Source: Gelidibacter algens (GTDB lineage Bacteria; Bacteroidota; Bacteroidia; Flavobacteriales; Flavobacteriaceae). From it: a stretch of 58,490 bases of DNA. The position numbers and the translations under genes were made by a program. Of this stretch, positions 1 through 58,490 are shown in pieces. The notes under the pieces were generated by a model. It saw only the letters and a list, made by a program, of their open reading frames with translations. It was not told where the DNA came from and made no database searches. How positions within the stretch are numbered: position 1 is the stretch's first letter; each line of letters opens with the position of its first letter. Where the stretch lies: positions 1-58,490 of the forward strand of contig NZ_LZRN01000028.1 of NCBI RefSeq assembly GCF_001678675.1, in the 5' to 3' direction.

Positions 1-23
1 CTTTTTTTTTATGTGTTAAATAA

Positions 24-216
24 TTATAATTGCTCTAAACTCGTTGCCTCTCTTTTTGCTTTGCGTTCCGCTCTCATTTCTTTAAAGCGTTCAATTGACG
101 ATCCTATGATCCAATAAGGTATAACAAAAGTTATCAAAAATATCATCAACCAAAAACCGATGGTTAAAATGGTCAAAAACGACTAAAAATCCTAAATATT
201 GGTCAAATTCAAACAT
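24..216 (-). pseudogene. small membrane protein gene with a frameshift
   Basis: Reading leftward from the ATG at 216, the frame gives a start like MFEFDQYLGFLVV. After the T5 run (A5 on + at 175-179) a different frame carries on with a hydrophobic stretch (LTILTIGFWLMIFLITFV) and a basic helix ending REATSLEQL before the stop at 24-26. Removing one T joins the halves into a single protein of about 63 residues with one or two membrane segments and a positively charged tail. A consensus promoter lies just upstream (244-274), so I think this is a real gene. The shift may be a true mutation or a sequencing error. An ATG inside the second half could also give a 40-residue protein without any shift. 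Function is not recognised. Confidence 0.45.
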
Positions 217-243
217 GCTAAGAGTTGTTTTTAATAATTAAAG

Positions 244-274
244 CAAAGATAAGAGAAAGCCTTTTGTTATGCAA
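244..274 (-). promoter_or_regulatory. Bacteroidota-type promoter of the small membrane protein
   Basis: On the minus strand, TTG at 274-272 is followed after 20 bases by TATCTTTG at 251-244. This matches the Bacteroidota -33/-7 pattern (TTG, TAnnTTTG). The start codon is 28 bases further on, at 216. Confidence 0.6.
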
Positions 275-291
275 TACCAAAATTAACTTTT

Positions 292-309
292 ATTAACAAG
301 GTTGTTAAT
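292..309. repeat. inverted repeat ATTAACAA-gg-TTGTTAAT beside peroxiredoxin 3' end
   Basis: Perfect 8-base arms with a 2-base centre lie just past the peroxiredoxin stop codon. The same arms recur upstream of that gene at 1009-1028. It could be an operator or a weak transcript end; there is no T-run typical of a strong terminator. Confidence 0.5.
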
Positions 310-313
310 ACCA

Positions 314-955
314 CTAGTTCTTATTTGGCTGTGGTGTCATTCTCAAATAAGGTCGCACTTCTGTGTATCCCTTTGGGAACATTTTTGTCGCGTCTTCATT
401 ACTCACTGCAGGAACAATCACACAGTCATCCCCGTCATTCCAGTTGGCAGGTGTGGCCACTTTATGATAAGCAGTTAACTGTAAAGAGTCAATGACACGC
501 AGTAATTCATCAAAATTCCTTCCCGTAGAAGCAGGATACGTAATCATCAATTTAACCGTTTTATCAGGCCCAATTAAAAACACTGATCTTACCGTGTGTT
601 TTGAGTCTGCATTTGGATGGATCATATCATAGAGACTTGCTACTTTATGATCTTCATCAGCGATAATTGGAAAGTTGACGGTTGTATGTTGTGTTTCATT
701 AATATCTTTTATCCAGTCTTTATGTGATTCCAAACCGTCAACACTCAGCGCTATTACTTTGGTATTACGCTCATCAAATTCTTTTTTGTACTTGGCAACG
801 GTACCCAACTCTGTAGTACACACAGGAGTATAGTCAGCAGGATGTGAAAACAGAATTCCCCAGCTATCTCCTAGCCATTCATGAAAATTAATTTCACCTT
901 CCGTTGTTTGTGCCGTGAAATTTGGAGCTTCGTCGCCTAATCGTAAAGTATTCAT
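314..955 (-). CDS. 1-Cys peroxiredoxin (Prx6 type)
   Basis: Thiol peroxidase that reduces hydrogen peroxide and organic hydroperoxides, probably in the cytoplasm. The peroxidatic cysteine is Cys46 in HPADYTPVCTTELG, the family active-site motif with Pro39, Thr43 and Cys46. The long C-terminal arm contains DDCVIVPAVS, which matches the Prx6 rather than the typical 2-Cys subfamily, and 213 residues is the usual Prx6 length. The ATG at 955 is the only sensible start. It stands alone, flanked by two copies of the same inverted repeat (292-309 and 1009-1028). A weak -7-like TATCTTTA lies at 989-982. The physiological electron donor cannot be told from the sequence. Confidence 0.95.
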   Translation of the reverse strand: MNTLRLGDEAPNFTAQTTEGEINFHEWLGDSWGILFSHPADYTPVCTTELGTVAKYKKEFDERNTKVIALSVDGLESHKDWIKDINETQHTTVNFPIIADEDHKVASLYDMIHPNADSKHTVRSVFLIGPDKTVKLMITYPASTGRNFDELLRVIDSLQLTAYHKVATPANWNDGDDCVIVPAVSNEDATKMFPKGYTEVRPYLRMTPQPNKN

Positions 956-1008
956 AATTTATAATTTTTTTATTAATAGTTTAAAGATAGTTATAATAGA
1001 TTTTCCCG

Positions 1009-1028
1009 ATTAACAAAAATTTGTTAAT
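1009..1028. repeat. inverted repeat ATTAACAAA-aa-TTTGTTAAT upstream of peroxiredoxin
   Basis: Nine-base perfect arms with a 2-base centre lie 54 bases upstream of the peroxiredoxin start. This position fits an operator for the peroxide-defence gene. The 8-base core of the arms is identical to that of the repeat at 292-309. The rest of the 956-1323 gap shows no further gene. Confidence 0.5.
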
Positions 1029-1294
1029 TAGTGTTTAAAGTGGCTACTGAAATCGCGCTTCGGGTCAAAGACAAGTTTATAAAAAACATCTGTTTTATAG
1101 TTATTTTCTAATATAAGGTAGTCTCCTTTAGTAGTTTTTATCACGCTCAACACAGAAACGAAAGGCAGAATGACAAACAATTTTAAAAAGCATTGGGATT
1201 CTAGATTATTTATGAGACAATCAATCGTTTACAAAAATTTTAGAAGTACCCACAAATTGTTGATTTAAAAAGGATACTGTGTTTGACTTACACC

Positions 1295-1302
1295 TATATT
1301 TG
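1295..1302 (+). promoter_or_regulatory. -7 promoter element TATATTTG
   Basis: Exact TAnnTTTG element 21 bases before the ATG at 1324. Transcription from here would begin downstream of the GTG at 1279, so it supports the shorter protein start. No clear -33 TTG at the right distance. Confidence 0.35.
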
Positions 1303-1323
1303 TTAAACACAAAACATTTCATC

Positions 1324-2181
1324 ATGAAATCTGTACTTCTCTTATTCACGTTAATTGTATTTAGTTTTGAGCCAACAATAAAAACTAAGGCCATAAACTC
1401 GGCTCTATCCCAGCAGACATTTCAAGGAAAAGCCTATTACATTTCCAAATCTAAAATGGAACTCGGCAATTGGGGGGCACGGTTAAGCGCAGAGCAAAAA
1501 AAAGACGTTGAGGCCAGAATGAAAAACAGGCTGGAAAAAACTTATATTCTTGTGTTTGACAAAGAAGCATCTGTTTTTGAAGAGGATGAGAAATTGGATG
1601 CTATTTCTGGCGCTACAGATTCTTGGGGCAAAAACTTCGCTCCTGGAGAACAGTACAAAAACGTAAAAACCAATAATCAAATACAAAGTCAAGAGTTTTA
1701 TGGTAAAAGGTTTTTAGTAAAAGACAAGTTACAACCAATTGACTGGATAATGGGCCAAGAGACAAAGCAAATTGGGAGTTACACATGCTTTAAAGCCACC
1801 GCCTCCATACCTACAGATGAACTCACTTGGTATGCGTTTTCATGGGATAAGTTGAGAACGAATGAAAATACATCAGAAAGCAGTACCAACGAATCTACTG
1901 AAGAAGCCGTAAATATGACTGAAGTAGAAGCTTGGTACACACCTCAAATTCCAGTTGGACACGGGCCTTCAGAGTTTTGGGGATTACCAGGACTGATCTT
2001 AGAAGTTAGTGCAGGTAACACCGTAATGTTATGCTCAAAAATCGTTATTAATCCTGAAGACAAACTAGAAATTGAAGCCCCTGAAAAAGGCGCGGTAGTT
2101 ACTAAAATGGAATATCAAGAAATCATTACAACCAAAATGAAGGAGTTCCGAGATAACCGATCTGGTCGTGCTCGTGGATAA
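1324..2181 (+). CDS. GLPGLI family protein
   Basis: Secreted or envelope protein of the Bacteroidota GLPGLI family, whose function is unknown. The family name motif is present as WGLPGLILEV near residue 219, in the usual setting after a Trp-Tyr rich strand (VEAWYTPQIPVGHGPSEFWG). I place the start at the ATG at 1324 because it opens directly into a signal peptide (KSVLLLFTLIVFSF). A GTG 45 bases upstream would add a tail that hides it and would precede the -7 element. The protein has 285 residues from this start. It stands alone between peroxiredoxin and fumC. Confidence 0.85.
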   Translation: MKSVLLLFTLIVFSFEPTIKTKAINSALSQQTFQGKAYYISKSKMELGNWGARLSAEQKKDVEARMKNRLEKTYILVFDKEASVFEEDEKLDAISGATDSWGKNFAPGEQYKNVKTNNQIQSQEFYGKRFLVKDKLQPIDWIMGQETKQIGSYTCFKATASIPTDELTWYAFSWDKLRTNENTSESSTNESTEEAVNMTEVEAWYTPQIPVGHGPSEFWGLPGLILEVSAGNTVMLCSKIVINPEDKLEIEAPEKGAVVTKMEYQEIITTKMKEFRDNRSGRARG

Positions 2182-2378
2182 AATTGCAATCGCTTAAATA
2201 GTATGTTTAGGGTTAAATAATTTCAGCATCACTTTGGTAAAGTCTCGGGTTGCGATATAACAGTTGCTTATTTGTAAATATCAAGGATTTAGCTATCAGC
2301 GCGAAATTCTCAAAAATTTTGCGAGCAAAAATTGACAACTAAAGTCTCTTTTTAATTCATATTGCATTTCAAAAATCT

Positions 2379-2386
2379 TAAATTTG
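2379..2386 (+). promoter_or_regulatory. -7 promoter element TAAATTTG of fumC
   Basis: Exact TAnnTTTG 24 bases before the fumC ATG. The nearest TTG (2362-2364) is only 14 bases upstream, shorter than usual. The open frame's TTG start at 2384 overlaps this element, which argues for the ATG at 2411. Confidence 0.4.
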
Positions 2387-2410
2387 GAGTCATTAAATCA
2401 TCGAAAGACT

Positions 2411-3808
2411 ATGGAATACAGAATTGAAAAAGATACAATGGGCGATGTTAAAGTGCCTGCAGATAAACTTTGGGGTGCACAAACTGAGCGTTCCCGAAAT
2501 AATTTCAAGATTGGTGCACCGGCATCCATGCCTTTAGAAATCATTTATGGTTTTGCCTATTTAAAAAAAGCAGCAGCATTTACCAATTGTGAATTGGGTG
2601 TTTTGGCAATTGAAAAACGCGATTTGATTGCTCAAGTCTGTGAAGAAATTTTAGAAGGCAGGCACGATGACCAATTTCCATTGGTAATCTGGCAGACAGG
2701 TTCAGGCACACAGAGCAACATGAACGTCAATGAAGTGATCGCCAATAGAGCGCAACAATTGGCGGGAAAAATTATTGGTGAAGACGAACCGGTCATTAAA
2801 GCCAATGATGACGTTAACAAGTCGCAATCATCAAACGACACCTTCCCCACAGGAATGCATATTGCCATTTATAAAAAAGTGGTCCAAAATACAATTCGTG
2901 GCGTGATTCAATTACGCAACACCCTTCATGAAAAAGCAGGTAATTTCAAGGACGTTGTAAAAATTGGACGTACGCACCTCATGGATGCAACGCCAATTAC
3001 ACTTGGACAGGAAATTTCAGGTTATGTAGCACAATTGGACTACGGTTTAAAGGCCTTAGAAAACACCTTGCCGCATTTAAGCGAATTGGCGCTGGGAGGA
3101 ACTGCCGTGGGCACCGGCCTGAACACGCCTAAAGGTTACGATACTCTCGTGGCGGAATATATAGCCAAATTTTCAGATCTGCCTTTCGTTACTGCCCCCA
3201 ACAAATTTGAGGCACTCGCGGCCCATGATGCTTTGGTAGAAACTCATGGTGCTTTAAAGCAGTTGGCCGTAAGCTTGAATAAGATAGCAAATGACATCCG
3301 TATGATGGCTTCTGGACCTAGAAGTGGTATTGGAGAAATTATCATTCCAGCGAACGAGCCTGGAAGTTCGATCATGCCCGGAAAAGTAAATCCAACACAA
3401 TGTGAAGCTTTGACCATGGTTTGTGCTCAGGTGATGGGTAATGATGTTGCCGTAACTGTTGGCGGTACTCAAGGCCATTATGAATTGAATGTTTTCAAAC
3501 CAATGATGGCTGCAAATGTCTTGCAATCAGCTCAGTTATTGGGTGATGCCTGTAAGAGTTTTGACGAACATTGTGCACAAGGCATTGAACCCAACCATGA
3601 TGTCATCAAACACCTTTTGAACAACTCCTTGATGTTGGTAACGGCATTAAACACAAAAATAGGCTATTATAAGGCAGCTGAAATTGCCAATACCGCTCAT
3701 AAAAATGGTACGACCTTAAAGGAAGAAGCCGTCAATTTAGGATATGTTACCGCTGAAGACTATGACGACTGGGTAAAACCCGAGGAAATGGTCGGCGGAC
3801 TTAAATAA
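2411..3808 (+). CDS. fumC: class II fumarate hydratase
   Basis: Converts fumarate and water to L-malate in the TCA cycle, in the cytoplasm, without an iron-sulfur cluster. It has 465 residues, the usual FumC length. [13 protein letters not shown] (about 96-108) and the fumarase/aspartase signature [13 protein letters not shown] (about 317-329) form the active site. [10 protein letters not shown] and the HTHLMDATP-type loop ([10 protein letters not shown]) are also FumC-like. The frame extends 27 bases upstream to a TTG, but [11 protein letters not shown] at the ATG is the typical N-terminus. It is a single gene with its own promoter element and a strong terminator (3857-3891). The product supports the glyoxylate shunt encoded at 11-13 kb. 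Confidence 0.97.
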
Positions 3809-3856
3809 CAAGTAGTTTATAGAGGTTTTAAAAGATACAAGCCTTCAGAAATTTAT

Positions 3857-3891
3857 AAAAAAGCAAGTTTATTTTGATAACTTGCTTTTTT
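3857..3891 (+). terminator. rho-independent terminator after fumC
   Basis: GCAAGTT and AACTTGC arms extended by A6 and T6 pair around a 9-base loop, followed by the T-run. It stands between fumC and hutI. Confidence 0.8.
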
Positions 3892-3931
3892 AATGCGTCA
3901 TTAATTTATATTCAAAACTTACGCTCGTCTT

Positions 3932-5170
3932 ATGTCCATACTCATCAAAAATATTAAAGAATTGCTTCAAGTTAGGGAAAGCAACATTACCATTGTAAAA
4001 GGCGAAGACATGAAAACGCTGCCTACCCTTCAAAACGCTTATCTCATTATAGAGCATGACACCATTGTTGAATTTGGGCCAATGTCAGATTACGAAGACT
4101 ATCAAGCCGATGAAGTCATTGATGCCAAAGGAAAAATCGTCCTTCCTGCGTGGTGTGATTCCCATACCCATATTGTGTACGCTGGTGACCGATCTCAAGA
4201 GTTTGTAGATCGCATAAATGGGCTGTCTTATGAAGACATTGCGCAACGCGGCGGCGGCATTTTAAATTCGGCAGAAGTGCTCCAAAAAACATCTGAAGAT
4301 GACCTTTACGAACAATCTCTAAAGCGCTTGAATCAGGTAATGCAATTGGGCACGGGTGCTATTGAAATAAAATCGGGTTACGGCTTAACTGTTGAAGCCG
4401 AGCTCAAAATGCTGCGCGTCATCAAACGCTTAAAGAAGTCATCGTTAGCAGCTATCAAAACTACATTGCTCGCTGCCCATGCGGTTCCAAAGGAATTTAA
4501 AGACACTAAGAAAAAATATGTAGACCTCGTAATTAATGAAATGATTCCCGAAGTTGGCCAATCAAAGCTTGCGGATTATATTGATGTCTTTTGCGAAAAA
4601 GGCTATTTTGATTTGGAAGATACAGAACGCATTCTGGAAGCTGGAGGAAGATGGGGCTTGATCCCGAAAATTCACGTCAACCAATTCAATAGTTTTGGTG
4701 GTGTAGCGCTTGCGGTAAAACATAAAGCACTTTCTGTGGATCATCTTGAAGAAATGACCACAGAAGATATTGAAGCCTTAAAAAATAGCACGACCATGCC
4801 TGTGGCACTGCCCTCCTGCTCCTATTTTTTGAGTATTCCGTATACGCCAGCACGTCAAATAATTGACGCAGGATTACCATTGGCTCTAGCTACGGATTAC
4901 AACCCAGGGTCCACACCTAGTGGCAATATGAATTTTGTGGTCAGTACGGCCTGCATCAAATTAAAAATGACACCCGAAGAGGCGATTAATGCTGCAACCA
5001 TTAACGGGGCTTACGCCATGGGACTCTCCAATCAATACGGAAGTATTTGTAGAGGAAAAAAAGCAAATCTGATCATTACGAAAGAAATTGAGAGCTATAA
5101 TAACTTACCTTATGCCTTTGGCGATAATCTTATCGACACGGTAATTATTAGAGGTAAGATTATTAATTAA
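3932..5170 (+). CDS. hutI: imidazolonepropionase
   Basis: Third enzyme of histidine degradation: hydrolyses 4-imidazolone-5-propionate to N-formimidoyl-L-glutamate. It is a metal-dependent amidohydrolase of 412 residues. The metal site is visible as DSHTH (about 75-79), AAHAVP near 180, KIHVNQFN near 246, and LATDYNPGS near 319. The GYG stretch (IEIKSGYGLTVEAE) is also typical. The next pathway enzyme, hutG, lies 1.1 kb downstream on the same strand, separated by an oppositely oriented gene. No hutH or hutU is in the window, so the pathway must be completed elsewhere. Confidence 0.96.
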   Translation: MSILIKNIKELLQVRESNITIVKGEDMKTLPTLQNAYLIIEHDTIVEFGPMSDYEDYQADEVIDAKGKIVLPAWCDSHTHIVYAGDRSQEFVDRINGLSYEDIAQRGGGILNSAEVLQKTSEDDLYEQSLKRLNQVMQLGTGAIEIKSGYGLTVEAELKMLRVIKRLKKSSLAAIKTTLLAAHAVPKEFKDTKKKYVDLVINEMIPEVGQSKLADYIDVFCEKGYFDLEDTERILEAGGRWGLIPKIHVNQFNSFGGVALAVKHKALSVDHLEEMTTEDIEALKNSTTMPVALPSCSYFLSIPYTPARQIIDAGLPLALATDYNPGSTPSGNMNFVVSTACIKLKMTPEEAINAATINGAYAMGLSNQYGSICRGKKANLIITKEIESYNNLPYAFGDNLIDTVIIRGKIIN

Positions 5171-5206
5171 TTCTACTTCAGTATCTAAATTTTGATCGCA
5201 TAAAAA

Positions 5207-5234
5207 AACCCGAAAATCAATTGACTTTCGGGTT
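5207..5234. terminator. bidirectional terminator between hutI and the coiled-coil protein
   Basis: AACCCGAAA and TTTCGGGTT form a 9-bp stem with A- and T-rich flanks on both sides, between two convergent genes. Confidence 0.75.
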
Positions 5235-5258
5235 CGTTATTTGTTTTAAAAATACGTT

Positions 5259-6170
5259 TTATTCTAAAGTGAATTCAGTGGTTGATACCAATTCTTTTTT
5301 GTTATAAATATTTACCGTGTAACGTCCTTCAGCAAACTCACCTCTTGGAGAAACAAACTCACAGATGTTTAAGTTTCTGTTTTCGTAGTTAAACTTACTC
5401 ACGATACTATAGTTCAATACAGTTTGACCAAATTGGATCTGCTCATTGGCACCCAATACATTATCGTTCGGATCCATGACCTGCACATACAATTCTTTGT
5501 CACCAGGACCTACCAACGTGTTTTTAGCAACCGTATAGCAAATTCTGATCTTGTCACTACGACGTGCTCTTTCTGTAGGAATTAATTTTCCTGAGTTTCT
5601 TTCAATCACTCCAAATGCTTTTAAGCCTACGGTTTGTAATACAGCAGCATTTTCAACAACAGATGCCAACTCTGTATTTTGAACCAGCAAAGAATCTGTA
5701 AACATTGTACGTTCAGCCAATTTCACGTTGGTGCTATCCAAAGAAGTAGCCAACATAGAATTCTGAATTTTCAATTTATCATTTTCGGTCAAGAGAACGT
5801 TCATTTCTTCCTGTAATGACAAAAATTTCTTTTTGTAGCTCCATAAGCTGTTCACACTGTTTTGGGATATTTTTAAAGAATCCATTAAGCCTTGAATTCT
5901 GTTTCTGGCGTCTACTAAATCTTCATTGGCTACTTTATTCTCTCCTATTGCAATATCATATTGCTTGGCCATATTATTCAAGTCATTCATGACCAATTGC
6001 TTTTCTTTGGTCAATGTAGCTTCATTCTCTTTTTTCTCATTGTATAGTTTGGATGTATAAAAACCTGTTCCGATAAACAAGGCCAATAAGATGCCTAAAG
6101 CAATTTTTAATCCGGTATTTTTGTTACTATTGTTACTAATGTTACTATTGGTACTACTTGAACTTTCCAT
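5259..6170 (-). CDS. membrane-anchored coiled-coil protein, unknown function
   Basis: I do not recognise a named family. The 303-residue protein has a Ser/Asn-rich start (residues 1-18), one membrane segment (about 21-42, GLKIALGILLALFIGTGFY), then a long coiled coil to about residue 190 rich in Lys, Glu, Leu and Asn. A compact beta-rich C-terminal domain (about 200-300) contains RSDKIRICYTVAKN and ends with a predicted strand. The topology suggests an inner-membrane anchor with the coil and C-domain outside the cytoplasm. It sits between hutI and hutG on the opposite strand, so it is probably unrelated to histidine use. Confidence 0.8.
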   Translation of the reverse strand: MESSSSTNSNISNNSNKNTGLKIALGILLALFIGTGFYTSKLYNEKKENEATLTKEKQLVMNDLNNMAKQYDIAIGENKVANEDLVDARNRIQGLMDSLKISQNSVNSLWSYKKKFLSLQEEMNVLLTENDKLKIQNSMLATSLDSTNVKLAERTMFTDSLLVQNTELASVVENAAVLQTVGLKAFGVIERNSGKLIPTERARRSDKIRICYTVAKNTLVGPGDKELYVQVMDPNDNVLGANEQIQFGQTVLNYSIVSKFNYENRNLNICEFVSPRGEFAEGRYTVNIYNKKELVSTTEFTLE

Positions 6171-6285
6171 AAGTTTTGTTTTTAGTTATTGATACTTAAA
6201 TTAACACTGGTTTTGGTTGATAATTAATCGTGGAAATAAATATTAATGTATTTTTAATACTTCAAATTTAAAATTAAACTCCAAA

Positions 6286-7317
6286 ATGCACAAACTTGTT
6301 CAATTTAATATTAACGATTTAGACACGTTGTTAAAAAAAAGACCAAATGAATCCAAATTTGGAGAGCACATTCAATTGCTTTCCGAGACTACCAATATAT
6401 ACGATTCTTTAAGAACTTTGGACGTTGAGTACGTTATATTTGGAATTCCCGAAGATGTAGGGGTATTCGCCAACTACGGAAACCGAGGCGCTGCAAAGGC
6501 TTGGAGCGCAACTTTAAAGGTTTTGCTGAATATACAAAGTAATACCTACACCAACGCTAGCAAGGTATTAATTTTGGGTCATTTAGACTTTTCAAAAGAG
6601 ATGACAAAGATTGAAGGTCTTGAATCTTCTGACAAGAACATAGCAAAAGCCAGAAAACTTACAGAAAAAATAGACAGGCATGTTACTGATTTGGTACACC
6701 AAATTGTGAGTGCAGGTAAGAAGCCGATTGTTATTGGCGGTGGTCACAACAATGCCTATGGCAATTTAAAAGGCACATCGCTCGCATTCAAAAAAGCCAT
6801 TAACGTGGTCAATTTTGATGCGCATTCTGATTTTAGAAAGGAAGAAGGCAGACATAGTGGCAACGGATTTAGTTATGCTTATGCCGAAGGGTTTTTGAAA
6901 AATTATTTCATTTTCGGACTCCATGAAAATTATACATCCGACCATATTTTTAAAACTCTAGACAAGTTTAAAGCCTTAAAGTACAATACTTTTGAAGCGC
7001 TAACCATCCGAAAGGACAAAAAATTTAAGGCAGAATTGGAGCGGGCCGCTAAACATGTTGCCGATAAACGTTTTGGGATAGAAATTGATTGTGATGCTAT
7101 TAAGTACATTCCTAGCAGTGCGATGACACCAAGTGGTTTTAGCGTAAAAAAGGCCCGAGCATTTGTTACTTATTTTGGAGCCCAGCCCAATGCAGCCTAC
7201 TTACATATTTGTGAAGCGGCACCAACACCAGATACTGAAGTTATAGTTGGGAAGCTTATCACCTACCTCATAACAGATTTTATGAGAGCCAACCAAAATA
7301 TTGATGAAGCAAAATAG
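6286..7317 (+). CDS. hutG: formimidoylglutamase (arginase/ureohydrolase family)
   Basis: Ureohydrolase-fold enzyme predicted to split N-formimidoyl-L-glutamate into glutamate and formamide, the last step of histidine use. The binuclear manganese ligands are all present: His in GGGHNNAYG (about 150-158), NFDAHSDFR (about 176-184) and EIDCDAI (about 266-272). The length of 343 residues is rather long for HutG, and GGGHNN differs from the more common GGDHS, as in Bacteroidota members. The hutI neighbour supports the substrate. An agmatinase-like role cannot be fully excluded. It overlaps the next small gene by 14 bases. Confidence 0.88.
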   Translation: MHKLVQFNINDLDTLLKKRPNESKFGEHIQLLSETTNIYDSLRTLDVEYVIFGIPEDVGVFANYGNRGAAKAWSATLKVLLNIQSNTYTNASKVLILGHLDFSKEMTKIEGLESSDKNIAKARKLTEKIDRHVTDLVHQIVSAGKKPIVIGGGHNNAYGNLKGTSLAFKKAINVVNFDAHSDFRKEEGRHSGNGFSYAYAEGFLKNYFIFGLHENYTSDHIFKTLDKFKALKYNTFEALTIRKDKKFKAELERAAKHVADKRFGIEIDCDAIKYIPSSAMTPSGFSVKKARAFVTYFGAQPNAAYLHICEAAPTPDTEVIVGKLITYLITDFMRANQNIDEAK

Positions 7318-7597
7318 ACAGTATCTCATCGATTTATGGTTATTTATAGGGAGCATCACTGTGTTGTTGTATCTCTTATTAATGAATATTATGTTTGCAA
7401 AAAATTGGAGCAATGTAGCCATTGAGGCTATAATGGAACTGATTACCATTCCTATTTTGAGTGCCGGTGCTTTCATTCCTTTAATTGTCATTTTCAGGAT
7501 TGTTCTAAAAAGAATGTTCAGTAGAGCATTGGCCATATTAACGATGCTTTTTTCTTTGTTGACTGCCGTTTTAATAGGCTACACCTCATTGTTGTAA
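7304..7597 (+). CDS. small multi-pass membrane protein
   Basis: A 97-residue hydrophobic protein with three predicted membrane helices (about 9-28, 40-65 and 73-95) and basic loops between. The ATG at 7304 lies inside the last codons of hutG, so translation is likely coupled. No recognised family. Its role in histidine metabolism, if any, is unknown. Confidence 0.6.
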   Translation: MKQNRQYLIDLWLFIGSITVLLYLLLMNIMFAKNWSNVAIEAIMELITIPILSAGAFIPLIVIFRIVLKRMFSRALAILTMLFSLLTAVLIGYTSLL

Positions 7598-7602
7598 ACC
7601 AT

Positions 7603-8154
7603 TTGAAAAAAATAATAATCATATCGTTTTTAACTATACTTTTTAGCTGTAAAGAAAAAGAGCAAAAAGTCATATCAGAATTTACTGAACAAGATGCGTA
7701 CGAAATTATTAACGCTCACTTTATCGGACAACTAAACGAAAATGATGCTAACTCAATACTTTATTGGAATAACCGACAATTGAGAAGTCCTGATTTTGAA
7801 AATACGTTTTTAGAATCTGATAGAATCTTAAACTTGACCGAAATGCCAGCACCATATCCAATTTTTACAGCTGAATATTGGAAAACGGACAAGATTAAAG
7901 GAATAAAAGTAATGGACTGGAAGGAATACGATTCGTACTTTATGAAAAATGATTCAACCGACTTAGAGGAGTTATGGGATTATGAATTCGATGGAGAATT
8001 TGTTCATAATGTTTCATATCCGATTTACAATCCTAAAACAAAGATTGCTGTAATACGTGATTATTCTTATAGGCCATTTCTAATCTGTGGAACTAATTTG
8101 GATAACATTTATTACTATAAGAAAACGAAAAGTGGGTGGGCCATACTGAAATAA
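7603..8154 (+). CDS. lipoprotein, unknown function
   Basis: The start is a TTG followed by a short basic-hydrophobic signal (KKIIIISFLTILFSC) whose lipobox cysteine is near residue 16, so an outer- or inner-membrane lipoprotein is expected. The mature part (about 165 residues) is rich in Asp, Glu, Tyr and Trp, with no motif I recognise. It follows the small membrane protein by 5 bases and may be cotranscribed with hutG. Confidence 0.7.
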   Translation: MKKIIIISFLTILFSCKEKEQKVISEFTEQDAYEIINAHFIGQLNENDANSILYWNNRQLRSPDFENTFLESDRILNLTEMPAPYPIFTAEYWKTDKIKGIKVMDWKEYDSYFMKNDSTDLEELWDYEFDGEFVHNVSYPIYNPKTKIAVIRDYSYRPFLICGTNLDNIYYYKKTKSGWAILK

Positions 8155-8359
8155 AAACGTTTTATCACAGCGTTTATTAAACATAGCTAATTCGAGCTTT
8201 CCGAGAGGTTCGTGTCTATTTACAAAGTCGCCAAATCTTTTGATTTAGCTTTTAGAGTTAAAAATTAGAAACAAAATGCAAAAGCTTTGGCTTGTGCAAA
8301 ACCGAATAGTTAACGTATTTTTAAACGCTACGTTTCATTCACCAAACGTTTTAATGCAG

Positions 8360-8785
8360 ATGAAAAAACTCAAATTACATAGACCTAAAGAACGATTCAA
8401 TAAAAACTATGCTTATGAAATTTTTGTTGGAAATAGAAAACTAACTGAATTAAAAAACGGAGAAGAAAAGGTTATTGAAATCTCAGATGAATTTGGAAAC
8501 GAAACATTGAAAGCAAAAATTCAATGGTGTGGAAGTGAAAAACTCAATCTGAATATATTTGCTGATAACGAATCACTAAAAGTCAGTGGAAGTGACTTTT
8601 TAAATAGAAAAGTCATTTGGATTATATCGATTTTACCAACCACAGGAGCCTTGATGTTTGGATATGGTAGAGAGAGTTCGACGATAAAATATGTTGGAAT
8701 TGTACTATTTTTCTCAATTTTGATATTTATCTTTTGGGTATTGATAATCGCCAAAAACAAATGGTTGAGAATTGAAAAAAAATAA
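8360..8785 (+). CDS. small protein with PEGA-like N-domain and two membrane helices
   Basis: I use the ATG at 8360 (MKKLKLHRPKERF), because the 28 codons upstream look unlike a protein start and this N-terminus resembles a common Bacteroidota small-protein type. The N-terminal half (YEIFVGNRKLTELKNGEEK) looks like a short beta-sandwich of PEGA style. The C-terminal half has two membrane helices (about 82-100 and 108-128). The frame itself opens at 8276. Function unknown. Confidence 0.6.
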   Translation: MKKLKLHRPKERFNKNYAYEIFVGNRKLTELKNGEEKVIEISDEFGNETLKAKIQWCGSEKLNLNIFADNESLKVSGSDFLNRKVIWIISILPTTGALMFGYGRESSTIKYVGIVLFFSILIFIFWVLIIAKNKWLRIEKK

Positions 8786-8922
8786 ACAGGCATTACAACA
8801 TGGTGTCAATTAATTACTTGGTCAGGTGCTAATTTGGAAAATTCTTTGGAAATTTTCTCTAGTCCGTATTTGTTTACTAATTTAATTGCTTAACACAACT
8901 AACGATATACATAAACGATATA

Positions 8923-9390
8923 ATGATTGAAATTGTCCCTTTTGAAAAAATTTACGCGAAAGATTTTTACGTGCTAAATATTGAATGGTTAAAGACATAC
9001 TTTTACGTAGAGCCATTTGATGAAGAGGTGTTGAGCAAACCCGAATTTTATATTATTGACAAGGGTGGTCATATCTTCTTTGCGAAACTTGATGGTGAGG
9101 TCGTTGGAACGGTTGCTCTAATGCCGACCAAGGAAGACACGGTTTTTGAATTGACCAAAATGGCGGTATCTCCAAACCACAGGGGCTATAAAATTGGGCA
9201 GCAACTGGTAACATACTGCATTGATTTTGCCAAAGAACAGCGTCTTGAAAGGCTGATGCTCTATAGCAACACAAAACTTGAGAATGCTATATATATTTAT
9301 AGAAAATATGGTTTTGTGGAAATTCCTGTGGAAGAGAACTCGCCTTACAAAAGGGGTAATATTAAGATGTTCCTCGATTTTAAATCTTGA
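8923..9390 (+). CDS. GNAT family N-acetyltransferase
   Basis: A 155-residue acetyltransferase that uses acetyl-CoA to modify an unidentified amine. The GNAT core is visible: strand 4 ELTKMAVSPNHRG and the acetyl-CoA loop YKIGQQLV (about 85-100), followed by the motif B region LMLYSNTKLENAIYIYRKYGF. No neighbouring gene suggests the substrate. It ends before a bidirectional terminator. Confidence 0.88.
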   Translation: MIEIVPFEKIYAKDFYVLNIEWLKTYFYVEPFDEEVLSKPEFYIIDKGGHIFFAKLDGEVVGTVALMPTKEDTVFELTKMAVSPNHRGYKIGQQLVTYCIDFAKEQRLERLMLYSNTKLENAIYIYRKYGFVEIPVEENSPYKRGNIKMFLDFKS

Positions 9391-9451
9391 TTAGAATTAA
9401 TAATTCAATAATTAAAGAGCGTCCAAAAGTTAATTTACAACATTCAAATAA

Positions 9452-9482
9452 AAAAACTCCAGCCGACAAACTGGAGTTTTTG
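9452..9482. terminator. bidirectional terminator between GNAT gene and aceA
   Basis: AACTCCAG and CTGGAGTT pair around an 8-base loop, with A-run and T-run on either side, between convergent genes. Confidence 0.8.
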
Positions 9483-9529
9483 ATCAACATATCTAGGAGC
9501 AAAAAAACATCAAATTTTGCTTAATGTAT

Positions 9530-11161
9530 TTAGGCCACTACACTCAATTTTTCTTCCCGGTGATTCTTTTCAGGATGAATTTCAAATTGATTTGCGGTGT
9601 TTTTCTCGCCTCCAGCTTTTAGGGCTTTATCACCGGCAAAGAATGTTTTATGGTCATCACCAAGATTTGAGCCGGCCATTCTTTGATGCTTTACACAAGC
9701 AACCCCTTTACGGATTTCCTGTCTCTGAACGCCTCTTACATAAGCCAACATGCCTTCTTCTCCAAAATAACCTTCTGTTAAATCGTTCATATGAAGTGCC
9801 GTCGTATGATAGGTTGGCAACGTAATCAAATGATGGAAAATACCTGCTTCTCTTGCGCCATCCATTTGGAAGGTTTTAATTTTCTGATCTGCACGATAGC
9901 ACAATTCCGACCCATCATAGTGATCATCCATCAAATTATTTCGATCATAAGCGGTCATATTCTCTCCTTCGTTAAGCATTTCTTCATAAGCTTGATTACG
10001 GAAGTTTAAGGTCCAATTAAAAGAAGGCGAGTTGTTATAAACCAATTTAGCATTTGGCACCACGTCTTTAATTCTGTTTACCATATGGGCAATTTGATCC
10101 ACATTTGGTGTTGGTGTTTCAATCCACAATAAATCTGCCCCATTTTGAAGGCTGGTCACGCAATCCAACACCACCCGATCAATATTAGAGCCTTCTTTAA
10201 ATTGATACAGACCATTTGATAATCTTACAGGACGAACTAATTTACCGTCTCTTTTAAGAAGCACATCATCTTCTTTAGCATCTTTAATGTTAATTTCTTC
10301 TGCCTCTACAAAGGCTAAATATTGTGATGCCAAATCTCCAGGTTCAATGCTCACTGGCAATTTCTGAGTAAGGCTTGCACCTTCGGAATCCGTGCGCGCA
10401 ACAATAATTCCGTCATCTACTCCCAATTCTAAAAATGCATATCGGATGGCATTCAGTTTTGCGATAAAATCTTCATGAGGCACCGTAACTTTTCCATCCT
10501 GATGGCCACACTGTTTAGCGTCAGAAACCTGATTCTCAATTTGGATAGCGCATGCGCCTGCTTCAATCATCTTCTTAGTCAAAAGATAAGTAGCTTCTTC
10601 ATTTCCAAAACCTGCGTCAATATCTGCAATTATAGGAACGATGTGTGTTTCGAAATTATCGATTTGATCTTGTACGTCTTCACCGTGTTCAAGTCTTCTA
10701 AATAAATCATTTAACTCAATAGCATCTGCTTGACGTAAAAAATCATAAATTTCAGTAATCAATGCTGGAACCGCTGTTTTTTCGTGCATCGATTGGTCAG
10801 GCAATGGTCCAAATTCTGAGCGCAATGCAGCAACCATCCAACCTGATAAGTATAAATATCTTTTATTGGTAGTTTTATGATGCTTTTTAACTGCAATCAT
10901 GTTTTGCTGCGCTACAAACCCATGCCAGCAACCTAGTGATTGGGTATACTTTGAAGCATCTGCATCATAGTCAGCCATATCCTTTCTCATTATGGCGGCC
11001 GTATATTTAGCGATATCCAAACCTGTTTTAAAACGATTTTGAGCAGCCATTCTTGCTGCGCTTTCAGGATTTATGGCATCCCATGTAGTGCCATATTTTG
11101 CTTTAAGGTTCCGTACAGTTTCTAATGCAGAACTATAATTACTTTGTGCTAAATTTTTCAT
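9530..11161 (-). CDS. aceA: isocitrate lyase
   Basis: First enzyme of the glyoxylate shunt: cleaves isocitrate to succinate and glyoxylate. At 543 residues it belongs to the long bacterial isocitrate lyases (Pseudomonas AceA-like) rather than the 430-residue E. coli type. The catalytic loop reads AKQCGHQDGKV (about 213-223), with the catalytic Cys and His. Other core motifs are IADIDAGFGNEEATY (substrate/Mg site) and IVARTDSEG. It lies 84 bases downstream of aceB on the same strand and is probably cotranscribed from the promoter and operator region at 12866-12947. Confidence 0.96.
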   Translation of the reverse strand: MKNLAQSNYSSALETVRNLKAKYGTTWDAINPESAARMAAQNRFKTGLDIAKYTAAIMRKDMADYDADASKYTQSLGCWHGFVAQQNMIAVKKHHKTTNKRYLYLSGWMVAALRSEFGPLPDQSMHEKTAVPALITEIYDFLRQADAIELNDLFRRLEHGEDVQDQIDNFETHIVPIIADIDAGFGNEEATYLLTKKMIEAGACAIQIENQVSDAKQCGHQDGKVTVPHEDFIAKLNAIRYAFLELGVDDGIIVARTDSEGASLTQKLPVSIEPGDLASQYLAFVEAEEINIKDAKEDDVLLKRDGKLVRPVRLSNGLYQFKEGSNIDRVVLDCVTSLQNGADLLWIETPTPNVDQIAHMVNRIKDVVPNAKLVYNNSPSFNWTLNFRNQAYEEMLNEGENMTAYDRNNLMDDHYDGSELCYRADQKIKTFQMDGAREAGIFHHLITLPTYHTTALHMNDLTEGYFGEEGMLAYVRGVQRQEIRKGVACVKHQRMAGSNLGDDHKTFFAGDKALKAGGEKNTANQFEIHPEKNHREEKLSVVA

Positions 11162-11245
11162 AATTTTGTTTTTGATTATTAAGGTTGTTCTAGATTTTGA
11201 TAATTACGTCTCGTACACTATTCCCGTAGTTGCGAGACATTTTTT

Positions 11246-12844
11246 TTAAATGTGTTGATAGGCCGGAAGCGTTAAAAACTCTTCAAAGTCATCGTTGGTG
11301 ACCAGGTTATTGAACAATTCTATCGCTAAACTGAATTTTGTGTTTTTGATGTTCTCCTCTCCAAATTCTGTGATGAGTTTTTCAACTTCATCATCAAAAA
11401 TAGTATCGTAAAGCGTTCTTGAAAATTTTCTTCCGTCTTCTAAAACCACCTCATTCTTCAGCCATTGCCATATTTGAGTTCTTGAAATTTCGGCTGTTGC
11501 GGCGTCTTCCATCAGATTATAAAGAGCCACTGCGCCATGACCTCTTAACCAGGCTTCGGTGTATAAGAGTCCGACGTTGATATTCTTTCGTACGCCTTCT
11601 TCGGTTACTGTACCAATTGGAAGTTCAACCAAATCTTCTTTTGTAATAGAGACATCATCTCGAGTCACGTGAAATTGGTTGGCTGTTGGCATGTGCTTAT
11701 CAAATTCTTTCATCGCCACTTCTACCAAAGCAGGGTGCGCCACCCAAGTACCATCATGACCGTTTTTAACTTCGCGCTCTTTATCAACACGAACTTTTTC
11801 CAACGCTGCTTTGTTGGCCTCAGGATTGTTCTTGATCGGAATTTGGGCCGCCATTCCACCAATGGCGTGGATGCCTCGCTTGTGGCAACGTCGAATGACC
11901 AATTTTGAATAAGCGGCCATAAAGGGCGTGGTCATCGTTACTTGGTCACGATTCGGCACCACAAAATTATCATGGTTTCTGAACTTCTTGATGTATGAGA
12001 AAATATAATCCCAGCGTCCACAGTTCAGTCCAACAATATGATCCTTCAATTCATAGATAATTTCGTCCAATTGAAAACTTGCTGTAATGGTTTCCACCAA
12101 AACTGTGGCTTTAAAAGTTCCCTTAGGCACTTTCATGTAGTTTTCTGCAAAATCAAAAACTTGATTCCACCAGCGCGCTTCGGTATAATGTTCCAATTTT
12201 GGTAAATAGAAATAAGGAGCTGAATTGTTATCTAACAAGGTTTTGGTATTATGAAACACATACAATCCAAAGTCAACCAAACTGCCAGACATCTCTTCTT
12301 TATTGATGAGCATATGGCGCTCATTGAGGTGCAACCCTCTTGGACGTACCATTAAAACTGCAGGATCAGCATTCAATGTATAGGATTTGTTGCGTTTTAC
12401 ATCGTGAAGGGAAATGGTTCTGTTGTTTGCGTCAATGAGGTTCTGTTGTCCTTCAATGGCGTTTTGCCATGTTGGTGCGTTGCTGTCTTCCAAGTCGGCC
12501 ATAAATGTTTTTGCACCAGAATTGAGCGCATTGATGACCATTTTTCTGTCAACAGGACCTGTAATCTCGACACGTCTATCTAATAAATCTTGTGGAATTG
12601 CACCAGCCGTCCAGTCCCCTTCTCTGATACGTTCAGTCTCTGCGGGAAAATCAGGAAATGCGCCTTGATCAAATTGTTTTTGCTGTTCTTCTCTAGATTT
12701 TAGTAACTCTAGACGGCCTTGATTAAATTTTTCGTGCAAAGTCGTTAAAAATTCTAACGCTTCATCTGTTAAGATTTCAGGATAGTAGTTTTTTACGTCT
12801 TTTGAATATTGAATTTTTGGCAAGCTTAAAATGTTGTTTTCCAT
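11246..12844 (-). CDS. aceB: malate synthase A
   Basis: Second glyoxylate-shunt enzyme: condenses glyoxylate with acetyl-CoA to malate. It has 532 residues from the ATG at 12844, the normal length for the A isoform. The frame continues 24 bases upstream, but a good promoter -7 element overlaps that region. Family motifs are VRPRGLHLNERHML, GLNCGRWDYIFSYIK, and the C-terminal RGHGAVALYNLMEDAATAEISR with the catalytic Asp. It is the first gene of the aceB-aceA operon, divergent from the regulator at 12966. Confidence 0.96.
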   Translation of the reverse strand: MENNILSLPKIQYSKDVKNYYPEILTDEALEFLTTLHEKFNQGRLELLKSREEQQKQFDQGAFPDFPAETERIREGDWTAGAIPQDLLDRRVEITGPVDRKMVINALNSGAKTFMADLEDSNAPTWQNAIEGQQNLIDANNRTISLHDVKRNKSYTLNADPAVLMVRPRGLHLNERHMLINKEEMSGSLVDFGLYVFHNTKTLLDNNSAPYFYLPKLEHYTEARWWNQVFDFAENYMKVPKGTFKATVLVETITASFQLDEIIYELKDHIVGLNCGRWDYIFSYIKKFRNHDNFVVPNRDQVTMTTPFMAAYSKLVIRRCHKRGIHAIGGMAAQIPIKNNPEANKAALEKVRVDKEREVKNGHDGTWVAHPALVEVAMKEFDKHMPTANQFHVTRDDVSITKEDLVELPIGTVTEEGVRKNINVGLLYTEAWLRGHGAVALYNLMEDAATAEISRTQIWQWLKNEVVLEDGRKFSRTLYDTIFDDEVEKLITEFGEENIKNTKFSLAIELFNNLVTNDDFEEFLTLPAYQHI

Positions 12845-12865
12845 GGTGTTGTCATTTTGATAGTA

Positions 12866-12896
12866 CAATGATAGAAATAACTTTTTTAAAAAACAA
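12866..12896 (-). promoter_or_regulatory. aceBA promoter
   Basis: On the minus strand, TTG at 12896-12894, a 20-base spacer, then TATCATTG at 12873-12866 (one change from TAnnTTTG). The predicted start of transcription leaves a leader of roughly 15-20 bases before aceB. The -33 element abuts the palindrome at 12896-12909. Confidence 0.55.
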
Positions 12897-12909
12897 GCGA
12901 ACGTTCGCT
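12896..12909. promoter_or_regulatory. palindromic operator candidate AGCGAACGTTCGCT
   Basis: A perfect 14-bp palindrome touching the aceB -33 element. Its right half (TTCGCT) is repeated twice downstream at exact 17-base steps (12904, 12921, 12938). This is the expected target of the adjacent divergent regulator. Confidence 0.6.
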
Positions 12910-12947
12910 AAATTATAATATTCGCTAAAAAAGTATATTCGCAAAAA
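12904..12947 (+). repeat. three TTCGC(T/A)AAA half-sites at 17-base spacing
   Basis: TTCGCTAAA at 12904, TTCGCTAAA at 12921 and TTCGCAAAA at 12938. The interval is 17 bases both times, about 1.6 helical turns, so alternate copies lie on different faces. They fill the space between the two divergent promoters. Confidence 0.6.
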
Positions 12948-12952
12948 ACGAT

Positions 12953-12960
12953 TATATTTG
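12953..12960 (+). promoter_or_regulatory. -7 element TATATTTG of the regulator gene
   Basis: Exact TAnnTTTG ending 5 bases before the ATG at 12966, so the transcript would start at or beside the start codon (leaderless). No -33 TTG is present; the third TTCGC half-site occupies part of the spacer. Confidence 0.45.
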
Positions 12961-12965
12961 TTGTT

Positions 12966-14441
12966 ATGGAAGAAGAATATATCAAGCTTATATTTGGGTT
13001 AAAGCTAAAGCAGATCAGGACTGAAAGGAACCTTTCTCTTTTTGGCCTGTCCAAACTATCGGGACTCTCAAAGTCTTATTTAAACGAAATTGAAAAGGGA
13101 AAAAAATATCCAAAACCCGATAAAATTGCCATTCTTTCAGAAAAAATGGAAGTGCCTTACGACCAAATGGTCTCCTTAAAACTGGACAAAAATCTCGCTC
13201 CTATCGGGGACATTTTAAAATCTAAAATTCTAAAGGAAATTCCATTGGATCTTTTCGGAATCCAAGAAAGCACGCTCATTGATATCGTTTCTAATGCCCC
13301 AGCAAAGGTCAATGCCTTTATAAGTACTATTATTGAAATTGCGCAGAATTATAATTTCAGTCGGGAAAGTTTCTATTTAGCATCTGTGCGCTCCTTTCAG
13401 GAAGCCAACCATAATTATTTTGAAGACATTGAACAGGCAGTATTAAAGTTTGCCAAAGCATATCAAATTAATTTGGACGAACCTATCGAATCTTCTGAAT
13501 TAAAGGAAATCCTTATTGAGGAATACGGTTATTCATTCAATGAAACCGAGTTGAACAGACACCAAACTTTAGATTCGCTGCGTTCAGTATTCGTGCCAAC
13601 AACCAAGACGCTTTTGCTCGCCAATCAAATGGATGATGCACAGCGCACGTTTATCTATGCTAAAGAAATTGCATATAATTATTTACAATATAAAGAGCGC
13701 CTTTATACCTTTTCATTGATCAAATTTGAAAATTTTGATCAGGTGCTAAATAATTTTTACGCTTCCTATTTTGCCGGAGCGCTCATTCTACCAAAAACCA
13801 CTATTTCAGAACACCTTACGACATTATTTGAAAAAGAAACTTTTGATGAACAGTTGTTTATAGAAATTGTCAACGCATTCAACGCGTCTCCAGAGTCGTT
13901 TTACCAGCGTCTGACCAATATATTGCCTAAAGCATTTAATATTCAGGATTTGTTTTTCTTACGTTTTACGCATCGGGCTGATAGTGAACGTTTTTATCTG
14001 AAGAAAGAATTACACCTATCACACCAACATTCGCCACGCGCAAATGAAACCAATGAGCATTATTGCCGACGTTGGATTTCTTTAAAAGTCCTGAAAACCA
14101 TCAGCGAAACGAAGGAAGATCATGTCTTTGATTTGCAGATTTCAAATTATCCTGATGATGATATGAAATACTTGGTCATATCATCGGCAACAAAAGATCC
14201 ATTTAGAGAGCATCAATACCGAAGCATCAGCGTTGGTCTCTTGATCAATAAACAGTTGCAACGTAAAATTGCTTTCCTGAACGATCCGAAAATCAAATCA
14301 CTAGAGGTTGGTGTCACCTGTGAACGCTGTGCAATTGCTGATTGTAAAGTGAGACAAGCACCACCCATATTTCTGGAACGAAAAAACAAAAACAATCAGA
14401 TTGAAATGGTTGTTGCAGATTTACAGAAGCGGTTTGGATAG
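12966..14441 (+). CDS. RamB/ScfR-type transcriptional regulator
   Basis: XRE-family regulator of 491 residues, predicted to control aceBA. Residues about 8-65 are a helix-turn-helix (LKQIRTERNLSLFGLSKLSGLSKSYL in outline). The middle contains an IrrE-like segment (YASYFAGALILPKTTISEHL-like, about 260-280) without the HExxH metal motif. The C-terminus has the Cys-rich signature of the short-chain fatty-acyl regulator domain (VTCERCAIADCKVRQAPP, Cys near 459, 462 and 467). RamB of Corynebacterium has this architecture and regulates acetate and glyoxylate genes. The divergent position and shared operator region support the same role here. The effector is unknown. Confidence 0.88.
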   Translation: MEEEYIKLIFGLKLKQIRTERNLSLFGLSKLSGLSKSYLNEIEKGKKYPKPDKIAILSEKMEVPYDQMVSLKLDKNLAPIGDILKSKILKEIPLDLFGIQESTLIDIVSNAPAKVNAFISTIIEIAQNYNFSRESFYLASVRSFQEANHNYFEDIEQAVLKFAKAYQINLDEPIESSELKEILIEEYGYSFNETELNRHQTLDSLRSVFVPTTKTLLLANQMDDAQRTFIYAKEIAYNYLQYKERLYTFSLIKFENFDQVLNNFYASYFAGALILPKTTISEHLTTLFEKETFDEQLFIEIVNAFNASPESFYQRLTNILPKAFNIQDLFFLRFTHRADSERFYLKKELHLSHQHSPRANETNEHYCRRWISLKVLKTISETKEDHVFDLQISNYPDDDMKYLVISSATKDPFREHQYRSISVGLLINKQLQRKIAFLNDPKIKSLEVGVTCERCAIADCKVRQAPPIFLERKNKNNQIEMVVADLQKRFG

Positions 14442-14557
14442 TTTACTTTAAATTTCTGACATATCGAAAAAATTGAGACCTCTCAAAATGATACTTTAGT
14501 TTTTATTTCCTTAACTATGAGATTCCTCCTATCTAGAGAATGATAAGTTATCGAGAA

Positions 14558-14598
14558 ACCTCTCAGCCCCGAACCGTCGGGGTCAAAACCTGAGAGGT
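14558..14598. terminator. nested hairpin between the regulator and the AAA+ cluster end
   Basis: ACCTCTCAG pairs with CTGAGAGGT (14590-14598), and inside it CCCCGA pairs with TCGGGG. It lies between two convergent genes. ACCTCTCA also occurs nearby at about 14477, so this may be a dispersed repeat serving as a terminator. Confidence 0.55.
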
Positions 14599-14611
14599 CT
14601 TTCTAAAAAAA

Positions 14612-16309
14612 TTAATTCCCAACCGATTTCAAAGAATCAATCTGACGTTGTAATTTGTCAATTTCGTCAGCATTGGCATTAATTTTTGGAATGGAACGAA
14701 TGGAATCAATCTCTCTTTGCATCATATCCAAATCTGTTGTTTTTAGCTCTTCATCATAAAAATAACCAATCCCCTCGCTGGCTCTCCAGGCTTCATTCAG
14801 TTGATCGTAGACTGCTTTATCCCATGTGCTCGGACGTTTGACATCTATCCAAATGACATCACGATACTCACTGTCCACCAAAGCCAAATCTGGTGTTGCT
14901 GCTCCATCAAACTTTTCGGAGTCCTCTCTCACTGCTGAAACAGTTCCCAAGAAAAATAAACGTCTCCGGCCTGCAATATCTTTAATATACGGCCTGAACT
15001 CCACAGGTTTATTAACTGACCAATCATATTCCTTGCGGGATTCAATTATTTTAAGAGGCATTGCGGAAACACCAGCATAGCCCTGTTTTTTACTGGCGTG
15101 ATCATAGTAGTATAACTTATCAGTACCATCTGCGGGCACAAACACGCTATAGGTTAAACTTGTGCGTTCATCACCAATGGGCTCCAATCCAAACCAATGG
15201 TATAAGCCGTTATAAGCATTGCCTTCAATACCTGAAAAATCGAAATCTGTTACAAAAGGCTGTTCATTTTGATCATCTGGAAGATCTGGAATTTTAACGG
15301 CAGTTTCCATTTTCCACGGTAAAGGATCTGTAAATCCGCCCAAGAATTTCAAGGATTCTGCCTGTAAACGCGATACTTTCTCTGACAAGGTATTTTGCTT
15401 GGTCAAAAAGGGATGGTTCTTCATGTCTTCAGGACTGATGTATGTTCCTTTTCCAATCAAAACACGCTCCACATAATCATTGAAATCGTGTTTACCACTG
15501 TCAATAACCATCACGCCTCCAAAAGTTGGATACGGAAAAAAGAACCCTTTCCATTTGATCAAACTTACCACTTCTACCCAATTGCCATCGTCATTTTTCA
15601 TGTAAAAGGTATCACCAGGTTCAGTAGTGAAAAGTTGGAAAATATTGAAACGCTGTACGACCGCGTTGTAGGTGTTTCTGCTAAACTTTAATGATTCGCC
15701 AATAGAAAATATTACTGGAATGCGGTTTTCATTAGAAAATCTCGGAAATGGCGAGGTACTGGACACTGCGAAAACTTCCTCAGTATTCTCACTTATTTGC
15801 TGCATGGTGTATTTTTCTGAAGGTTGGATGGCCATGGTCCATTTGTTCTCACCATCAACTCTTACCAAATGGGGCAAAGAAACATCTTTAGTTTCTCCAA
15901 CTGACTCATTGGCCATAGAGTAAATATTGCGCAGCGGTTGGATGCGTTCATTTTGGGTAAGCGGCAATTGGTTAATTTCAACTTTATCCAAATTATTGAA
16001 AACATTGTAAGTTTTCATATAGGCATACATCTGAAAGTGTCCTCCAATGACGTAAAGGAGCCCTAGGACTAGAATTAGAAGTGTTAAAATACCGATCCGA
16101 CGTCCTATACTTGCCGAGTTTCTAAAGCTTCTTAATCCGAAAAATAACACCAGTACGACCACGAGAATTACAAAAATGAATTTTCTGATCCAGAGCAGTA
16201 CGGGTTGGTAATCATCTCGAAGAAAAAATAGCAACAGTACTAAAATGAATGCAGCAATAATCGTGATTGTTTTCTGTCTGCTTCCTCTATTCCAATAGTT
16301 TTTTATCAT
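14612..16309 (-). CDS. large membrane protein of the AAA+ cluster
   Basis: I do not recognise a family. The 565-residue protein starts with three predicted membrane helices (about 14-32, 35-57 and 70-90). A long soluble part then follows, rich in aromatic residues (for example WKGFFFPYPTFGG and YNGLYHWFGLEPIG). It ends in a predicted coiled coil (about 525-563, with IDSIRSIPK and IDSLKS repeats). Whether the large domain faces the cytoplasm or periplasm cannot be settled here. It is the last gene of the leftward series that includes the AAA+ ATPase, 122 bases after the 174-residue membrane protein, with heptamer repeats between. Confidence 0.8.
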   Translation of the reverse strand: MIKNYWNRGSRQKTITIIAAFILVLLLFFLRDDYQPVLLWIRKFIFVILVVVLVLFFGLRSFRNSASIGRRIGILTLLILVLGLLYVIGGHFQMYAYMKTYNVFNNLDKVEINQLPLTQNERIQPLRNIYSMANESVGETKDVSLPHLVRVDGENKWTMAIQPSEKYTMQQISENTEEVFAVSSTSPFPRFSNENRIPVIFSIGESLKFSRNTYNAVVQRFNIFQLFTTEPGDTFYMKNDDGNWVEVVSLIKWKGFFFPYPTFGGVMVIDSGKHDFNDYVERVLIGKGTYISPEDMKNHPFLTKQNTLSEKVSRLQAESLKFLGGFTDPLPWKMETAVKIPDLPDDQNEQPFVTDFDFSGIEGNAYNGLYHWFGLEPIGDERTSLTYSVFVPADGTDKLYYYDHASKKQGYAGVSAMPLKIIESRKEYDWSVNKPVEFRPYIKDIAGRRRLFFLGTVSAVREDSEKFDGAATPDLALVDSEYRDVIWIDVKRPSTWDKAVYDQLNEAWRASEGIGYFYDEELKTTDLDMMQREIDSIRSIPKINANADEIDKLQRQIDSLKSVGN

Positions 16310-16318
16310 GGCTTATCT

Positions 16319-16388
16319 GTTGTGTGCTGTTTGTTGTCTGTTGTGGGTTGTCTGTTGTGGGTTGTCTGTTGTCTGTTGTCTGTTGTCA
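16319..16388 (+). repeat. heptamer array GTTGTCT, 10 units
   Basis: Ten consecutive 7-base units, mostly GTTGTCT or GTTGTGG, in perfect 7-base register. The array begins 9 bases from the start of the 565-residue gene. Confidence 0.9.
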
Positions 16389-16402
16389 ATAAGAACTAAT
16401 TT

Positions 16403-16430
16403 CCTCAAACCTCATACCTCAAACCTCATT
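16403..16430 (+). repeat. heptamer array CCTCAAA/CCTCATA, 4 units
   Basis: CCTCAAA, CCTCATA, CCTCAAA, CCTCATT in register, ending one base from the stop codon of the gene at 16432. A second unit type in the same intergenic space as the GTTGTCT array. Confidence 0.75.
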
Positions 16431-16431
16431 C

Positions 16432-16956
16432 TTACATTAATCCTTTGTCCTTCAAGCGTTCCCTGGCACTCTTTTTAGGTGGCTCAGGATCTTCTTCAAT
16501 TTCTTTTTTTGCTTCTTCCACAACTTTTGGTTCTCTAGTGGTGATATCTTGAATGAAATCCTTGCCTTGATCAATGGCGGTATCAAACTTCTTCTCAAAG
16601 TTGTCACTGTGGGCATCGATTACTTTTTCGGATTTAAGAATAAATCCGCCAATATAGGTTCCCAAAAGTGTACCGACGATACTTGAGGCAAATACTGAAA
16701 TAGTGGCAATGTCAATAGGGATCAAGAACCGCGCAATTAAAATCCCCACAAGAAAAATCATGGTGATAAATACCAATCGCAATAGGAATTTTTGCTCGTA
16801 CAAAAAACCTCTTGGATCATTTGGAGACATTTGAAGTTTTTTGGAATACATCATTCTATTTACAAAACGATACAAGCCATTGCCGGTTGATTCTCGCCAA
16901 TACAGCAGGATTCCGAATAAAATTGAGCCGATAAAAACGATGATTTCTAATGTCAT
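16432..16956 (-). CDS. three-helix membrane protein of the AAA+ cluster
   Basis: A 174-residue protein starting at the ATG at 16956 (MTLEIIVFIGSILFG). The open frame continues 33 bases further, but those codons come from decayed heptamer repeat. Membrane helices are near residues 3-20, 48-66 and 73-96, with a glycine-rich third helix (SIVGTLLGTYIGGFILK). A charged C-terminal tail (about 100-174) is rich in Lys, Glu and Asp and may form a coil. No known family recognised. It precedes the 565-residue membrane protein, a likely partner. Confidence 0.75.
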   Translation of the reverse strand: MTLEIIVFIGSILFGILLYWRESTGNGLYRFVNRMMYSKKLQMSPNDPRGFLYEQKFLLRLVFITMIFLVGILIARFLIPIDIATISVFASSIVGTLLGTYIGGFILKSEKVIDAHSDNFEKKFDTAIDQGKDFIQDITTREPKVVEEAKKEIEEDPEPPKKSARERLKDKGLM

Positions 16957-16962
16957 TTTAAA

Positions 16963-17082
16963 AAGTTTGAAACTGGAAGCATGAAGCACGACGCTTGATA
17001 CCTGCAGGCGGTTGATTTTAATTTTATTTGGCTCATAAACTTATTTTTAAGTTTGAAGCCGGAAGCATGAAGCTAGAAGCAA
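16963..17082 (+). repeat. two short GAAGCNN heptamer stretches
   Basis: GAAGCCG, GAAGCAT, GAAGCTA, GAAGCAA in register at 17055-17082, and a more decayed set (AGTTTGA, AACTGGA, AGCATGA, AGCACGA) from about 16963. They lie downstream of the four-helix gene at 17310 and match, on the same strand, the stretch at 17678-17712 on its other side. From 17083 to 17309 I see no gene or clear structure. Confidence 0.7.
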
Positions 17083-17309
17083 GTCTCTTAAGTTTGTTTT
17101 CATATATTTAAAAAATTTCAGTTTCTTAACCTTTAATGAATAATAAAACATAAGGTAAATTACCTCGTGCCTTATTTCCCCTAATAACTTCATTACTGAG
17201 AGTGTTTTTACTAATTAAATAGCCTTTTTCATTCCAAAGAAAACCAACCTATAAAGTTGAATTTAGCTAATATTTATATAATAAATACATAAAATTTTAT
17301 GCTTCTTGC

Positions 17310-17669
17310 TCATAGCTTTATAATCTTATTTCTGAAGGCTATGGTCATATTCATTAAATCAAAACAGGACTTATCAAATTTAAGAAAATCATCTTCTGTT
17401 ATATAGTTTCTTCTTTTGGCTTTGTGCAAACACGTCACTACTTCAGCGGTTGATCGAATTGCATAACCTAAGAATTTTCTATATTCTGCATCAGACTGTA
17501 AAATTGAGCCTTCCGAAATATTCAAAGCAATAGAATCTGAAGCTCTTCTTATTTGAGAAGACAAATTGTATAGCTCTTCTCTTGGAAACTTATACGCCAA
17601 AGAATTCATCTCCTCACCTAAATTCATGGCTTTTTGCCAAATAATCAAATCCTCAAATTTGAATTTCAT
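17310..17669 (-). CDS. four-helix bundle protein (S23/IVP-like)
   Basis: A 119-residue member of the four-helix bundle family first found in 23S rRNA intervening sequences. The opening FEDLIIWQKAMNL, the central SSQIRRASDSIALNISEGS, and the later Lys/Arg-rich helix are typical. No rRNA is present, so it is one of the free-standing chromosomal copies common in Bacteroidota, whose function is unknown. Related bundles serve as accessory proteins of diversity-generating retroelements, but no reverse transcriptase is in the window. It is enclosed by heptamer arrays and interrupts the AAA+ series. Confidence 0.92.
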   Translation of the reverse strand: MKFKFEDLIIWQKAMNLGEEMNSLAYKFPREELYNLSSQIRRASDSIALNISEGSILQSDAEYRKFLGYAIRSTAEVVTCLHKAKRRNYITEDDFLKFDKSCFDLMNMTIAFRNKIIKL

Positions 17670-17677
17670 AGTTAATT

Positions 17678-17712
17678 AGTTTGAAGCCTGAAGTTTGGAG
17701 CAGGAAGCTTTG
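17678..17712 (+). repeat. decayed heptamers upstream of the four-helix gene
   Basis: AGTTTGA, AGCCTGA, AGTTTGG, AGCAGGA, AGCTTTG in 7-base register, starting 9 bases upstream of the gene's start codon. Confidence 0.65.
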
Positions 17713-17795
17713 TGCCTTCAGATGTTTAATCCTATTTCTATTTGAGCCAAGAAATACTTGTTATTTCATTCAGGTTCAAACTACGTACTCCCCCT

Positions 17796-17921
17796 GCTTC
17801 TAGCTTCATGCTTCGTACTTCCAACTTCTAGCTTCACGCTTCGTGCTTCCAACTTCTAGCTTCATTCTTCCAACTTCTATCTTCATGCTTCCAACTCCCA
17901 TCTCCCATCTCCCATCTCATC
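17796..17921 (+). repeat. heptamer array NCTTCNN, 18 units
   Basis: Eighteen units in unbroken 7-base register (126 bases). Most fit (G/A/T)CTTC followed by TA, AT, GT, CA or AC; the last units drift to ACTCCCA, TCTCCCA and TCTCATC. It ends 20 bases from the stop codon of the gene at 17942. It is the reverse complement type of the GAAGCNN units at 17055-17082. Confidence 0.92.
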
Positions 17922-17941
17922 TTAAAATTAGTCTAAAAAAC

Positions 17942-19177
17942 TCAAATATTGTTACGAATGGTTGCAATGACCCAATCTTTCAAAGATTCATCCCACGCAT
18001 CATAATTTTTATAAAACTGCTCTTTATCATACCAATACAAAAAAAGAACGTCCAATGTCGAGATATTGACCAACAATTTCCAGATTAAATCATGATGTTT
18101 GACGTGTAAAGATGAGTGTGGCTTTTGCAAGGCTTCAAAAAGATGCATATCAACAATATCTGCCAATTTGTGCTGATTGCTCAGTTCCATTTTATCAAGA
18201 TACAATTCAACACTCATCACTTTTTTCCGATCTTCAATGGATAATTTGTTGAGATATCCTTTAAATAAAACATGATCATCCAAAATATCTTTTAAAGGAT
18301 GCTGCGTATCTTTCAGAAACTGGGCAAACATAAATTTTTTGATACGGTCATAGCGTGGCATTTTAACAACCGCTTCCAAATCATACTCAATGATCATATG
18401 GTCGCGCAACTTATCACTTAGTTCTGGCTGCGAAATATGATAAATCAACACATCATGCGACGTGTCTTTAATAGCTTCCTTGTGCCACTTTACATCTTGA
18501 AAAACGATGATTGGCGTGATGAAATCGCGTAACACAAACACGCCACCAAAAGCCTTAGTGTAAAAAGAATCTGTGGCGTAATAAAGCTCATGAAGCTCGA
18601 GATTGCGGTGCCTTAAATCGCCATAGGTTTTTGCAGAATCCAGCAATTGCTGATGCAAGTGTTCATCAATAAAATTATGTCCTTGTTTAAAGCTATCTAT
18701 CAACTGATATTGTTCTTTTTGAACTTTGTCAAGCTCATTAATCAGTTTGAAAGTGATCGAAATGTCTTGGTATTTCAACACATCAAGAGGTTCATAAAAC
18801 GCATCGATATGTTGATCAAAGTGCACACAAATAGCACAATCTCTCGTTATATCATTGATTCTGCTGCCATGAATATGGAAAACATGTTGCATCATTTGCC
18901 GATCAAATGTGTGAAACGGCACATACACGGGTTTTCCTTTTTGTAACGGTGTAATGATAATGGCATTTGGATTGGCCTCCCCATTATTGAGATAGTGCGG
19001 CTCTGACTTTTCTTCAGCAATTTCAGGGCTCCAACCCAATCCATCAATAGAGAAACTCGTGAGTTTTGTTTCAACAAACCCCAACATTTTTAGGCACTGA
19101 TTGTAGCGCTCTACCAATTTCCCGCTGATAGGGATGAGTTCGTGCCTGTATAAATTCGCTTCTTTTAGTTTATTCAT
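17942..19177 (-). CDS. unrecognised 411-residue protein of the AAA+ cluster
   Basis: No family recognised and no signal peptide or membrane helix. It appears soluble, alpha/beta in the first half and helical in the last 150 residues. Notable local features are FHIHGSRIND and FDQHIDAFYEP (about 97-130), with several conserved-looking His and Asp residues, but nothing that proves a metal site. The C-terminal part (DRIKKFMFAQFLKD onward) resembles a helical repeat. It lies 32 bases after the 215-residue membrane gene, so it is almost certainly cotranscribed with it and the NUDIX gene. A role as an adaptor of the AAA+ ATPase is inference from position only. Confidence 0.78.
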   Translation of the reverse strand: MNKLKEANLYRHELIPISGKLVERYNQCLKMLGFVETKLTSFSIDGLGWSPEIAEEKSEPHYLNNGEANPNAIIITPLQKGKPVYVPFHTFDRQMMQHVFHIHGSRINDITRDCAICVHFDQHIDAFYEPLDVLKYQDISITFKLINELDKVQKEQYQLIDSFKQGHNFIDEHLHQQLLDSAKTYGDLRHRNLELHELYYATDSFYTKAFGGVFVLRDFITPIIVFQDVKWHKEAIKDTSHDVLIYHISQPELSDKLRDHMIIEYDLEAVVKMPRYDRIKKFMFAQFLKDTQHPLKDILDDHVLFKGYLNKLSIEDRKKVMSVELYLDKMELSNQHKLADIVDMHLFEALQKPHSSLHVKHHDLIWKLLVNISTLDVLFLYWYDKEQFYKNYDAWDESLKDWVIATIRNNI

Positions 19178-19209
19178 TTGAAAAGTACACGCTGATTTTC
19201 AATTTGTAT

Positions 19210-19857
19210 TTAATTGGTAAGTGGTTCTTTAGGCAGTTTTTGAATTAGCTTGATATTCCCTTCTATTGGAGCGATGGAAACTTCTTCGACGCCTGTTGTC
19301 ACATAAAAAATATATAAACTATTCTTGCCAAGTAATTTTACTTTTTGTTTTTGGCCGTCCTCAAAAGTGATGGTGTGCGACAAGTTGACATCTCCTTTAT
19401 CAATTCTCTCCTTGGTCTTTACACCCCGTCCTATTCCTAAACCAGTAAATAAAGCGAATACAAACAAAGTAATTACTAATAGAGACGCATTTTTATTTTT
19501 AAACATCTCATTTGCTCTTTCTAGTTTCATTTTATTTTTCCCTTCCTGATATTTCTTTTTGGTTCCCAACCATTTATGATATCTGGGAATAAGTTTCAAA
19601 TATATATAACCAAAAATTATGACCACCAAAACTGCCGTCCCTAGCAACAGATTACCTAACATAACAGCTATGGGGCTAATCAAGACATCTAAAATCGATG
19701 AATATTCTAAAATATTGACACCTAAAAATTTATAGTATATCGTTTCATGAAATACGCCCAAGATCAATAAAAACACGTAACCGATGGACAAATAGTCCTG
19801 GAAGGCCAAATCATTTGATGGTTTATTTTCACTAATAATTTCTGTATTATTTTCCAT
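19210..19857 (-). CDS. membrane protein of the AAA+ cluster
   Basis: A 215-residue protein with three predicted membrane helices (about 21-41, 60-88 and 124-143) and a basic cytoplasmic segment between the second and third (KLIPRYHKWLGTKKKYQEGK). The last 60 residues form a small soluble domain (LSHTITFEDGQKQKVKLLGK). No named family recognised. It is tightly packed, 21 bases after the NUDIX gene and 32 bases before the 411-residue gene, indicating one transcript. Confidence 0.75.
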   Translation of the reverse strand: MENNTEIISENKPSNDLAFQDYLSIGYVFLLILGVFHETIYYKFLGVNILEYSSILDVLISPIAVMLGNLLLGTAVLVVIIFGYIYLKLIPRYHKWLGTKKKYQEGKNKMKLERANEMFKNKNASLLVITLFVFALFTGLGIGRGVKTKERIDKGDVNLSHTITFEDGQKQKVKLLGKNSLYIFYVTTGVEEVSIAPIEGNIKLIQKLPKEPLTN

Positions 19858-19878
19858 AGTTTTATGTTCTGAAATTAT

Positions 19879-20460
19879 TTAGACTAAATTATTAATCTGC
19901 GCATACTGCAACAGCATAATTGTTTTAGCGTCCTTAATTTCTCCTGTCGATACCATTTGAATGGCTCTAGACAATGGTAATTCTATCACTTCTATTTCTT
20001 CATGTTCGCTGAACACCCCTCCGCCTTCATTGACTTTCATAGCATCAGAATATCGTGCAACAAACAGATACATTTTTTCAGTTAAAGCTCCTGGCGAAGT
20101 GTACGCTTCCATAACTTGTTTCACTTCTTTTATTTTGTAACCTACTTCTTCTTCCACTTCCCTAATAATGGTCGATTCTGGGGTCTCAATTTTATCTATG
20201 GCTCCCGCGCACACTTCAATTGACATGCCTTCCTCTTCATTGGTATGGTAAATTGGCATCCTGAATTGTTTTGTTAAAATAACTGTTCCCTTGTCGATAT
20301 TGTACAATAAGATTCCGCAACCATGACCTCGATCATAACTTTCACGAGAGACCCGTTTCCAAGTGCCATTTTTAAACTGAAAATCATAATTGATCTCCAA
20401 TAGCGTTGCCCATGCTTTAGACAGCACTCTATGGGTTATATTTTTTATTTTATTTGACAT
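19879..20460 (-). CDS. NUDIX hydrolase (NudK/ADP-sugar pyrophosphatase-like)
   Basis: A 193-residue NUDIX enzyme expected to hydrolyse a nucleoside diphosphate linked to another group, such as a nucleotide sugar. The NUDIX box is complete: G-x5-E-x7-REVEEEVGY (about 85-107), with the Mg-binding Glu residues. The N-terminal strand region (FKNGTWKRVSRESYDRG) and VILTKQFRMP resemble the GDP-mannose pyrophosphatase group. The substrate cannot be fixed. It sits between the AAA+ gene (58 bases) and a membrane gene (21 bases), so it may belong to the same system or be a passenger. Confidence 0.9.
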   Translation of the reverse strand: MSNKIKNITHRVLSKAWATLLEINYDFQFKNGTWKRVSRESYDRGHGCGILLYNIDKGTVILTKQFRMPIYHTNEEEGMSIEVCAGAIDKIETPESTIIREVEEEVGYKIKEVKQVMEAYTSPGALTEKMYLFVARYSDAMKVNEGGGVFSEHEEIEVIELPLSRAIQMVSTGEIKDAKTIMLLQYAQINNLV

Positions 20461-20518
20461 TTTTCAAGATATAATTAACTTTTAACAGGATCTCCTAGGC
20501 GCTATAATGCTTGTGAGT

Positions 20519-22477
20519 TTAGTTTTCGAATTTATTGCGGGCTTCCAACTCAATATTCAAATCATTTACGCGAGAGTCTACCTGACGCTTAAAATCAGTG
20601 TCAGCAATGGTTGCCACATTATCCAAATAACGCACCACTTCCTGACGTCTTATTTCTGAAAAATCGAGCCCCTTCATATTGGCACGCATCAACTCCTGAA
20701 GCATGTTGAATTTAGTCTCATAAGACTGTTTGAAATAAATTTCCGGATTATCAAACCAGCTTTGTTCCAAATCAAAATCCGTCAATCGCAAAGATACAGC
20801 CGATTGGATATTCCTCACATCCCGTGATGAAAAGAAGGGAAAAACCCGCTGCATTTCTTTATATAAGTTGGCATAAAATTGGTGCTCATTGGTTGGATAC
20901 TGTTTTTGAACCTGATCATAAACGGCATGCACACGTTCTTCTGAAGGTTTATCGACAGATTTCAAGATTTCTCCCATATTTTTAGCCAACCCTTGATCTT
21001 GCAGGTAGTTGTAATTATCAGGATTTTTCATGTTTACAAAATTGGGCATGGTGTCTTGCAACTTGCGCCACCACAAATGGTCCTGATCCAAAAAGTCATG
21101 TTCAGTTTGTGCACCATCAATCTTAAAACGGCCTTGCACACGCGAGATCACCGCTTTATCCAACATTTCTGGTAAATTGGTAAATAATCCGATGGAACTA
21201 TTCCCGTAATTGACAGCATAAGCGCCCTCAGTATATCTCAAAAACACGCCAATAACTTCCTTTACACCGGCAGAAACACCTTGGGCAGTACGTTCCTGCA
21301 AATTATTCTCTGCGTCGTCAATAGGGGCGAAAATCAGTTTTGTAGGATCCTGCATAGGCTTCATCCATTCCACCATTTTTTCTGCAGAACCGCCTTGAAA
21401 AGTTGAAATCAAAGTGTCTGGCATAGGATGGAATAAAAACGGAAGTTCCAGATGATCACAATGTTCCTTTAAACGTGTTGCGATTGCTGCAATGAGCATA
21501 CTTTTTCCTGTTCCTGGAATTCCGTAACCCATAAAGACAGGCATAAATCCGCCCAATTCTTGAAACGGATTCTTTTTTGCTGTGAAATCGTAACTTAACA
21601 TCCGTTCCGTTAAACGGCGTGCGAAATGTTTGGCGTCTTTATTGCCAACAATCTGCTCAAACTTAATTTTGTTGAATTCTATACTTTTGGCAGCACCTGC
21701 GAAAACATTGTTCCAACCAGAAATTGCAAACTCTGAGTGCTCGAGCTTATAGGTTCTGTCCAGAATGGTTTCTTGATGCTCCAAAGTGGATTTTCGCATC
21801 TGGATTTCATCAATCAGCGCTTCAAAGAATACCACTGTAAAATCGGCCACATCCTTATCACTTTTGATAATATCAGGGTGTCCCAAATATTTATCATAAT
21901 AAAATAAGGTACAGGCAACTCCTTTAAGAGGTGACAATAAGGACGTTTCAGGAATCCCAGCAAATTTTTGCTTCATGACGCTCAAATCATCAGAAGCATA
22001 CGGTTTTAGATGATGTAAAATATGATAGGCCGTAGAAAACAACATAAATGCCGTGGCAGTATGCATCTTACTTTCATAGTCCCTTTTACCCATGCTGTCC
22101 AACGAGGCCTTGCGCTCATTTAGGCTGGACAAACCTGAGGCATCATAATAACTATCCTTGATCCAGATGCCCAAGGTCAGTCCTTCCTGAACCGCGTACA
22201 AGGTTTGGTTGAGCAAAACGGGAATGGCAATGGAATCTGGCAGTAAGCGTTTTTTTAGTTCTAAAATAGTTTTTGAAACAGAAGTCGTTTCTGCAACATT
22301 AGATCCGTTGTTGGCTCTGGAAAGATAGAGCAAAATGGAATCGTCCTTGGTGTCTTTATCTTTGTTTTTCGCCCGTTGTCCTTGTTCCCATTGGATACTT
22401 TTAAGATACGATGCGGCTTCATCACGAAGCATATCGAGTTCATTTTGTTTTATGGGGAATGTTGAGTTTTGTTGCAT
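20519..22477 (-). CDS. AAA+ ATPase, core of the cluster
   Basis: A 652-residue cytoplasmic ATPase with one AAA+ module in the middle. Walker A is GYGIPGTGKS (about 316-325). Walker B reads LIFAPIDDAENN (about 379-390), with Asp-Asp where most AAA+ proteins have Asp-Glu. The sensor 1 region is GLFTNLPEMLD (about 431-441), followed by arginine-finger-like ISRVQGRF. The N-terminal 300 residues are helical and not recognised; the C-terminus is helical and charged. The module resembles the classic clade (spastin/katanin-like), whose members remodel or pull apart protein assemblies. The substrate here is unknown. The neighbours are a coiled-coil protein and several membrane proteins, suggesting a membrane-linked machine. 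Confidence 0.88.
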   Translation of the reverse strand: MQQNSTFPIKQNELDMLRDEAASYLKSIQWEQGQRAKNKDKDTKDDSILLYLSRANNGSNVAETTSVSKTILELKKRLLPDSIAIPVLLNQTLYAVQEGLTLGIWIKDSYYDASGLSSLNERKASLDSMGKRDYESKMHTATAFMLFSTAYHILHHLKPYASDDLSVMKQKFAGIPETSLLSPLKGVACTLFYYDKYLGHPDIIKSDKDVADFTVVFFEALIDEIQMRKSTLEHQETILDRTYKLEHSEFAISGWNNVFAGAAKSIEFNKIKFEQIVGNKDAKHFARRLTERMLSYDFTAKKNPFQELGGFMPVFMGYGIPGTGKSMLIAAIATRLKEHCDHLELPFLFHPMPDTLISTFQGGSAEKMVEWMKPMQDPTKLIFAPIDDAENNLQERTAQGVSAGVKEVIGVFLRYTEGAYAVNYGNSSIGLFTNLPEMLDKAVISRVQGRFKIDGAQTEHDFLDQDHLWWRKLQDTMPNFVNMKNPDNYNYLQDQGLAKNMGEILKSVDKPSEERVHAVYDQVQKQYPTNEHQFYANLYKEMQRVFPFFSSRDVRNIQSAVSLRLTDFDLEQSWFDNPEIYFKQSYETKFNMLQELMRANMKGLDFSEIRRQEVVRYLDNVATIADTDFKRQVDSRVNDLNIELEARNKFEN

Positions 22478-22489
22478 ATTTTTTAGTCC

Positions 22490-22538
22490 TCAGTTGGCAG
22501 TCTTCAGTCCGCAGTTTACGATCCGTAGTTTACAGTAT
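22490..22538 (+). repeat. heptamer array TCAGTTG/GCAGTCT, 7 units
   Basis: TCAGTTG, GCAGTCT, TCAGTCC, GCAGTTT, ACGATCC, GTAGTTT, ACAGTAT in register. It lies between the AAA+ gene start (22477) and the stop of the four-helix gene (22561). Confidence 0.85.
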
Positions 22539-22560
22539 TCTATCTTTTGGATTGCCATTA

Positions 22561-22926
22561 TTATTTTAATCCGAATTTATCGGGATTGTTAATCATATAG
22601 TTTAGTAGTCTTCCAATTTCTTCACTCTTTAGCTGTAATTCTTTTCTCCTTGGCTCATCTATATAATCACAAGCCAAAGCAAAATCTAACCATAATTGTG
22701 TTTCAGAATTTTCACTATCAGCATCAGACACTTTACTTTTGAAGTGCTTTTCATATTGTCGTTTTCTGTAGGCTTCAGCAATTGCAGAACATACAGCTCT
22801 ACTTGATCTGACCATCTGAGACGTCAATACAAATTGTTCAGATTTCGGAAATTCCTTCGTCAAATGGAAAATATCCATCGCTAAATCAAATCCTTTTTGA
22901 TACGCTAATAACTTTTTGAAACCCAT
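22561..22926 (-). CDS. four-helix bundle protein (S23/IVP-like), second copy
   Basis: A 121-residue four-helix bundle protein: FKKLLAYQKGFDLAMDIFHL, then SQMVRSSRAVCSAIAEAYRK, and a C-terminal helix SEEIGRLLNYMINNPDKFGLK. It is clearly related in pattern to the copy at 17310 but of a different subgroup. Both sides carry heptamer arrays of the CAGTC type. A decayed relative lies immediately upstream (23007-23115). It separates the AAA+ gene from the 353-residue gene. Function unknown; no rRNA context. Confidence 0.92.
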   Translation of the reverse strand: MGFKKLLAYQKGFDLAMDIFHLTKEFPKSEQFVLTSQMVRSSRAVCSAIAEAYRKRQYEKHFKSKVSDADSENSETQLWLDFALACDYIDEPRRKELQLKSEEIGRLLNYMINNPDKFGLK

Positions 22927-22930
22927 TTTT

Positions 22931-22972
22931 TCAGTCTTCAGTTGGCAGTCTTCAGCTGGCAGTCTTCAGATT
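22931..22972 (+). repeat. heptamer array TCAGTCT/GCAGTCT, 6 units
   Basis: TCAGTCT, TCAGTTG, GCAGTCT, TCAGCTG, GCAGTCT, TCAGATT in register. It begins 4 bases upstream of the four-helix gene's start codon, so it forms that gene's leader. Confidence 0.88.
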
Positions 22973-23006
22973 CATTCTGAGATATGCACTCTTTGGAATG
23001 CCGTTA

Positions 23007-23115
23007 TTATTTTAATTCAAATTTTTCAAGATATTTCATCATACAATTTAAGAGTTCACTAATCTCTTCACTCTCTAAAATCCGTTTGTCAGCCCTCAGT
23101 TTATATTTTAATGAT
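23007..23115 (-). pseudogene. remnant of a third four-helix bundle gene
   Basis: Reading leftward, about 34 codons end in ILESEEISELLNCMMKYLEK and FELK before a TAA at 23009-23007. They align with the last 25 residues of the intact copy at 22561 (SEEIGRLLNYM...KFGLK). The DNA past the stop is also alike (TTTGGAATGCCGTTATTATTTTAAT here, with TTTGGATTGCCATTATTATTTTAAT at about 22546). An in-frame stop cuts off everything upstream, so only the C-terminal end survives. It lies between two heptamer arrays, as the intact copies do. Confidence 0.75.
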
Positions 23116-23144
23116 TAAGACAATGTCAATTCGACATAGGTACC

Positions 23145-23179
23145 GACTGAAGACTGCAGACTGCCAACTGCCGACTTTC
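23145..23179 (+). repeat. heptamer array GACTGAA/GACTGCC, 5 units
   Basis: GACTGAA, GACTGCA, GACTGCC, AACTGCC, GACTTTC in register, running into the stop codon of the gene at 23178. It is the reverse complement of the TCAGTCT type at 22931. Confidence 0.82.
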
Positions 23180-24239
23180 ACACTTTACTTATTTCCAAAT
23201 CGGCTATCTGAATAGGCGGTTTTGCCAGTCCATTCATAACTTCCGGTGTTTTACTGTATAACAACTGAATGATGCGATGTGGTGCCAGCACATAACTTTG
23301 ATGTACAGGTTCATTCCATTTTTGTAAGGTTTGCTTAGAGAAGTACCCGCCTTCAGTAAATTCACTTCCAGAAACGACTTCATCGATCTTGAGTGATAGC
23401 GCATACGATTCCAAAGGCAAATCTTTATTAGCAATACTTTGTAAAATAGCATGGGTAATCTGATTTTCATCTTTGGCAAACACATTATGAAAAGGCCCCA
23501 AATCAATGCGTTTGATGTGCCGCGGTTTGATATCCTTTAGTTTCCTATCAATACCATAAGCCATGATGTCCAAGCTCATATCTCTATCTGCAGTTGCCAT
23601 GAGCATCTCATAAATAAGTTCTTTATTGGTCTCGATGTTAGTTCCTTCAAAGTCGAAATACATAAAACAGATGAAAGGACGATTACAGCCTACATCAAAG
23701 AAGCTCCAACTGGTCATAAACTCGCCTGCCGACCCTTCTGGGGCTTTTATGATTTTACCTTGGACAAACCGATTAAAAATAAATTTTTGTTCTACAGACG
23801 TGTAATATATAATAGAGGCTGCCTGAAATAATTTGGATCTACTGACGGGTTCTTTCTTTCGTAATAAACTATCCAAAAACTCTTCTTGTAACTCGCTGAC
23901 ATCCTTTAGCTTGTTGACGTATTTTTCTTTCAGTGACAAATCATTGAAGAGGTAACGGAATTCCAAATAATTTGGAAAGCCTGATTCTGTCAAATCGACC
24001 TTCATATTATCCTCTTCATCATACATGTATTTGACGCGCATAGCTTCAATGGAATACAGCAGTAAATCAGCATATTGTTTAAAGAAAATAATTTCTTGCG
24101 TGCTGCACAATTGGTTTTGCTGTGCGCTCACAATTAATTCCTTTAAGGCAAAATCGACCATTTTATGATAAAAGACATACTGCGCCTTGGTGTCGAGATA
24201 TCCTGAATCTAATGGAGTTACAATTTGATTGATGGACAC
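23178..24239 (-). CDS. unrecognised 353-residue protein of the AAA+ cluster
   Basis: No named family recognised, and no signal or membrane helix. The first 150 residues are mainly helical (QYVFYHKMVDFALKELIVSA and similar). The middle (WSFFDVGCNRPFICFMYFDFEG, about 178-200, then a helix with MATADRDMSLDI) looks alpha/beta, and the last 80 residues end in mixed strands. The gene lies between the coiled-coil gene (262 bases upstream, with a hairpin at 24421-24438) and the four-helix cassettes that separate it from the AAA+ gene. It is likely a dedicated partner of that ATPase; this is inference from position. Confidence 0.78.
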   Translation of the reverse strand: MSINQIVTPLDSGYLDTKAQYVFYHKMVDFALKELIVSAQQNQLCSTQEIIFFKQYADLLLYSIEAMRVKYMYDEEDNMKVDLTESGFPNYLEFRYLFNDLSLKEKYVNKLKDVSELQEEFLDSLLRKKEPVSRSKLFQAASIIYYTSVEQKFIFNRFVQGKIIKAPEGSAGEFMTSWSFFDVGCNRPFICFMYFDFEGTNIETNKELIYEMLMATADRDMSLDIMAYGIDRKLKDIKPRHIKRIDLGPFHNVFAKDENQITHAILQSIANKDLPLESYALSLKIDEVVSGSEFTEGGYFSKQTLQKWNEPVHQSYVLAPHRIIQLLYSKTPEVMNGLAKPPIQIADLEISKV

Positions 24240-24420
24240 TTTTTTGAATTAAAGGTTAATAATTGAGAATTAGGAATTAGCCAATCATGTTGTTGTGCGC
24301 AATATGCGTTAAGGATTACTCATCCATTAATGTTAAATATGACATCGTGAATACTTCGTATTTGCAGCGGCATCCTTTTAATTTCAAGAAAAAGATACAG
24401 CGGAAAGCCTGCCTGGCTGA

Positions 24421-24438
24421 CCACGCTTTTTTGCGTGG
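24421..24438. repeat. hairpin CCACGC-T6-GCGTGG
   Basis: Perfect 6-bp stem with a T6 loop, in the 262-base gap between the coiled-coil gene and the 353-residue gene. No T-run follows on the transcribed strand, so it is not a normal terminator. Nothing else is evident in this gap. Confidence 0.4.
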
Positions 24439-24501
24439 AAAGGCCTTTATAGAAAAAATTCAACTCCTAAACTATGAGATTCCAGCCGCAGTAAGAATTC
24501 A

Positions 24502-25851
24502 TCAAGACAATAAATCCTCACTAGTAGTTTCAGGTTTTGGAGTTACGGCAGGTTTGCCAGCATCGTTGTTTCCTGAAGGTTTGGTGGCATCAGCCTTATA
24601 ATAGTCTTCAAAAATTTCTTTCATATCGATACCATAACGCTCAGCAAAATTCTTTTGGATGTCCATATCCTTTGCACGGATTTCCTGTAAGGCCTGTGCA
24701 TAACTGCTGTAAACACCTTGCATAACCTTTTCGTGCACTGGTATATTCTCCATCATTTCCTGGCGTGCTTTGGCACTTGCGGTATGCATGGACGCCAACG
24801 TTTCTCCAATATGCTCATCTGTTTTAACACCCAAATGTTCCAAAATTGCGGCAAACTCTTGGTCTGTACGTGCTTTTAAAGCCACAACATAACCGTCATA
24901 ATATTTGAGTCGCTCTTCAGTATCACTCTTCAATTTGGCACGGTGCGTTTGCAAGTTGCTGCGCAAAGATGTCAATACTTTAATGGTCAAATTGTGCTTG
25001 TGCACAAAACTGTCCTTACTTGCCGCCAAGGTGGTGTAGGCATTTTTAAGGCCTTCCAACTCTTCAATTTTTTGCTCCAAAGTGGTCACTTTACCAACGG
25101 CTTGCGCATAGTTGGTCGATTGCTTGTCTACTATTTCTTCCAGTTCCTGACGGGCTTGTTTCAACAAGGCATAGTTTTCATCCAGCTTCCCTTCTACCTC
25201 CTTCTTTTTTTCTAAAGAGCGGATATGGTTTTTGGTAGCTTCAACAATGGCAACTTGAAGTTTATCTTCAACCTCCTTAATTTCAACCTCTCTATTTTTC
25301 AGACGCGTAACGGCTGCTTGACTTTTAAAGGACAGCTCACTCAAAAGTGTTTGCACATCTGCACTTTCAATGCGTTCCTGAAACATGGCTTTGGCTCTAT
25401 TATCAGCACCTGCCCTTACTTTTTCAGCCTCCTTAATCTCTTGTTCCTCTTTCTGGATCCTGCTTTTGCGTCCCCACAAATTATTCCACCACGTATCGGG
25501 TTTATTTCGTGCATCTTCCAGTTCAATCCGGGCGCGTTCCAGTGCTTTTTGTGCGTCGTCAATAATGCGTTGCTCATCAGCATTAAGTGAAGAAAACTTT
25601 TCAAAAATTATCCCAACTTCGTCCTGATAATCAGTAAGATCTTTAATGGCGTCCAATAATGTTGTTCTATCCTTTTCTGCCATATGGACCACATCATCCA
25701 AGGTGGCATTTAGAATTTTTTGACGGGATTGTGGATCATCTTCCTGGGCCAATTTAGATTTCATAGTGTCAATAGCTTTCCCCCAGTTGACATCTACTTT
25801 CCCTGTTTTTTCGTTAGAATTGGTTTCTAATAAATCAAAATCATCAGACAT
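24502..25851 (-). CDS. long coiled-coil protein, first gene of the AAA+ cluster
   Basis: A 449-residue soluble protein, mostly predicted coiled coil from about residue 75 to 370 (ERARIELEDARNK, EVEIKEVEDKLQ, VEGKLDENYALLKQARQELEE and similar). A short insertion with Trp pairs (DTWWNNLWGRKSR, about 118-130) breaks the first coil. The C-terminus is acidic and Thr/Pro-rich. Such proteins are often labelled microtubule-binding or cell-surface in Bacteroidota databases, labels that reflect coiled coils only. A TelA-like relation is possible in general shape but I see no supporting motif. It appears to head the leftward gene series, with about 175 bases of upstream space before the divergent MBL gene. 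Confidence 0.82.
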   Translation of the reverse strand: MSDDFDLLETNSNEKTGKVDVNWGKAIDTMKSKLAQEDDPQSRQKILNATLDDVVHMAEKDRTTLLDAIKDLTDYQDEVGIIFEKFSSLNADEQRIIDDAQKALERARIELEDARNKPDTWWNNLWGRKSRIQKEEQEIKEAEKVRAGADNRAKAMFQERIESADVQTLLSELSFKSQAAVTRLKNREVEIKEVEDKLQVAIVEATKNHIRSLEKKKEVEGKLDENYALLKQARQELEEIVDKQSTNYAQAVGKVTTLEQKIEELEGLKNAYTTLAASKDSFVHKHNLTIKVLTSLRSNLQTHRAKLKSDTEERLKYYDGYVVALKARTDQEFAAILEHLGVKTDEHIGETLASMHTASAKARQEMMENIPVHEKVMQGVYSSYAQALQEIRAKDMDIQKNFAERYGIDMKEIFEDYYKADATKPSGNNDAGKPAVTPKPETTSEDLLS

Positions 25852-26026
25852 ATGGTATCTTGTTTTAGTGCGTTGGACATTTTTTAGTGAGCAGCAATTT
25901 CGTTAAAATATATCAGTTTCAAAATAATTACCCCTTAAATTATTTGTAGGATTTATTATAAAATTGTTACACCTTTTTTAAATATGTTTCAAAGTCAGTA
26001 TCTTTAAGCAAACAAATATTCATAAA

Positions 26027-26812
26027 ATGAAACGAGCACTCCCTATTGCAACACTTTGTACCCTTTTATTTTTTAATTGTAAGAACACTACTGAAAAAGT
26101 TGTCGATATGGCTTCAGAAACTACAACCGAAATGCATGAAAAAACGACATCAGAACCTATTGAAATCATTCCGATCAATCATGCTACTATGATATTGGCC
26201 AATGAGGACACTGTTTTTTATATAGATCCGGTGGGTGGTCCTGAAGCGTTCTCTGATCAAAAAAAACCTGATTATATCTTGATTACGGACATTCATGGCG
26301 ATCATTTTGACCCAAAAACCTTACAAGGTATGAGTTTAGACTCCACCGTTCTCATTGTTCCACAAGCCGTAAATGAAAAGCTTCCTGAGCTAAAGGTAAA
26401 ATCAGTAATTGTAATGAATAATGGCGAGAACAAAGACTTTGAATCCTTTGCTATACAGGCCATCGCAATGTACAATTTGAGAGAGGAAGCCTTAAAATTC
26501 CATGAAAAAGGTAGAGGTAACGGATATGTATTAACCTTGGACGGTCAAAGAATCTATATTTCTGGCGATACTGAAGATATACCAGAAATGAGACAACTTA
26601 AAGATATTGATATGGCTTTTGTTTGTATGAATTTGCCTTACACCATGACTGTTGAAAGTGCCGCAAGTGCCGTACTTGATTTTAAGCCTAAAAAAGTATA
26701 TCCATACCATTATAGAGGCACGGATGGCATGAGTGATGTAGATACCTTTAAAGCACTTATAAATAAGGAAAACTCAGACATTGAGGTGGTGCAATTGGAG
26801 TGGTACGAGTAG
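26027..26812 (+). CDS. MBL-fold lipoprotein (UlaG-like)
   Basis: A metallo-beta-lactamase-fold hydrolase exported as a lipoprotein. The signal ends in LLFFNC, lipobox Cys at residue 18. After a low-complexity linker rich in Thr and Glu, the fold begins at about 45. The zinc motif reads TDIHGDHFD (about 87-95), with HxGDH in place of the usual HxHxDH. ISGDTEDIPE and a late His in YPYHYRG supply further ligands. It resembles the UlaG-like group. The substrate is unknown. A partial -7 (TATCTTTA, 25999-26006) lies upstream. Confidence 0.88.
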   Translation: MKRALPIATLCTLLFFNCKNTTEKVVDMASETTTEMHEKTTSEPIEIIPINHATMILANEDTVFYIDPVGGPEAFSDQKKPDYILITDIHGDHFDPKTLQGMSLDSTVLIVPQAVNEKLPELKVKSVIVMNNGENKDFESFAIQAIAMYNLREEALKFHEKGRGNGYVLTLDGQRIYISGDTEDIPEMRQLKDIDMAFVCMNLPYTMTVESAASAVLDFKPKKVYPYHYRGTDGMSDVDTFKALINKENSDIEVVQLEWYE

Positions 26813-26899
26813 TCGTTTATCGTGAAAAGCTGTCGATGAACAACACTCATTTTTCATAACTTTTTTAATATGAAACAGTTAGTGAATAGATTAAAAGTG

Positions 26900-26907
26900 T
26901 ATATTTG
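26900..26907 (+). promoter_or_regulatory. -7 element TATATTTG
   Basis: Exact TAnnTTTG 32 bases before the ATG at 26940. No matching TTG upstream. Confidence 0.35.
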
Positions 26908-26939
26908 AACTCCAAACCAAACCTAAATACATTGAAATT

Positions 26940-27173
26940 ATGTATGCTATTCAATACAAAATCCCCCTGCTTTTACTTGTAAGTACAGCACAACTTACCA
27001 TTGTCTTACTGATTACCGCAGCCGTATTTTTGTTTTTCATTGCTTTGGCAGTTATTAAAATGTATAAGCTCAAAGCAGAGAACAAACGCCTTACTCAAAG
27101 CGATGCTTTTAAAGATGAAGTAGATAATGGGTACAAGGATTTTACTGATGGTCATTTGTATGACAACAGGTAA
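26940..27173 (+). CDS. small membrane protein
   Basis: A 77-residue protein with a hydrophobic N-terminal half (one long or two short membrane helices, about 8-42, including LTIVLLITAAVFLFFIALAVI), then a charged soluble tail (KMYKLKAENKRLTQ onward). It has its own -7 element and ends before a good terminator, which supports it being real. No known family. Confidence 0.6.
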   Translation: MYAIQYKIPLLLLVSTAQLTIVLLITAAVFLFFIALAVIKMYKLKAENKRLTQSDAFKDEVDNGYKDFTDGHLYDNR

Positions 27174-27235
27174 TCTAAAAAAAATAATTACCAAATGTTC
27201 TGAAAATATAAGAGATTAAAAATATAACAAATAAA

Positions 27236-27262
27236 AAATGCCGCTCATTGAGCGGCATTTTC
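27236..27262. terminator. bidirectional terminator before ettA 3' end
   Basis: AATGCCGCTCA and TGAGCGGCATT form a strong stem with A-run and T-run flanks, between convergent genes. Confidence 0.88.
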
Positions 27263-27264
27263 AA

Positions 27265-28956
27265 TTAGCGTACTAATTTTTTATACTTGAGTCGTTTTGG
27301 GGTCAAATCGCCACCAAGACGTTTTTTCTTATTGTCTTCATACTCACTGAAACTACCTTCAAAGAAATAGACTTGTGAATTGCCTTCAAAAGCTAATATG
27401 TGCGTACAGATTCTATCCAAAAACCATCTGTCGTGACTAATCACTACGGCACAGCCTGCAAAGTTTTCCAAACCTTCTTCTAACGCTCTTAAGGTGTTTA
27501 TATCCAAATCGTTGGTAGGCTCATCTAACAGCAATACGTTTCCTTCTTCTTTAAGCGTCATGGCCAAATGCAAACGGTTACGCTCACCACCAGAAAGGAG
27601 TTTAACTTTCTTGTTCTGTTCACTTCCAGAGAAATTGAATCGGCTCAAATAGGCCCTCGAGTTCACTTGTTTGCCGCCCATCATAACTAACTCCTGCTCA
27701 TCACTAAAGTTTTGCCAGATTGATTTTTCAGGATCAATGTTGGAGTGCTTTTGATCTACGTATGCTAACTTTGCAGTGTCTCCAACTTTAAATTGGCCTT
27801 TATCAGGTGTTTCTTCGCCCATGATCATTCTAAAAATGGTCGTTTTACCAGCACCATTAGGTCCAATAACACCAACAATTCCTGCTTGTGGCAAATTGAA
27901 ATTCAAATCTTCATAAAGCAATTTATCCTCATAACCTTTGCTGACCCCAACGGCCTCAATAACATTTGTTCCCAAACGCGGTCCACTAGGAATGTAGATT
28001 TCAAGTTTTTCGTCAAGTTGTTTTTGATCTTGACTCAAGAGTTTGTCATAATTGTTTAAACGCGCCTTTTGTTTGGTCTGGCGTCCTTTGGCACCTTGTC
28101 GTACCCAATCTAGCTCACGCTCCAATGTTTTTTGTCGTTTGGAAGCGGTTTTGCTCTCTTGTGCCATTCGTGTTGATTTCTGTTCCAACCAAGATGAGTA
28201 ATTTCCTTTCCAAGGAATACCTTCACCTCTATCGAGCTCCAAAATCCAACCGGCTACATTATCCAAGAAATATCTATCGTGGGTCACTGCTATAATGGTT
28301 CCTTTATATTGTGACAAATGTTGTTCTAACCAATGCACAGATTCAGCATCCAAGTGGTTAGTTGGCTCATCTAACAATAAAACATCTGGCTCTTGCAATA
28401 ACAATCTACATAAGGCCACACGACGGCGCTCTCCACCTGAAAGCACGCCAATTTTCTTATCGCCATCAGGAGTTCTTAACGCATCCATGGCAATCTCCAA
28501 TTTGGTGTCGAGTTCCCAAGCATCAGAAGCATCTATTTTATCTTGTAATTCTGCTTGACGGTTCATCAACTTTTCCATTTTATCTGGATCAGAATACACC
28601 TCTTCCAAACCAAACATATCATTGATCTTGTTATATTCGTCAAGAATGGCCACCGTTTCGGCAGCACCTTCACGAACCACTTCCATAACAGTTTTGCTGT
28701 CGTCCAATTGCGGCTCCTGCTCTAAAAAGCCTACAGAATAATCTTGAAGAAAGGTGACATCGCCTTGGTAGTTTTTATCAAGTCCGGCAATAATTTTTAA
28801 AAGTGTGGATTTTCCTGAACCGTTAAGTCCTAAAATTCCAATTTTTGCTCCATAGAAGAAGCTCAAGTGAATGTTTTTCAATACAGGTGTATCTGCACCT
28901 TTAAAAGTCTTAGTAAGACCACGCATCGAGAAAATTATTTTTTTGTCGTCGCTCAT
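27265..28956 (-). CDS. ettA: energy-dependent translational throttle protein EttA
   Basis: ABC-F ATPase that binds the ribosomal E site and gates early translation according to the ATP/ADP ratio. It has two ABC domains: Walker A GLNGSGKST (about 40-48) with LSGGERRR, then Walker A GPNGAGKTT (about 345-353) with LSGGERNR, and LLLLDEPTNHLD/DLD Walker B motifs in each. The linker between domains (TASKRQKTLERELDWVRQGA) and the arm insertion fit EttA. The length of 563 residues is typical. I chose the ATG at 28956; a TTG two codons upstream opens the frame. It is soluble and not a transporter. Confidence 0.96.
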   Translation of the reverse strand: MSDDKKIIFSMRGLTKTFKGADTPVLKNIHLSFFYGAKIGILGLNGSGKSTLLKIIAGLDKNYQGDVTFLQDYSVGFLEQEPQLDDSKTVMEVVREGAAETVAILDEYNKINDMFGLEEVYSDPDKMEKLMNRQAELQDKIDASDAWELDTKLEIAMDALRTPDGDKKIGVLSGGERRRVALCRLLLQEPDVLLLDEPTNHLDAESVHWLEQHLSQYKGTIIAVTHDRYFLDNVAGWILELDRGEGIPWKGNYSSWLEQKSTRMAQESKTASKRQKTLERELDWVRQGAKGRQTKQKARLNNYDKLLSQDQKQLDEKLEIYIPSGPRLGTNVIEAVGVSKGYEDKLLYEDLNFNLPQAGIVGVIGPNGAGKTTIFRMIMGEETPDKGQFKVGDTAKLAYVDQKHSNIDPEKSIWQNFSDEQELVMMGGKQVNSRAYLSRFNFSGSEQNKKVKLLSGGERNRLHLAMTLKEEGNVLLLDEPTNDLDINTLRALEEGLENFAGCAVVISHDRWFLDRICTHILAFEGNSQVYFFEGSFSEYEDNKKKRLGGDLTPKRLKYKKLVR

Positions 28957-29053
28957 TTCCAAAAAAAATTATTAGTTATTGTAAAATTAAGTATTAAAGG
29001 CTTGATCGCATTCTGTCCATCTTCTGTGGACTGAAGATTGAATTCGTTATCTG

Positions 29054-29236
29054 TTATACCCGTCCTTTAAGTGCGTTGAATACCCAGGCGATGGCAAAGA
29101 AGCCAATACCTACTGATGCAAATCCGTATCCTGCCACATCATCATATCTAAATGCGCCAAGAGCGATTAATGCAACTCCAACTATAATCATGATTGTTGT
29201 GGCCCAAGCCAACACCGTATTTTTATTCATTGACAT
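29054..29236 (-). CDS. CAL67264-like small membrane protein
   Basis: A 60-residue protein with two membrane helices (about 11-27 and 36-53) and a short conserved tail (FNALKGRV). It closely resembles a small Flavobacteriaceae family named after a Gramella protein (CAL67264), of unknown function. The start could be the second Met, two codons in. It lies alone downstream of pirin and upstream of ettA. Confidence 0.75.
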   Translation of the reverse strand: MSMNKNTVLAWATTIMIIVGVALIALGAFRYDDVAGYGFASVGIGFFAIAWVFNALKGRV

Positions 29237-29466
29237 AAATCTTCATTTTTAAGGGAACTACAAATATCGATTATTTTCGAATAAAAACCGTTGTAAAAGT
29301 GGGTTTTTAAAAGGATTGGAATAAATGTAATCGATCATCACTGCTCATTTTTGTCACTACTTATAATAAGAATCGAAATTGCCATCATAATTGAAATTAA
29401 AAAATACAGCAAAACAAAAACTTGTAATTTTTGTTGTCTTTGATAAATTAAAGGATGAAAAAAATG

Positions 29467-30183
29467 CTACATGGGCACTTCAATAAAAAGCACCTCAGCG
29501 TCTTCAGATGCTTTAATCGTAAATTTATCGGTTTCGGAAACCCCCAAAGCATCTCGGGTTTGTAGAAAATAATCCTCAATTTGAAGAGCTCCTTGAATAG
29601 TCATGATATACACACCGTGATTTGGACTTCGCAATTGATAGTCGAAGGATATGCCTTTGTCTAAGTCAATGCGTGATAAGACCGCATCTTGATGGATTTT
29701 CAAACTACCTTCATGGTGATTCGCAACAGACGTGACCAAGGTTTGCAATTTGTTTTTTCTCTCCTCTGGACTGAATGCCTTCTGACCGTAGCGTGGTGCA
29801 ACATTTCGCTCATTTGGAATGATCCAAATTTGGAACAAATTTAGAGGGCTCTCTTCTGAGCCGTTGACTTCTGAATGCTGCACACCTGTTCCAGCACTCA
29901 TGACCTGTACTTCTCCAGTCTTCACAGGCTGCCAGTCTTGTCCCATATTATCCCGGTGTTTTAGAACACCGCTCAACGGAATGGTAATGATTTCCATATT
30001 GTCATGCGGATGGGTTCCAAATCCCATTTTTGGAGCAATACTATCGTCATTCATAACCCGTAATGCACCAAACTGCATTTTATCCTTATCAAAATAATTG
30101 GCAAAACTAAAGGAATGGTTTGCCTGAAGCCATCCATGATTGGCATGACCTCTATCTGCTGCTTTGTGTAGTATTGTTTTCAT
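29467..30183 (-). CDS. pirin family protein
   Basis: A bicupin metalloprotein of 238 residues. The pirin N-terminus is clear: DRGHANHGWLQANHSFSFAN (about 10-29), then the metal ligands in GTHPHDNMEIIT (about 57-67) and GTGVQHSEVN (about 99-108), where three His and one Glu bind iron. Bacterial pirins include quercetin dioxygenases and stress-linked proteins; the substrate here cannot be told. It has its own gap upstream. Confidence 0.94.
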   Translation of the reverse strand: MKTILHKAADRGHANHGWLQANHSFSFANYFDKDKMQFGALRVMNDDSIAPKMGFGTHPHDNMEIITIPLSGVLKHRDNMGQDWQPVKTGEVQVMSAGTGVQHSEVNGSEESPLNLFQIWIIPNERNVAPRYGQKAFSPEERKNKLQTLVTSVANHHEGSLKIHQDAVLSRIDLDKGISFDYQLRSPNHGVYIMTIQGALQIEDYFLQTRDALGVSETDKFTIKASEDAEVLFIEVPM

Positions 30184-30283
30184 AGCTCTGACCGCTTATG
30201 CGGGTATATTTTGGTTCTACTTTGTTTTAAAAATTTAAGACAACTTAATTGGATAACACTATTTCAAACTGTGCTATGGTTGT

Positions 30284-30500
30284 GTCATTTTATCCAAAAG
30301 ATGACTTCATTGAATAGCGTCAATTTTAGTGCTATTTTTAAGTGATTTTTATTGAAATCTTTTGAGATTTAGTCCGCTAGTGCCGTTCCGTTATCTGTAA
30401 TTTCAATAGAAACTACGCACCTATCAACTTCACGACGAAAACGTTGAATAACTACGTTCTCTTACATTTTAACCATTGGTATGGTCGTTTTGGTCATCAG
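30284..30500 (-). pseudogene. decayed marR paralogue
   Basis: Reading leftward, the DNA translates as RFRREVDRCVVSIEITDNG, TALAD, a stop (30371-30369), then ISKDFN. This matches the intact MarR at 32089 (RFPCADDRRVVFIQITEKG, MALLD, S, ISKDFN) almost residue for residue. A further shift gives LLDKMT against its C-terminal LLDKMR. Upstream similarity continues to about 30500. It fills most of the 416-base gap between pirin and the M24 peptidase. It is a second, dead copy of the regulator, with at least one stop and one frameshift. Confidence 0.7.
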
Positions 30501-30599
30501 GTATCATCCCACTGAATAACTGGAAATAAATTAAAGTGCCTGTTATAGCCCCAATTATGCGCCTCTCAATATGCCATTTCACCTAAGTATTAATCCGGA

Positions 30600-31951
30600 T
30601 TAATTCCCTTGATGACTTTCAACTCTCGGAATTAAAAGCAATTCTGTTTGGCGGCCATTTACGTACCTAAATCCGTTTTCTCCATAAAAACCAGCTTCTT
30701 CAAGCATAATCCGGATATCCCTGTTCCATTCAGGAATAGTTATGGTTGTATTGAGTTCAATAGCATACACCGTATTTGGCCGCAAGGGATAATTTTTACC
30801 ATCGTCCGTCATTACCCCACCTTGTGCATCCCACATACCAATAGTTGTGCCGGCCGAATGTCCATAAAAACCTAAAGGATGCGTGTAAATGGATGGTTGT
30901 AGTCCTGCTGCTTTGGCTTCTTTTAATGCTTTTGCTAAAATTTCGTTCCCAGTGCTACCCTTAATCATATTTTGGGTTAAGAAATCTTGCACTTTATTCC
31001 CAGCTTTTAAACCTTCTACCAAAAATTTTGGGGCTTGTTTTTCTTCAGGTTTTAATACATACGCCAATTCTTGACAATCGGTATTTAAGCGCAAATAGGT
31101 AATTCCAAAATCACAATGCAATAAATCACCAGGCAAAATGACTAAATCGTCCGGTCTTCCTGAAAATGAATACAAATGATCTACCAATTTTTCGCTGCTT
31201 CTTTGTACATCAACAGTAGGATGAAACCAAGTTTCTAAGCCTAAATCAGTCACTTTTTGCCGCATCCACCACTCCACTTCTGTGGTGGTAGTAACACCCG
31301 GAGTAATTACTTTTTCAGAAAAAGCTTCCGCGATAATACCATGCGTTATCGACACTAACTGATTGTAGATAACCATTTCTCTTGGCGTTCTAGTTTCAAT
31401 CCAACGTACTGCCAGTTGTTCGGCAGAAACCACTTTATTTAGGTGTTTATTGGGAAGATTTTCTAAGAATTCGTCATAATCAGTTTTAACCAGACCATCA
31501 GCAATATTGTGATCTTTAGAAAAATTTAGCCCTATTTTTGACGGATTTCGCTCTTCAATTAACTCTACCAATCGTTTCCACTGATTGGGTTGTTTTTCTG
31601 GATCCCAAGCAGAAACAATATTCTCACCTACATTATACCGGGCAACCGCTAATTTTTCAATTGTATTTTTACTCTTATCACGATAAAATAAGAGCATAGT
31701 TCTTCGGCGCGCATTCAACCAAGTTGCTGGAAGCATGGTTCTAATCACAGGATCTTCATTGTATTCTCTAGCGATGACAAGCCACATATCTAAACCAGCT
31801 TCATCCATTAAATTGGGTAAAAGTGTATTAAATCTGTCTGCCAAAATTTCATCAATAACGCGTGCGCGCTCTATTTCTGGAAGAATTTGTTGCGCTTTGG
31901 CGCTTACGATACAAAAAAGAAAATAATAATTGGCAGTAGTTTTTTCATCAT
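30600..31951 (-). CDS. M24 metallopeptidase (Xaa-Pro aminopeptidase-like), signal peptide frameshifted
   Basis: A pita-bread-fold peptidase probably acting outside the cytoplasm. All five metal ligands are visible: Asp in LLHCDFGITY and in LNTDCQE, His in GFYGHSAGTT, Glu in VYAIELNTTI and in RIMLEEAGFY. The ATGATG at 31951-31946 starts a clear signal sequence (MMKKLLPIIIFF) that runs into a stop. The main frame continues as CIVSAKAQQILPE. One extra T in the T6 run (A6 at 31913-31918 on +) would join them. The open frame also extends to an ATG at 31991 with an unlikely N-terminus. So the gene is either frameshifted or misread. Confidence 0.85.
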
Positions 31952-32088
31952 ATAAAATTTGCGATGTTGAAAATACATCATATACTTCCATAAAAAATAA
32001 TTATATTCTCCATACAAGACCAGGACTATCTTGAGCGATTAATTATGACATCTTTAATATTCCGAGAAATTTCAGGCAAAGCATGAAG

Positions 32089-32526
32089 CTATCTCATTTT
32101 ATCCAATAAACCACTTAGTTGAACCGCTTCTTCGTCTGAAATATTTTTAAGCAATTCTTGATTGAAATCTTTTGAAATGGAATCTAAAAGCGCCATTCCT
32201 TTTTCTGTGATTTGTATAAAAACCACACGTCTATCATCTGCACACGGAAACCGTTCAATCAATTGTTTCGCATACAATTTATCCATTAATCTGGTGGCGT
32301 TTGGCGAACGCTCAATCATACGTTTCTTTATCGTCTGAACTTTCATGGCTTCATTAGAGCCTTTCAATATTCTTAAAATATTATACTGCTGGCGCGAAAT
32401 TCCGAAAGGTTTAAAAAATTCGTTCTGAAAACTCGAAATCCAACTGGCCGTATACAAAATGTTGATCAAGGCCTTATCCTTCACATTGCTAAATGTTGAC
32501 TTGATGTCTTTAGAAATATCTCCCAT
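32089..32526 (-). CDS. MarR family transcriptional regulator
   Basis: A 145-residue winged-helix regulator: FKPFGISRQQYNILRILKG (about 36-54), recognition helix region RMIERSPNATRLMDKLYAK (about 69-87), wing CADDRRVVFIQITEKG (about 95-110), and a C-terminal dimer helix. It follows the FMN reductase and acetyltransferase genes, 100 bases after the latter, and may regulate them through the palindrome at 33489-33506. A decayed copy lies at 30284-30500. The ligand is unknown. Confidence 0.92.
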   Translation of the reverse strand: MGDISKDIKSTFSNVKDKALINILYTASWISSFQNEFFKPFGISRQQYNILRILKGSNEAMKVQTIKKRMIERSPNATRLMDKLYAKQLIERFPCADDRRVVFIQITEKGMALLDSISKDFNQELLKNISDEEAVQLSGLLDKMR

Positions 32527-32626
32527 AATTTTAATCAGCTGTTGGCAGGCCCCAGTTTATAGTTACCAAGATGTGTCAACCTTCTTTTAATTTATTCTTT
32601 ATAAATTTCTATTTCTATTCAAAAAA

Positions 32627-32911
32627 TTAAGCTCTCACATCAGCCAATTCGTCGCCTTTTTTGTCGAAAACAGACTGCACAAAAGGACATTCTGGAATAG
32701 CTTTTAAATTATTTTTACGCAAATAATCAACAGCAGCGTTAATTAATTTGTGGCCCACGCCTTCACCTTTGAGTTTATCGCTCACTTCAGTATGGTCAAT
32801 GGTTATTTCATTCGGACCTGAGTGCTTATAGGTCATTTCTGCTTCTTTGTTACCGTCAATTTCCACATAAAATGTACCTTTTTTTTCGTCGTCTCTGTGT
32901 TTTACTTCCAT
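32627..32911 (-). CDS. GNAT-like N-acetyltransferase (YjdJ/Gcn5-short type)
   Basis: A 94-residue protein of the short Gcn5-like family. The pattern is YVEIDGNKEAEMTYK, then HTEVSDKLKGEGVGHKLINAAVDYLRKN, with the acetyl-CoA loop about 41-56, and the late CPFVQSVFDKK segment. The start is the ATG at 32911; the longer frame overlaps the upstream gene. Only one base separates it from the reductase stop, so translation is coupled. Confidence 0.85.
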   Translation of the reverse strand: MEVKHRDDEKKGTFYVEIDGNKEAEMTYKHSGPNEITIDHTEVSDKLKGEGVGHKLINAAVDYLRKNNLKAIPECPFVQSVFDKKGDELADVRA

Positions 32912-32912
32912 A

Positions 32913-33443
32913 TTATAGTTCTTTTTGAAATAGTTCTGCGGCTTGTTTAAGTTTTGCATCAAATTCTGAATCGGTTATCTCCCCATTGGCAAATTTATCG
33001 TTGAAAGAGGGCAGGGAAAAGTCCGCTGCTATTTTTGCGTCGTGAGTTGGAAATCTGCTAAGTGCCATTGCCAAAACTGAAGCGCCACCTCTCCCTCCTG
33101 GTGAGGTTGACATCAATAGCATGGGCTTTCCGAGAAATGTTTTTTGCTCCAATCGAGACATCCAATCAAATAGATTTTTGAATACTGCGGAATAAGCCCC
33201 GTTATTTTCGGCTAAGGACAATACAATGCCATCTGTGTCCTTAATATATTTATGAAAGTTTTTGGCGTTGTCTGGAATTCCTTCTTTGGCTTCCAAATGC
33301 TTACTGTAGATTGGCAAATCAAAATCGTTCAAATCCAAAATCGTCACTTCAACATCTTCAACTAGTTCCGAAGCATAGATGGCGAGTTGTTTATTGATGG
33401 AATCTAAACTGTTACTTCCTGCAAAGGCTAAAATATTTTTCAT
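32913..33443 (-). CDS. NADPH-dependent FMN reductase
   Basis: Flavodoxin-like FMN protein of 176 residues, likely a quinone, azo or chromate-type reductase. The start MKNILAFAGSNSLDSINKQL contains the FMN phosphate loop (GSNS). SLAENNGAYSAVFKNLFDW holds the flavin ring, and MSTSPGGRGGA the second loop. It has a strong promoter (33468-33498) overlapped by an inverted repeat. MarR regulators that sense quinones or oxidants often control such reductases; that link is inference here. Confidence 0.92.
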   Translation of the reverse strand: MKNILAFAGSNSLDSINKQLAIYASELVEDVEVTILDLNDFDLPIYSKHLEAKEGIPDNAKNFHKYIKDTDGIVLSLAENNGAYSAVFKNLFDWMSRLEQKTFLGKPMLLMSTSPGGRGGASVLAMALSRFPTHDAKIAADFSLPSFNDKFANGEITDSEFDAKLKQAAELFQKEL

Positions 33444-33467
33444 GGATCTATTTTTTTTAATTCGAAA

Positions 33468-33498
33468 CAAATTTATGATAAAAGGTTTTATATTCCAA
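33468..33498 (-). promoter_or_regulatory. promoter of the FMN reductase operon
   Basis: On the minus strand TTG (33498-33496), 20 bases, then TAAATTTG (33475-33468). Matches the Bacteroidota consensus fully. Confidence 0.65.
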
Positions 33499-33506
33499 GG
33501 AATATA
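33489..33506. promoter_or_regulatory. inverted repeat TATATTCC-aa-GGAATATA, likely MarR operator
   Basis: Perfect 8-base arms with a 2-base centre, placed over the -33 element so that a bound dimer would block transcription. Size and symmetry fit MarR sites. Confidence 0.6.
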
Positions 33507-33559
33507 TTACCATGTAATTCAATTTAACAAATAATTAATGTTTAACCTTAGTCCTGCTT

Positions 33560-33588
33560 TTGTAGAATTTTTAAAGTTTGTACTTTAG
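33560..33588 (+). promoter_or_regulatory. promoter of the acyl-CoA carboxylase gene
   Basis: TTG at 33560-33562, 18 bases, then TACTTTAG at 33581-33588, a near match to TAnnTTTG. Leader of about 15 bases to the ATG at 33609. Confidence 0.4.
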
Positions 33589-33608
33589 CGTCATCTAAAA
33601 CATTTGCA

Positions 33609-35237
33609 ATGGACCTTAACTTCAATAAAAACGAAGATCACAATAAACTTCTACTTTCAGCCCTACGTCAACGACTTGCCCAAGTGAAACTGGGTGGCGG
33701 ACAAAAGAGCATCGACAAACATCACGATAAAGGCAAGATGACCGCTCGTGAACGCATCAATTATCTGTTGGATCCTAAAGCCAAATCCATTGAAATCGCT
33801 GCTTTTGCGGGTGAAGATATGTATGAGGAGCACGGTGGTTGCCCATCAGGAGGTGTTGTTGTAAAGATAGGTTATGTGAAGGGCAAGCAATGTATGGTGG
33901 TTGCCAATGATGCCACAGTAAAAGCTGGTGCTTGGTTTCCAATTACCGCGAAAAAGAATTTACGGGCACAAGAAATTGCGATTGAAAACCGATTGCCAAT
34001 TATTTATTTGGTCGATTCCGCTGGTGTATATCTACCAATGCAAGATGAAATTTTCCCAGATAAGGAACATTTTGGTCGCATTTTTAGAAACAATGCCATT
34101 ATGAGCAGTATGGGCATCACCCAAATTGCTGCAGTGATGGGAAGTTGTGTTGCAGGTGGCGCATATTTGCCCATTATGAGCGACGAAGCTTTAATTGTAG
34201 ATAAAACGGGAAGTATTTTTCTGGCCGGAAGTTATTTGGTCAAAGCCGCAATTGGCGAAACCATTGATAATGAAACCTTAGGAGGTGCTACAACACATTG
34301 TGAAATTTCTGGTGTTACCGATTATAAGGCTAAAGATGATAAAGATGCTTTAGACACCATAAAGAGAATGATAGACAAGATTGGCGATTATGACAAAGCG
34401 GGATACAACCGGGCTAAAGCCATAAAACCAAAAGAAAACCCTGAGGATATTTACGGGATCATTCCAAAAAGTCGTGCCGATCAATATGATATGTATGAGA
34501 TTATCAAACGTTTGGTGGACGATTCTGAATTTGACGAATATAAGGCAGGCTACGGCCAGACCATTATTACAGCCTATGCCAGAATTGATGGTTGGGCGGT
34601 TGGTATAGTTGCCAACCAGCGGCAATTGGTAAAGACGGCAAAAGGCGAAATGCAGTTTGGCGGCGTGATTTATAACGATTCCGCCGATAAATCCACACGT
34701 TTTATTGCCAATTGTAATCAGAAGAAAATTCCGTTAGTGTTTTTACAAGATGTCACCGGCTTTATGGTAGGCAGCAAAAGCGAACATGGCGGTATTATTA
34801 AAGATGGCGCGAAGATGGTGAATGCGGTCAGCAATTCCGTAGTCCCAAAATTCACCATTATAATAGGCAACAGTTACGGTGCCGGAAACTATGCCATGTG
34901 CGGAAAAGCATATGACCCACGACTGATTGTGGCGTGGCCAAGTGCAGAATTGGCAGTTATGAGTGGCAATAGTGCCGCAAAAGTATTGCTTCAAATTGAA
35001 ACCGCTTCTCTTAAAAAGAAAGGCAAAACCATTACCAAAGAACAAGAAGAAGAACTCTTCAATAAGATTAAAGACCGTTATGATGCACAGGTATCACCTT
35101 ATTATGCAGCGGCGAGAATTTGGACGGATGGCATCATTGACCCGCTAGACACCAGAACTTGGATCAGTATGGGTATTGAAGCGGCCAACCACGCGCCTAT
35201 TGAGAAGAAATTTAATATGGGGGTGTTGCAGGTGTAA
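33609..35237 (+). CDS. acyl-CoA carboxylase beta subunit (methylcrotonyl-CoA carboxylase-like)
   Basis: Carboxyltransferase subunit of a biotin-dependent acyl-CoA carboxylase, 542 residues. Crotonase-fold motifs are KMTARERINYLLD, LVDSAGVYLPMQDE with FGRIFRNNAIMSSMGITQIA, GSCVAGGAYLPIMSDE, and late IIIGNSYGAGNYAMCGKAYDP. The sequence is closer to methylcrotonyl-CoA carboxylase (leucine breakdown) than to propionyl-CoA carboxylase, but the substrate is not proven. No biotin-carrying alpha subunit is adjacent. The stop overlaps the MFS start (TAATG). Confidence 0.92.
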   Translation: MDLNFNKNEDHNKLLLSALRQRLAQVKLGGGQKSIDKHHDKGKMTARERINYLLDPKAKSIEIAAFAGEDMYEEHGGCPSGGVVVKIGYVKGKQCMVVANDATVKAGAWFPITAKKNLRAQEIAIENRLPIIYLVDSAGVYLPMQDEIFPDKEHFGRIFRNNAIMSSMGITQIAAVMGSCVAGGAYLPIMSDEALIVDKTGSIFLAGSYLVKAAIGETIDNETLGGATTHCEISGVTDYKAKDDKDALDTIKRMIDKIGDYDKAGYNRAKAIKPKENPEDIYGIIPKSRADQYDMYEIIKRLVDDSEFDEYKAGYGQTIITAYARIDGWAVGIVANQRQLVKTAKGEMQFGGVIYNDSADKSTRFIANCNQKKIPLVFLQDVTGFMVGSKSEHGGIIKDGAKMVNAVSNSVVPKFTIIIGNSYGAGNYAMCGKAYDPRLIVAWPSAELAVMSGNSAAKVLLQIETASLKKKGKTITKEQEEELFNKIKDRYDAQVSPYYAAARIWTDGIIDPLDTRTWISMGIEAANHAPIEKKFNMGVLQV

Positions 35238-36517
35238 TGGACACTTCAAAACCGAAACAGTCCATTATTGTCATACTCTTGTTAATTCTTGCGGGAGAGG
35301 CCATTTTTGTGCTTCCGTTTGTATTGGCACGTATTTTTAGACCTACATTTCTAGAGGTTTTTGATATCAATAATTTTGAATTGGGCAGTTGCTTCTCGGT
35401 CTATGGCGTCGTGGCTTTTATATCGTATTTTTTTGGTGGCTCTTTAGCAGATAAGTATGCTCCCAGAACTTTGATGGCAGTCGCACTTTTTATGACCGCA
35501 ATCGGTGGCTTTTATATGGCCACCTTTCCCTCCTATTTTGCTTTGAAAATACTTTTTGGGTATTATGGATTTACCACGATATTCTTATTTTGGGCGCCCA
35601 TGATTAAAGCAACCAGAGTTTGGGGTGGCCAAAACAAACAAGGACTCGCCTTCGGGTTTTTAGATGGTGGAAGAGGGCTTGTTGCCGCCAGTTTTGGATC
35701 TCTTGGGGTTTTAGTATTTTCTTATATGATGACTGTTGATGTTTCACAATCATCGCTTTTGGAGCGTCAAGAAGCTTTTAAATATGTCGTATGGACGTGT
35801 TCAGCAATCATTATCTTGATTGGCATTCTGGTGTATTACTTTCTAAAACCGCTATCAACTAATGCGGATACATTTCAAAGTCCGAGAAAAATATATTCTC
35901 TTGAAAATTTTAGATCGGTTTCAAAATATCCAAGCGTTTGGCTGATGATGCTCATCATTTTGTGCGCTTATGTGGGTTATAAAACCACGGACATTTTTAG
36001 TCTGTACGCCAAAGACGTGTTGGGTTATGATGACCTCAAATCGGCTGAGATTGGTACCTACCTCCTCTACATCCGCCCGATCACCGGAATTGCCATTGGG
36101 CTTTTAGCTGATAAAACGCGTGCGTCCCTTTGGATTATCATTGGTTTTGCGATCATGCTATTGAGCAGTCTGATCTTTGCTTCAGGCGTTATTTCAGCAC
36201 ATACTATTGGATTATTTGCCATTTCGATTATTTTTATGGCTATAGGCGTCTATGCCACGCGGGTACTTTATTTTGCGATTTTGGAAGAGGCCAAATTACC
36301 TTTAGCGATAACCGGAACTGCCGTTGGGTTTATCTCCGTGGTAGGTTACACCCCTGATATTTTTGCAGGACCAATGATCGGTGTGCTTTTGGACAATTCT
36401 CCAGGAGAGCTAGGGCATCAGCATGTATTTATAGTAATGGCCATTTTTTCTTTAATTGGATTTTTCGCCACATTAGCCTTCTCAATCGTCACTAATAGAA
36501 AACTTAAAAAATTATAA
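35237..36517 (+). CDS. MFS transporter
   Basis: A 426-residue major facilitator with about 12 membrane helices. The loop after helix 2 (GGSLADKYAPRTLM) is the family's GxxxDRxGRR-like signature, and a matching LLADKTRASLWI lies in the second half. Its start codon overlaps the stop of the carboxylase gene by one base, so the two are translationally coupled. The substrate is unknown, perhaps a carboxylic acid linked to acyl-CoA breakdown (inference). Confidence 0.9.
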   Translation: MDTSKPKQSIIVILLLILAGEAIFVLPFVLARIFRPTFLEVFDINNFELGSCFSVYGVVAFISYFFGGSLADKYAPRTLMAVALFMTAIGGFYMATFPSYFALKILFGYYGFTTIFLFWAPMIKATRVWGGQNKQGLAFGFLDGGRGLVAASFGSLGVLVFSYMMTVDVSQSSLLERQEAFKYVVWTCSAIIILIGILVYYFLKPLSTNADTFQSPRKIYSLENFRSVSKYPSVWLMMLIILCAYVGYKTTDIFSLYAKDVLGYDDLKSAEIGTYLLYIRPITGIAIGLLADKTRASLWIIIGFAIMLLSSLIFASGVISAHTIGLFAISIIFMAIGVYATRVLYFAILEEAKLPLAITGTAVGFISVVGYTPDIFAGPMIGVLLDNSPGELGHQHVFIVMAIFSLIGFFATLAFSIVTNRKLKKL

Positions 36518-36519
36518 AA

Positions 36520-36550
36520 AGACAGAGCGACATATACGTCGCTCTATCTT
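36520..36550. terminator. bidirectional terminator after the MFS gene
   Basis: AGAGCGAC and GTCGCTCT arms around ATATAC, with A-rich and T-rich flanks, between convergent genes. Confidence 0.8.
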
Positions 36551-36567
36551 TTATTCACTAATGTTTT

Positions 36568-38649
36568 TTACAAACTCTGATAAGCTTCAACCAGTCTGAT
36601 AAACTCTGATCTATAGCCATCAGTATCTAAGCCTTTTCCTTCTTTTGCCAACTGCGCAACATTTTTAAGAGTGGCTTCATTATCAAATTTTGAATCTCTG
36701 AGCTGCATGCCCATCAATGCCACCGAAGCGGCAAATTTAAGGTCGTTTGATGGTTCAGAAACGTCATCTTTTTGCACATGTACCATTTCAATACTTTTAT
36801 GGCCGTCTGGTTTTTTATATCTGAATTTAACCGTAAATAACTCGTCAGAAAGATTGGAAGCAACTGTTGATTTGGTATATTTCAAATCATCTACAGTCTT
36901 TAAATAATCACTTTCTATCCCCACAGGAATCACTTCATAAAGCGCGGTCACCGTATGTCCGCTTCCCAATTCTCCTGCATCTTTGGTGTCATCAATAAAA
37001 TCTTCATCGGCCAACAATCGGTTTTCATAACCTATCAATCGATACGCTTGCACTTTATTGGGATTGAATTCAATCTGGATTTTCACATCCTTAGCAATCG
37101 TATATAATGTACCGCCAAATTCTTTCCCAAACGTTTTTTGTGCTTCTTGCATCGTATCAATATAAGCGTGGTTGCCGTTGCCTTTATCAGCAAGTGTTTC
37201 TAATTTTGAATCTTTATAATTTCCGAAACCGAACCCTAAAACCGATAAAAACACACCACTTTTGCGTTTTTCCTCAATAAGTTTCTCCATATCTTTATCA
37301 GTGGAGGCACCAACATTAAAATCGCCGTCAGTGGCCAATATTACCCGATTGTTGCCTTCTTTAATAAAATTCTCCTGGGCTATTTTATACGCCAATTCAA
37401 TGCCGGCACCTCCTGCTGTTGAGCCGCCTGCACTCAAGTTATCCAAAGCTTTCATGATCTCTTCTTTGCGTGCTCCAGAAGTTGGCGGCAACACCATACC
37501 TGCAGCTCCAGCGTACACCACAATTGCAATCTTGTCTTTTTCCCTGAGCTGATTGACCAACAACTTAAATGCAGATTGTAGCAACGGTAGTTTATTTGCA
37601 TCATTCATTGAACCGGACACGTCTATCAAAAACGTCAGGTTGGATGCTGGTAATTCATCATTCTTATAGGTTTTGCCCTGAAGACCGATTTTCACAATCT
37701 TAGTAGTTGCATTCCACGGTGTTTTGGCAACTTCGGAATGGATTGAAAATGGATGCTCATCTGCGGGCTGTGGGTAGTTATAATTAAAATAATTGATCAT
37801 TTCTTCAATCTTAACGGCATCCGCAGGAATCTTTTGGCCGTTATTGATCATCCTTCTAATATTGCTGTAGGAGGCTTTGTCAACATCAATCGAAAAGGTT
37901 GATAACGGTGCAAGAGCCACACGCTCGAATTGATTCTCAACAATTTCATCATACGTTTCATTATTGACTTCTTCAATTTGAAGTGCTTTATAATTCCCCT
38001 TTTTTGTTTCAATAACAATGACGCCATTGGCACCTCTGGCGCCATAAATGGCCGTTGCATCTTGGTCTTTTAAAATAGTGGTAGCTTTTATGCCTTTTTT
38101 ATCAATGGCCGCAATATTTTCATCTGAAGTAATAAGTATACCATCCACCACATATAAGGGTTTTCTATTGCCATTAATAGAGCCCACACCTCTCAACCGA
38201 ATGGCTGAAGTAGTGCCACCATTCCGGTTAGCGTTCGAATTAATCCCAGCTACTTTACCAGACAAGGCATACGAAACTTGCCTGTTTTTATTTTTGCGTG
38301 TATTTCCCGACCGTCTTGAAGTACCATACCCCACAACCACCACTTCATCCAAAGTAGCGCTGTCCTCTTCAAGAACAACATTTATACTGGTTTCCTTTCT
38401 AACTTTATATTCTAGCAATTTATAAGCCACATAACTGAACTGCAGGACATCTCCTTCAACCACCATTATGGCATAGTTACCGTTAAAATCGGTTTGAGTT
38501 CCTGTGGTGGTGCCTTTGATAATGACAGTAACTCCTGGCAATGGCGCGCCATCAGAAGCGGAGGTCACAATTCCTGTAACTGTTTTTTGCTGTGCTTGTA
38601 ACTGTACCGAAAGGAACAGTATAAAAACGAGGTGTAGTAATGATTTCAT
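36568..38649 (-). CDS. SusC-plug/von Willebrand A fusion protein
   Basis: A 693-residue envelope protein with a signal peptide (residues 1-20). Domains in order: a carboxypeptidase-D-like repeat (about 24-95, TVTGIVTSASDGAPLPGVTV), a TonB plug of SusC type without a barrel (about 105-215, RLRGVGSINGN and PLYVVDGILI), a von Willebrand-associated N-domain (about 230-290), a VWA domain with an intact MIDAS (FLIDVSGSMND, about 338-348, plus a later ATDGDFNVG), and a YfbK-type C-terminal domain. Known YfbK-like proteins lack the SusC-derived front. It may bind ligands or peptides at the cell surface; function is unknown. It stands alone. Confidence 0.9.
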   Translation of the reverse strand: MKSLLHLVFILFLSVQLQAQQKTVTGIVTSASDGAPLPGVTVIIKGTTTGTQTDFNGNYAIMVVEGDVLQFSYVAYKLLEYKVRKETSINVVLEEDSATLDEVVVVGYGTSRRSGNTRKNKNRQVSYALSGKVAGINSNANRNGGTTSAIRLRGVGSINGNRKPLYVVDGILITSDENIAAIDKKGIKATTILKDQDATAIYGARGANGVIVIETKKGNYKALQIEEVNNETYDEIVENQFERVALAPLSTFSIDVDKASYSNIRRMINNGQKIPADAVKIEEMINYFNYNYPQPADEHPFSIHSEVAKTPWNATTKIVKIGLQGKTYKNDELPASNLTFLIDVSGSMNDANKLPLLQSAFKLLVNQLREKDKIAIVVYAGAAGMVLPPTSGARKEEIMKALDNLSAGGSTAGGAGIELAYKIAQENFIKEGNNRVILATDGDFNVGASTDKDMEKLIEEKRKSGVFLSVLGFGFGNYKDSKLETLADKGNGNHAYIDTMQEAQKTFGKEFGGTLYTIAKDVKIQIEFNPNKVQAYRLIGYENRLLADEDFIDDTKDAGELGSGHTVTALYEVIPVGIESDYLKTVDDLKYTKSTVASNLSDELFTVKFRYKKPDGHKSIEMVHVQKDDVSEPSNDLKFAASVALMGMQLRDSKFDNEATLKNVAQLAKEGKGLDTDGYRSEFIRLVEAYQSL

Positions 38650-38730
38650 AATATGTGATTTTAGTTTACAGTAAAACTATAAACCAAACCCTTCATATAA
38701 AATCAAGAATGAGTAAAGTGGCCGTTTGAA

Positions 38731-39801
38731 TTAGAGAACGTCGTTTTTTAAAAATTTCAGGGTTTCCTTGCGTTGGATTTTTCCCGTGGACGTTTCTTTA
38801 AACTTAGAAACGGTGTAGATTTCTTTAGGAACTTCAAACTTTTCTAAAGAATCAAACACCGAAGGATCCAAAGTATTTGTATCGCTTTCAAGGATCAGGA
38901 TCAGTTTTTCACCCAAGGTAACATCTTGTTCAGGCGCCATAAAGAAACGCTCTTTGATGTGATTGGAAAGTTTGGCTTCAATTTGCTCCGGAAACAATTT
39001 GACACCTCCTGAATTGATGATATGATCAACACGACCCATCAATTCAAACTCTGACGCTGAATGCAATTTCACCACATCATTGGTCACCAATGGTTCTGGA
39101 GCCACTTTTGGAGCGTCGATAACCAAGCATCCTCTATCATCTTGAGAAATACTGACATTTGGAAACACTTCAAAATGCGCCATTTTATGTTCACCGTTCA
39201 TCGCTTTTACGGCTACGTGACTTACTGTTTCGGTCATTCCATAAGTGGCATAAATTTTTGTTTCTAAGCCTTGGATAGCGTCTTCCAGTGGTTTTGAAAT
39301 GGTAGCACCCCCAATAATTAAAGTCTTGATATTGTAGATATAGCCCACAGTGTTTTCTAATTGCAGGGGAATCATGGCGCAAAAATCGTAGGTTTTGCCA
39401 TAGTCAAAAACAGGCTGCGAGGTAGGATCCACAAAATCGAGTTCCAAACCTAATATCATGGCCCTTACCAACATCATTTTACCTGCAATATAGTGGGTTG
39501 GTAAACACAGTAGAGCTGCCTGTCCTGGTTCCATGCTAAAATAATTACCTGTTGCAATGGCCGAATTGACCATGGCCTGCTTGCTCACCTTCATCAATTT
39601 TGGTTTCCCCGTAGAACCCGACGTTTTGACATTGATATAGTCTTTAGAATCTAACCAATCCAACAAGAAATCGCCCATTACTCTTTCATAGTCCGCGCCT
39701 TCTTTCACCAAACTGTAGGCTACCTCTTTAAGCTCTTCGGCGCCATAAGTGTTGTCGTTTAACTTAAATTTCAAATGGATTTTATCAAATGTTGGTGTCA
39801 T
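38731..39801 (-). CDS. menE: O-succinylbenzoate-CoA ligase
   Basis: Activates o-succinylbenzoate with ATP and CoA in menaquinone synthesis. Adenylate-forming motifs are VKTSGSTGKPKLMK (P-loop, about 57-70), YATYGMTETVSHVA (about 188-201), GRVDHIINSGG (about 255-265) and the C-terminal lysine in STGKIQRKE. At 356 residues it lacks about 100 residues at the N-terminus compared with E. coli MenE, as usual in Bacteroidota. The other men genes nearby decide the substrate. It lies 100 bases after the CPBP gene. Confidence 0.92.
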   Translation of the reverse strand: MTPTFDKIHLKFKLNDNTYGAEELKEVAYSLVKEGADYERVMGDFLLDWLDSKDYINVKTSGSTGKPKLMKVSKQAMVNSAIATGNYFSMEPGQAALLCLPTHYIAGKMMLVRAMILGLELDFVDPTSQPVFDYGKTYDFCAMIPLQLENTVGYIYNIKTLIIGGATISKPLEDAIQGLETKIYATYGMTETVSHVAVKAMNGEHKMAHFEVFPNVSISQDDRGCLVIDAPKVAPEPLVTNDVVKLHSASEFELMGRVDHIINSGGVKLFPEQIEAKLSNHIKERFFMAPEQDVTLGEKLILILESDTNTLDPSVFDSLEKFEVPKEIYTVSKFKETSTGKIQRKETLKFLKNDVL

Positions 39802-39901
39802 TTTTACAGGGTTTGAGATGATATGATTTTAAATTTTTTTATGTTAGCCAAGATAACGGTTTCCTACGAAATTTGAGTGCTCATGTGAATAAAAGAGGTA
39901 C

Positions 39902-40888
39902 TTATTCAGTTCCAATGGTATCCACCTCATCCAATACTTTATAATCTTCTTTTGGAGGCTCAATAACCTTCCCGAACAACTTCCCTTTCCAATCGGTCCA
40001 TTTATACATTTTTGACAGAATGAGTAGAATAATTGGAAACATCACAAAAACAGGCATAAAAATATCCATAAACTCTGCTACTTGCGGATCTGATAAATCT
40101 TTAAATATGGAATGGGTTTGAAACGCTGTCCAATCTGCAGTTACCAATAAAGCCGTAAATAAGTTGTTGGCAGCGTGGAAGCCCAAAGAAAGCTCCAAGC
40201 CTTCATCCATTAACGTCATGATTCCTAAAAACAATCCTGTGCCAATATAATAGACCATGATAATAGGACCTAATTTATCTACTTCAGGGTTTGCGATGTG
40301 CAGCATTCCGAAGACAACGGACGTCACCACCAAAGGAATCCATTTGTATCTTGTAATGACCCCAAGCCCTTGCATCAAATAGCCTCTAAATAGATACTCT
40401 TCAAAACTGGTCTGTAAGGGCACCAAAATAATGGCGATGACACTCAAAATCAAGAAGGGCTGTAATTTGAAATTGAAAACATAATCTTCTGGCGACATAT
40501 AATAATCCAACAACACCAAACTTGAAGATAGAATACCCCAAAAGAAAAAGATGACCCAAACCCGTTTCCAATCAATTTTTGGTCTTGAGGTAGTAAGGGA
40601 TGTGATGGACTGTTTATGCAAAAACTTCACCGCTCCAAACAAAAACAGCAAGCCGCCGGCAAAAGGCAGCAGAATGAACACCAAATTAACGTTGGATTCA
40701 AAAAGTTGCATGATGTAATTGGGATCATTCATTTTAGATTGATCAATAGTTCCTCCCTGCATTGTTTTGAACAGAATACCAAGGGCATGAGGAATTGAAA
40801 AAACAAAGACCCCGATGATGGCAATAATCAATCCTACCACATAACGCCACCAATCATGTAATCCTTTAAACGCCTGAGCTATAAACAT
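39902..40888 (-). CDS. CPBP family intramembrane metalloprotease
   Basis: A CAAX-protease-like membrane enzyme (Abi/CPBP family) of 328 residues with about eight helices. The catalytic motifs are all present: EEYLFRGYLM (about 164-173, EExxxR), FGMLHIAN (about 193-200), and GFHAANNLF (about 237-245). It lies 6 bases after menC and before menE, within the menaquinone group. Such insertions are common and a role in quinone synthesis is unlikely; bacterial substrates are mostly unknown. Confidence 0.92.
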   Translation of the reverse strand: MFIAQAFKGLHDWWRYVVGLIIAIIGVFVFSIPHALGILFKTMQGGTIDQSKMNDPNYIMQLFESNVNLVFILLPFAGGLLFLFGAVKFLHKQSITSLTTSRPKIDWKRVWVIFFFWGILSSSLVLLDYYMSPEDYVFNFKLQPFLILSVIAIILVPLQTSFEEYLFRGYLMQGLGVITRYKWIPLVVTSVVFGMLHIANPEVDKLGPIIMVYYIGTGLFLGIMTLMDEGLELSLGFHAANNLFTALLVTADWTAFQTHSIFKDLSDPQVAEFMDIFMPVFVMFPIILLILSKMYKWTDWKGKLFGKVIEPPKEDYKVLDEVDTIGTE

Positions 40889-40894
40889 AGTTAC

Positions 40895-41929
40895 TTATAA
40901 ATTAAAATTCCAATCTGTTTTTTTATCGTACTGCAAGGTACCGTTTTCAACCTGTAACGGGCTCTCAAAATTATTGGTAAATAAACTCCCTGTTCCAAGC
41001 CCTTGAGGCCTATCATTTTGTAAAGTGTAAGTCCATTGGGCAATGGCGCTCAAGCCTACATTACTTTCTAAAGCACTGGTAATCCAGTAGCCTATTTTGC
41101 TATTATTGGCAGCTTCAATCCAGGTGTTACTGCCTTCAAATCCACCCACCAATGTAGGTTTTAAAATAATGTATTGCGGTTGAATGGTGTGTAGCAAATT
41201 GATTTTACTTGTGATATCAAAAATGCCAATTAATTCTTCATCCAAGGCAATATCCAGCGGTGTTGTTTGGCATAGTTTTGCCATGTCTTCCACTTGGCCT
41301 TGTTTGATAGGCTGTTCAATTGAATGCAACTCAAAGTCAGACAAACGCTTTAATTTCTCCAAAGCATCATCAGGCGAAAATGCGCCATTGGCATCTACAC
41401 GCAGTTCAATATCTTTTGCCGAAAAATTGGTTCTTATCGATTTTAAGAGATTTATTTCGGTTTGAAAGTCGATAGCACCAATTTTTAGTTTGATGCAAGT
41501 AAAACCAGCGTCAATTTTAGAGGTGATCTGCGCTTTCATAAACGCTTCCGTACCCATCCATATCAATCCGTTTATAGGAATACTATCTTCACCTTCCGTA
41601 AATTTAGAGGGAAACAATTCAAAAGGCGTCTGATGTTCTAAATCGGCAAAGGCCATTTCCAATCCAAATTGAATGCTCGGGAATTCTGTCAACTTCGAAA
41701 GCAAAACCTCCTTGCCTAAAAAAATATTCTGACAGGTCCATTTTAAAACGGCCTCAAAATCCGGCCTGGAATCAATGGACAAACCCCTAAACATCCCACA
41801 TTCGCCAATGCCCTTTTTCCCTTCGAAAGTTATACTGATAAACCAAGTGTCCTTAGTTTTCAATACGCCTCTTGAGGTGCCACTGGGTTTTTTAAAATTG
41901 AGGGTATATTTTTGGTAGGTTGCTGTCAT
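40895..41929 (-). CDS. menC: o-succinylbenzoate synthase
   Basis: Enolase-superfamily enzyme that dehydrates SHCHC to o-succinylbenzoate. Catalytic residues: KLKIG (about 147-151, the KxK pair), RVDANG (Asp, about 177-182), SIEQP (Glu), ALDEEL (about 225-230), and the second Lys in ILKPTLVGG. It has 344 residues. A -7 element (TATTTTTG, 41945-41938) lies directly upstream, so menC probably heads the transcript menC-CPBP-menE. Confidence 0.95.
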   Translation of the reverse strand: MTATYQKYTLNFKKPSGTSRGVLKTKDTWFISITFEGKKGIGECGMFRGLSIDSRPDFEAVLKWTCQNIFLGKEVLLSKLTEFPSIQFGLEMAFADLEHQTPFELFPSKFTEGEDSIPINGLIWMGTEAFMKAQITSKIDAGFTCIKLKIGAIDFQTEINLLKSIRTNFSAKDIELRVDANGAFSPDDALEKLKRLSDFELHSIEQPIKQGQVEDMAKLCQTTPLDIALDEELIGIFDITSKINLLHTIQPQYIILKPTLVGGFEGSNTWIEAANNSKIGYWITSALESNVGLSAIAQWTYTLQNDRPQGLGTGSLFTNNFESPLQVENGTLQYDKKTDWNFNL

Positions 41930-41937
41930 ATTTTCAC

Positions 41938-41945
41938 CAAAAATA
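41938..41945 (-). promoter_or_regulatory. -7 element TATTTTTG of menC
   Basis: Exact TAnnTTTG on the minus strand, 8 bases before the start codon at 41929, giving an extremely short leader or none. No TTG at the -33 position. Confidence 0.35.
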
Positions 41946-42127
41946 GTTAATTATGCTTAGATTATAAATGACGATTTTCATAATGTTTTAATAAGAATTC
42001 TGCCTACGTTTCACTTGGAAGAAACTTCACCGCAAAGAATCGTTTAACTATTTTGGTTGTTGATTGCACTTGAACATTATAAATAAAGTGATATTGATTA
42101 TATTCGTAATCAAATGCCACTATCGTG

Positions 42128-43084
42128 ATGCCCGAGTTTCCAAATATCATTCTTTATGCGATCCCCTTTTTTATCATTTCGATGGGACTGGAACTGTATG
42201 TCAGCATTAAAGAAAACAAAAAATCTTACGAAACAAAAGACGCCGTAACCTCCATTGCCATGGGTTTGGGCAATGTTTTTTTGGGGTTTATCAATAAGGC
42301 TTTGATATTGTTCGCGTTTATGTTGATTTATGAAAATTTCAGACTCTTTACAATCCCATTTGCGTGGTGGAGTTTTATACTTTTGTCGTTTGCTGATGAT
42401 TTTTCCTATTATTGGTTCCATCGGATTTCTCATGAAAACCGATTATTTTGGGCGTCTCATGTGGTGCACCACTCTTCAAAACATTATAATTTAAGCACTG
42501 CTTTGCGCCAAACCTGGTCTGGAGGTTTTTACTCTTTTATATTTTGGCTGTGGTTACCGTTGATTGGGTTTCATCCCGGCATGATTTTATTGCAGATGTC
42601 TGTGAGTTTGCTCTACCAATTCTGGATTCATACCGAAGCGATTGATAAAATGCCCAAATGGTTCGAGGCTGTAATGAACACCCCTTCACACCATCGGGTA
42701 CACCATGGCAGCAATCCGTTGTATTTAGATAGAAACCACGCCGGAATTTTCATTATTTGGGACAAGCTCTTTGGAACTTTTCAACCTGAAGTTAAGAATG
42801 AAAAAGTAGTGTATGGTTTGGTGAGTAATATTAAAACTTACAATCCGCTAAAAGTGGCATTTCATGAATGGATGGCGATGGGGAAGGATGTCTTCTCTGG
42901 AAAAAAATCGTTGCGTGATCGTGCAAAATACATCGTCAAACCTCCCGGATGGAAACATGATGGGACGGGGAAAGTGAGTAATGATTTGCGAAAGGAATGG
43001 CGGGAATCAGTGGGCAGCATTCAGCCCGCCCGTGCCGAAAAGGCACGTTCGGGCGGGTCGGCAGAGTTATCGAATAAAATTTGA
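42128..43084 (+). CDS. sterol desaturase / fatty acid hydroxylase family protein
   Basis: A di-iron membrane oxygenase of about 318 residues with some six helices. The histidine boxes are HRISH (about 98-102), HVVHH (about 111-115) and HHRVHH (about 191-196). Most bacterial members act on lipids or carotenoids, but the substrate is not known here. The last 20 residues (SIQPARAEKARSGGSAEL) come from a GC-rich hairpin repeat (43025-43057) and look like a recent extension of the frame. A GTG one codon upstream is the other possible start. Confidence 0.9.
   Translation: MPEFPNIILYAIPFFIISMGLELYVSIKENKKSYETKDAVTSIAMGLGNVFLGFINKALILFAFMLIYENFRLFTIPFAWWSFILLSFADDFSYYWFHRISHENRLFWASHVVHHSSKHYNLSTALRQTWSGGFYSFIFWLWLPLIGFHPGMILLQMSVSLLYQFWIHTEAIDKMPKWFEAVMNTPSHHRVHHGSNPLYLDRNHAGIFIIWDKLFGTFQPEVKNEKVVYGLVSNIKTYNPLKVAFHEWMAMGKDVFSGKKSLRDRAKYIVKPPGWKHDGTGKVSNDLRKEWRESVGSIQPARAEKARSGGSAELSNKI
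43025..43057. repeat. REP-like GC-rich hairpin within the gene's 3' end
   Basis: CCCGCC-CGTGCC, loop GAAAA, GGCACG-(ttc)-GGCGGG. It is a 12-bp stem with a small bulge, far richer in G and C than its surroundings. It adds codons to the desaturase C-terminus. Confidence 0.7.
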
Positions 43085-43122
43085 TAATAAAAGATAATTT
43101 TTCAATTGATATACAAACCTAA

Positions 43123-43213
43123 GACTGAAGACTGAAGACTGAAGACTGAGGACTGAGGACTGAAGACTGAAGACTAAGGACTGAGGACTGAGGACTGAGG
43201 ACTGAGGACTGAA
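43123..43213 (+). repeat. heptamer array GACTGAA/GACTGAG, 13 units
   Basis: Thirteen units in perfect register (91 bases): GACTGAA or GACTGAG, with one GACTAAG. It is the same family as the CAGTC arrays beside the four-helix genes at 22-23 kb, here with no such gene. Confidence 0.95.
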
Positions 43214-43241
43214 GTTAATTTTTGCTTCCATGTCAATTTTT

Positions 43242-43295
43242 TTCAATTTCAACTTCAACTTCAATTTCAATTTCAATTTCAACTTCAACTTCATC
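43242..43295 (+). repeat. hexamer array TTCAAT/TTCAAC, 9 units
   Basis: Nine 6-base units directly before the SDR start codon at 43296. It translates as alternating Phe-Asn and leaves the upstream frame open whatever the copy number. Confidence 0.9.
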
Positions 43296-44087
43296 ATGAA
43301 TTTCAACAACAAAGTAATTTGGATTACAGGCGCCTCAAGCGGCATTGGGAAAGCATTAGCATTGGCGCTTTCACAGCACAATTGCCAATTGATTCTTTCC
43401 TCGCGGCGCAAAGAAGCGCTGGAAGCTGTGAAATTGCAATGTAAAAATCCAGAACAGGTGGCAGTGCTCCCCTTCGATTTAGCCGATTATGAAAATCTAA
43501 AACCAATAGCTCTCGAAGCCATTCAAATTTTTGGAACCGTGGATATCCTTATCAATAATGGCGGCATCAGTCAGCGGTCTTTGGTGATTGATACAGACAT
43601 TAGCGTGGACAAGAAATTAATAAACGTTGATTATTTAGGTCCTGTTGCGCTTTCAAAGGCATTGCTACCCCATTTTGTGAAGCGCCAAAGCGGACATTTT
43701 GTAACGGTCACGAGCTTGATGGGGAAATTCAGCAGTCCTTACCGCTCAGGATATTGCGGGGCCAAGCATGCGTTGCATGGTTTTTTTGATGCTTTACGAT
43801 TGGAACATGATAAAGACAATATCAAAGTCACTATGGTCTGCCCTGGGTTTGTCAATACTGACGTGGCTAAAAATGCATTGATTGGAGATGGCAGCCCACA
43901 ACAATCGCAAGACAATGCCACTGAAAACGGATTGGACGTAGATGCATTTGCTAAACGTATGCTTAACGCTATTCAAAAAGAAAAATTTGAAGCTTACATT
44001 GGCAAAAAGGAAGTTTTAGGAATTTATTTGAAACGCTTTTTCCCGAGGCTTTTGCATTGGTATGTGCTGCGGAGTGATGTGAGGTAA
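43296..44087 (+). CDS. short-chain dehydrogenase/reductase (SDR)
   Basis: NAD(P)-dependent oxidoreductase, 263 residues. TGASSGIGKA (about 10-19) binds the cofactor, NNGGIS follows (about 86-91), and the catalytic set is Ser in TVTSLMG (about 139), Tyr and Lys in YCGAK (about 152-156). The open frame extends upstream through the hexamer array and would add a Phe-Asn repeat tail. I take the ATG at 43296 because MNFNNKVIWITGASSG is the normal start. The substrate is unknown. Confidence 0.92.
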   Translation: MNFNNKVIWITGASSGIGKALALALSQHNCQLILSSRRKEALEAVKLQCKNPEQVAVLPFDLADYENLKPIALEAIQIFGTVDILINNGGISQRSLVIDTDISVDKKLINVDYLGPVALSKALLPHFVKRQSGHFVTVTSLMGKFSSPYRSGYCGAKHALHGFFDALRLEHDKDNIKVTMVCPGFVNTDVAKNALIGDGSPQQSQDNATENGLDVDAFAKRMLNAIQKEKFEAYIGKKEVLGIYLKRFFPRLLHWYVLRSDVR

Positions 44088-44110
44088 ATGCTGTAATTTA
44101 TCATGATTGT

Positions 44111-44608
44111 TTAAAACTCACAAGTCGTGTTTTTGGTTTTTTTTAACTGAAATTTTTCCTGTAGCGCTTCTGTATTTAGAAAAGCTTTAAAATCATTCTT
44201 CATACTTCTGTTTCTTAGAAGTATTTCTAAATTATAGTTTTCTCCATTTTTACAGGCAATCAATAAATAGTTTTTATTTCCGTAGATAGAATGTGTCCAC
44301 CAACTTCCGTAACCCGTATATTTTAAGATGATATTGTCCAACTCAATGAACAATAAAGTGTCTTGGCTTTCGTCTAATCTCAAATTAATTGAGGTATCAG
44401 CTATCTCAAAAAAACCGATAGGTTTTGGTTTTATAAAGGACTGGCCGAATAGAAAAAACAAACCCAAAAAATAAATTACGAACGATATGCTTTTTAAATA
44501 TACATTCTGATTTTCTTTCTCAATCAAAAAAATATAGAGATTCGCAATTATAAAAAGAACAACAACAATTATAGCCAGTAGTTTTACTTTGTTCTTTTGT
44601 TTTGACAA
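44111..44608 (-). CDS. small membrane protein, unknown function
   Basis: A 165-residue protein with two membrane helices (about 9-28 and 38-57), then a soluble domain (about 60-155) of likely mixed strands. Only a TTG start is available, so the exact start is uncertain. No recognised family. It converges on the SDR gene. Confidence 0.6.
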   Translation of the reverse strand: MSKQKNKVKLLAIIVVVLFIIANLYIFLIEKENQNVYLKSISFVIYFLGLFFLFGQSFIKPKPIGFFEIADTSINLRLDESQDTLLFIELDNIILKYTGYGSWWTHSIYGNKNYLLIACKNGENYNLEILLRNRSMKNDFKAFLNTEALQEKFQLKKTKNTTCEF

Positions 44609-44752
44609 TTTCAGTTTTAAATGTGTTCATATTCCTATTATTATTTGACTAATGGCCAGCTGAGCCTTGAACAAAACTTTATTTGTCGCACATGAAAATT
44701 TTTCAGTTTTGAGAGCTCTTCTTTTTATTAAAAAGTGCATTCTGAAAATTCA

Positions 44753-45430
44753 CTATAACTCAATCCACTCCCCAATCTCCAACAACATCAAATCTTTATT
44801 CTTATCAAAAAATTTACGTTTGGCTTCTTCGTGGTCAATTTCGATGTAGCCAAAGGTGTCATAATGGTAGCCCATTATTTTATCACATTGGATAAAATCG
44901 CTGGCAATAATGGCATCATCAACCCCCATGGTGAAGTTATCTCCAATTGGTAAAATAGCCAAATCAAGCTTGATCGTCATGGGAATAAGCTTCATATCCA
45001 TGGTCAACGCGGTATCTCCAGCGATGTAAATGTTTTTATGTTCGCCTTCAATCACAAATCCTCCTGGTTGCCCGCCATATTTACCATCAGGGAATGACGA
45101 GGTATGAATGGCATTAACGTATTTGACATTTCCAAATTCAAAATCCCAAGAACCACCGTGGTTCATCGGGTGGACTTCAAAGCCCATCGCTTCAAAATGG
45201 CTCGCCACTTCAAAGTTGGCCACAATCATGGCGTTTGTGCGTTTGGCAATTGCTTCTACATCAAAAATATGGTCTTGATGGGCATGGGTAAGAAGAATGT
45301 AGTCGGCTTTTAAGCTCTCAATATCTATGTGTGACGCCTTTTCATTTGCTGAGATAAAAGGATCAACTAAAATGTTGACATCATTGACTTCAATGCCTAA
45401 ACTGGCGTGGCCGTAATATGTGATTTTCAT
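44753..45430 (-). CDS. UPF0173 metal-dependent hydrolase (MBL fold)
   Basis: A metallo-beta-lactamase-fold hydrolase of 225 residues. The start MKITYYGHASLGIE and the zinc motif LTHAHQDHI (about 50-58) are the family pattern. IAGDTALTMDM and the C-terminal region MGYHYDTFGYIEID are also typical. The frame continues upstream for 62 codons without resembling a protein. The substrate is unknown. It lies between menA and the SDR region, unlinked in function as far as can be seen. The 298 bases upstream show no clear gene. Confidence 0.93.
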   Translation of the reverse strand: MKITYYGHASLGIEVNDVNILVDPFISANEKASHIDIESLKADYILLTHAHQDHIFDVEAIAKRTNAMIVANFEVASHFEAMGFEVHPMNHGGSWDFEFGNVKYVNAIHTSSFPDGKYGGQPGGFVIEGEHKNIYIAGDTALTMDMKLIPMTIKLDLAILPIGDNFTMGVDDAIIASDFIQCDKIMGYHYDTFGYIEIDHEEAKRKFFDKNKDLMLLEIGEWIEL

Positions 45431-45728
45431 GATTTTGGAAATTAAAGGTGCTAGTTTTTTTAACGACTTAAATATATTCAAAATAATTTTGAAGTCCTTT
45501 ATTTCTATGGTATAAAAACAGTTTTTAAGCAGATTGAAGAGCTCTAAGAAAACGATAAATATTGAATACCGCCATAGGACCTTACTGAAAGCAGGGTTAA
45601 TCTGCCTGTTGAACAAATCGATTCAACGATGAAGTTATAACTAGATTTATCTCAAATAAATGTTGGGTGGCGAGATAGTAATTGAAATTAAAAATTAAAT
45701 ATTTGGAGCACTACCAATTACCTTCGTT

Positions 45729-46631
45729 TTATAAAATATAACCAATACCCAATAACAAGGAAAATAAAAATGTGGATAAAGCCAGCACTTTAAGTTGGGA
45801 GTCAAAATCAGAAGAAATTGTGGCTTTACTAATTTTTATAATATGAATGGTAAGCGGAATATAAGACAGCAAAAAAATAAAATTATATAACGAGGTGTAA
45901 TATAAAATGGCAAAAACCACGCCTACACCCATGGCACTTATAACCAAGAACAAATGGTATTGTTTTGATTTTACTTTTCCCAACTTTACTGCCATTGTGA
46001 TTTTGCGAGAGATTTTATCTGAGGCGATATCTCTCATATTGTTGAGATTGAGCACCCCTACGCTCAACAGACCTACGGCAATAGAAGGCAGCACAACAAT
46101 GTGGTCCAATTGCTTGGTATACAAAAAATAACTGCCCACCACACTTACGAATCCGAAGAAAATCAACACAAACACATCTCCCAGACCTTTATAGCCATAA
46201 GCAGAATCGCCCATCGTGTATTTTAGAGCAGCGTACACCGAAATTGCTCCCAGACCAAAGAAAAGTAAGGAATATAAAAAATAGCCATGTCCAAAAGCAT
46301 TGTAAATAAGGAGCACGGTCAGAAAAATTACAATCAGGATATTGATCTTTAACCCTTCAAACATTTGATCGGGTGTAATTTTTCCGCTCTGTATGGCGCG
46401 CATGGGCCCTACTCGAGTTTCGTTATCTGTCCCCTTGACGCCGTCACCATAATCATTGGCTAAGTTGGAAAGAATTTGCAAGGCCACGGTTACCAATAAA
46501 GCCAGTACAAATACAATAGGATTGAAGAATCCGTTGTACGCTGCAAAACAACTTCCTATGATAATGCCTGAAATAGATAATGGCAGTGTTCGTAACCTGA
46601 ACGCCGACAACCATGGCTTTAATCTGTCCAT
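45729..46631 (-). CDS. menA: 1,4-dihydroxy-2-naphthoate polyprenyltransferase
   Basis: Membrane enzyme that attaches the isoprenoid chain to DHNA, forming demethylmenaquinone. It has about eight membrane helices in 300 residues. The Asp-rich motif is NDYGDGVKGTDN (about 60-71), and the second motif NNMRDIASDKISRK lies near 185. The ATG at 46631 is 19 bases after the menB stop, so the two form an operon. A longer frame into menB is an artefact. Confidence 0.95.
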   Translation of the reverse strand: MDRLKPWLSAFRLRTLPLSISGIIIGSCFAAYNGFFNPIVFVLALLVTVALQILSNLANDYGDGVKGTDNETRVGPMRAIQSGKITPDQMFEGLKINILIVIFLTVLLIYNAFGHGYFLYSLLFFGLGAISVYAALKYTMGDSAYGYKGLGDVFVLIFFGFVSVVGSYFLYTKQLDHIVVLPSIAVGLLSVGVLNLNNMRDIASDKISRKITMAVKLGKVKSKQYHLFLVISAMGVGVVFAILYYTSLYNFIFLLSYIPLTIHIIKISKATISSDFDSQLKVLALSTFLFSLLLGIGYIL

Positions 46632-46650
46632 TTTAATTTTTTGGGTTGGT

Positions 46651-47490
46651 TTATGGAATCCATTTTTTTGGAAAGTTAGGCTTCCGTTTTTCCAAAAAGG
46701 CGTTTCGGCCTTCAATGGCTTCATCTGTCATATAGGCCAAACGGGTGGCTTCGCCTGCAAATACCTGCTGGCCTACCATCCCATCATCTGTTAAGTTCAT
46801 AGCAAACTTCAACATTTTTATGGAGATTGGTGATTTTTCCAATATTTCCTGTGCCCACTCATAAGCGGTATCTTCCAAGTCAGCATGCGGAATCACCGCA
46901 TTGACCATTCCCATATCAAAGGCTTCCTGAGCGGAATAGTTTCGTCCTAAGAAAAAGATTTCACGGGCGCGTTTCTGACCCACCATTTTTGCTAAATAGG
47001 CTGAGCCGTAACCCCCGTCAAAACTGGTCACATCAGCATCAGTCTGTTTAAAAATAGCGTGTTCTTTACTTGCCAAAGTCAAATCGCACACTACATGCAA
47101 ACTGTGGCCACCGCCAACTGCCCATCCCGGAACTACCGCAATGACTGCTTTGGGCATGAACCTGATCAAGCGTTGTACTTCCAAAATATTTAATCGGTGG
47201 TAGCCATCTTCTCCTACATAGCCCTGCTTCCCTCTCGCTTTTTGATCACCGCCACTACAGAATGAATATACACCATCTTTAGACGATGGCCCTTCTGCTG
47301 ACAACAATACCACACCAATATTCACATCTTCATTGGCATCGTAAAGCGCATCATATAATTCACTGGTGGTTTTTGGCCGAAATGCGTTTCTAACATCGGG
47401 TCTATTGAATGCTATTCGGGCAACTCCATTACATTTTTTATACGTAATATCTTGATACTCCTTTACAGTTTCCCACTTAATTTGACTCAT
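46651..47490 (-). CDS. menB: 1,4-dihydroxy-2-naphthoyl-CoA synthase
   Basis: Crotonase-fold enzyme that closes the second naphthoquinone ring from OSB-CoA. It has 279 residues. The signatures are FNRPDVRNAF (about 28-37), YSFCSGGDQKARG (about 74-86), and DVTSFDGGYGSAYLAKMVG (about 157-175). It is 20 bases after the CvfB-like gene and upstream of menA on the same strand. Confidence 0.97.
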   Translation of the reverse strand: MSQIKWETVKEYQDITYKKCNGVARIAFNRPDVRNAFRPKTTSELYDALYDANEDVNIGVVLLSAEGPSSKDGVYSFCSGGDQKARGKQGYVGEDGYHRLNILEVQRLIRFMPKAVIAVVPGWAVGGGHSLHVVCDLTLASKEHAIFKQTDADVTSFDGGYGSAYLAKMVGQKRAREIFFLGRNYSAQEAFDMGMVNAVIPHADLEDTAYEWAQEILEKSPISIKMLKFAMNLTDDGMVGQQVFAGEATRLAYMTDEAIEGRNAFLEKRKPNFPKKWIP

Positions 47491-47510
47491 GTATTTGTTT
47501 TTATACGATA

Positions 47511-48341
47511 TTAAATAAGATAGATGCCATCGTCCTTAATCTCAATCAATCGTTGTTTATATAAAGTTCCAATGGCTTTTTTAAAGGTTTTTTTACTCAT
47601 TTGTAAAACTGCTTTAATATCCTCTGGATTTGATTTATCAGTTAAATTAATATAGCCACCATTGTCTTCCAACTCATGCATAATAGCATCTGCATTGGGT
47701 TCAATTTTTCTATAGCCAATTTGTTCTAAAGTAATGTCCAATTTATTGTCAGGCCTAATTTTTTTGACAACACCTTTCATTCGGTCACCAACGCTCAATT
47801 CCTTATAAATATCATCTTGAAAAATCAATCCCGCATGTTGATTGTTGACAATGACATTCATGCCAATTTCTGACGGATGGGAAATGATCACATCAACCTC
47901 TTCAAACTGGGTGACGGTCAATTCTTTATTGTCTAGATAATGATTGGTTTTGCTGGAAGCTGCCAATCTGCCTGTTTTTTCATCCAAATAACAATGCACC
48001 AAATACCAACCGCCGGCTTTCATTTTAAAAGCCTGCTCCTTAAATGGACAAAACAATTCTTTGACCAATCCCCAATCTAAAAAAGCACCGTGATCAGTCA
48101 CCTGATTACAACGCAACATGGCAAACTCTCCTCGTGTTATATAAGGTCTGTCTGTTACGGCAACAAGACGTTCTTCATTGTCTAAATAAACGAATACTTC
48201 AATTTTTTCCCAAATCTGAAAAGTTTCAGGAACATATCTGTTTGGCAACAACACTTCATTGCCTTCATTGTCAGCAATATAAAGGCCTTGCTCTGATTCT
48301 CGTAGTATTTCTAGGGTGTTGTATTCTCCAATGTGTATCAT
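47511..48341 (-). CDS. CvfB-like S1 RNA-binding protein
   Basis: A 276-residue protein with S1-like beta-barrel repeats and a C-terminal winged helix (about 215-276, LTDKSNPEDIKAVLQMSKKT). The middle S1 repeat (RGEFAMLRCNQVTDHGAFLDWG) is clear. It resembles CvfB, an RNA-binding regulator of virulence or RNA fate in Gram-positive bacteria. Its position before menB suggests only cotranscription. A -7 element and an upstream terminator show it has its own promoter. Confidence 0.88.
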   Translation of the reverse strand: MIHIGEYNTLEILRESEQGLYIADNEGNEVLLPNRYVPETFQIWEKIEVFVYLDNEERLVAVTDRPYITRGEFAMLRCNQVTDHGAFLDWGLVKELFCPFKEQAFKMKAGGWYLVHCYLDEKTGRLAASSKTNHYLDNKELTVTQFEEVDVIISHPSEIGMNVIVNNQHAGLIFQDDIYKELSVGDRMKGVVKKIRPDNKLDITLEQIGYRKIEPNADAIMHELEDNGGYINLTDKSNPEDIKAVLQMSKKTFKKAIGTLYKQRLIEIKDDGIYLI

Positions 48342-48345
48342 GGTG

Positions 48346-48353
48346 CAAAGGTA
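48346..48353 (-). promoter_or_regulatory. -7 element TACCTTTG of the cvfB-menB-menA transcript
   Basis: Exact TAnnTTTG on the minus strand, ending 4 bases before the ATG at 48341. This predicts a leaderless transcript. No TTG at the -33 distance. Confidence 0.45.
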
Positions 48354-48374
48354 AGAATATTAGTGTTTATCCCA

Positions 48375-48420
48375 TAAAAAAAAAGCGATACAGTTCTGGG
48401 TTTTCAGAGGTATCGCTTTC
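48375..48420 (-). terminator. rho-independent terminator of menD
   Basis: On the minus strand AAGCGATAC and GTATCGCTT form the stem with an 18-base loop, then a run of at least eight T. It isolates menD from the genes that follow. From 48422 to 48774 no gene or other structure is evident. Confidence 0.8.
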
Positions 48421-48774
48421 TGACTTTAATGTAGGAAATTCTCAACCGTAAATGCCACTTTGTTAAAATGTTCTGTCGGCATATACACTACAGCTCTATA
48501 TTAATTTCTGTAAGATTTAACGAAAGTTTACAATTTGGCATCCAGAAAATTGAGGCAGCCTCGGCAATGCTAATTGACGGACTACAGCCAAACACTACTT
48601 TGGTCAATAGCACGCTATCAGCATGAACACAGAATTTTCCTTATAAATCTGCAGTATATTTAGGAATTTTCTCATCTCTTTTGCTCATTTTTAAACTTCA
48701 ATAGATCACACTATCGAAAAGTCAATTGGGAAAATTTTAGTTATGTAGAACGATGGCTGACCACTACCTACGCC

Positions 48775-50532
48775 TTATTTCAGAAACTTAAAATAATCCA
48801 GCAATATCGCGTCATTGGGCTGCCCAGCAGTGTTGATCTCTAGAATTTTTGGATGATTACTCTCTTTGAAAAACGAATTGAGAGCATTGGTCAAATCGTT
48901 TTGGGATGACACTTTCTTATATTTGAAATTGTACATCTCGGCCAAATGTTGCGCTGTCAACTCATGTTTGGTTTCAAAATAAGTGTCAAAATTTTCTGTG
49001 TTTTTATGCCCGGGAAGGATTCTAAAAATGCCACCACCACCATTATTGATGATAATTATTCTGAACGAATTGGGAATATAATTGTTCCAAAGCGCATTAC
49101 TGTCATAAAAGAAACTCAAGTCACCCGTGATAAAATTGGTTTGCCGTTTATGGGCCACCGCGCACCCTATAGCGGTTGATGTGCTCCCATCAATACCACT
49201 CGTGCCTCGGTTGCAGAAAACTTCTATAGATTTATGGATGTCGAACAATTGCGCATATCTAATGGCAGAACTGTTCCCAACCTGCAAAATAGAATCGTTT
49301 GGCAAGGTTTTGAAAAGAGTGTCAAAAACTTTAAAATCTGAAAATGGAAGTTTCTCTACATAACTCAGATGTTTTTTAGCACGCTCCAATTTGATTCCTG
49401 TCCAATAGTTTTTATAGGAACTTTTTACCTGCTCGGCCTTTGGCAAGAATTCACTTAAAAAATAATCAGGTGTTTCCTTAATATGGTGGGTCAAGCAGAA
49501 AAACGTGTCATACGCTCGGGTTTCACTAATATGCCAATGCTCTTTGGGTTGGTATTCCCTTAAAAACGCTTTTATTTTTTTGGAAACCAACAAACCGCCT
49601 AAGGTGATCAGGATTTCTGGCTGCAGCTTTACAAAATCCTCTTTCTGTAGTGGGGCAATGAGTTTATCAATGCTGGTGATAAATGAGCCGTGGTCTAGAT
49701 TGGATGTGGTTTCTGTCAGTACAATAACGCTCTCATCTTTGGCCAATAAATTCAACCACTTCTGTTCAATTTTGTTTGGTGCATACTCGCCTACCAATAT
49801 CATTTTACGTTTCGATTTTCGCCAATCATTCAAACATTGGTCCAAAATATAGGTGTCCATTTTTGGCTCCTCTAACTCGATGGGAACATTTATGGGCGCT
49901 ACTTTTAAGGCATCAACCATTTCATAGAGCGGCTCATCAAAAGGGACGTTGATATGTACGGGGCCTTTTTTGACAACGGCCTTATTGATGGCGTCATTTA
50001 ACTCCTGTTCGTTATACTTCTGGATATCTTTTTGAAGCCCTAACAAACGCTCCAATTTATCCTCAATATTTTTAAAAATAGGAATATCCTCAGTCACTGG
50101 AATATTCAGTTCATCTTTCAAGTCCAGCTTTAAGTTAGCAGAATGGAGGATGTGGTTTTCAAAAACATTTTTCTGATTGATGGTCTGTCCGTCGCCAATA
50201 TTTTGCAAATGTTTTGGTCGATCTGCAGAAAGAAGAATCAACGGAATTTCGCTATAAAATGCTTCAGCAACCGCCGGATAATAATTGAGCAATGCGCTCC
50301 CCGAGGTACAGGAGACCAACACTGGTGCTTCAATTTGTTGGGCAATGCCTAACGCAAAAAAAGCAGCACAACGCTCATCTACAATACTATAACACTTAAA
50401 AAAAGGATCGTTGGTAAAACCAATGGTCAAAGGCGCATTTCTACTACCAGGAGAAATGACAATATGTTTGATGTTTTTTGCTTTACAAAGCTGAATAACG
50501 GTTTGTGCAAGGGGGATTTTAGGATATTTCAT
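48775..50532 (-). CDS. menD: 2-succinyl-5-enolpyruvyl-6-hydroxy-3-cyclohexene-1-carboxylate synthase
   Basis: Thiamine diphosphate enzyme that adds 2-oxoglutarate to isochorismate, the first committed step of menaquinone synthesis. It has 585 residues. HIVISPGSRNAPLTIGF (about 20-36) and SCTSGSALLNYYPAVAEA (about 74-91) form the N-terminal substrate site. The ThDP motif is GDLSFFYDSNALWN (about 472-485), followed by NNGGGGIFRILPG. It is downstream of menF, with 172 bases between. Confidence 0.97.
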   Translation of the reverse strand: MKYPKIPLAQTVIQLCKAKNIKHIVISPGSRNAPLTIGFTNDPFFKCYSIVDERCAAFFALGIAQQIEAPVLVSCTSGSALLNYYPAVAEAFYSEIPLILLSADRPKHLQNIGDGQTINQKNVFENHILHSANLKLDLKDELNIPVTEDIPIFKNIEDKLERLLGLQKDIQKYNEQELNDAINKAVVKKGPVHINVPFDEPLYEMVDALKVAPINVPIELEEPKMDTYILDQCLNDWRKSKRKMILVGEYAPNKIEQKWLNLLAKDESVIVLTETTSNLDHGSFITSIDKLIAPLQKEDFVKLQPEILITLGGLLVSKKIKAFLREYQPKEHWHISETRAYDTFFCLTHHIKETPDYFLSEFLPKAEQVKSSYKNYWTGIKLERAKKHLSYVEKLPFSDFKVFDTLFKTLPNDSILQVGNSSAIRYAQLFDIHKSIEVFCNRGTSGIDGSTSTAIGCAVAHKRQTNFITGDLSFFYDSNALWNNYIPNSFRIIIINNGGGGIFRILPGHKNTENFDTYFETKHELTAQHLAEMYNFKYKKVSSQNDLTNALNSFFKESNHPKILEINTAGQPNDAILLDYFKFLK

Positions 50533-50704
50533 TCATGGATAATCTTATAACAAAAATACAACATTAGGATAGCTTAATGAAGCATTGCCGCTTGAAAAAT
50601 AGATGAACTCCATTGAGATCGTATGGAATTATTGATTATTGAGTTATTCAGTAATAGGATAAAAAGAAACCATCTGAAAAACACAAATTCATTGATTACA
50701 ATTC

Positions 50705-51823
50705 CTAAAGTATCCGTTTTATAGTTTGAGATTTATGGACTGTTTCTTCCCACTCCATCTCAGCATCTGAGTCTTTAGTGATTCCGCCACCAACATAAAG
50801 GTAAACATGTTCATCTTTGAGTTGCATGCAGCGCAAATTGACATAAAAATTGGATACCTTTTTTGACACGGCGTAGGCGTTGTTCTCCACGTTACGTCTG
50901 TTAGTATTTCTTGTGGTGGTTTCTTTCAGATTCAATTCGCCCAGAAATCCAGCATAGAATTCCCGGGGATACCCTTCATGTTCTAAAATAAACGCTTTAG
51001 CCTTATCCTTTGGAAAACCACAAACCGCGGGTGTTGGATGGATTGCTTTCAGCAAATGTTTCAAATTTAGAGTTCCAGGTTTCAAGTTGGCTTGAATTGT
51101 GGTTCTTAAGTGAAGTAAATTTCCGGCCCTGACGGTTTCTATTTCAGACACTTTTATAGTGTCAACTGAAGTCTCAAGACTCCCAACAATAAAATCAGTT
51201 ACCAACTGCTGTTCCTCCTTCTCCTTCTCTTTCCAAACCACATCCGTTGAACCTTTAAAAGGCTGGGTGCCTGCCAAGGACATTGTTTTTAGTTGATTCC
51301 CTCTAATGCTCAGCAGGGTTTCAGGAGTAGCGCCCAACCATAATCCCACTTTTGGGTGGTACCAACAATACACAAATGCAGTGGTATACGTATGCAACAA
51401 CTTTTTAAACAAGTTTATGGGATTGGCCTCTGGAGGTTGAACCGCTTCTCGTCGTGAGAGTACCACTTTTTTTAAGTGATTGTTTTTAATGGCCTCGATC
51501 GCTTTTTGAACGAGATGTGCGTGGAATTCTTTTTGATTACTAGGGCTTTGATCTGCCTTAGTTGCGCCATCAAATTCATGAGATGGGAGAAACTCATGTT
51601 CAATTCCAGTTGAGTTTTCAATAGGAATTAAGAACGCTTCATTTTCTGCATCAAAAGGCGCAAATACAAAGCCACTTTCGGTAAAGTCGACACTGGTGTG
51701 AATTATAGCATCGCTTTGAAGAAGCCCTTTAACTACTGACGTGTCTGGTTTTTTATACGCAACAAAAGGCAACTTCTTATCAAACTGATTTTGGATATGC
51801 TCAAAAAATTGATCCAACGCCAT
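50705..51823 (-). CDS. menF: isochorismate synthase
   Basis: Converts chorismate to isochorismate. A 372-residue member of the anthranilate synthase component I-like fold. The signatures are KKVVLSRREAVQ, LLSIRGNQLKTMSLAGTQPF (about 173-192), and the C-terminal AIHPTPAVCGFPKDKAKAFI with YAGFLGEL (about 260-295). Its Lys and Glu for Mg are in the expected places. It follows the thioesterase gene by 1 base, so the two are coupled. Confidence 0.95.
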   Translation of the reverse strand: MALDQFFEHIQNQFDKKLPFVAYKKPDTSVVKGLLQSDAIIHTSVDFTESGFVFAPFDAENEAFLIPIENSTGIEHEFLPSHEFDGATKADQSPSNQKEFHAHLVQKAIEAIKNNHLKKVVLSRREAVQPPEANPINLFKKLLHTYTTAFVYCWYHPKVGLWLGATPETLLSIRGNQLKTMSLAGTQPFKGSTDVVWKEKEKEEQQLVTDFIVGSLETSVDTIKVSEIETVRAGNLLHLRTTIQANLKPGTLNLKHLLKAIHPTPAVCGFPKDKAKAFILEHEGYPREFYAGFLGELNLKETTTRNTNRRNVENNAYAVSKKVSNFYVNLRCMQLKDEHVYLYVGGGITKDSDAEMEWEETVHKSQTIKRIL

Positions 51824-51824
51824 T

Positions 51825-52250
51825 CTATTTCGTTTTGGGTAAGGTAATGGTAGATAATCTGCAAATAGAAATCAAATTATCATGGTCATCCGTGATTCTG
51901 ATATCCAAAAGCTGAGTGGTTCTCCCTTTGTGAAGAAAGGTCGCTTTGGCATATACATAGCCGTCTTTGACAGATTTTAAATGATTGGCCGTTATTTCGA
52001 GTCCGCGAACAAATAGATGCTCCGTGTCCAAGAAAATATGGGACGCAAAACTCCCCACACTTTCTGCCAAAGCAGCTGTGGCACCACCATGGAGTACCCC
52101 ATCTGGTTGATAAACCCGAGAATTGACGGGCATTCTCGCCACTAAAAAATCCTGACCATAGTCAATCATTTCGATATCAAGCGTTTCCATCAGGGTGTTT
52201 TTACTGGCGCTATTCGCTTTTGCCAGAAGTTGTTCTTTAGATAAATTCAT
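51825..52250 (-). CDS. hotdog thioesterase, probable DHNA-CoA thioesterase
   Basis: A PaaI/YbgC-type hotdog thioesterase, 141 residues. The active-site region is VYQPDGVLHGGATAALAESVGS (about 47-68, catalytic Glu near 64). Placement 1 base before menF, in the menaquinone set, makes it a likely MenI, which hydrolyses 1,4-dihydroxy-2-naphthoyl-CoA. The reaction is not proven by sequence alone. It is the first gene of the transcript thioesterase-menF-menD. Confidence 0.88.
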   Translation of the reverse strand: MNLSKEQLLAKANSASKNTLMETLDIEMIDYGQDFLVARMPVNSRVYQPDGVLHGGATAALAESVGSFASHIFLDTEHLFVRGLEITANHLKSVKDGYVYAKATFLHKGRTTQLLDIRITDDHDNLISICRLSTITLPKTK

Positions 52251-52316
52251 AGAAAAATTCTGTAATTAATGTCCAAGGTAAAGGTACGAAATAACACTTG
52301 ATGAATTCGAAATTGA

Positions 52317-52365
52317 GTTTCTGGTTTCTGGTTTCTGGTTTCTGGTTTCAGGTTTCTTGTTTGTC
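52317..52365 (+). repeat. heptamer array GTTTCTG, 7 units
   Basis: GTTTCTG four times, then GTTTCAG, GTTTCTT, GTTTGTC, in 7-base register, upstream of the thioesterase gene. Confidence 0.9.
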
Positions 52366-52412
52366 CATGCCTAAATAACATTGACAGGTTTTTTGTTTAT
52401 GGTTATGTGGTT

Positions 52413-52482
52413 TTTGGTATTTCGTTTTTGATATTTGGTATTTGGTATTTGGTATTTGGTATTTGGTATTTGGTATTTGGTA
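52413..52482 (+). repeat. heptamer array TTTGGTA, 7 exact units plus decayed ones
   Basis: TTTGGTA seven times without a change (52434-52482), preceded by drifted units (TTTTTGG, TATTTCG, TTTTTGA). It lies 50 bases from the GTTTCTG array, between divergent genes. Confidence 0.93.
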
Positions 52483-52537
52483 TTTTAAAATCATAAATTT
52501 TATCTCAGTACCTTTATAGATTAACAATCCTCAAAGA

Positions 52538-53182
52538 ATGAATTCAAAAGAAAAAGAAATCACCTATCACACCACCAACTCCTACTCCACTTTAAACACT
52601 CTCTCTGAAAACACAAAAAACGTCTGGTTTGTGTGCCACGGAATGGGGTATTTGAGTCGCTATTTCTTAAAGTATTTTGCAGATTTGGATCCTAAAGAAA
52701 ACTATATCATTGCACCTCAAGCACAAAGCAAGTATTATACGCCTCCAAAATTCAACCATGTTGGTGCAAGTTGGCTCACCAAAGAAAACACCATCAATGA
52801 CACACAAAATGTGATGCGTTATTTTGATGCTGTTTTTGAAGCTGAAGACATTCCTGAGCATCTTAATCTTATCGTTTTGGGGTATTCACAAGGTGTGTCA
52901 GTGGCTTTAAGATATGTTGCAAAACGACAATTGAAGTGTTCCCAAATCGTGATGATGTCGGGCGGCATTCCTAAGGAATTGGTTACTAGAGATTTTGAAT
53001 TTTTAAATCCGGAAACAAAGGTCTCCTTAATTTATGGGAACAATGACGCGTATTTAGATGAAGATCGGGTTCTTCAAGAAAAAAATAGAGCATTTGACCT
53101 TTTTGGAAATCTCAAATTGCAAATCATTCCCTTCGAAGGCGTACATGAGGTAAAAAAAGAATTGATCAATACGTTAATCTGA
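52538..53182 (+). CDS. alpha/beta hydrolase (serine esterase)
   Basis: A 214-residue alpha/beta hydrolase of the phospholipase/carboxylesterase type. The nucleophile elbow is GYSQG (about 109-113), the acid GNNDAYLDE (about 167-175), and the His in EGVHEV (about 206). VCHGMGYLSR supplies the oxyanion region. It is not MenH-like, so it is not assumed to belong to menaquinone synthesis. It lies 3 bases before the following acetyltransferase gene. Confidence 0.87.
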   Translation: MNSKEKEITYHTTNSYSTLNTLSENTKNVWFVCHGMGYLSRYFLKYFADLDPKENYIIAPQAQSKYYTPPKFNHVGASWLTKENTINDTQNVMRYFDAVFEAEDIPEHLNLIVLGYSQGVSVALRYVAKRQLKCSQIVMMSGGIPKELVTRDFEFLNPETKVSLIYGNNDAYLDEDRVLQEKNRAFDLFGNLKLQIIPFEGVHEVKKELINTLI

Positions 53183-53185
53183 CTC

Positions 53186-53761
53186 ATGAATATACAGCAA
53201 TTAGAAAACGATTTTGTAAAACTTACGCTCCTGAATTTAGAAAATTATGTGCATCTTCAAGATATTGCTAATGAAAAGGATTTAATATTTTACTCGCCAT
53301 CAGACATCACCACACCTGAAACCTTAAGAAACTATTTTCAGGCAGCAGTGGATGGTTATCATAACAACACAGTAATTCCATTTCTCATTTATGACAAGAT
53401 TAAAAATGCTTACGCAGGCAGTACGCGTTTTGGTCTTATCAATTGGGACACTAAAGTATTGCATATTGGTTGGACGTGGATTGGTCGTGAATTTCAGGGT
53501 TCAGGACTCAACAAACAGGTCAAATTTTTGATGCTGGAGTATGCTTTTGATGTGCTTCAATTTGAAAAAGTAGAATTTAGAATTGATGAACGCAATATGC
53601 GTTCAAGAAAAGCTGTTGAGAAGATTGGTGCCACTTTAGAAGGCATACTTCGCAAAGACACCTTAATGCGTGATGGTTTTAAGCGCAGTACCTGCTGTTA
53701 TGGGATTTTGAAAGAAGAATGGCAACCTCTAAAACTATCTATTTTCAAAGATTTTTATTAA
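53186..53761 (+). CDS. GNAT acetyltransferase (RimJ/RimL type)
   Basis: A 191-residue acetyltransferase. The family core is GWTWIGREFQGSGLNKQVKF (about 92-111), and the motif B region FEKVEFRIDERNMRSRKAVEKIGA (about 129-152) is typical of the RimL group. The substrate is unknown. It shares an operon with the hydrolase (3-base gap) and overlaps the convergent gene by 17 bases. Confidence 0.9.
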   Translation: MNIQQLENDFVKLTLLNLENYVHLQDIANEKDLIFYSPSDITTPETLRNYFQAAVDGYHNNTVIPFLIYDKIKNAYAGSTRFGLINWDTKVLHIGWTWIGREFQGSGLNKQVKFLMLEYAFDVLQFEKVEFRIDERNMRSRKAVEKIGATLEGILRKDTLMRDGFKRSTCCYGILKEEWQPLKLSIFKDFY

Positions 53762-54194
53762 AACAAATGCTATTGTCAATGCCCATGTACTGTCCGTAAC
53801 TGTCTGTAATTTGATACCCACATTTTTTATAAAGTGCTATGGCTTCAGGTTGTTTAACACCTGTTTCTAAAACACATGCTGAAAAGTCCAGTTCTTTAGC
53901 CCAAATCTCTAACTCCTTGAGCACCTTAGCAGCGATTCCTTTTCCGCGATAATCTGGTAAAACAAACATTCTTTTGACTTCCATGGTTTGTGCATCAAAA
54001 GGTTTGATGGCGCCACAACCTACAGCAACTTTATGTTCATAAGCCACAAGACAATATTTTAAATTTTGAATTTTATTGAATTGATCGTAAAACGAATGAT
54101 CATCACCATCCCTGATTTTTAGATCTGCGTCAAGTTCCCTTACTAAATCTATAAAATCATTTTGCGACGGATTTGTTCTTTGGAAGTCTATCAT
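53745..54194 (-). CDS. GNAT acetyltransferase
   Basis: A 149-residue acetyltransferase. EVKRMFVLPDYRGKGIAAKV (about 73-92) is the acetyl-CoA binding motif A, then ALYKKCGYQITDSYGQY. Substrate unknown. It ends inside the 3' end of the convergent GNAT gene. Confidence 0.9.
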   Translation of the reverse strand: MIDFQRTNPSQNDFIDLVRELDADLKIRDGDDHSFYDQFNKIQNLKYCLVAYEHKVAVGCGAIKPFDAQTMEVKRMFVLPDYRGKGIAAKVLKELEIWAKELDFSACVLETGVKQPEAIALYKKCGYQITDSYGQYMGIDNSICFNKNL

Positions 54195-54225
54195 AAATAT
54201 GGTTTAATTGAAAAGTCTCAAAATG

Positions 54226-55431
54226 TTATCGACCAAATTTAAAGTATTTTGACAATTCGTGCACGTTTCCCTTTAACATTTTAGATACCATGTCCATGCC
54301 TATGACGGAAAACGTAATGCCATTACCTCCAAACCCCAAAACGAAAAAGGCATTTTTAAAGTCAGGATGTTTGCCAATATAAGGAAGCCCATCATTGGTT
54401 TCGCCAAAAGTTCCTGCCCATCCAAAATCGACTCTAAAATCATACTTTGGAAGCAGTTTTTCTACCGTTTTTTTCAGCTTAAGCGCTTTCTTTTTAAGTA
54501 AGCCATCCCTTTTGTCAGCGTTTACAAAATCTTCATCTTCGCCACCCATTAAAAGCCGGTTGTCATCTGTAGTTCTCATATAATTGTAAGGATCAGCAGT
54601 GTTCCAAAATAAAGTATTTTGAAGATGTGATTGGTCGTCTTCGTTTTGTTCGCCCACTACGGCATAGGTAGACAACAGATTTACAATTTTTTCAGGAATA
54701 ATTTCAGTGCTTTCAAAACCATTACAAAAGATGATTTTATTTGCTTTAATGGTCTTTTCAAATTCAGTATAGATCAAGACATCCTTACTACGATATTCAA
54801 TTTTCACGACATCGGTTTTATCAAAAACCTGCAATCCTTTTTTGTGATTATAATGTAAAAGATCATGAGCCAATTGAAAAGCATCAATACTGCCACCTTG
54901 GTCTGAAAGAATTCCGCCATAAGAATTTTCAAGCTGATATGTTTTCTTAATAGTTTCGGCTTCTAACCATTTTACAGGAAAGCCGTGTTTTTCTCGTGCC
55001 TCAAATTCTTTCTTAAGCCAAGGCACATCTTTTTTTCTGGAAGCGAAATACAGGGATTTCTTTTTCTTAAATCCGCAAGTCGATTTAATTCCTTTTGAGA
55101 TGGATTGAAGTTGATCAATGGAATCAAAACAGGCTTTATAGCTTAACACAGCGCCTTCTTCACCAATCATATCAATCAACTCAAACAACGGTTTATCAAT
55201 TTCATATTGCAACATTGAAGTTGTTGCTGATGTGCTCCCGTGGCATACCTCGCGCTTATCTATAATGACGGTTTTATAACCATCTGCCATACATTGGTGG
55301 GCAATTAAACTACCGGTGATGCCGGCGCCAACAATTACAATATCAGTGTCAATATCCTTGGTCAATGAAGGATAAGAATTAATGATGCCATTTTTAACAA
55401 GCCAAAAAGGCTCGACAGAAGTTAATCGCAT
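54226..55431 (-). CDS. FAD-dependent oxidoreductase (DAO family)
   Basis: A 401-residue flavoprotein. The dinucleotide-binding motif IVIVGAGITGSLIAHQC (about 31-47) is followed by VIIDKREVCHGSTSATTSML, where FAD and substrate meet in the D-amino-acid oxidase family, and the late GFGGNGITFSVIGMDM (about 370-385). The substrate (an amine or amino acid) is unknown. No signal peptide. It lies 31 bases upstream of the GNAT gene in the same direction. Confidence 0.9.
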   Translation of the reverse strand: MRLTSVEPFWLVKNGIINSYPSLTKDIDTDIVIVGAGITGSLIAHQCMADGYKTVIIDKREVCHGSTSATTSMLQYEIDKPLFELIDMIGEEGAVLSYKACFDSIDQLQSISKGIKSTCGFKKKKSLYFASRKKDVPWLKKEFEAREKHGFPVKWLEAETIKKTYQLENSYGGILSDQGGSIDAFQLAHDLLHYNHKKGLQVFDKTDVVKIEYRSKDVLIYTEFEKTIKANKIIFCNGFESTEIIPEKIVNLLSTYAVVGEQNEDDQSHLQNTLFWNTADPYNYMRTTDDNRLLMGGEDEDFVNADKRDGLLKKKALKLKKTVEKLLPKYDFRVDFGWAGTFGETNDGLPYIGKHPDFKNAFFVLGFGGNGITFSVIGMDMVSKMLKGNVHELSKYFKFGR

Positions 55432-55510
55432 AGAGGTATATTTAGAACTATGCTAAATTTAGACCATTTGGAATAACCATTTACAAAAAATTGTAACCCA
55501 TTCCTTTATT

Positions 55511-56458
55511 TTAAGCGGTGAGATTTTGAATGATGGATTTTACTGGAAGAATTTCTGTGGTGTGCTCAATACTTGGTCCTGCCACCCAAACAGTTTTATA
55601 AGTTGCCTCTTTGGCCGCTTTTTCAGTAGCCTTCATACCAATTGAAAAACGGATCATCTTTACCCATTTTTTGAGCTTCTTGTTTTTGTTCAATACCGAT
55701 TCTAACCACGATTCTTTAGTACCGATTTTTTGAACATAAGGCGTGTTTATTACTGTACACGGTGTGCCAGAAATGCGTTGTGTCATCACAATATCTTTGG
55801 CACCATAATCTACACAGGCTTGTTTATAATCGTCGGTAACTCCCGCTTCCACAGATGCAATAAACGGACTTCCTACAGAAACCCCGTCTGCGCCATACCC
55901 CAGCATCCTATCCAAATCTGCTTTAGTACCAACACCGCCTGCTGAAATGATTGGGATGTTACAATTGCTTTTCAAAAGTTGAATCAAGTCCTTTGGTGAG
56001 ATTTCGCCACGGTGTCCTCCTGCCTCATTGTTAACTGCAATAATGGCATCAGCGCCCAAAGCTTCCACTTTTTTAGCGAATTTTAAATCGGTGACGTCAC
56101 ACAGCACTTTAATACCAACTTTATGCGCCTCATTAATGGTGTCTTCAGGACTCCCCAAAGAGGTGATGATAAAATCACAACCTTCTTCGCAAAGCACACG
56201 CAACTGCTCTTTGTATTTGAGGTTGGATTTATTGACAATCAAATTGAAACCAAAAGAACCGCCTTCCAATTTTGCTGCTTTTAATTCATGAATGGCCGTT
56301 TTAAGCTCTGGTAAGGTTCTATAATTTAATGCGGGAATGCATCCGGCTATGCCAGCTTTCATGGCGGCAATAACCATAGCGGTATTGGAAACCAAAAACA
56401 TTGGGGCTTGGATGATAGGGTATTTGATGTTAAGGAGTTGGTTGAGTTGCGTTGGCAT
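55511..56458 (-). CDS. nitronate monooxygenase
   Basis: FMN-dependent TIM-barrel enzyme (2-nitropropane dioxygenase family), 315 residues. YPIIQAPMFLVSN (about 13-25), FNLIVNKSN, VNNEAGGHRGEISP (about 144-157) with the catalytic His, and ISAGGVGTKADLDRMLGYGADGVSVGS (phosphate site) are visible. It oxidises alkyl nitronates, a detoxification role. The ATG at 56458 gives the standard N-terminus; five extra codons upstream are possible. A -7 element (TATATTTG, 56524-56517) is 58 bases upstream. Confidence 0.93.
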   Translation of the reverse strand: MPTQLNQLLNIKYPIIQAPMFLVSNTAMVIAAMKAGIAGCIPALNYRTLPELKTAIHELKAAKLEGGSFGFNLIVNKSNLKYKEQLRVLCEEGCDFIITSLGSPEDTINEAHKVGIKVLCDVTDLKFAKKVEALGADAIIAVNNEAGGHRGEISPKDLIQLLKSNCNIPIISAGGVGTKADLDRMLGYGADGVSVGSPFIASVEAGVTDDYKQACVDYGAKDIVMTQRISGTPCTVINTPYVQKIGTKESWLESVLNKNKKLKKWVKMIRFSIGMKATEKAAKEATYKTVWVAGPSIEHTTEILPVKSIIQNLTA

Positions 56459-56516
56459 ATGTATTTCCCACAAGAGTGGTTATTTAATTACGTTGAACAC
56501 TGTTGCCCAAGTTCAA

Positions 56517-56524
56517 CAAATATA
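56517..56524 (-). promoter_or_regulatory. -7 element TATATTTG of the nitronate monooxygenase gene
   Basis: Exact TAnnTTTG on the minus strand. No TTG found at the -33 distance. Confidence 0.35.
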
Positions 56525-56600
56525 TAAAATATTATGCATGCATAGGAAATTGGGTCACATTTGCTATCAAAAAAAATTAAAAGTCCATACGATTGTAAAT

Positions 56601-56633
56601 AAAAAACGCGACCTCCATTTGACGGAGATCACG
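56601..56633 (-). terminator. rho-independent terminator of the proteorhodopsin gene
   Basis: On the minus strand CGTGATCTCC pairs with GGAGGTCGCG (two G-T pairs) around GTCAAAT, then TTTTTT. It lies 30 bases after the rhodopsin stop codon. Confidence 0.7.
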
Positions 56634-56662
56634 CTTCTTCACTGATCAAAAAAACTTAAAAA

Positions 56663-57397
56663 CTAAGAGACAAGTACATTCTGCTTTTTAACAGCCAATG
56701 CATAAATAACCAATCCAAATCCTATTTTATTTATAGCATCTGCAATGTTATAAACTACATCAACGCTTCCTGTACCAAGAAAACTTGTATACCATCCGTC
56801 AGTGCCCAACATGTAGCCTAATGGATAAATAGCCCATCCTACCAATACAAACCAGCATAGTATTTTGTGAGCGCGCAAGATGTCTTCTCCAGCGGCTACA
56901 GCTAGTTTTTTAGCACCACCAAACCAGATTTCATACACAATATAGAAGTAAGCAACGCCGGAAATACCTCCCCATAGAGCTGCTTGATCTGTAAATACTG
57001 CTTCACCAAAATACCCGGTAACTAGCATCACCACCGATGCAAAGATCAACTTCCACATCAAGGATGGCTTCGCTCCTGCTACTTTGAGTATTAAATAAAA
57101 TTCGACACACATTAATGGTACTGTCAACAACCAATCGACATACCTAAAAAATGTGGGAGATTCGGCATTGGCAAACCAATAATCTCTCATGTAAAAATAG
57201 TGTACTGCCGCAATAAAGGTAATTAGTCCGGAAACCAAAATGGAGGTTCGCCATTTTCTGTCAAATTGACTTAGGGACAAAAAGAAAAAGGCAGAAGCGG
57301 CCATCATGGCCATACCGCCTACAAAAAAGGTAAATCCGACATAATCTGTTGGATTCAATCTGCTGCTCACGTCAGCAATTAGTAACATTGTGTTCAT
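56663..57397 (-). CDS. proteorhodopsin, green-type proton pump
   Basis: Light-driven outward proton pump of seven helices, 244 residues. The retinal lysine is Lys224 (ADAINKIGFG). The proton acceptor, Thr and donor are Asp88, Thr92 and Glu99 in RYVDWLLTVPLMCVEF, the DTE motif of proteorhodopsins (97, 101 and 108 in the standard numbering). His66 (AAVHYFYM) is the usual acceptor partner. The tuning residue (105 in standard numbering) is Met96, as in green-absorbing flavobacterial pumps. The first 17 residues probably form a cleaved or extended N-terminus. It is divergent from the retinal synthase gene blh, 107 bases away. Confidence 0.97.
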   Translation of the reverse strand: MNTMLLIADVSSRLNPTDYVGFTFFVGGMAMMAASAFFFLSLSQFDRKWRTSILVSGLITFIAAVHYFYMRDYWFANAESPTFFRYVDWLLTVPLMCVEFYLILKVAGAKPSLMWKLIFASVVMLVTGYFGEAVFTDQAALWGGISGVAYFYIVYEIWFGGAKKLAVAAGEDILRAHKILCWFVLVGWAIYPLGYMLGTDGWYTSFLGTGSVDVVYNIADAINKIGFGLVIYALAVKKQNVLVS

Positions 57398-57504
57398 AAC
57401 ATCTGGTTTAAATTAGTTTTGTTTAATTATTTTGATATAAAGTTAAACAAACTAAATGATATATTACTATTTAAAATGATCTATTTTTACTGTAAATATA
57501 AAAT

Positions 57505-58401
57505 ATGAGTTACAAGTTTAAGAATATCTCAATTGTATCCAGCTTCGTCTGTTTATGGCTTGCCTCGTTTTTGACAGCCAACCTCGAACTGATTTTTGGT
57601 TTTCTCTTAATACTATCCTTTGGAATGCTTCACGGTGCGAATGACATCATACTATTTGATAAACTTTCAAAATCAAAGGGTAAACTTCCTTATCTCTTAA
57701 TGCTGTCGGTTTATATTTCAGTTGTGTTACTAGTTCTTTTTGTGTTTTATTGGGCGCCGCTGTTCGCTCTTACTATTTTTGTATCGGGCAGCGCCTACCA
57801 CTTTGGCGAACAACACTGGGAACACGAATCTCTAAAAAGTACTGACCTGATTACCTATACCTTCTATTTTATATATGGCCTTTTCGTCATCGCTTTGTTA
57901 TTGATCCTAAATACAAGCCAAGTGATTGCCATTGTTGAAAGTATCATTAAGGATCAGTTTCCGGTAGTTGCTATTGACTACCTGTTTTATACAGTGTCCA
58001 TCAGTTTCGTGATCCTGACGACATACCTTGCTATAATAGATGTCGATTTTAGAAGGAGAATATGGCAAGAATTACTCTACCTGTTAGTTTTTGCGGTGAT
58101 CTTTAAAGTGTCTTCACTTATTTGGGGATTTGCCATATATTTTATTTTTTGGCACAGTTTACCATCCTTATATGATCAAATTAAGTTTATGTACAATGGG
58201 TTCGATAACTATAAGATGTTGGCTTACTTCAAAAAGGCTCTGCCTTATTGGTTGATCTCGATATTAGGATTGATTGGTATCTATTTTATGTTTAAGGATA
58301 TGACCATCTTCAATGGATTATTCTTTTCGTTTTTGGCAGCAGTAACCTTGCCTCATTCTTTTTTAATTTCAAGAATGTTTAAGCAAGTAAAAAAGAAATA
58401 A
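57505..58401 (+). CDS. blh: Brp/Blh family beta-carotene 15,15'-dioxygenase
   Basis: Membrane enzyme that cleaves beta-carotene into two retinal molecules, the chromophore of the adjacent rhodopsin. It has 298 residues and about eight helices. The iron ligands and conserved histidines are visible: MLHGANDIILFDK (His43), YHFGEQHWEH (about 98-107) and WHSLPS (about 216). The partner rhodopsin is on the opposite strand, 107 bases upstream. Carotenoid genes are not in the window. Confidence 0.95.
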   Translation: MSYKFKNISIVSSFVCLWLASFLTANLELIFGFLLILSFGMLHGANDIILFDKLSKSKGKLPYLLMLSVYISVVLLVLFVFYWAPLFALTIFVSGSAYHFGEQHWEHESLKSTDLITYTFYFIYGLFVIALLLILNTSQVIAIVESIIKDQFPVVAIDYLFYTVSISFVILTTYLAIIDVDFRRRIWQELLYLLVFAVIFKVSSLIWGFAIYFIFWHSLPSLYDQIKFMYNGFDNYKMLAYFKKALPYWLISILGLIGIYFMFKDMTIFNGLFFSFLAAVTLPHSFLISRMFKQVKKK

Positions 58402-58407
58402 GCTTAG

Positions 58408-58490
58408 CTAGTTTATAAAGTCAATCACCATCTCGTTATGCTTATAACCAAAAAAAACGACACCTAAAAACGTAAAGTGTTTTACGTTTA
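58408..58490 (-). CDS. C-terminal end of an unidentified gene, cut by the window edge
   Basis: Reading leftward from the right edge, an open frame gives FTFLGVVFFGYKHNEMVIDFIN, then a TAG at 58410-58408. It has normal codon composition and would converge on blh with 6 bases between. Only 26 residues are visible, so the family cannot be named, and chance cannot be excluded. Confidence 0.4.
   Translation of the reverse strand, partial: NVKHFTFLGVVFFGYKHNEMVIDFIN

Follow-up and report, generated by a model that had tools for sequence, protein, structure and literature searches.

In a 58 490-nt stretch of DNA from Gelidibacter algens (the window), two clusters of tandem arrays of period 7 bracket genes of family PF05635 ('23S rRNA-intervening sequence protein', S23 or four-helix bundle; IVP). 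We consider it probable that these arrays are the cognate ends of a small, widespread S23/IVP element, together with its dispersed relics or derivatives. The results suggest that long-known bacterial repeats go back to a kind of genetic element that has been overlooked.

Period-7 arrays and IVP genes of the window

As the earlier note had claimed, the window carries multiple period-7 (14, 21) arrays with different units, ∼11 by TRF and direct reading. Arrays of TGTTGTC (16316-16387; TRF, strict scan), ∼0.9 kb from IVP1, and CCTCAAA (16403-16429; TRF) are followed by those around IVP1, a PF05635/TIGR02436 four-helix bundle gene of 119 aa on the minus strand (17310..17669). Downstream in gene sense, 17054-17081 holds GAAGCNN units on the plus strand; upstream, a near array at 17678-17712 has GAAGCNN units direct to those at 17054, and a far array at 17795-17918 has CTTCNNN on the plus strand, inverted relative to both and continuing into CCATCTC units (all by TRF and direct reading). 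IVP2 (22561..22926, minus strand, 121 aa), a PF05635 gene that is also bAvd-like, stands between CAGTCNN arrays: one downstream at 22485-22515 (to ∼22536 by eye) and a near upstream one at 22930-22969, both CAGTCNN on the plus strand and direct to each other (TRF, direct reading), and a far upstream one at 23145-23176, GACTGNN on the plus strand and inverted relative to both (TRF, strict scan). For both genes the near array is direct to the downstream array; only the far upstream array is inverted.

Orphan arrays were found by TRF and strict scan at 43121-43214 (AAGACTG, the reverse complement of the IVP2 CAGTC unit, between a fatty-acid hydroxylase gene and an SDR gene), 52317-52362 (GTTTCTG) and 52404-52485 (TATTTGG). 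A repeat at 43241-43293 has period 6.

In the strict scan of the window, period 7 gave 6 segments where dinucleotide shuffles gave 0.05; each of periods 4-6 and 8-13 gave 0-1, and 14 and 21, multiples of 7, gave 5 each. Across 858 kb of the G. algens genome, window included, period 7 accounted for 26 arrays (2257 b) and period 14 for 26, with 2, 1, 10, 4, 10, 4, 1, 10 and 1 arrays at periods 4, 5, 6, 8, 9, 10, 11, 12 and 13, respectively. Set against other periods, a check proposed earlier, 7 and its multiples dominate both window and sample, which marks period 7 as a peculiarity of the genome at large. The strict 7-base register described for the arrays proved good overall, not perfect: several are degenerate, with a 5-base core and 2 variable bases (GAAGCNN, CAGTCNN), and in the 17795-17891 stretch TRF finds 4% indels.

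Both proteins pass the curated cut-offs of the PF05635/TIGR02436 family. IVP1 matches Pfam at 1.5e-30 and NCBIfam TIGR02436 at 9.1e-29; IVP2 matches the Pfam families 23S_rRNA_IVP (2.2e-29) and, over cut-off, bAvd (7.7e-12), its match to DivGenRetAVD, the Avd equivalog, falling below cut-off. The AF2 model of IVP1 (pLDDT 94.6) has the fold of solved members with 5 chains each, 2gsc (Foldseek E 1.6e-6, TM 0.91) and 2rld (5.7e-4); against Avd (4dwl) E was 0.13.

Association of arrays with IVP genes

At all 10 IVP places of the G. algens genome (L006 and L007 being twins, and the L005 array A-rich and degenerate), a period-7 array lies no more than 500 b away. For IVP loci of the order (best 30 of a longer list) an array lay within 500 b in 13/30 at period 7 and in 12/30 at period 8, sets that may overlap; for the phylum (best 25 of a longer list) the counts were 14/25 and 3/25. 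ParE controls gave 1/30 for each of the two periods, and Y1_Tnp controls (order loci with full flanks) gave 0/25 for period 7 within 500 b. Around 80 named loci, period 7 reached 106.8 per 100 kb within 500 b versus 13.5 beyond, and period 8 reached 19.3 versus 2.7; periods 5, 6 and 9-13 stayed at or below 5.1.

Candidates for a wider set were these 80 loci, 65 own-genome, order and phylum loci, two further sets of 30, and 14 plasmid loci. Left out were L007 (twin of L006), L001, L050, L051 and L084 (no clean ORF), L220, L223 and L225 (partial matches), L239 (no annotation), L246 (gene as in L201/L183), and L199, L200, L204, L215, L218, L254 and L257; removal of identical genes took 202 loci to 197. 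L132, L135, L144, L175, L186, L188 and L255 were left out of the tree and identity set.

The 197 loci span Bacteroidota, Proteobacteria, Cyanobacteria, one archaeal genome and others. Period 7 was the best flanking period in 131, period 8 in 23 and another period in 10, and 33 had none. Loci are not independent, as 131 of 190 proteins fall into one single-linkage cluster and matches were taken from list tops; when each of the 38 clusters was represented by one locus (5 draws), period 7 was found in 28-30. The arrays lie only tens of bases from start and stop codons. No period-7/8 array was present within 160 nt in 38 of the 197 loci, 75 had an array on one side only, and 6 of 28 loci that were only inspected (L418-L445) list none at threshold 12. 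Genome G254, with 11 IVP genes, has no array at threshold in 200 kb; three IVP-free genomes of different G+C have no period-7 arrays in 600 kb.

The arrays had been likened to the heptamer repeats of cyanobacteria (STRR), which are likewise intergenic. The host belongs to Flavobacteriaceae, not to cyanobacteria; still, IVP genes on cyanobacterial plasmids (of 27 matching plasmid records, 14 were retrieved and 13 genes read) have a flanking array at threshold 10 in 13/13 cases, 12 of period 7 and 1 of period 8, so that cyanobacterial heptamers look like the same phenomenon.

A reading of five units per array as the mark of a pentamer was rejected: proximal arrays are not specifically five-unit (median 5.1 versus 5.8 in distal arrays, with the same mode), and the threshold imposes a floor.

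Inversion, polarity and coupling to the protein

Among 74 period-7 left/right pairs, 52 were inverted-only, 7 direct-only, 2 both and 13 neither. Mean inverted unit similarity was 2.19 within a locus versus 1.05 between loci (maximum of 5000 permutations, 1.27); with one locus per cluster, inverted similarity was above threshold in 13-15 and direct similarity in 1-3 of 19-20 pairs. Left arrays are G-rich in 86/103 cases and C-rich in 14/103, right arrays C-rich in 97/107 and G-rich in 8/107 (skew per cluster: left, 20-23 positive versus 3-4 negative; right, 3 versus 18-22); the inward strand is G-rich at both ends. The IVP gene lies in sense between same-strand neighbours in 157/180 loci. By one common procedure, same-strand triples made up 45/57 for IVP, 10/20 for ParE and 9/24 for Y1; other small genes of similar size gave 42/77, yet 11/12 in G079.

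Inverted matching and sense orientation would also suit arrays that pair into an RNA stem within the transcript, to be cleaved by RNase III like the 23S rRNA intervening sequence (IVS), repetition being only a by-product of stem growth; in the Coxiella IVS (PMC4990558) an S23p ORF occupies the loop and the terminal stem measures 28 bp. However, unit-by-unit complementarity hardly exceeds that of column-shuffled arrays (mean z 0.74 and median p 0.57 over 81 loci, with p below 0.05 in 10%), direct-only pairs (7/74) and one-sided loci (75/197) also count against it, and a G-rich left arm is not demanded by a stem. We find this reading unlikely, and on complementarity, direct pairs and polarity we reject a stem alone as the full account.

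Unit and period follow the protein. Where proteins were at least 70% identical and flanks non-homologous, unit similarity exceeded 2 in 18 of 19 pairs, versus 4-7% of same-period pairs below 50% identity. Units at homologous sites were less alike, the fraction above 2 being 0.67 of 18 pairs (70-80% identity) and 0.59 of 27 (at least 80%). Period 8 replaces 7 in some clades; on the tree the period label changes 9 times versus a shuffled mean of 20.8 (minimum 17 of 1000). This coupling could be co-inheritance alone.

Comparison with a same-genus genome

Copy number among related strains, a comparison suggested earlier, was examined in one same-genus genome, G666. IVP1 has an ortholog there at the same site (dN 0.117, dS 1.55), and an ortholog of IVP2 occurs in that genome too (dN 0.077, dS saturated); by these rates both genes are under strong purifying selection. 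At the G666 IVP genes the unit is kept, with copy number and letters changed. G666 lacks the near array (17678) and, at the same junction, the TGTTGTC array (16316); the CCTCAAA array and the IVP2 downstream array are present in both genomes. GAAGC units downstream of IVP1 are kept with other letters, and the far IVP1 array, ∼17 units long in the window, numbers ∼3-4 units in G666; there it and the downstream array make up a clean inverted pair. G666 has 40 listed places, 29 of which are dispersed matches of the IVP2 near array (22930-22969). The rapid turnover in copy number is what slippage or unequal exchange would produce.

Polymerase slippage is the main proposal in print for the over-representation of heptamers in bacteria (PMC4679880, PMC4692102, in the parts available). 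In its generic form, any short seed would be expanded at period 7 by the polymerase footprint, with IVP as a bystander; the fast copy-number change, the many orphan arrays without IVP nearby and the IVP-rich, array-free G254 would all agree with it. Slippage alone is nevertheless unsupported and, in our view, quite improbable, since it predicts neither clustering at one protein family (and not at ParE or Y1), nor reverse-complement units on left and right, nor a consistently G-rich inward strand, nor the tracking of unit and period with the protein, nor period 8 clustered on the tree; also against it are the 600 kb of IVP-free genomes free of period-7 arrays. Of the earlier idea that one mechanism acts on different seeds, the common cause seems right and fast copy turnover agrees with it; as a full account, slippage acting on any seed is not supported and was rejected.

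Boundaries, junctions without IVP and orphan arrays

Between L151 and L165, identity of 90% is confined to the stretch -14 to +60 of the gene, which takes in the gene and right array; their left arrays differ, and the common stretch ends short of them. For L117, L125 and L126 the common stretch runs from the start codon to ∼+50; L170 has only the gene in common with L117 and L125, and L126 and L170 also have the next gene in common. Similarity that stops in or near arrays where flanks differ makes a fair case for a putative element boundary at the right array; the common stretches stop short of the left one. Like IVP genes occur with different flanks, and junctions exist both with and without IVP: those without it in G109 (L291), L294, L295 and L297 have no such array, and the one in L293 carries repeats. 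As far as sequence comparison goes, different flanks and IVP-less junctions would fit insertion, gain and loss looking alike here.

Alternatively, IVP genes might land in pre-existing arrays acting as insertion hot spots, given that orphan arrays exist independently, that L293 has its repeats and that the left arrays of L151 and L165 differ. But insertion into an array would leave direct halves, not inverted ones, and the four junctions named above are array-free; on both grounds we reject it as a full account and rate it as very unlikely.

Of 23 arrays, 3 (window 16313, 17796 and 23145) were set aside from the orphan comparison, 16313 only for being within ∼1 kb of IVP1. The remaining 20 scored 2.10 against own-genome IVP units versus 1.62 expected (maximum of 5000 draws, 1.91). 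Twelve of the 20 resemble such units; 7 were below expectation and 1 barely above it, 52317-52485 being among these 8. The orphan at 43121-43214 reached 3.22 at its best own-genome IVP unit versus 2.00 expected. For the arrays at 52317-52362 and 52404-52485, scored as one stretch, no matching IVP unit was found in the G. algens genome; orphans similar to the GTTTCTG array occur at L275 and L285.

Arrays could also serve autoregulation, as a multi-subunit operator or mRNA-leader sites (TRAP offers an analogy) through which IVP controls its own operon without mobility. Their closeness to start and stop codons, the tracking of unit with protein and the strong purifying selection on both window proteins are in its favour, whereas mostly inverted arrays at both ends, similar IVP genes with different flanks and dispersed orphans far from IVP genes argue against it; we think it rather unlikely.

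The proposed S23/IVP element

The element that we favour would be laid out, from stop codon to next start codon, as gene A, G-rich array, IVP gene, C-rich reverse-complement array and gene B, and would reside mostly in sense between two same-strand genes, within the transcript. We infer binding, a subunit-per-unit geometry, movement and seeding: the IVP protein, probably pentameric and predicted to have the fold of the retroelement subunit Avd, would bind its own arrays on their G-rich, inward-facing strand, at a constant step of 7 nt, or of 8 nt in some clades. We propose that such a step would fix the period and leave the sequence free to drift with protein specificity. Copy number would be altered by slippage or exchange, and element activity may seed arrays of its own unit at other junctions, by analogy with REP/RAYT. 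The 23S rRNA IVS would be the rRNA-resident form.

More tentatively, S23/IVP could be the partner so far missing for bacterial heptamer repeats, with every IVP reading and propagating its own heptamer or octamer and subunit spacing setting the period; the heptamers of Nostoc/Calothrix, Xanthomonas and others and the 23S IVS might then form one ancient, transcript-resident class, RAYT/REP-like and non-homologous.

S23/four-helix-bundle proteins are common and structurally solved, 2gsc and 2rld being titled as hypothetical or of unknown function. If the cognate link is true, heptamer over-representation and the role of S23 proteins become directly testable.

Relation to known systems

In REP/RAYT systems a small gene lies between inverted repeats, copies are dispersed, and orphans follow the type of the resident gene. 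The proposed S23/IVP element is alike in all these respects; unlike RAYT, IVP has no known catalytic domain, being a four-helix bundle rather than Y1_Tnp, and its repeats are heptamer arrays. The RAYT-REP association of a Y1 transposase with repeats had no counterpart at the 25 order Y1_Tnp loci, none having a period-7 array within 500 b.

The fold resembles that of Avd of diversity-generating retroelements (4dwl; ribonucleoprotein 8ub-series; TM 0.71-0.79, Foldseek E 0.13 to 0.95, probability 0.97-1.00). No recombinase or reverse transcriptase partner was found for the element. Unlike such a retroelement, it occurs in IVP-rich genomes (G030, G049, G366) without any RVT_1 match, and a reverse transcriptase required in trans was rejected; the G. 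algens genome has 2 RVT_1 matches over cut-off, on other contigs.

Like published heptamers, the window arrays are intergenic tandem 7-mers of several sequences. Heptamers are described in Calothrix/Nostoc, with GGGAATC in Xanthomonas and GGGGA(C/T)T in Nostoc (PMC4692102), and TAACTGA in Beggiatoaceae and others (PMC4679880); Xcc has 186 repeats, most of four units, with 70 convergent inverted pairs, nearer the 5′ neighbour ORF. The accessible portions of these papers mention no 23S-intervening or four-helix protein ('23S' count 0 in both). Doubled TAACTGA was absent at 28 Chromatiaceae-family IVP loci. Xanthomonas XCC0516 would be predicted to lie between GGGAATC arrays. A search with its protein in 274 genomes of the class gave a best identity of 58%; a GGGAATC pattern search in 369 genomes found inverted pairs in one, G839, where a regular expression (not a profile) found no IVP motif within 1.5 kb on either side at two places.

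The Coxiella 23S rRNA IVS has an S23p ORF and terminal inverted repeats, a mobile origin being proposed but unproven (available text of PMC4990558). The element shares with it an ORF family of the same name, terminal inverted repeats and sense orientation in the transcript, complementary ends being found across pairs (52/74 inverted-only). It differs in lying between protein genes and in its ends, which are tandem arrays with a 7- or 8-base unit that changes with the protein; the window IVP genes are not inside a 23S rRNA gene, as the window has no Rfam match at gathering thresholds. If the cognate link holds, S23 intervening sequences of 23S rRNA would join a wider family slipping between neighbouring genes. 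The 10 Pfam-tested neighbours of the window include several protein families, and neighbours of such elements include CRISPR-cas and respiratory genes.

Heptamer arrays are associated with PF05635 genes

In the window, which is contig C28 of a genome of 4.5 Mb in 140 contigs (G000), there are ∼11 period-7 arrays; their units differ, as the earlier note had claimed for arrays sharing one common period. Period 7 was far above dinucleotide shuffles and above all other periods except multiples of 7, both in the window and in 858 kb sampled from the genome; in this sample the comparison of periods that had been proposed as a check came out in favor of period 7. As the host belongs to Flavobacteriaceae and is not a cyanobacterium, the suggested analogy with cyanobacterial heptamer repeats spans distant groups. 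A period-6 array (TTTCAA, 43241-43293) covers the beginning of an SDR ORF (43230-44087), whose actual start may be at ∼43297.

Two array clusters of the window flank genes with Pfam matches to PF05635 (IVP1, 17310-17669, and IVP2, 22561-22926), the family of ‘23S rRNA-intervening sequence proteins’, S23 or four-helix-bundle proteins; we call such genes IVP genes. The genome has 10 PF05635 places (including the twins L006 and L007, as well as L001, which is interrupted by stops), and a period-7 array was present within 500 bases of all 10. The twins, on contigs C11 and C72, have identical proteins and array positions, which may be due to duplication or to an assembly artefact. L008, L009 and L010 make a divergent PF05635 subgroup (∼40 bits), also with period-7 arrays within 500 bases.

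Considering other genomes, we found period 7 within 500 bases in 13 of 30 IVP loci of the same order (period 8 in 12) and in 14 of 25 loci of the same phylum (period 8 in 3), these loci being the best 30 and the best 25 of longer lists. The identical pipeline applied to ParE genes, a control family, detected period 7 and period 8 in 1 of 30 loci each; among full-flank loci only, period 7 was seen in 1 of 27 for ParE and 0 of 25 for Y1 transposase. For the best 80 of 574 IVP loci the density of period-7 arrays was 106.8 per 100 kb within 500 bases of the gene versus 13.5 farther out; for period 8 it was 19.3 versus 2.7, and periods 5, 6 and 9–13 gave at most 5.1 per 100 kb.

Arrays situated away from IVP genes (orphans) were compared with the units of IVP loci of the same genome; there were 20 orphans, and the contigs sampled besides the window had no PF05635 match. 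Mean best similarity was 2.10, the control value for units of seven random loci from other genomes being 1.62 (sd 0.10, maximum 1.91 in 5000). Twelve orphans, mainly of the CAGTC and GAAGC types, were clearly above expectation, one was barely above and seven were below. No period-7 array reached the threshold in 600 kb from three IVP-free genomes. Densities per 100 kb (with numbers of IVP matches) were 2.4 (10) in G000, 1.0 (13) in genome G079, 3.0 (15) in G366 and 0.0 (11) in G254; these data are only suggestive. In a gammaproteobacterial genome, G839, GGGAATC-type inverted array pairs ∼50–155 nt apart (L446, 1306-1537; L448, 1430-1529) had no IVP motif nearby and the same polarity, G-rich left and C-rich right; they are possible non-autonomous derivatives.

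Heptamer repeats have been described (PMC4692102, PMC4679880); the accessible parts of both papers make no mention of the PF05635/S23 family. Available sections of PMC4990558 treat the rRNA-resident S23p element together with unproven ideas of its mobile origin, and those of PMC8700078 merely list four-helix-bundle genes as strain-specific. Among the matches listed for full-text literature outside subscription journals, no title or abstract start linked S23/four-helix-bundle genes to heptamer arrays.

Architecture of IVP loci

Scoring 160 nt on either side of the gene in 197 distinct IVP loci gave 7 as the best period in 131, 8 in 23 and another of 5–13 in 10, with none in 33; arrays were present on both sides in 84 loci, on one side in 75 and on neither in 38. 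Of the 74 two-sided period-7 loci, 52 had left and right units that matched as reverse complements only and 7 had units that matched directly only; in 2 the units matched both ways and in 13 neither way. Mean inverted similarity was 2.19 versus 1.05 in wrong pairings (permutation maximum 1.27), and 7 of 10 two-sided period-8 loci were inverted only. Read in gene sense, the left array was G-rich in 86 of 100 cases with skew and the right array C-rich in 97 of 105; skew 300–600 nt out in the flanks was +0.07 and +0.06. Period, inverted pairing and polarity all persisted with one locus taken from each of 38 clusters (grouped by homologous flanks or by protein identity of 55%).

The IVP gene was in sense with both neighbors in 157 of 180 loci, with median gaps of 69 and 47 nt. 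By a single procedure, same-strand triples made up 45 of 57 for IVP, 10 of 20 for ParE, 9 of 24 for Y1 and a fraction of 0.44–0.62 for ordinary triples; for genes of 100–150 aa the count was 42 of 77 over four genomes, yet 11 of 12 in G079. On cyanobacterial plasmids three IVP genes (L230, L231, L232) lie inside CRISPR-cas operons, twice as cas6-IVP-cas4 and once as cmr2-IVP-cmr3. Elsewhere, a NuoM-like gene (PF00361) is followed by an IVP gene and then by a NuoN-like frame, the latter judged from translation only. At locus L056 (39-2243) the stretch that matches PF05635 overlaps with a long reading frame, DNA methyltransferase-like by eye, with TTHHS-like protein repeats at the translated heptamers; arrays may invade coding DNA.

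Boundaries and divergence of the loci

Loci L151 and L165 share 90% identity confined to the gene and its right array (beginning 14 nt ahead of the gene and ending 60 nt past it); the left arrays lie outside the shared stretch and differ. The three loci L117, L125 and L126 resemble one another between the start codon and ∼+50, the location of the right array, and similarity of L170 to L117 and L125 is limited to the gene, the next gene being common with L126; match ends in BLAST are imprecise within degenerate arrays. At 76% DNA identity, L126 (Flavobacterium fluvii) shares its IVP gene and the one after it with L170 (a Limnohabitans MAG), owing to transfer or to a misbinned contig. The placement of the host in Flavobacteriaceae agrees with similarities between L036, from a same-family genome, and the Flavobacterium locus L195 (86% identity, 2.3 kb), and between L034, from a same-order genome, and the Chryseobacterium locus L156 (88%, 3.3 kb).

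In Flavobacterium-type loci the IVP gene with both arrays separates a PRiA4_ORF3 gene from an NA37 gene; the junction of these two neighbors is short and IVP-less in genome G109 (zero PF05635 matches) and at L294, L295 and L297. Gain and loss of IVP are both compatible with such junctions. Another IVP-less junction, L293, bears period-6/7 repeats.

Both window IVP genes are at the same sites in a same-genus genome, G666 (DNA identity ∼80%, protein identity 0.83 for each). Compared with the G666 orthologs, dN was 0.117 and dS 1.55 for IVP1; dN was 0.077 for IVP2, with dS saturated. The comparison of copy number among related strains, proposed earlier, showed that units at these genes are kept while copy numbers and letters differ. 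At IVP1, G666 lacks the GAAGC array closest to the gene on its upstream side, so that a plain inverted pair remains; the neighboring TGTTGTC array is absent from G666 as well.

Units and periods follow the protein

Among pairs with non-homologous outer flanks, unit similarity exceeded 2 in 18 of 19 with protein identity ≥70%; for same-period pairs the share was 39% at 60–70% identity, 13% at 50–55% and 4–7% below 50%. With homologous flanks the fraction was only 0.67 (18 pairs at 70–80% identity) and 0.59 (27 pairs above 80%); therefore, units change at fixed sites too. The period label required 9 changes on the protein tree versus 20.8 when shuffled (minimum 17 in 1000); the Flavobacterium group of L031 is a clade with period 8. 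This coupling fits a specificity evolving alongside the protein, and also co-inheritance inside one moving unit.

The locus set extends beyond Bacteroidota to Methanophagales, SAR324, Limnohabitans, Thiobacillus, Thiohalocapsa and others, gammaproteobacteria and cyanobacterial plasmids included. All 13 cyanobacterial plasmid IVP genes considered (from 27 plasmid records with a match) had a flanking array at threshold 10, of period 7 in 12 and of period 8 in one (Picosynechococcus); 11 had arrays on both sides. Units were AGGGTGT/CTACACC in Calothrix brevissima and AGTAGGG/TACTCCC in Nostoc edaphicum, while pairs in Nostoc HK-01 and Pseudanabaena appear direct, not inverted. In the Chromatiaceae family, 22 of 28 IVP loci had at least one period-7 array in the gene or its 1.5-kb flanks.

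Protein fold and possible mechanism

The fold of IVP1 was predicted with confidence (pLDDT 94.6). The model matches 2gsc (XCC0516) and 2rld (S23 family); with E of at least 0.13 it also matches Avd from the retroelement of a Bordetella phage, along with ribonucleoprotein structures of that system that were released in 2024. Avd forms pentamers and is a nucleic acid-binding protein; five chains each in 2gsc and 2rld fit a pentamer. The count of ∼5 copies per array was not specific to IVP flanks.

One could suppose that the two arrays pair in the transcript as an RNA stem cut by RNase III, repetition being a by-product; we consider this unlikely, as pairing at unit level scarcely exceeds shuffles. 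We favor an element whose protein would recognize the inward G-rich strand of its own arrays with a step of 7 or 8 nt. A reverse transcriptase-type match (RVT_1) is not required as a partner enzyme, since IVP-rich genomes without it exist. G079 has 19 RVT_1 matches, many equal in score, which suggests an expanded intron or retroelement family.
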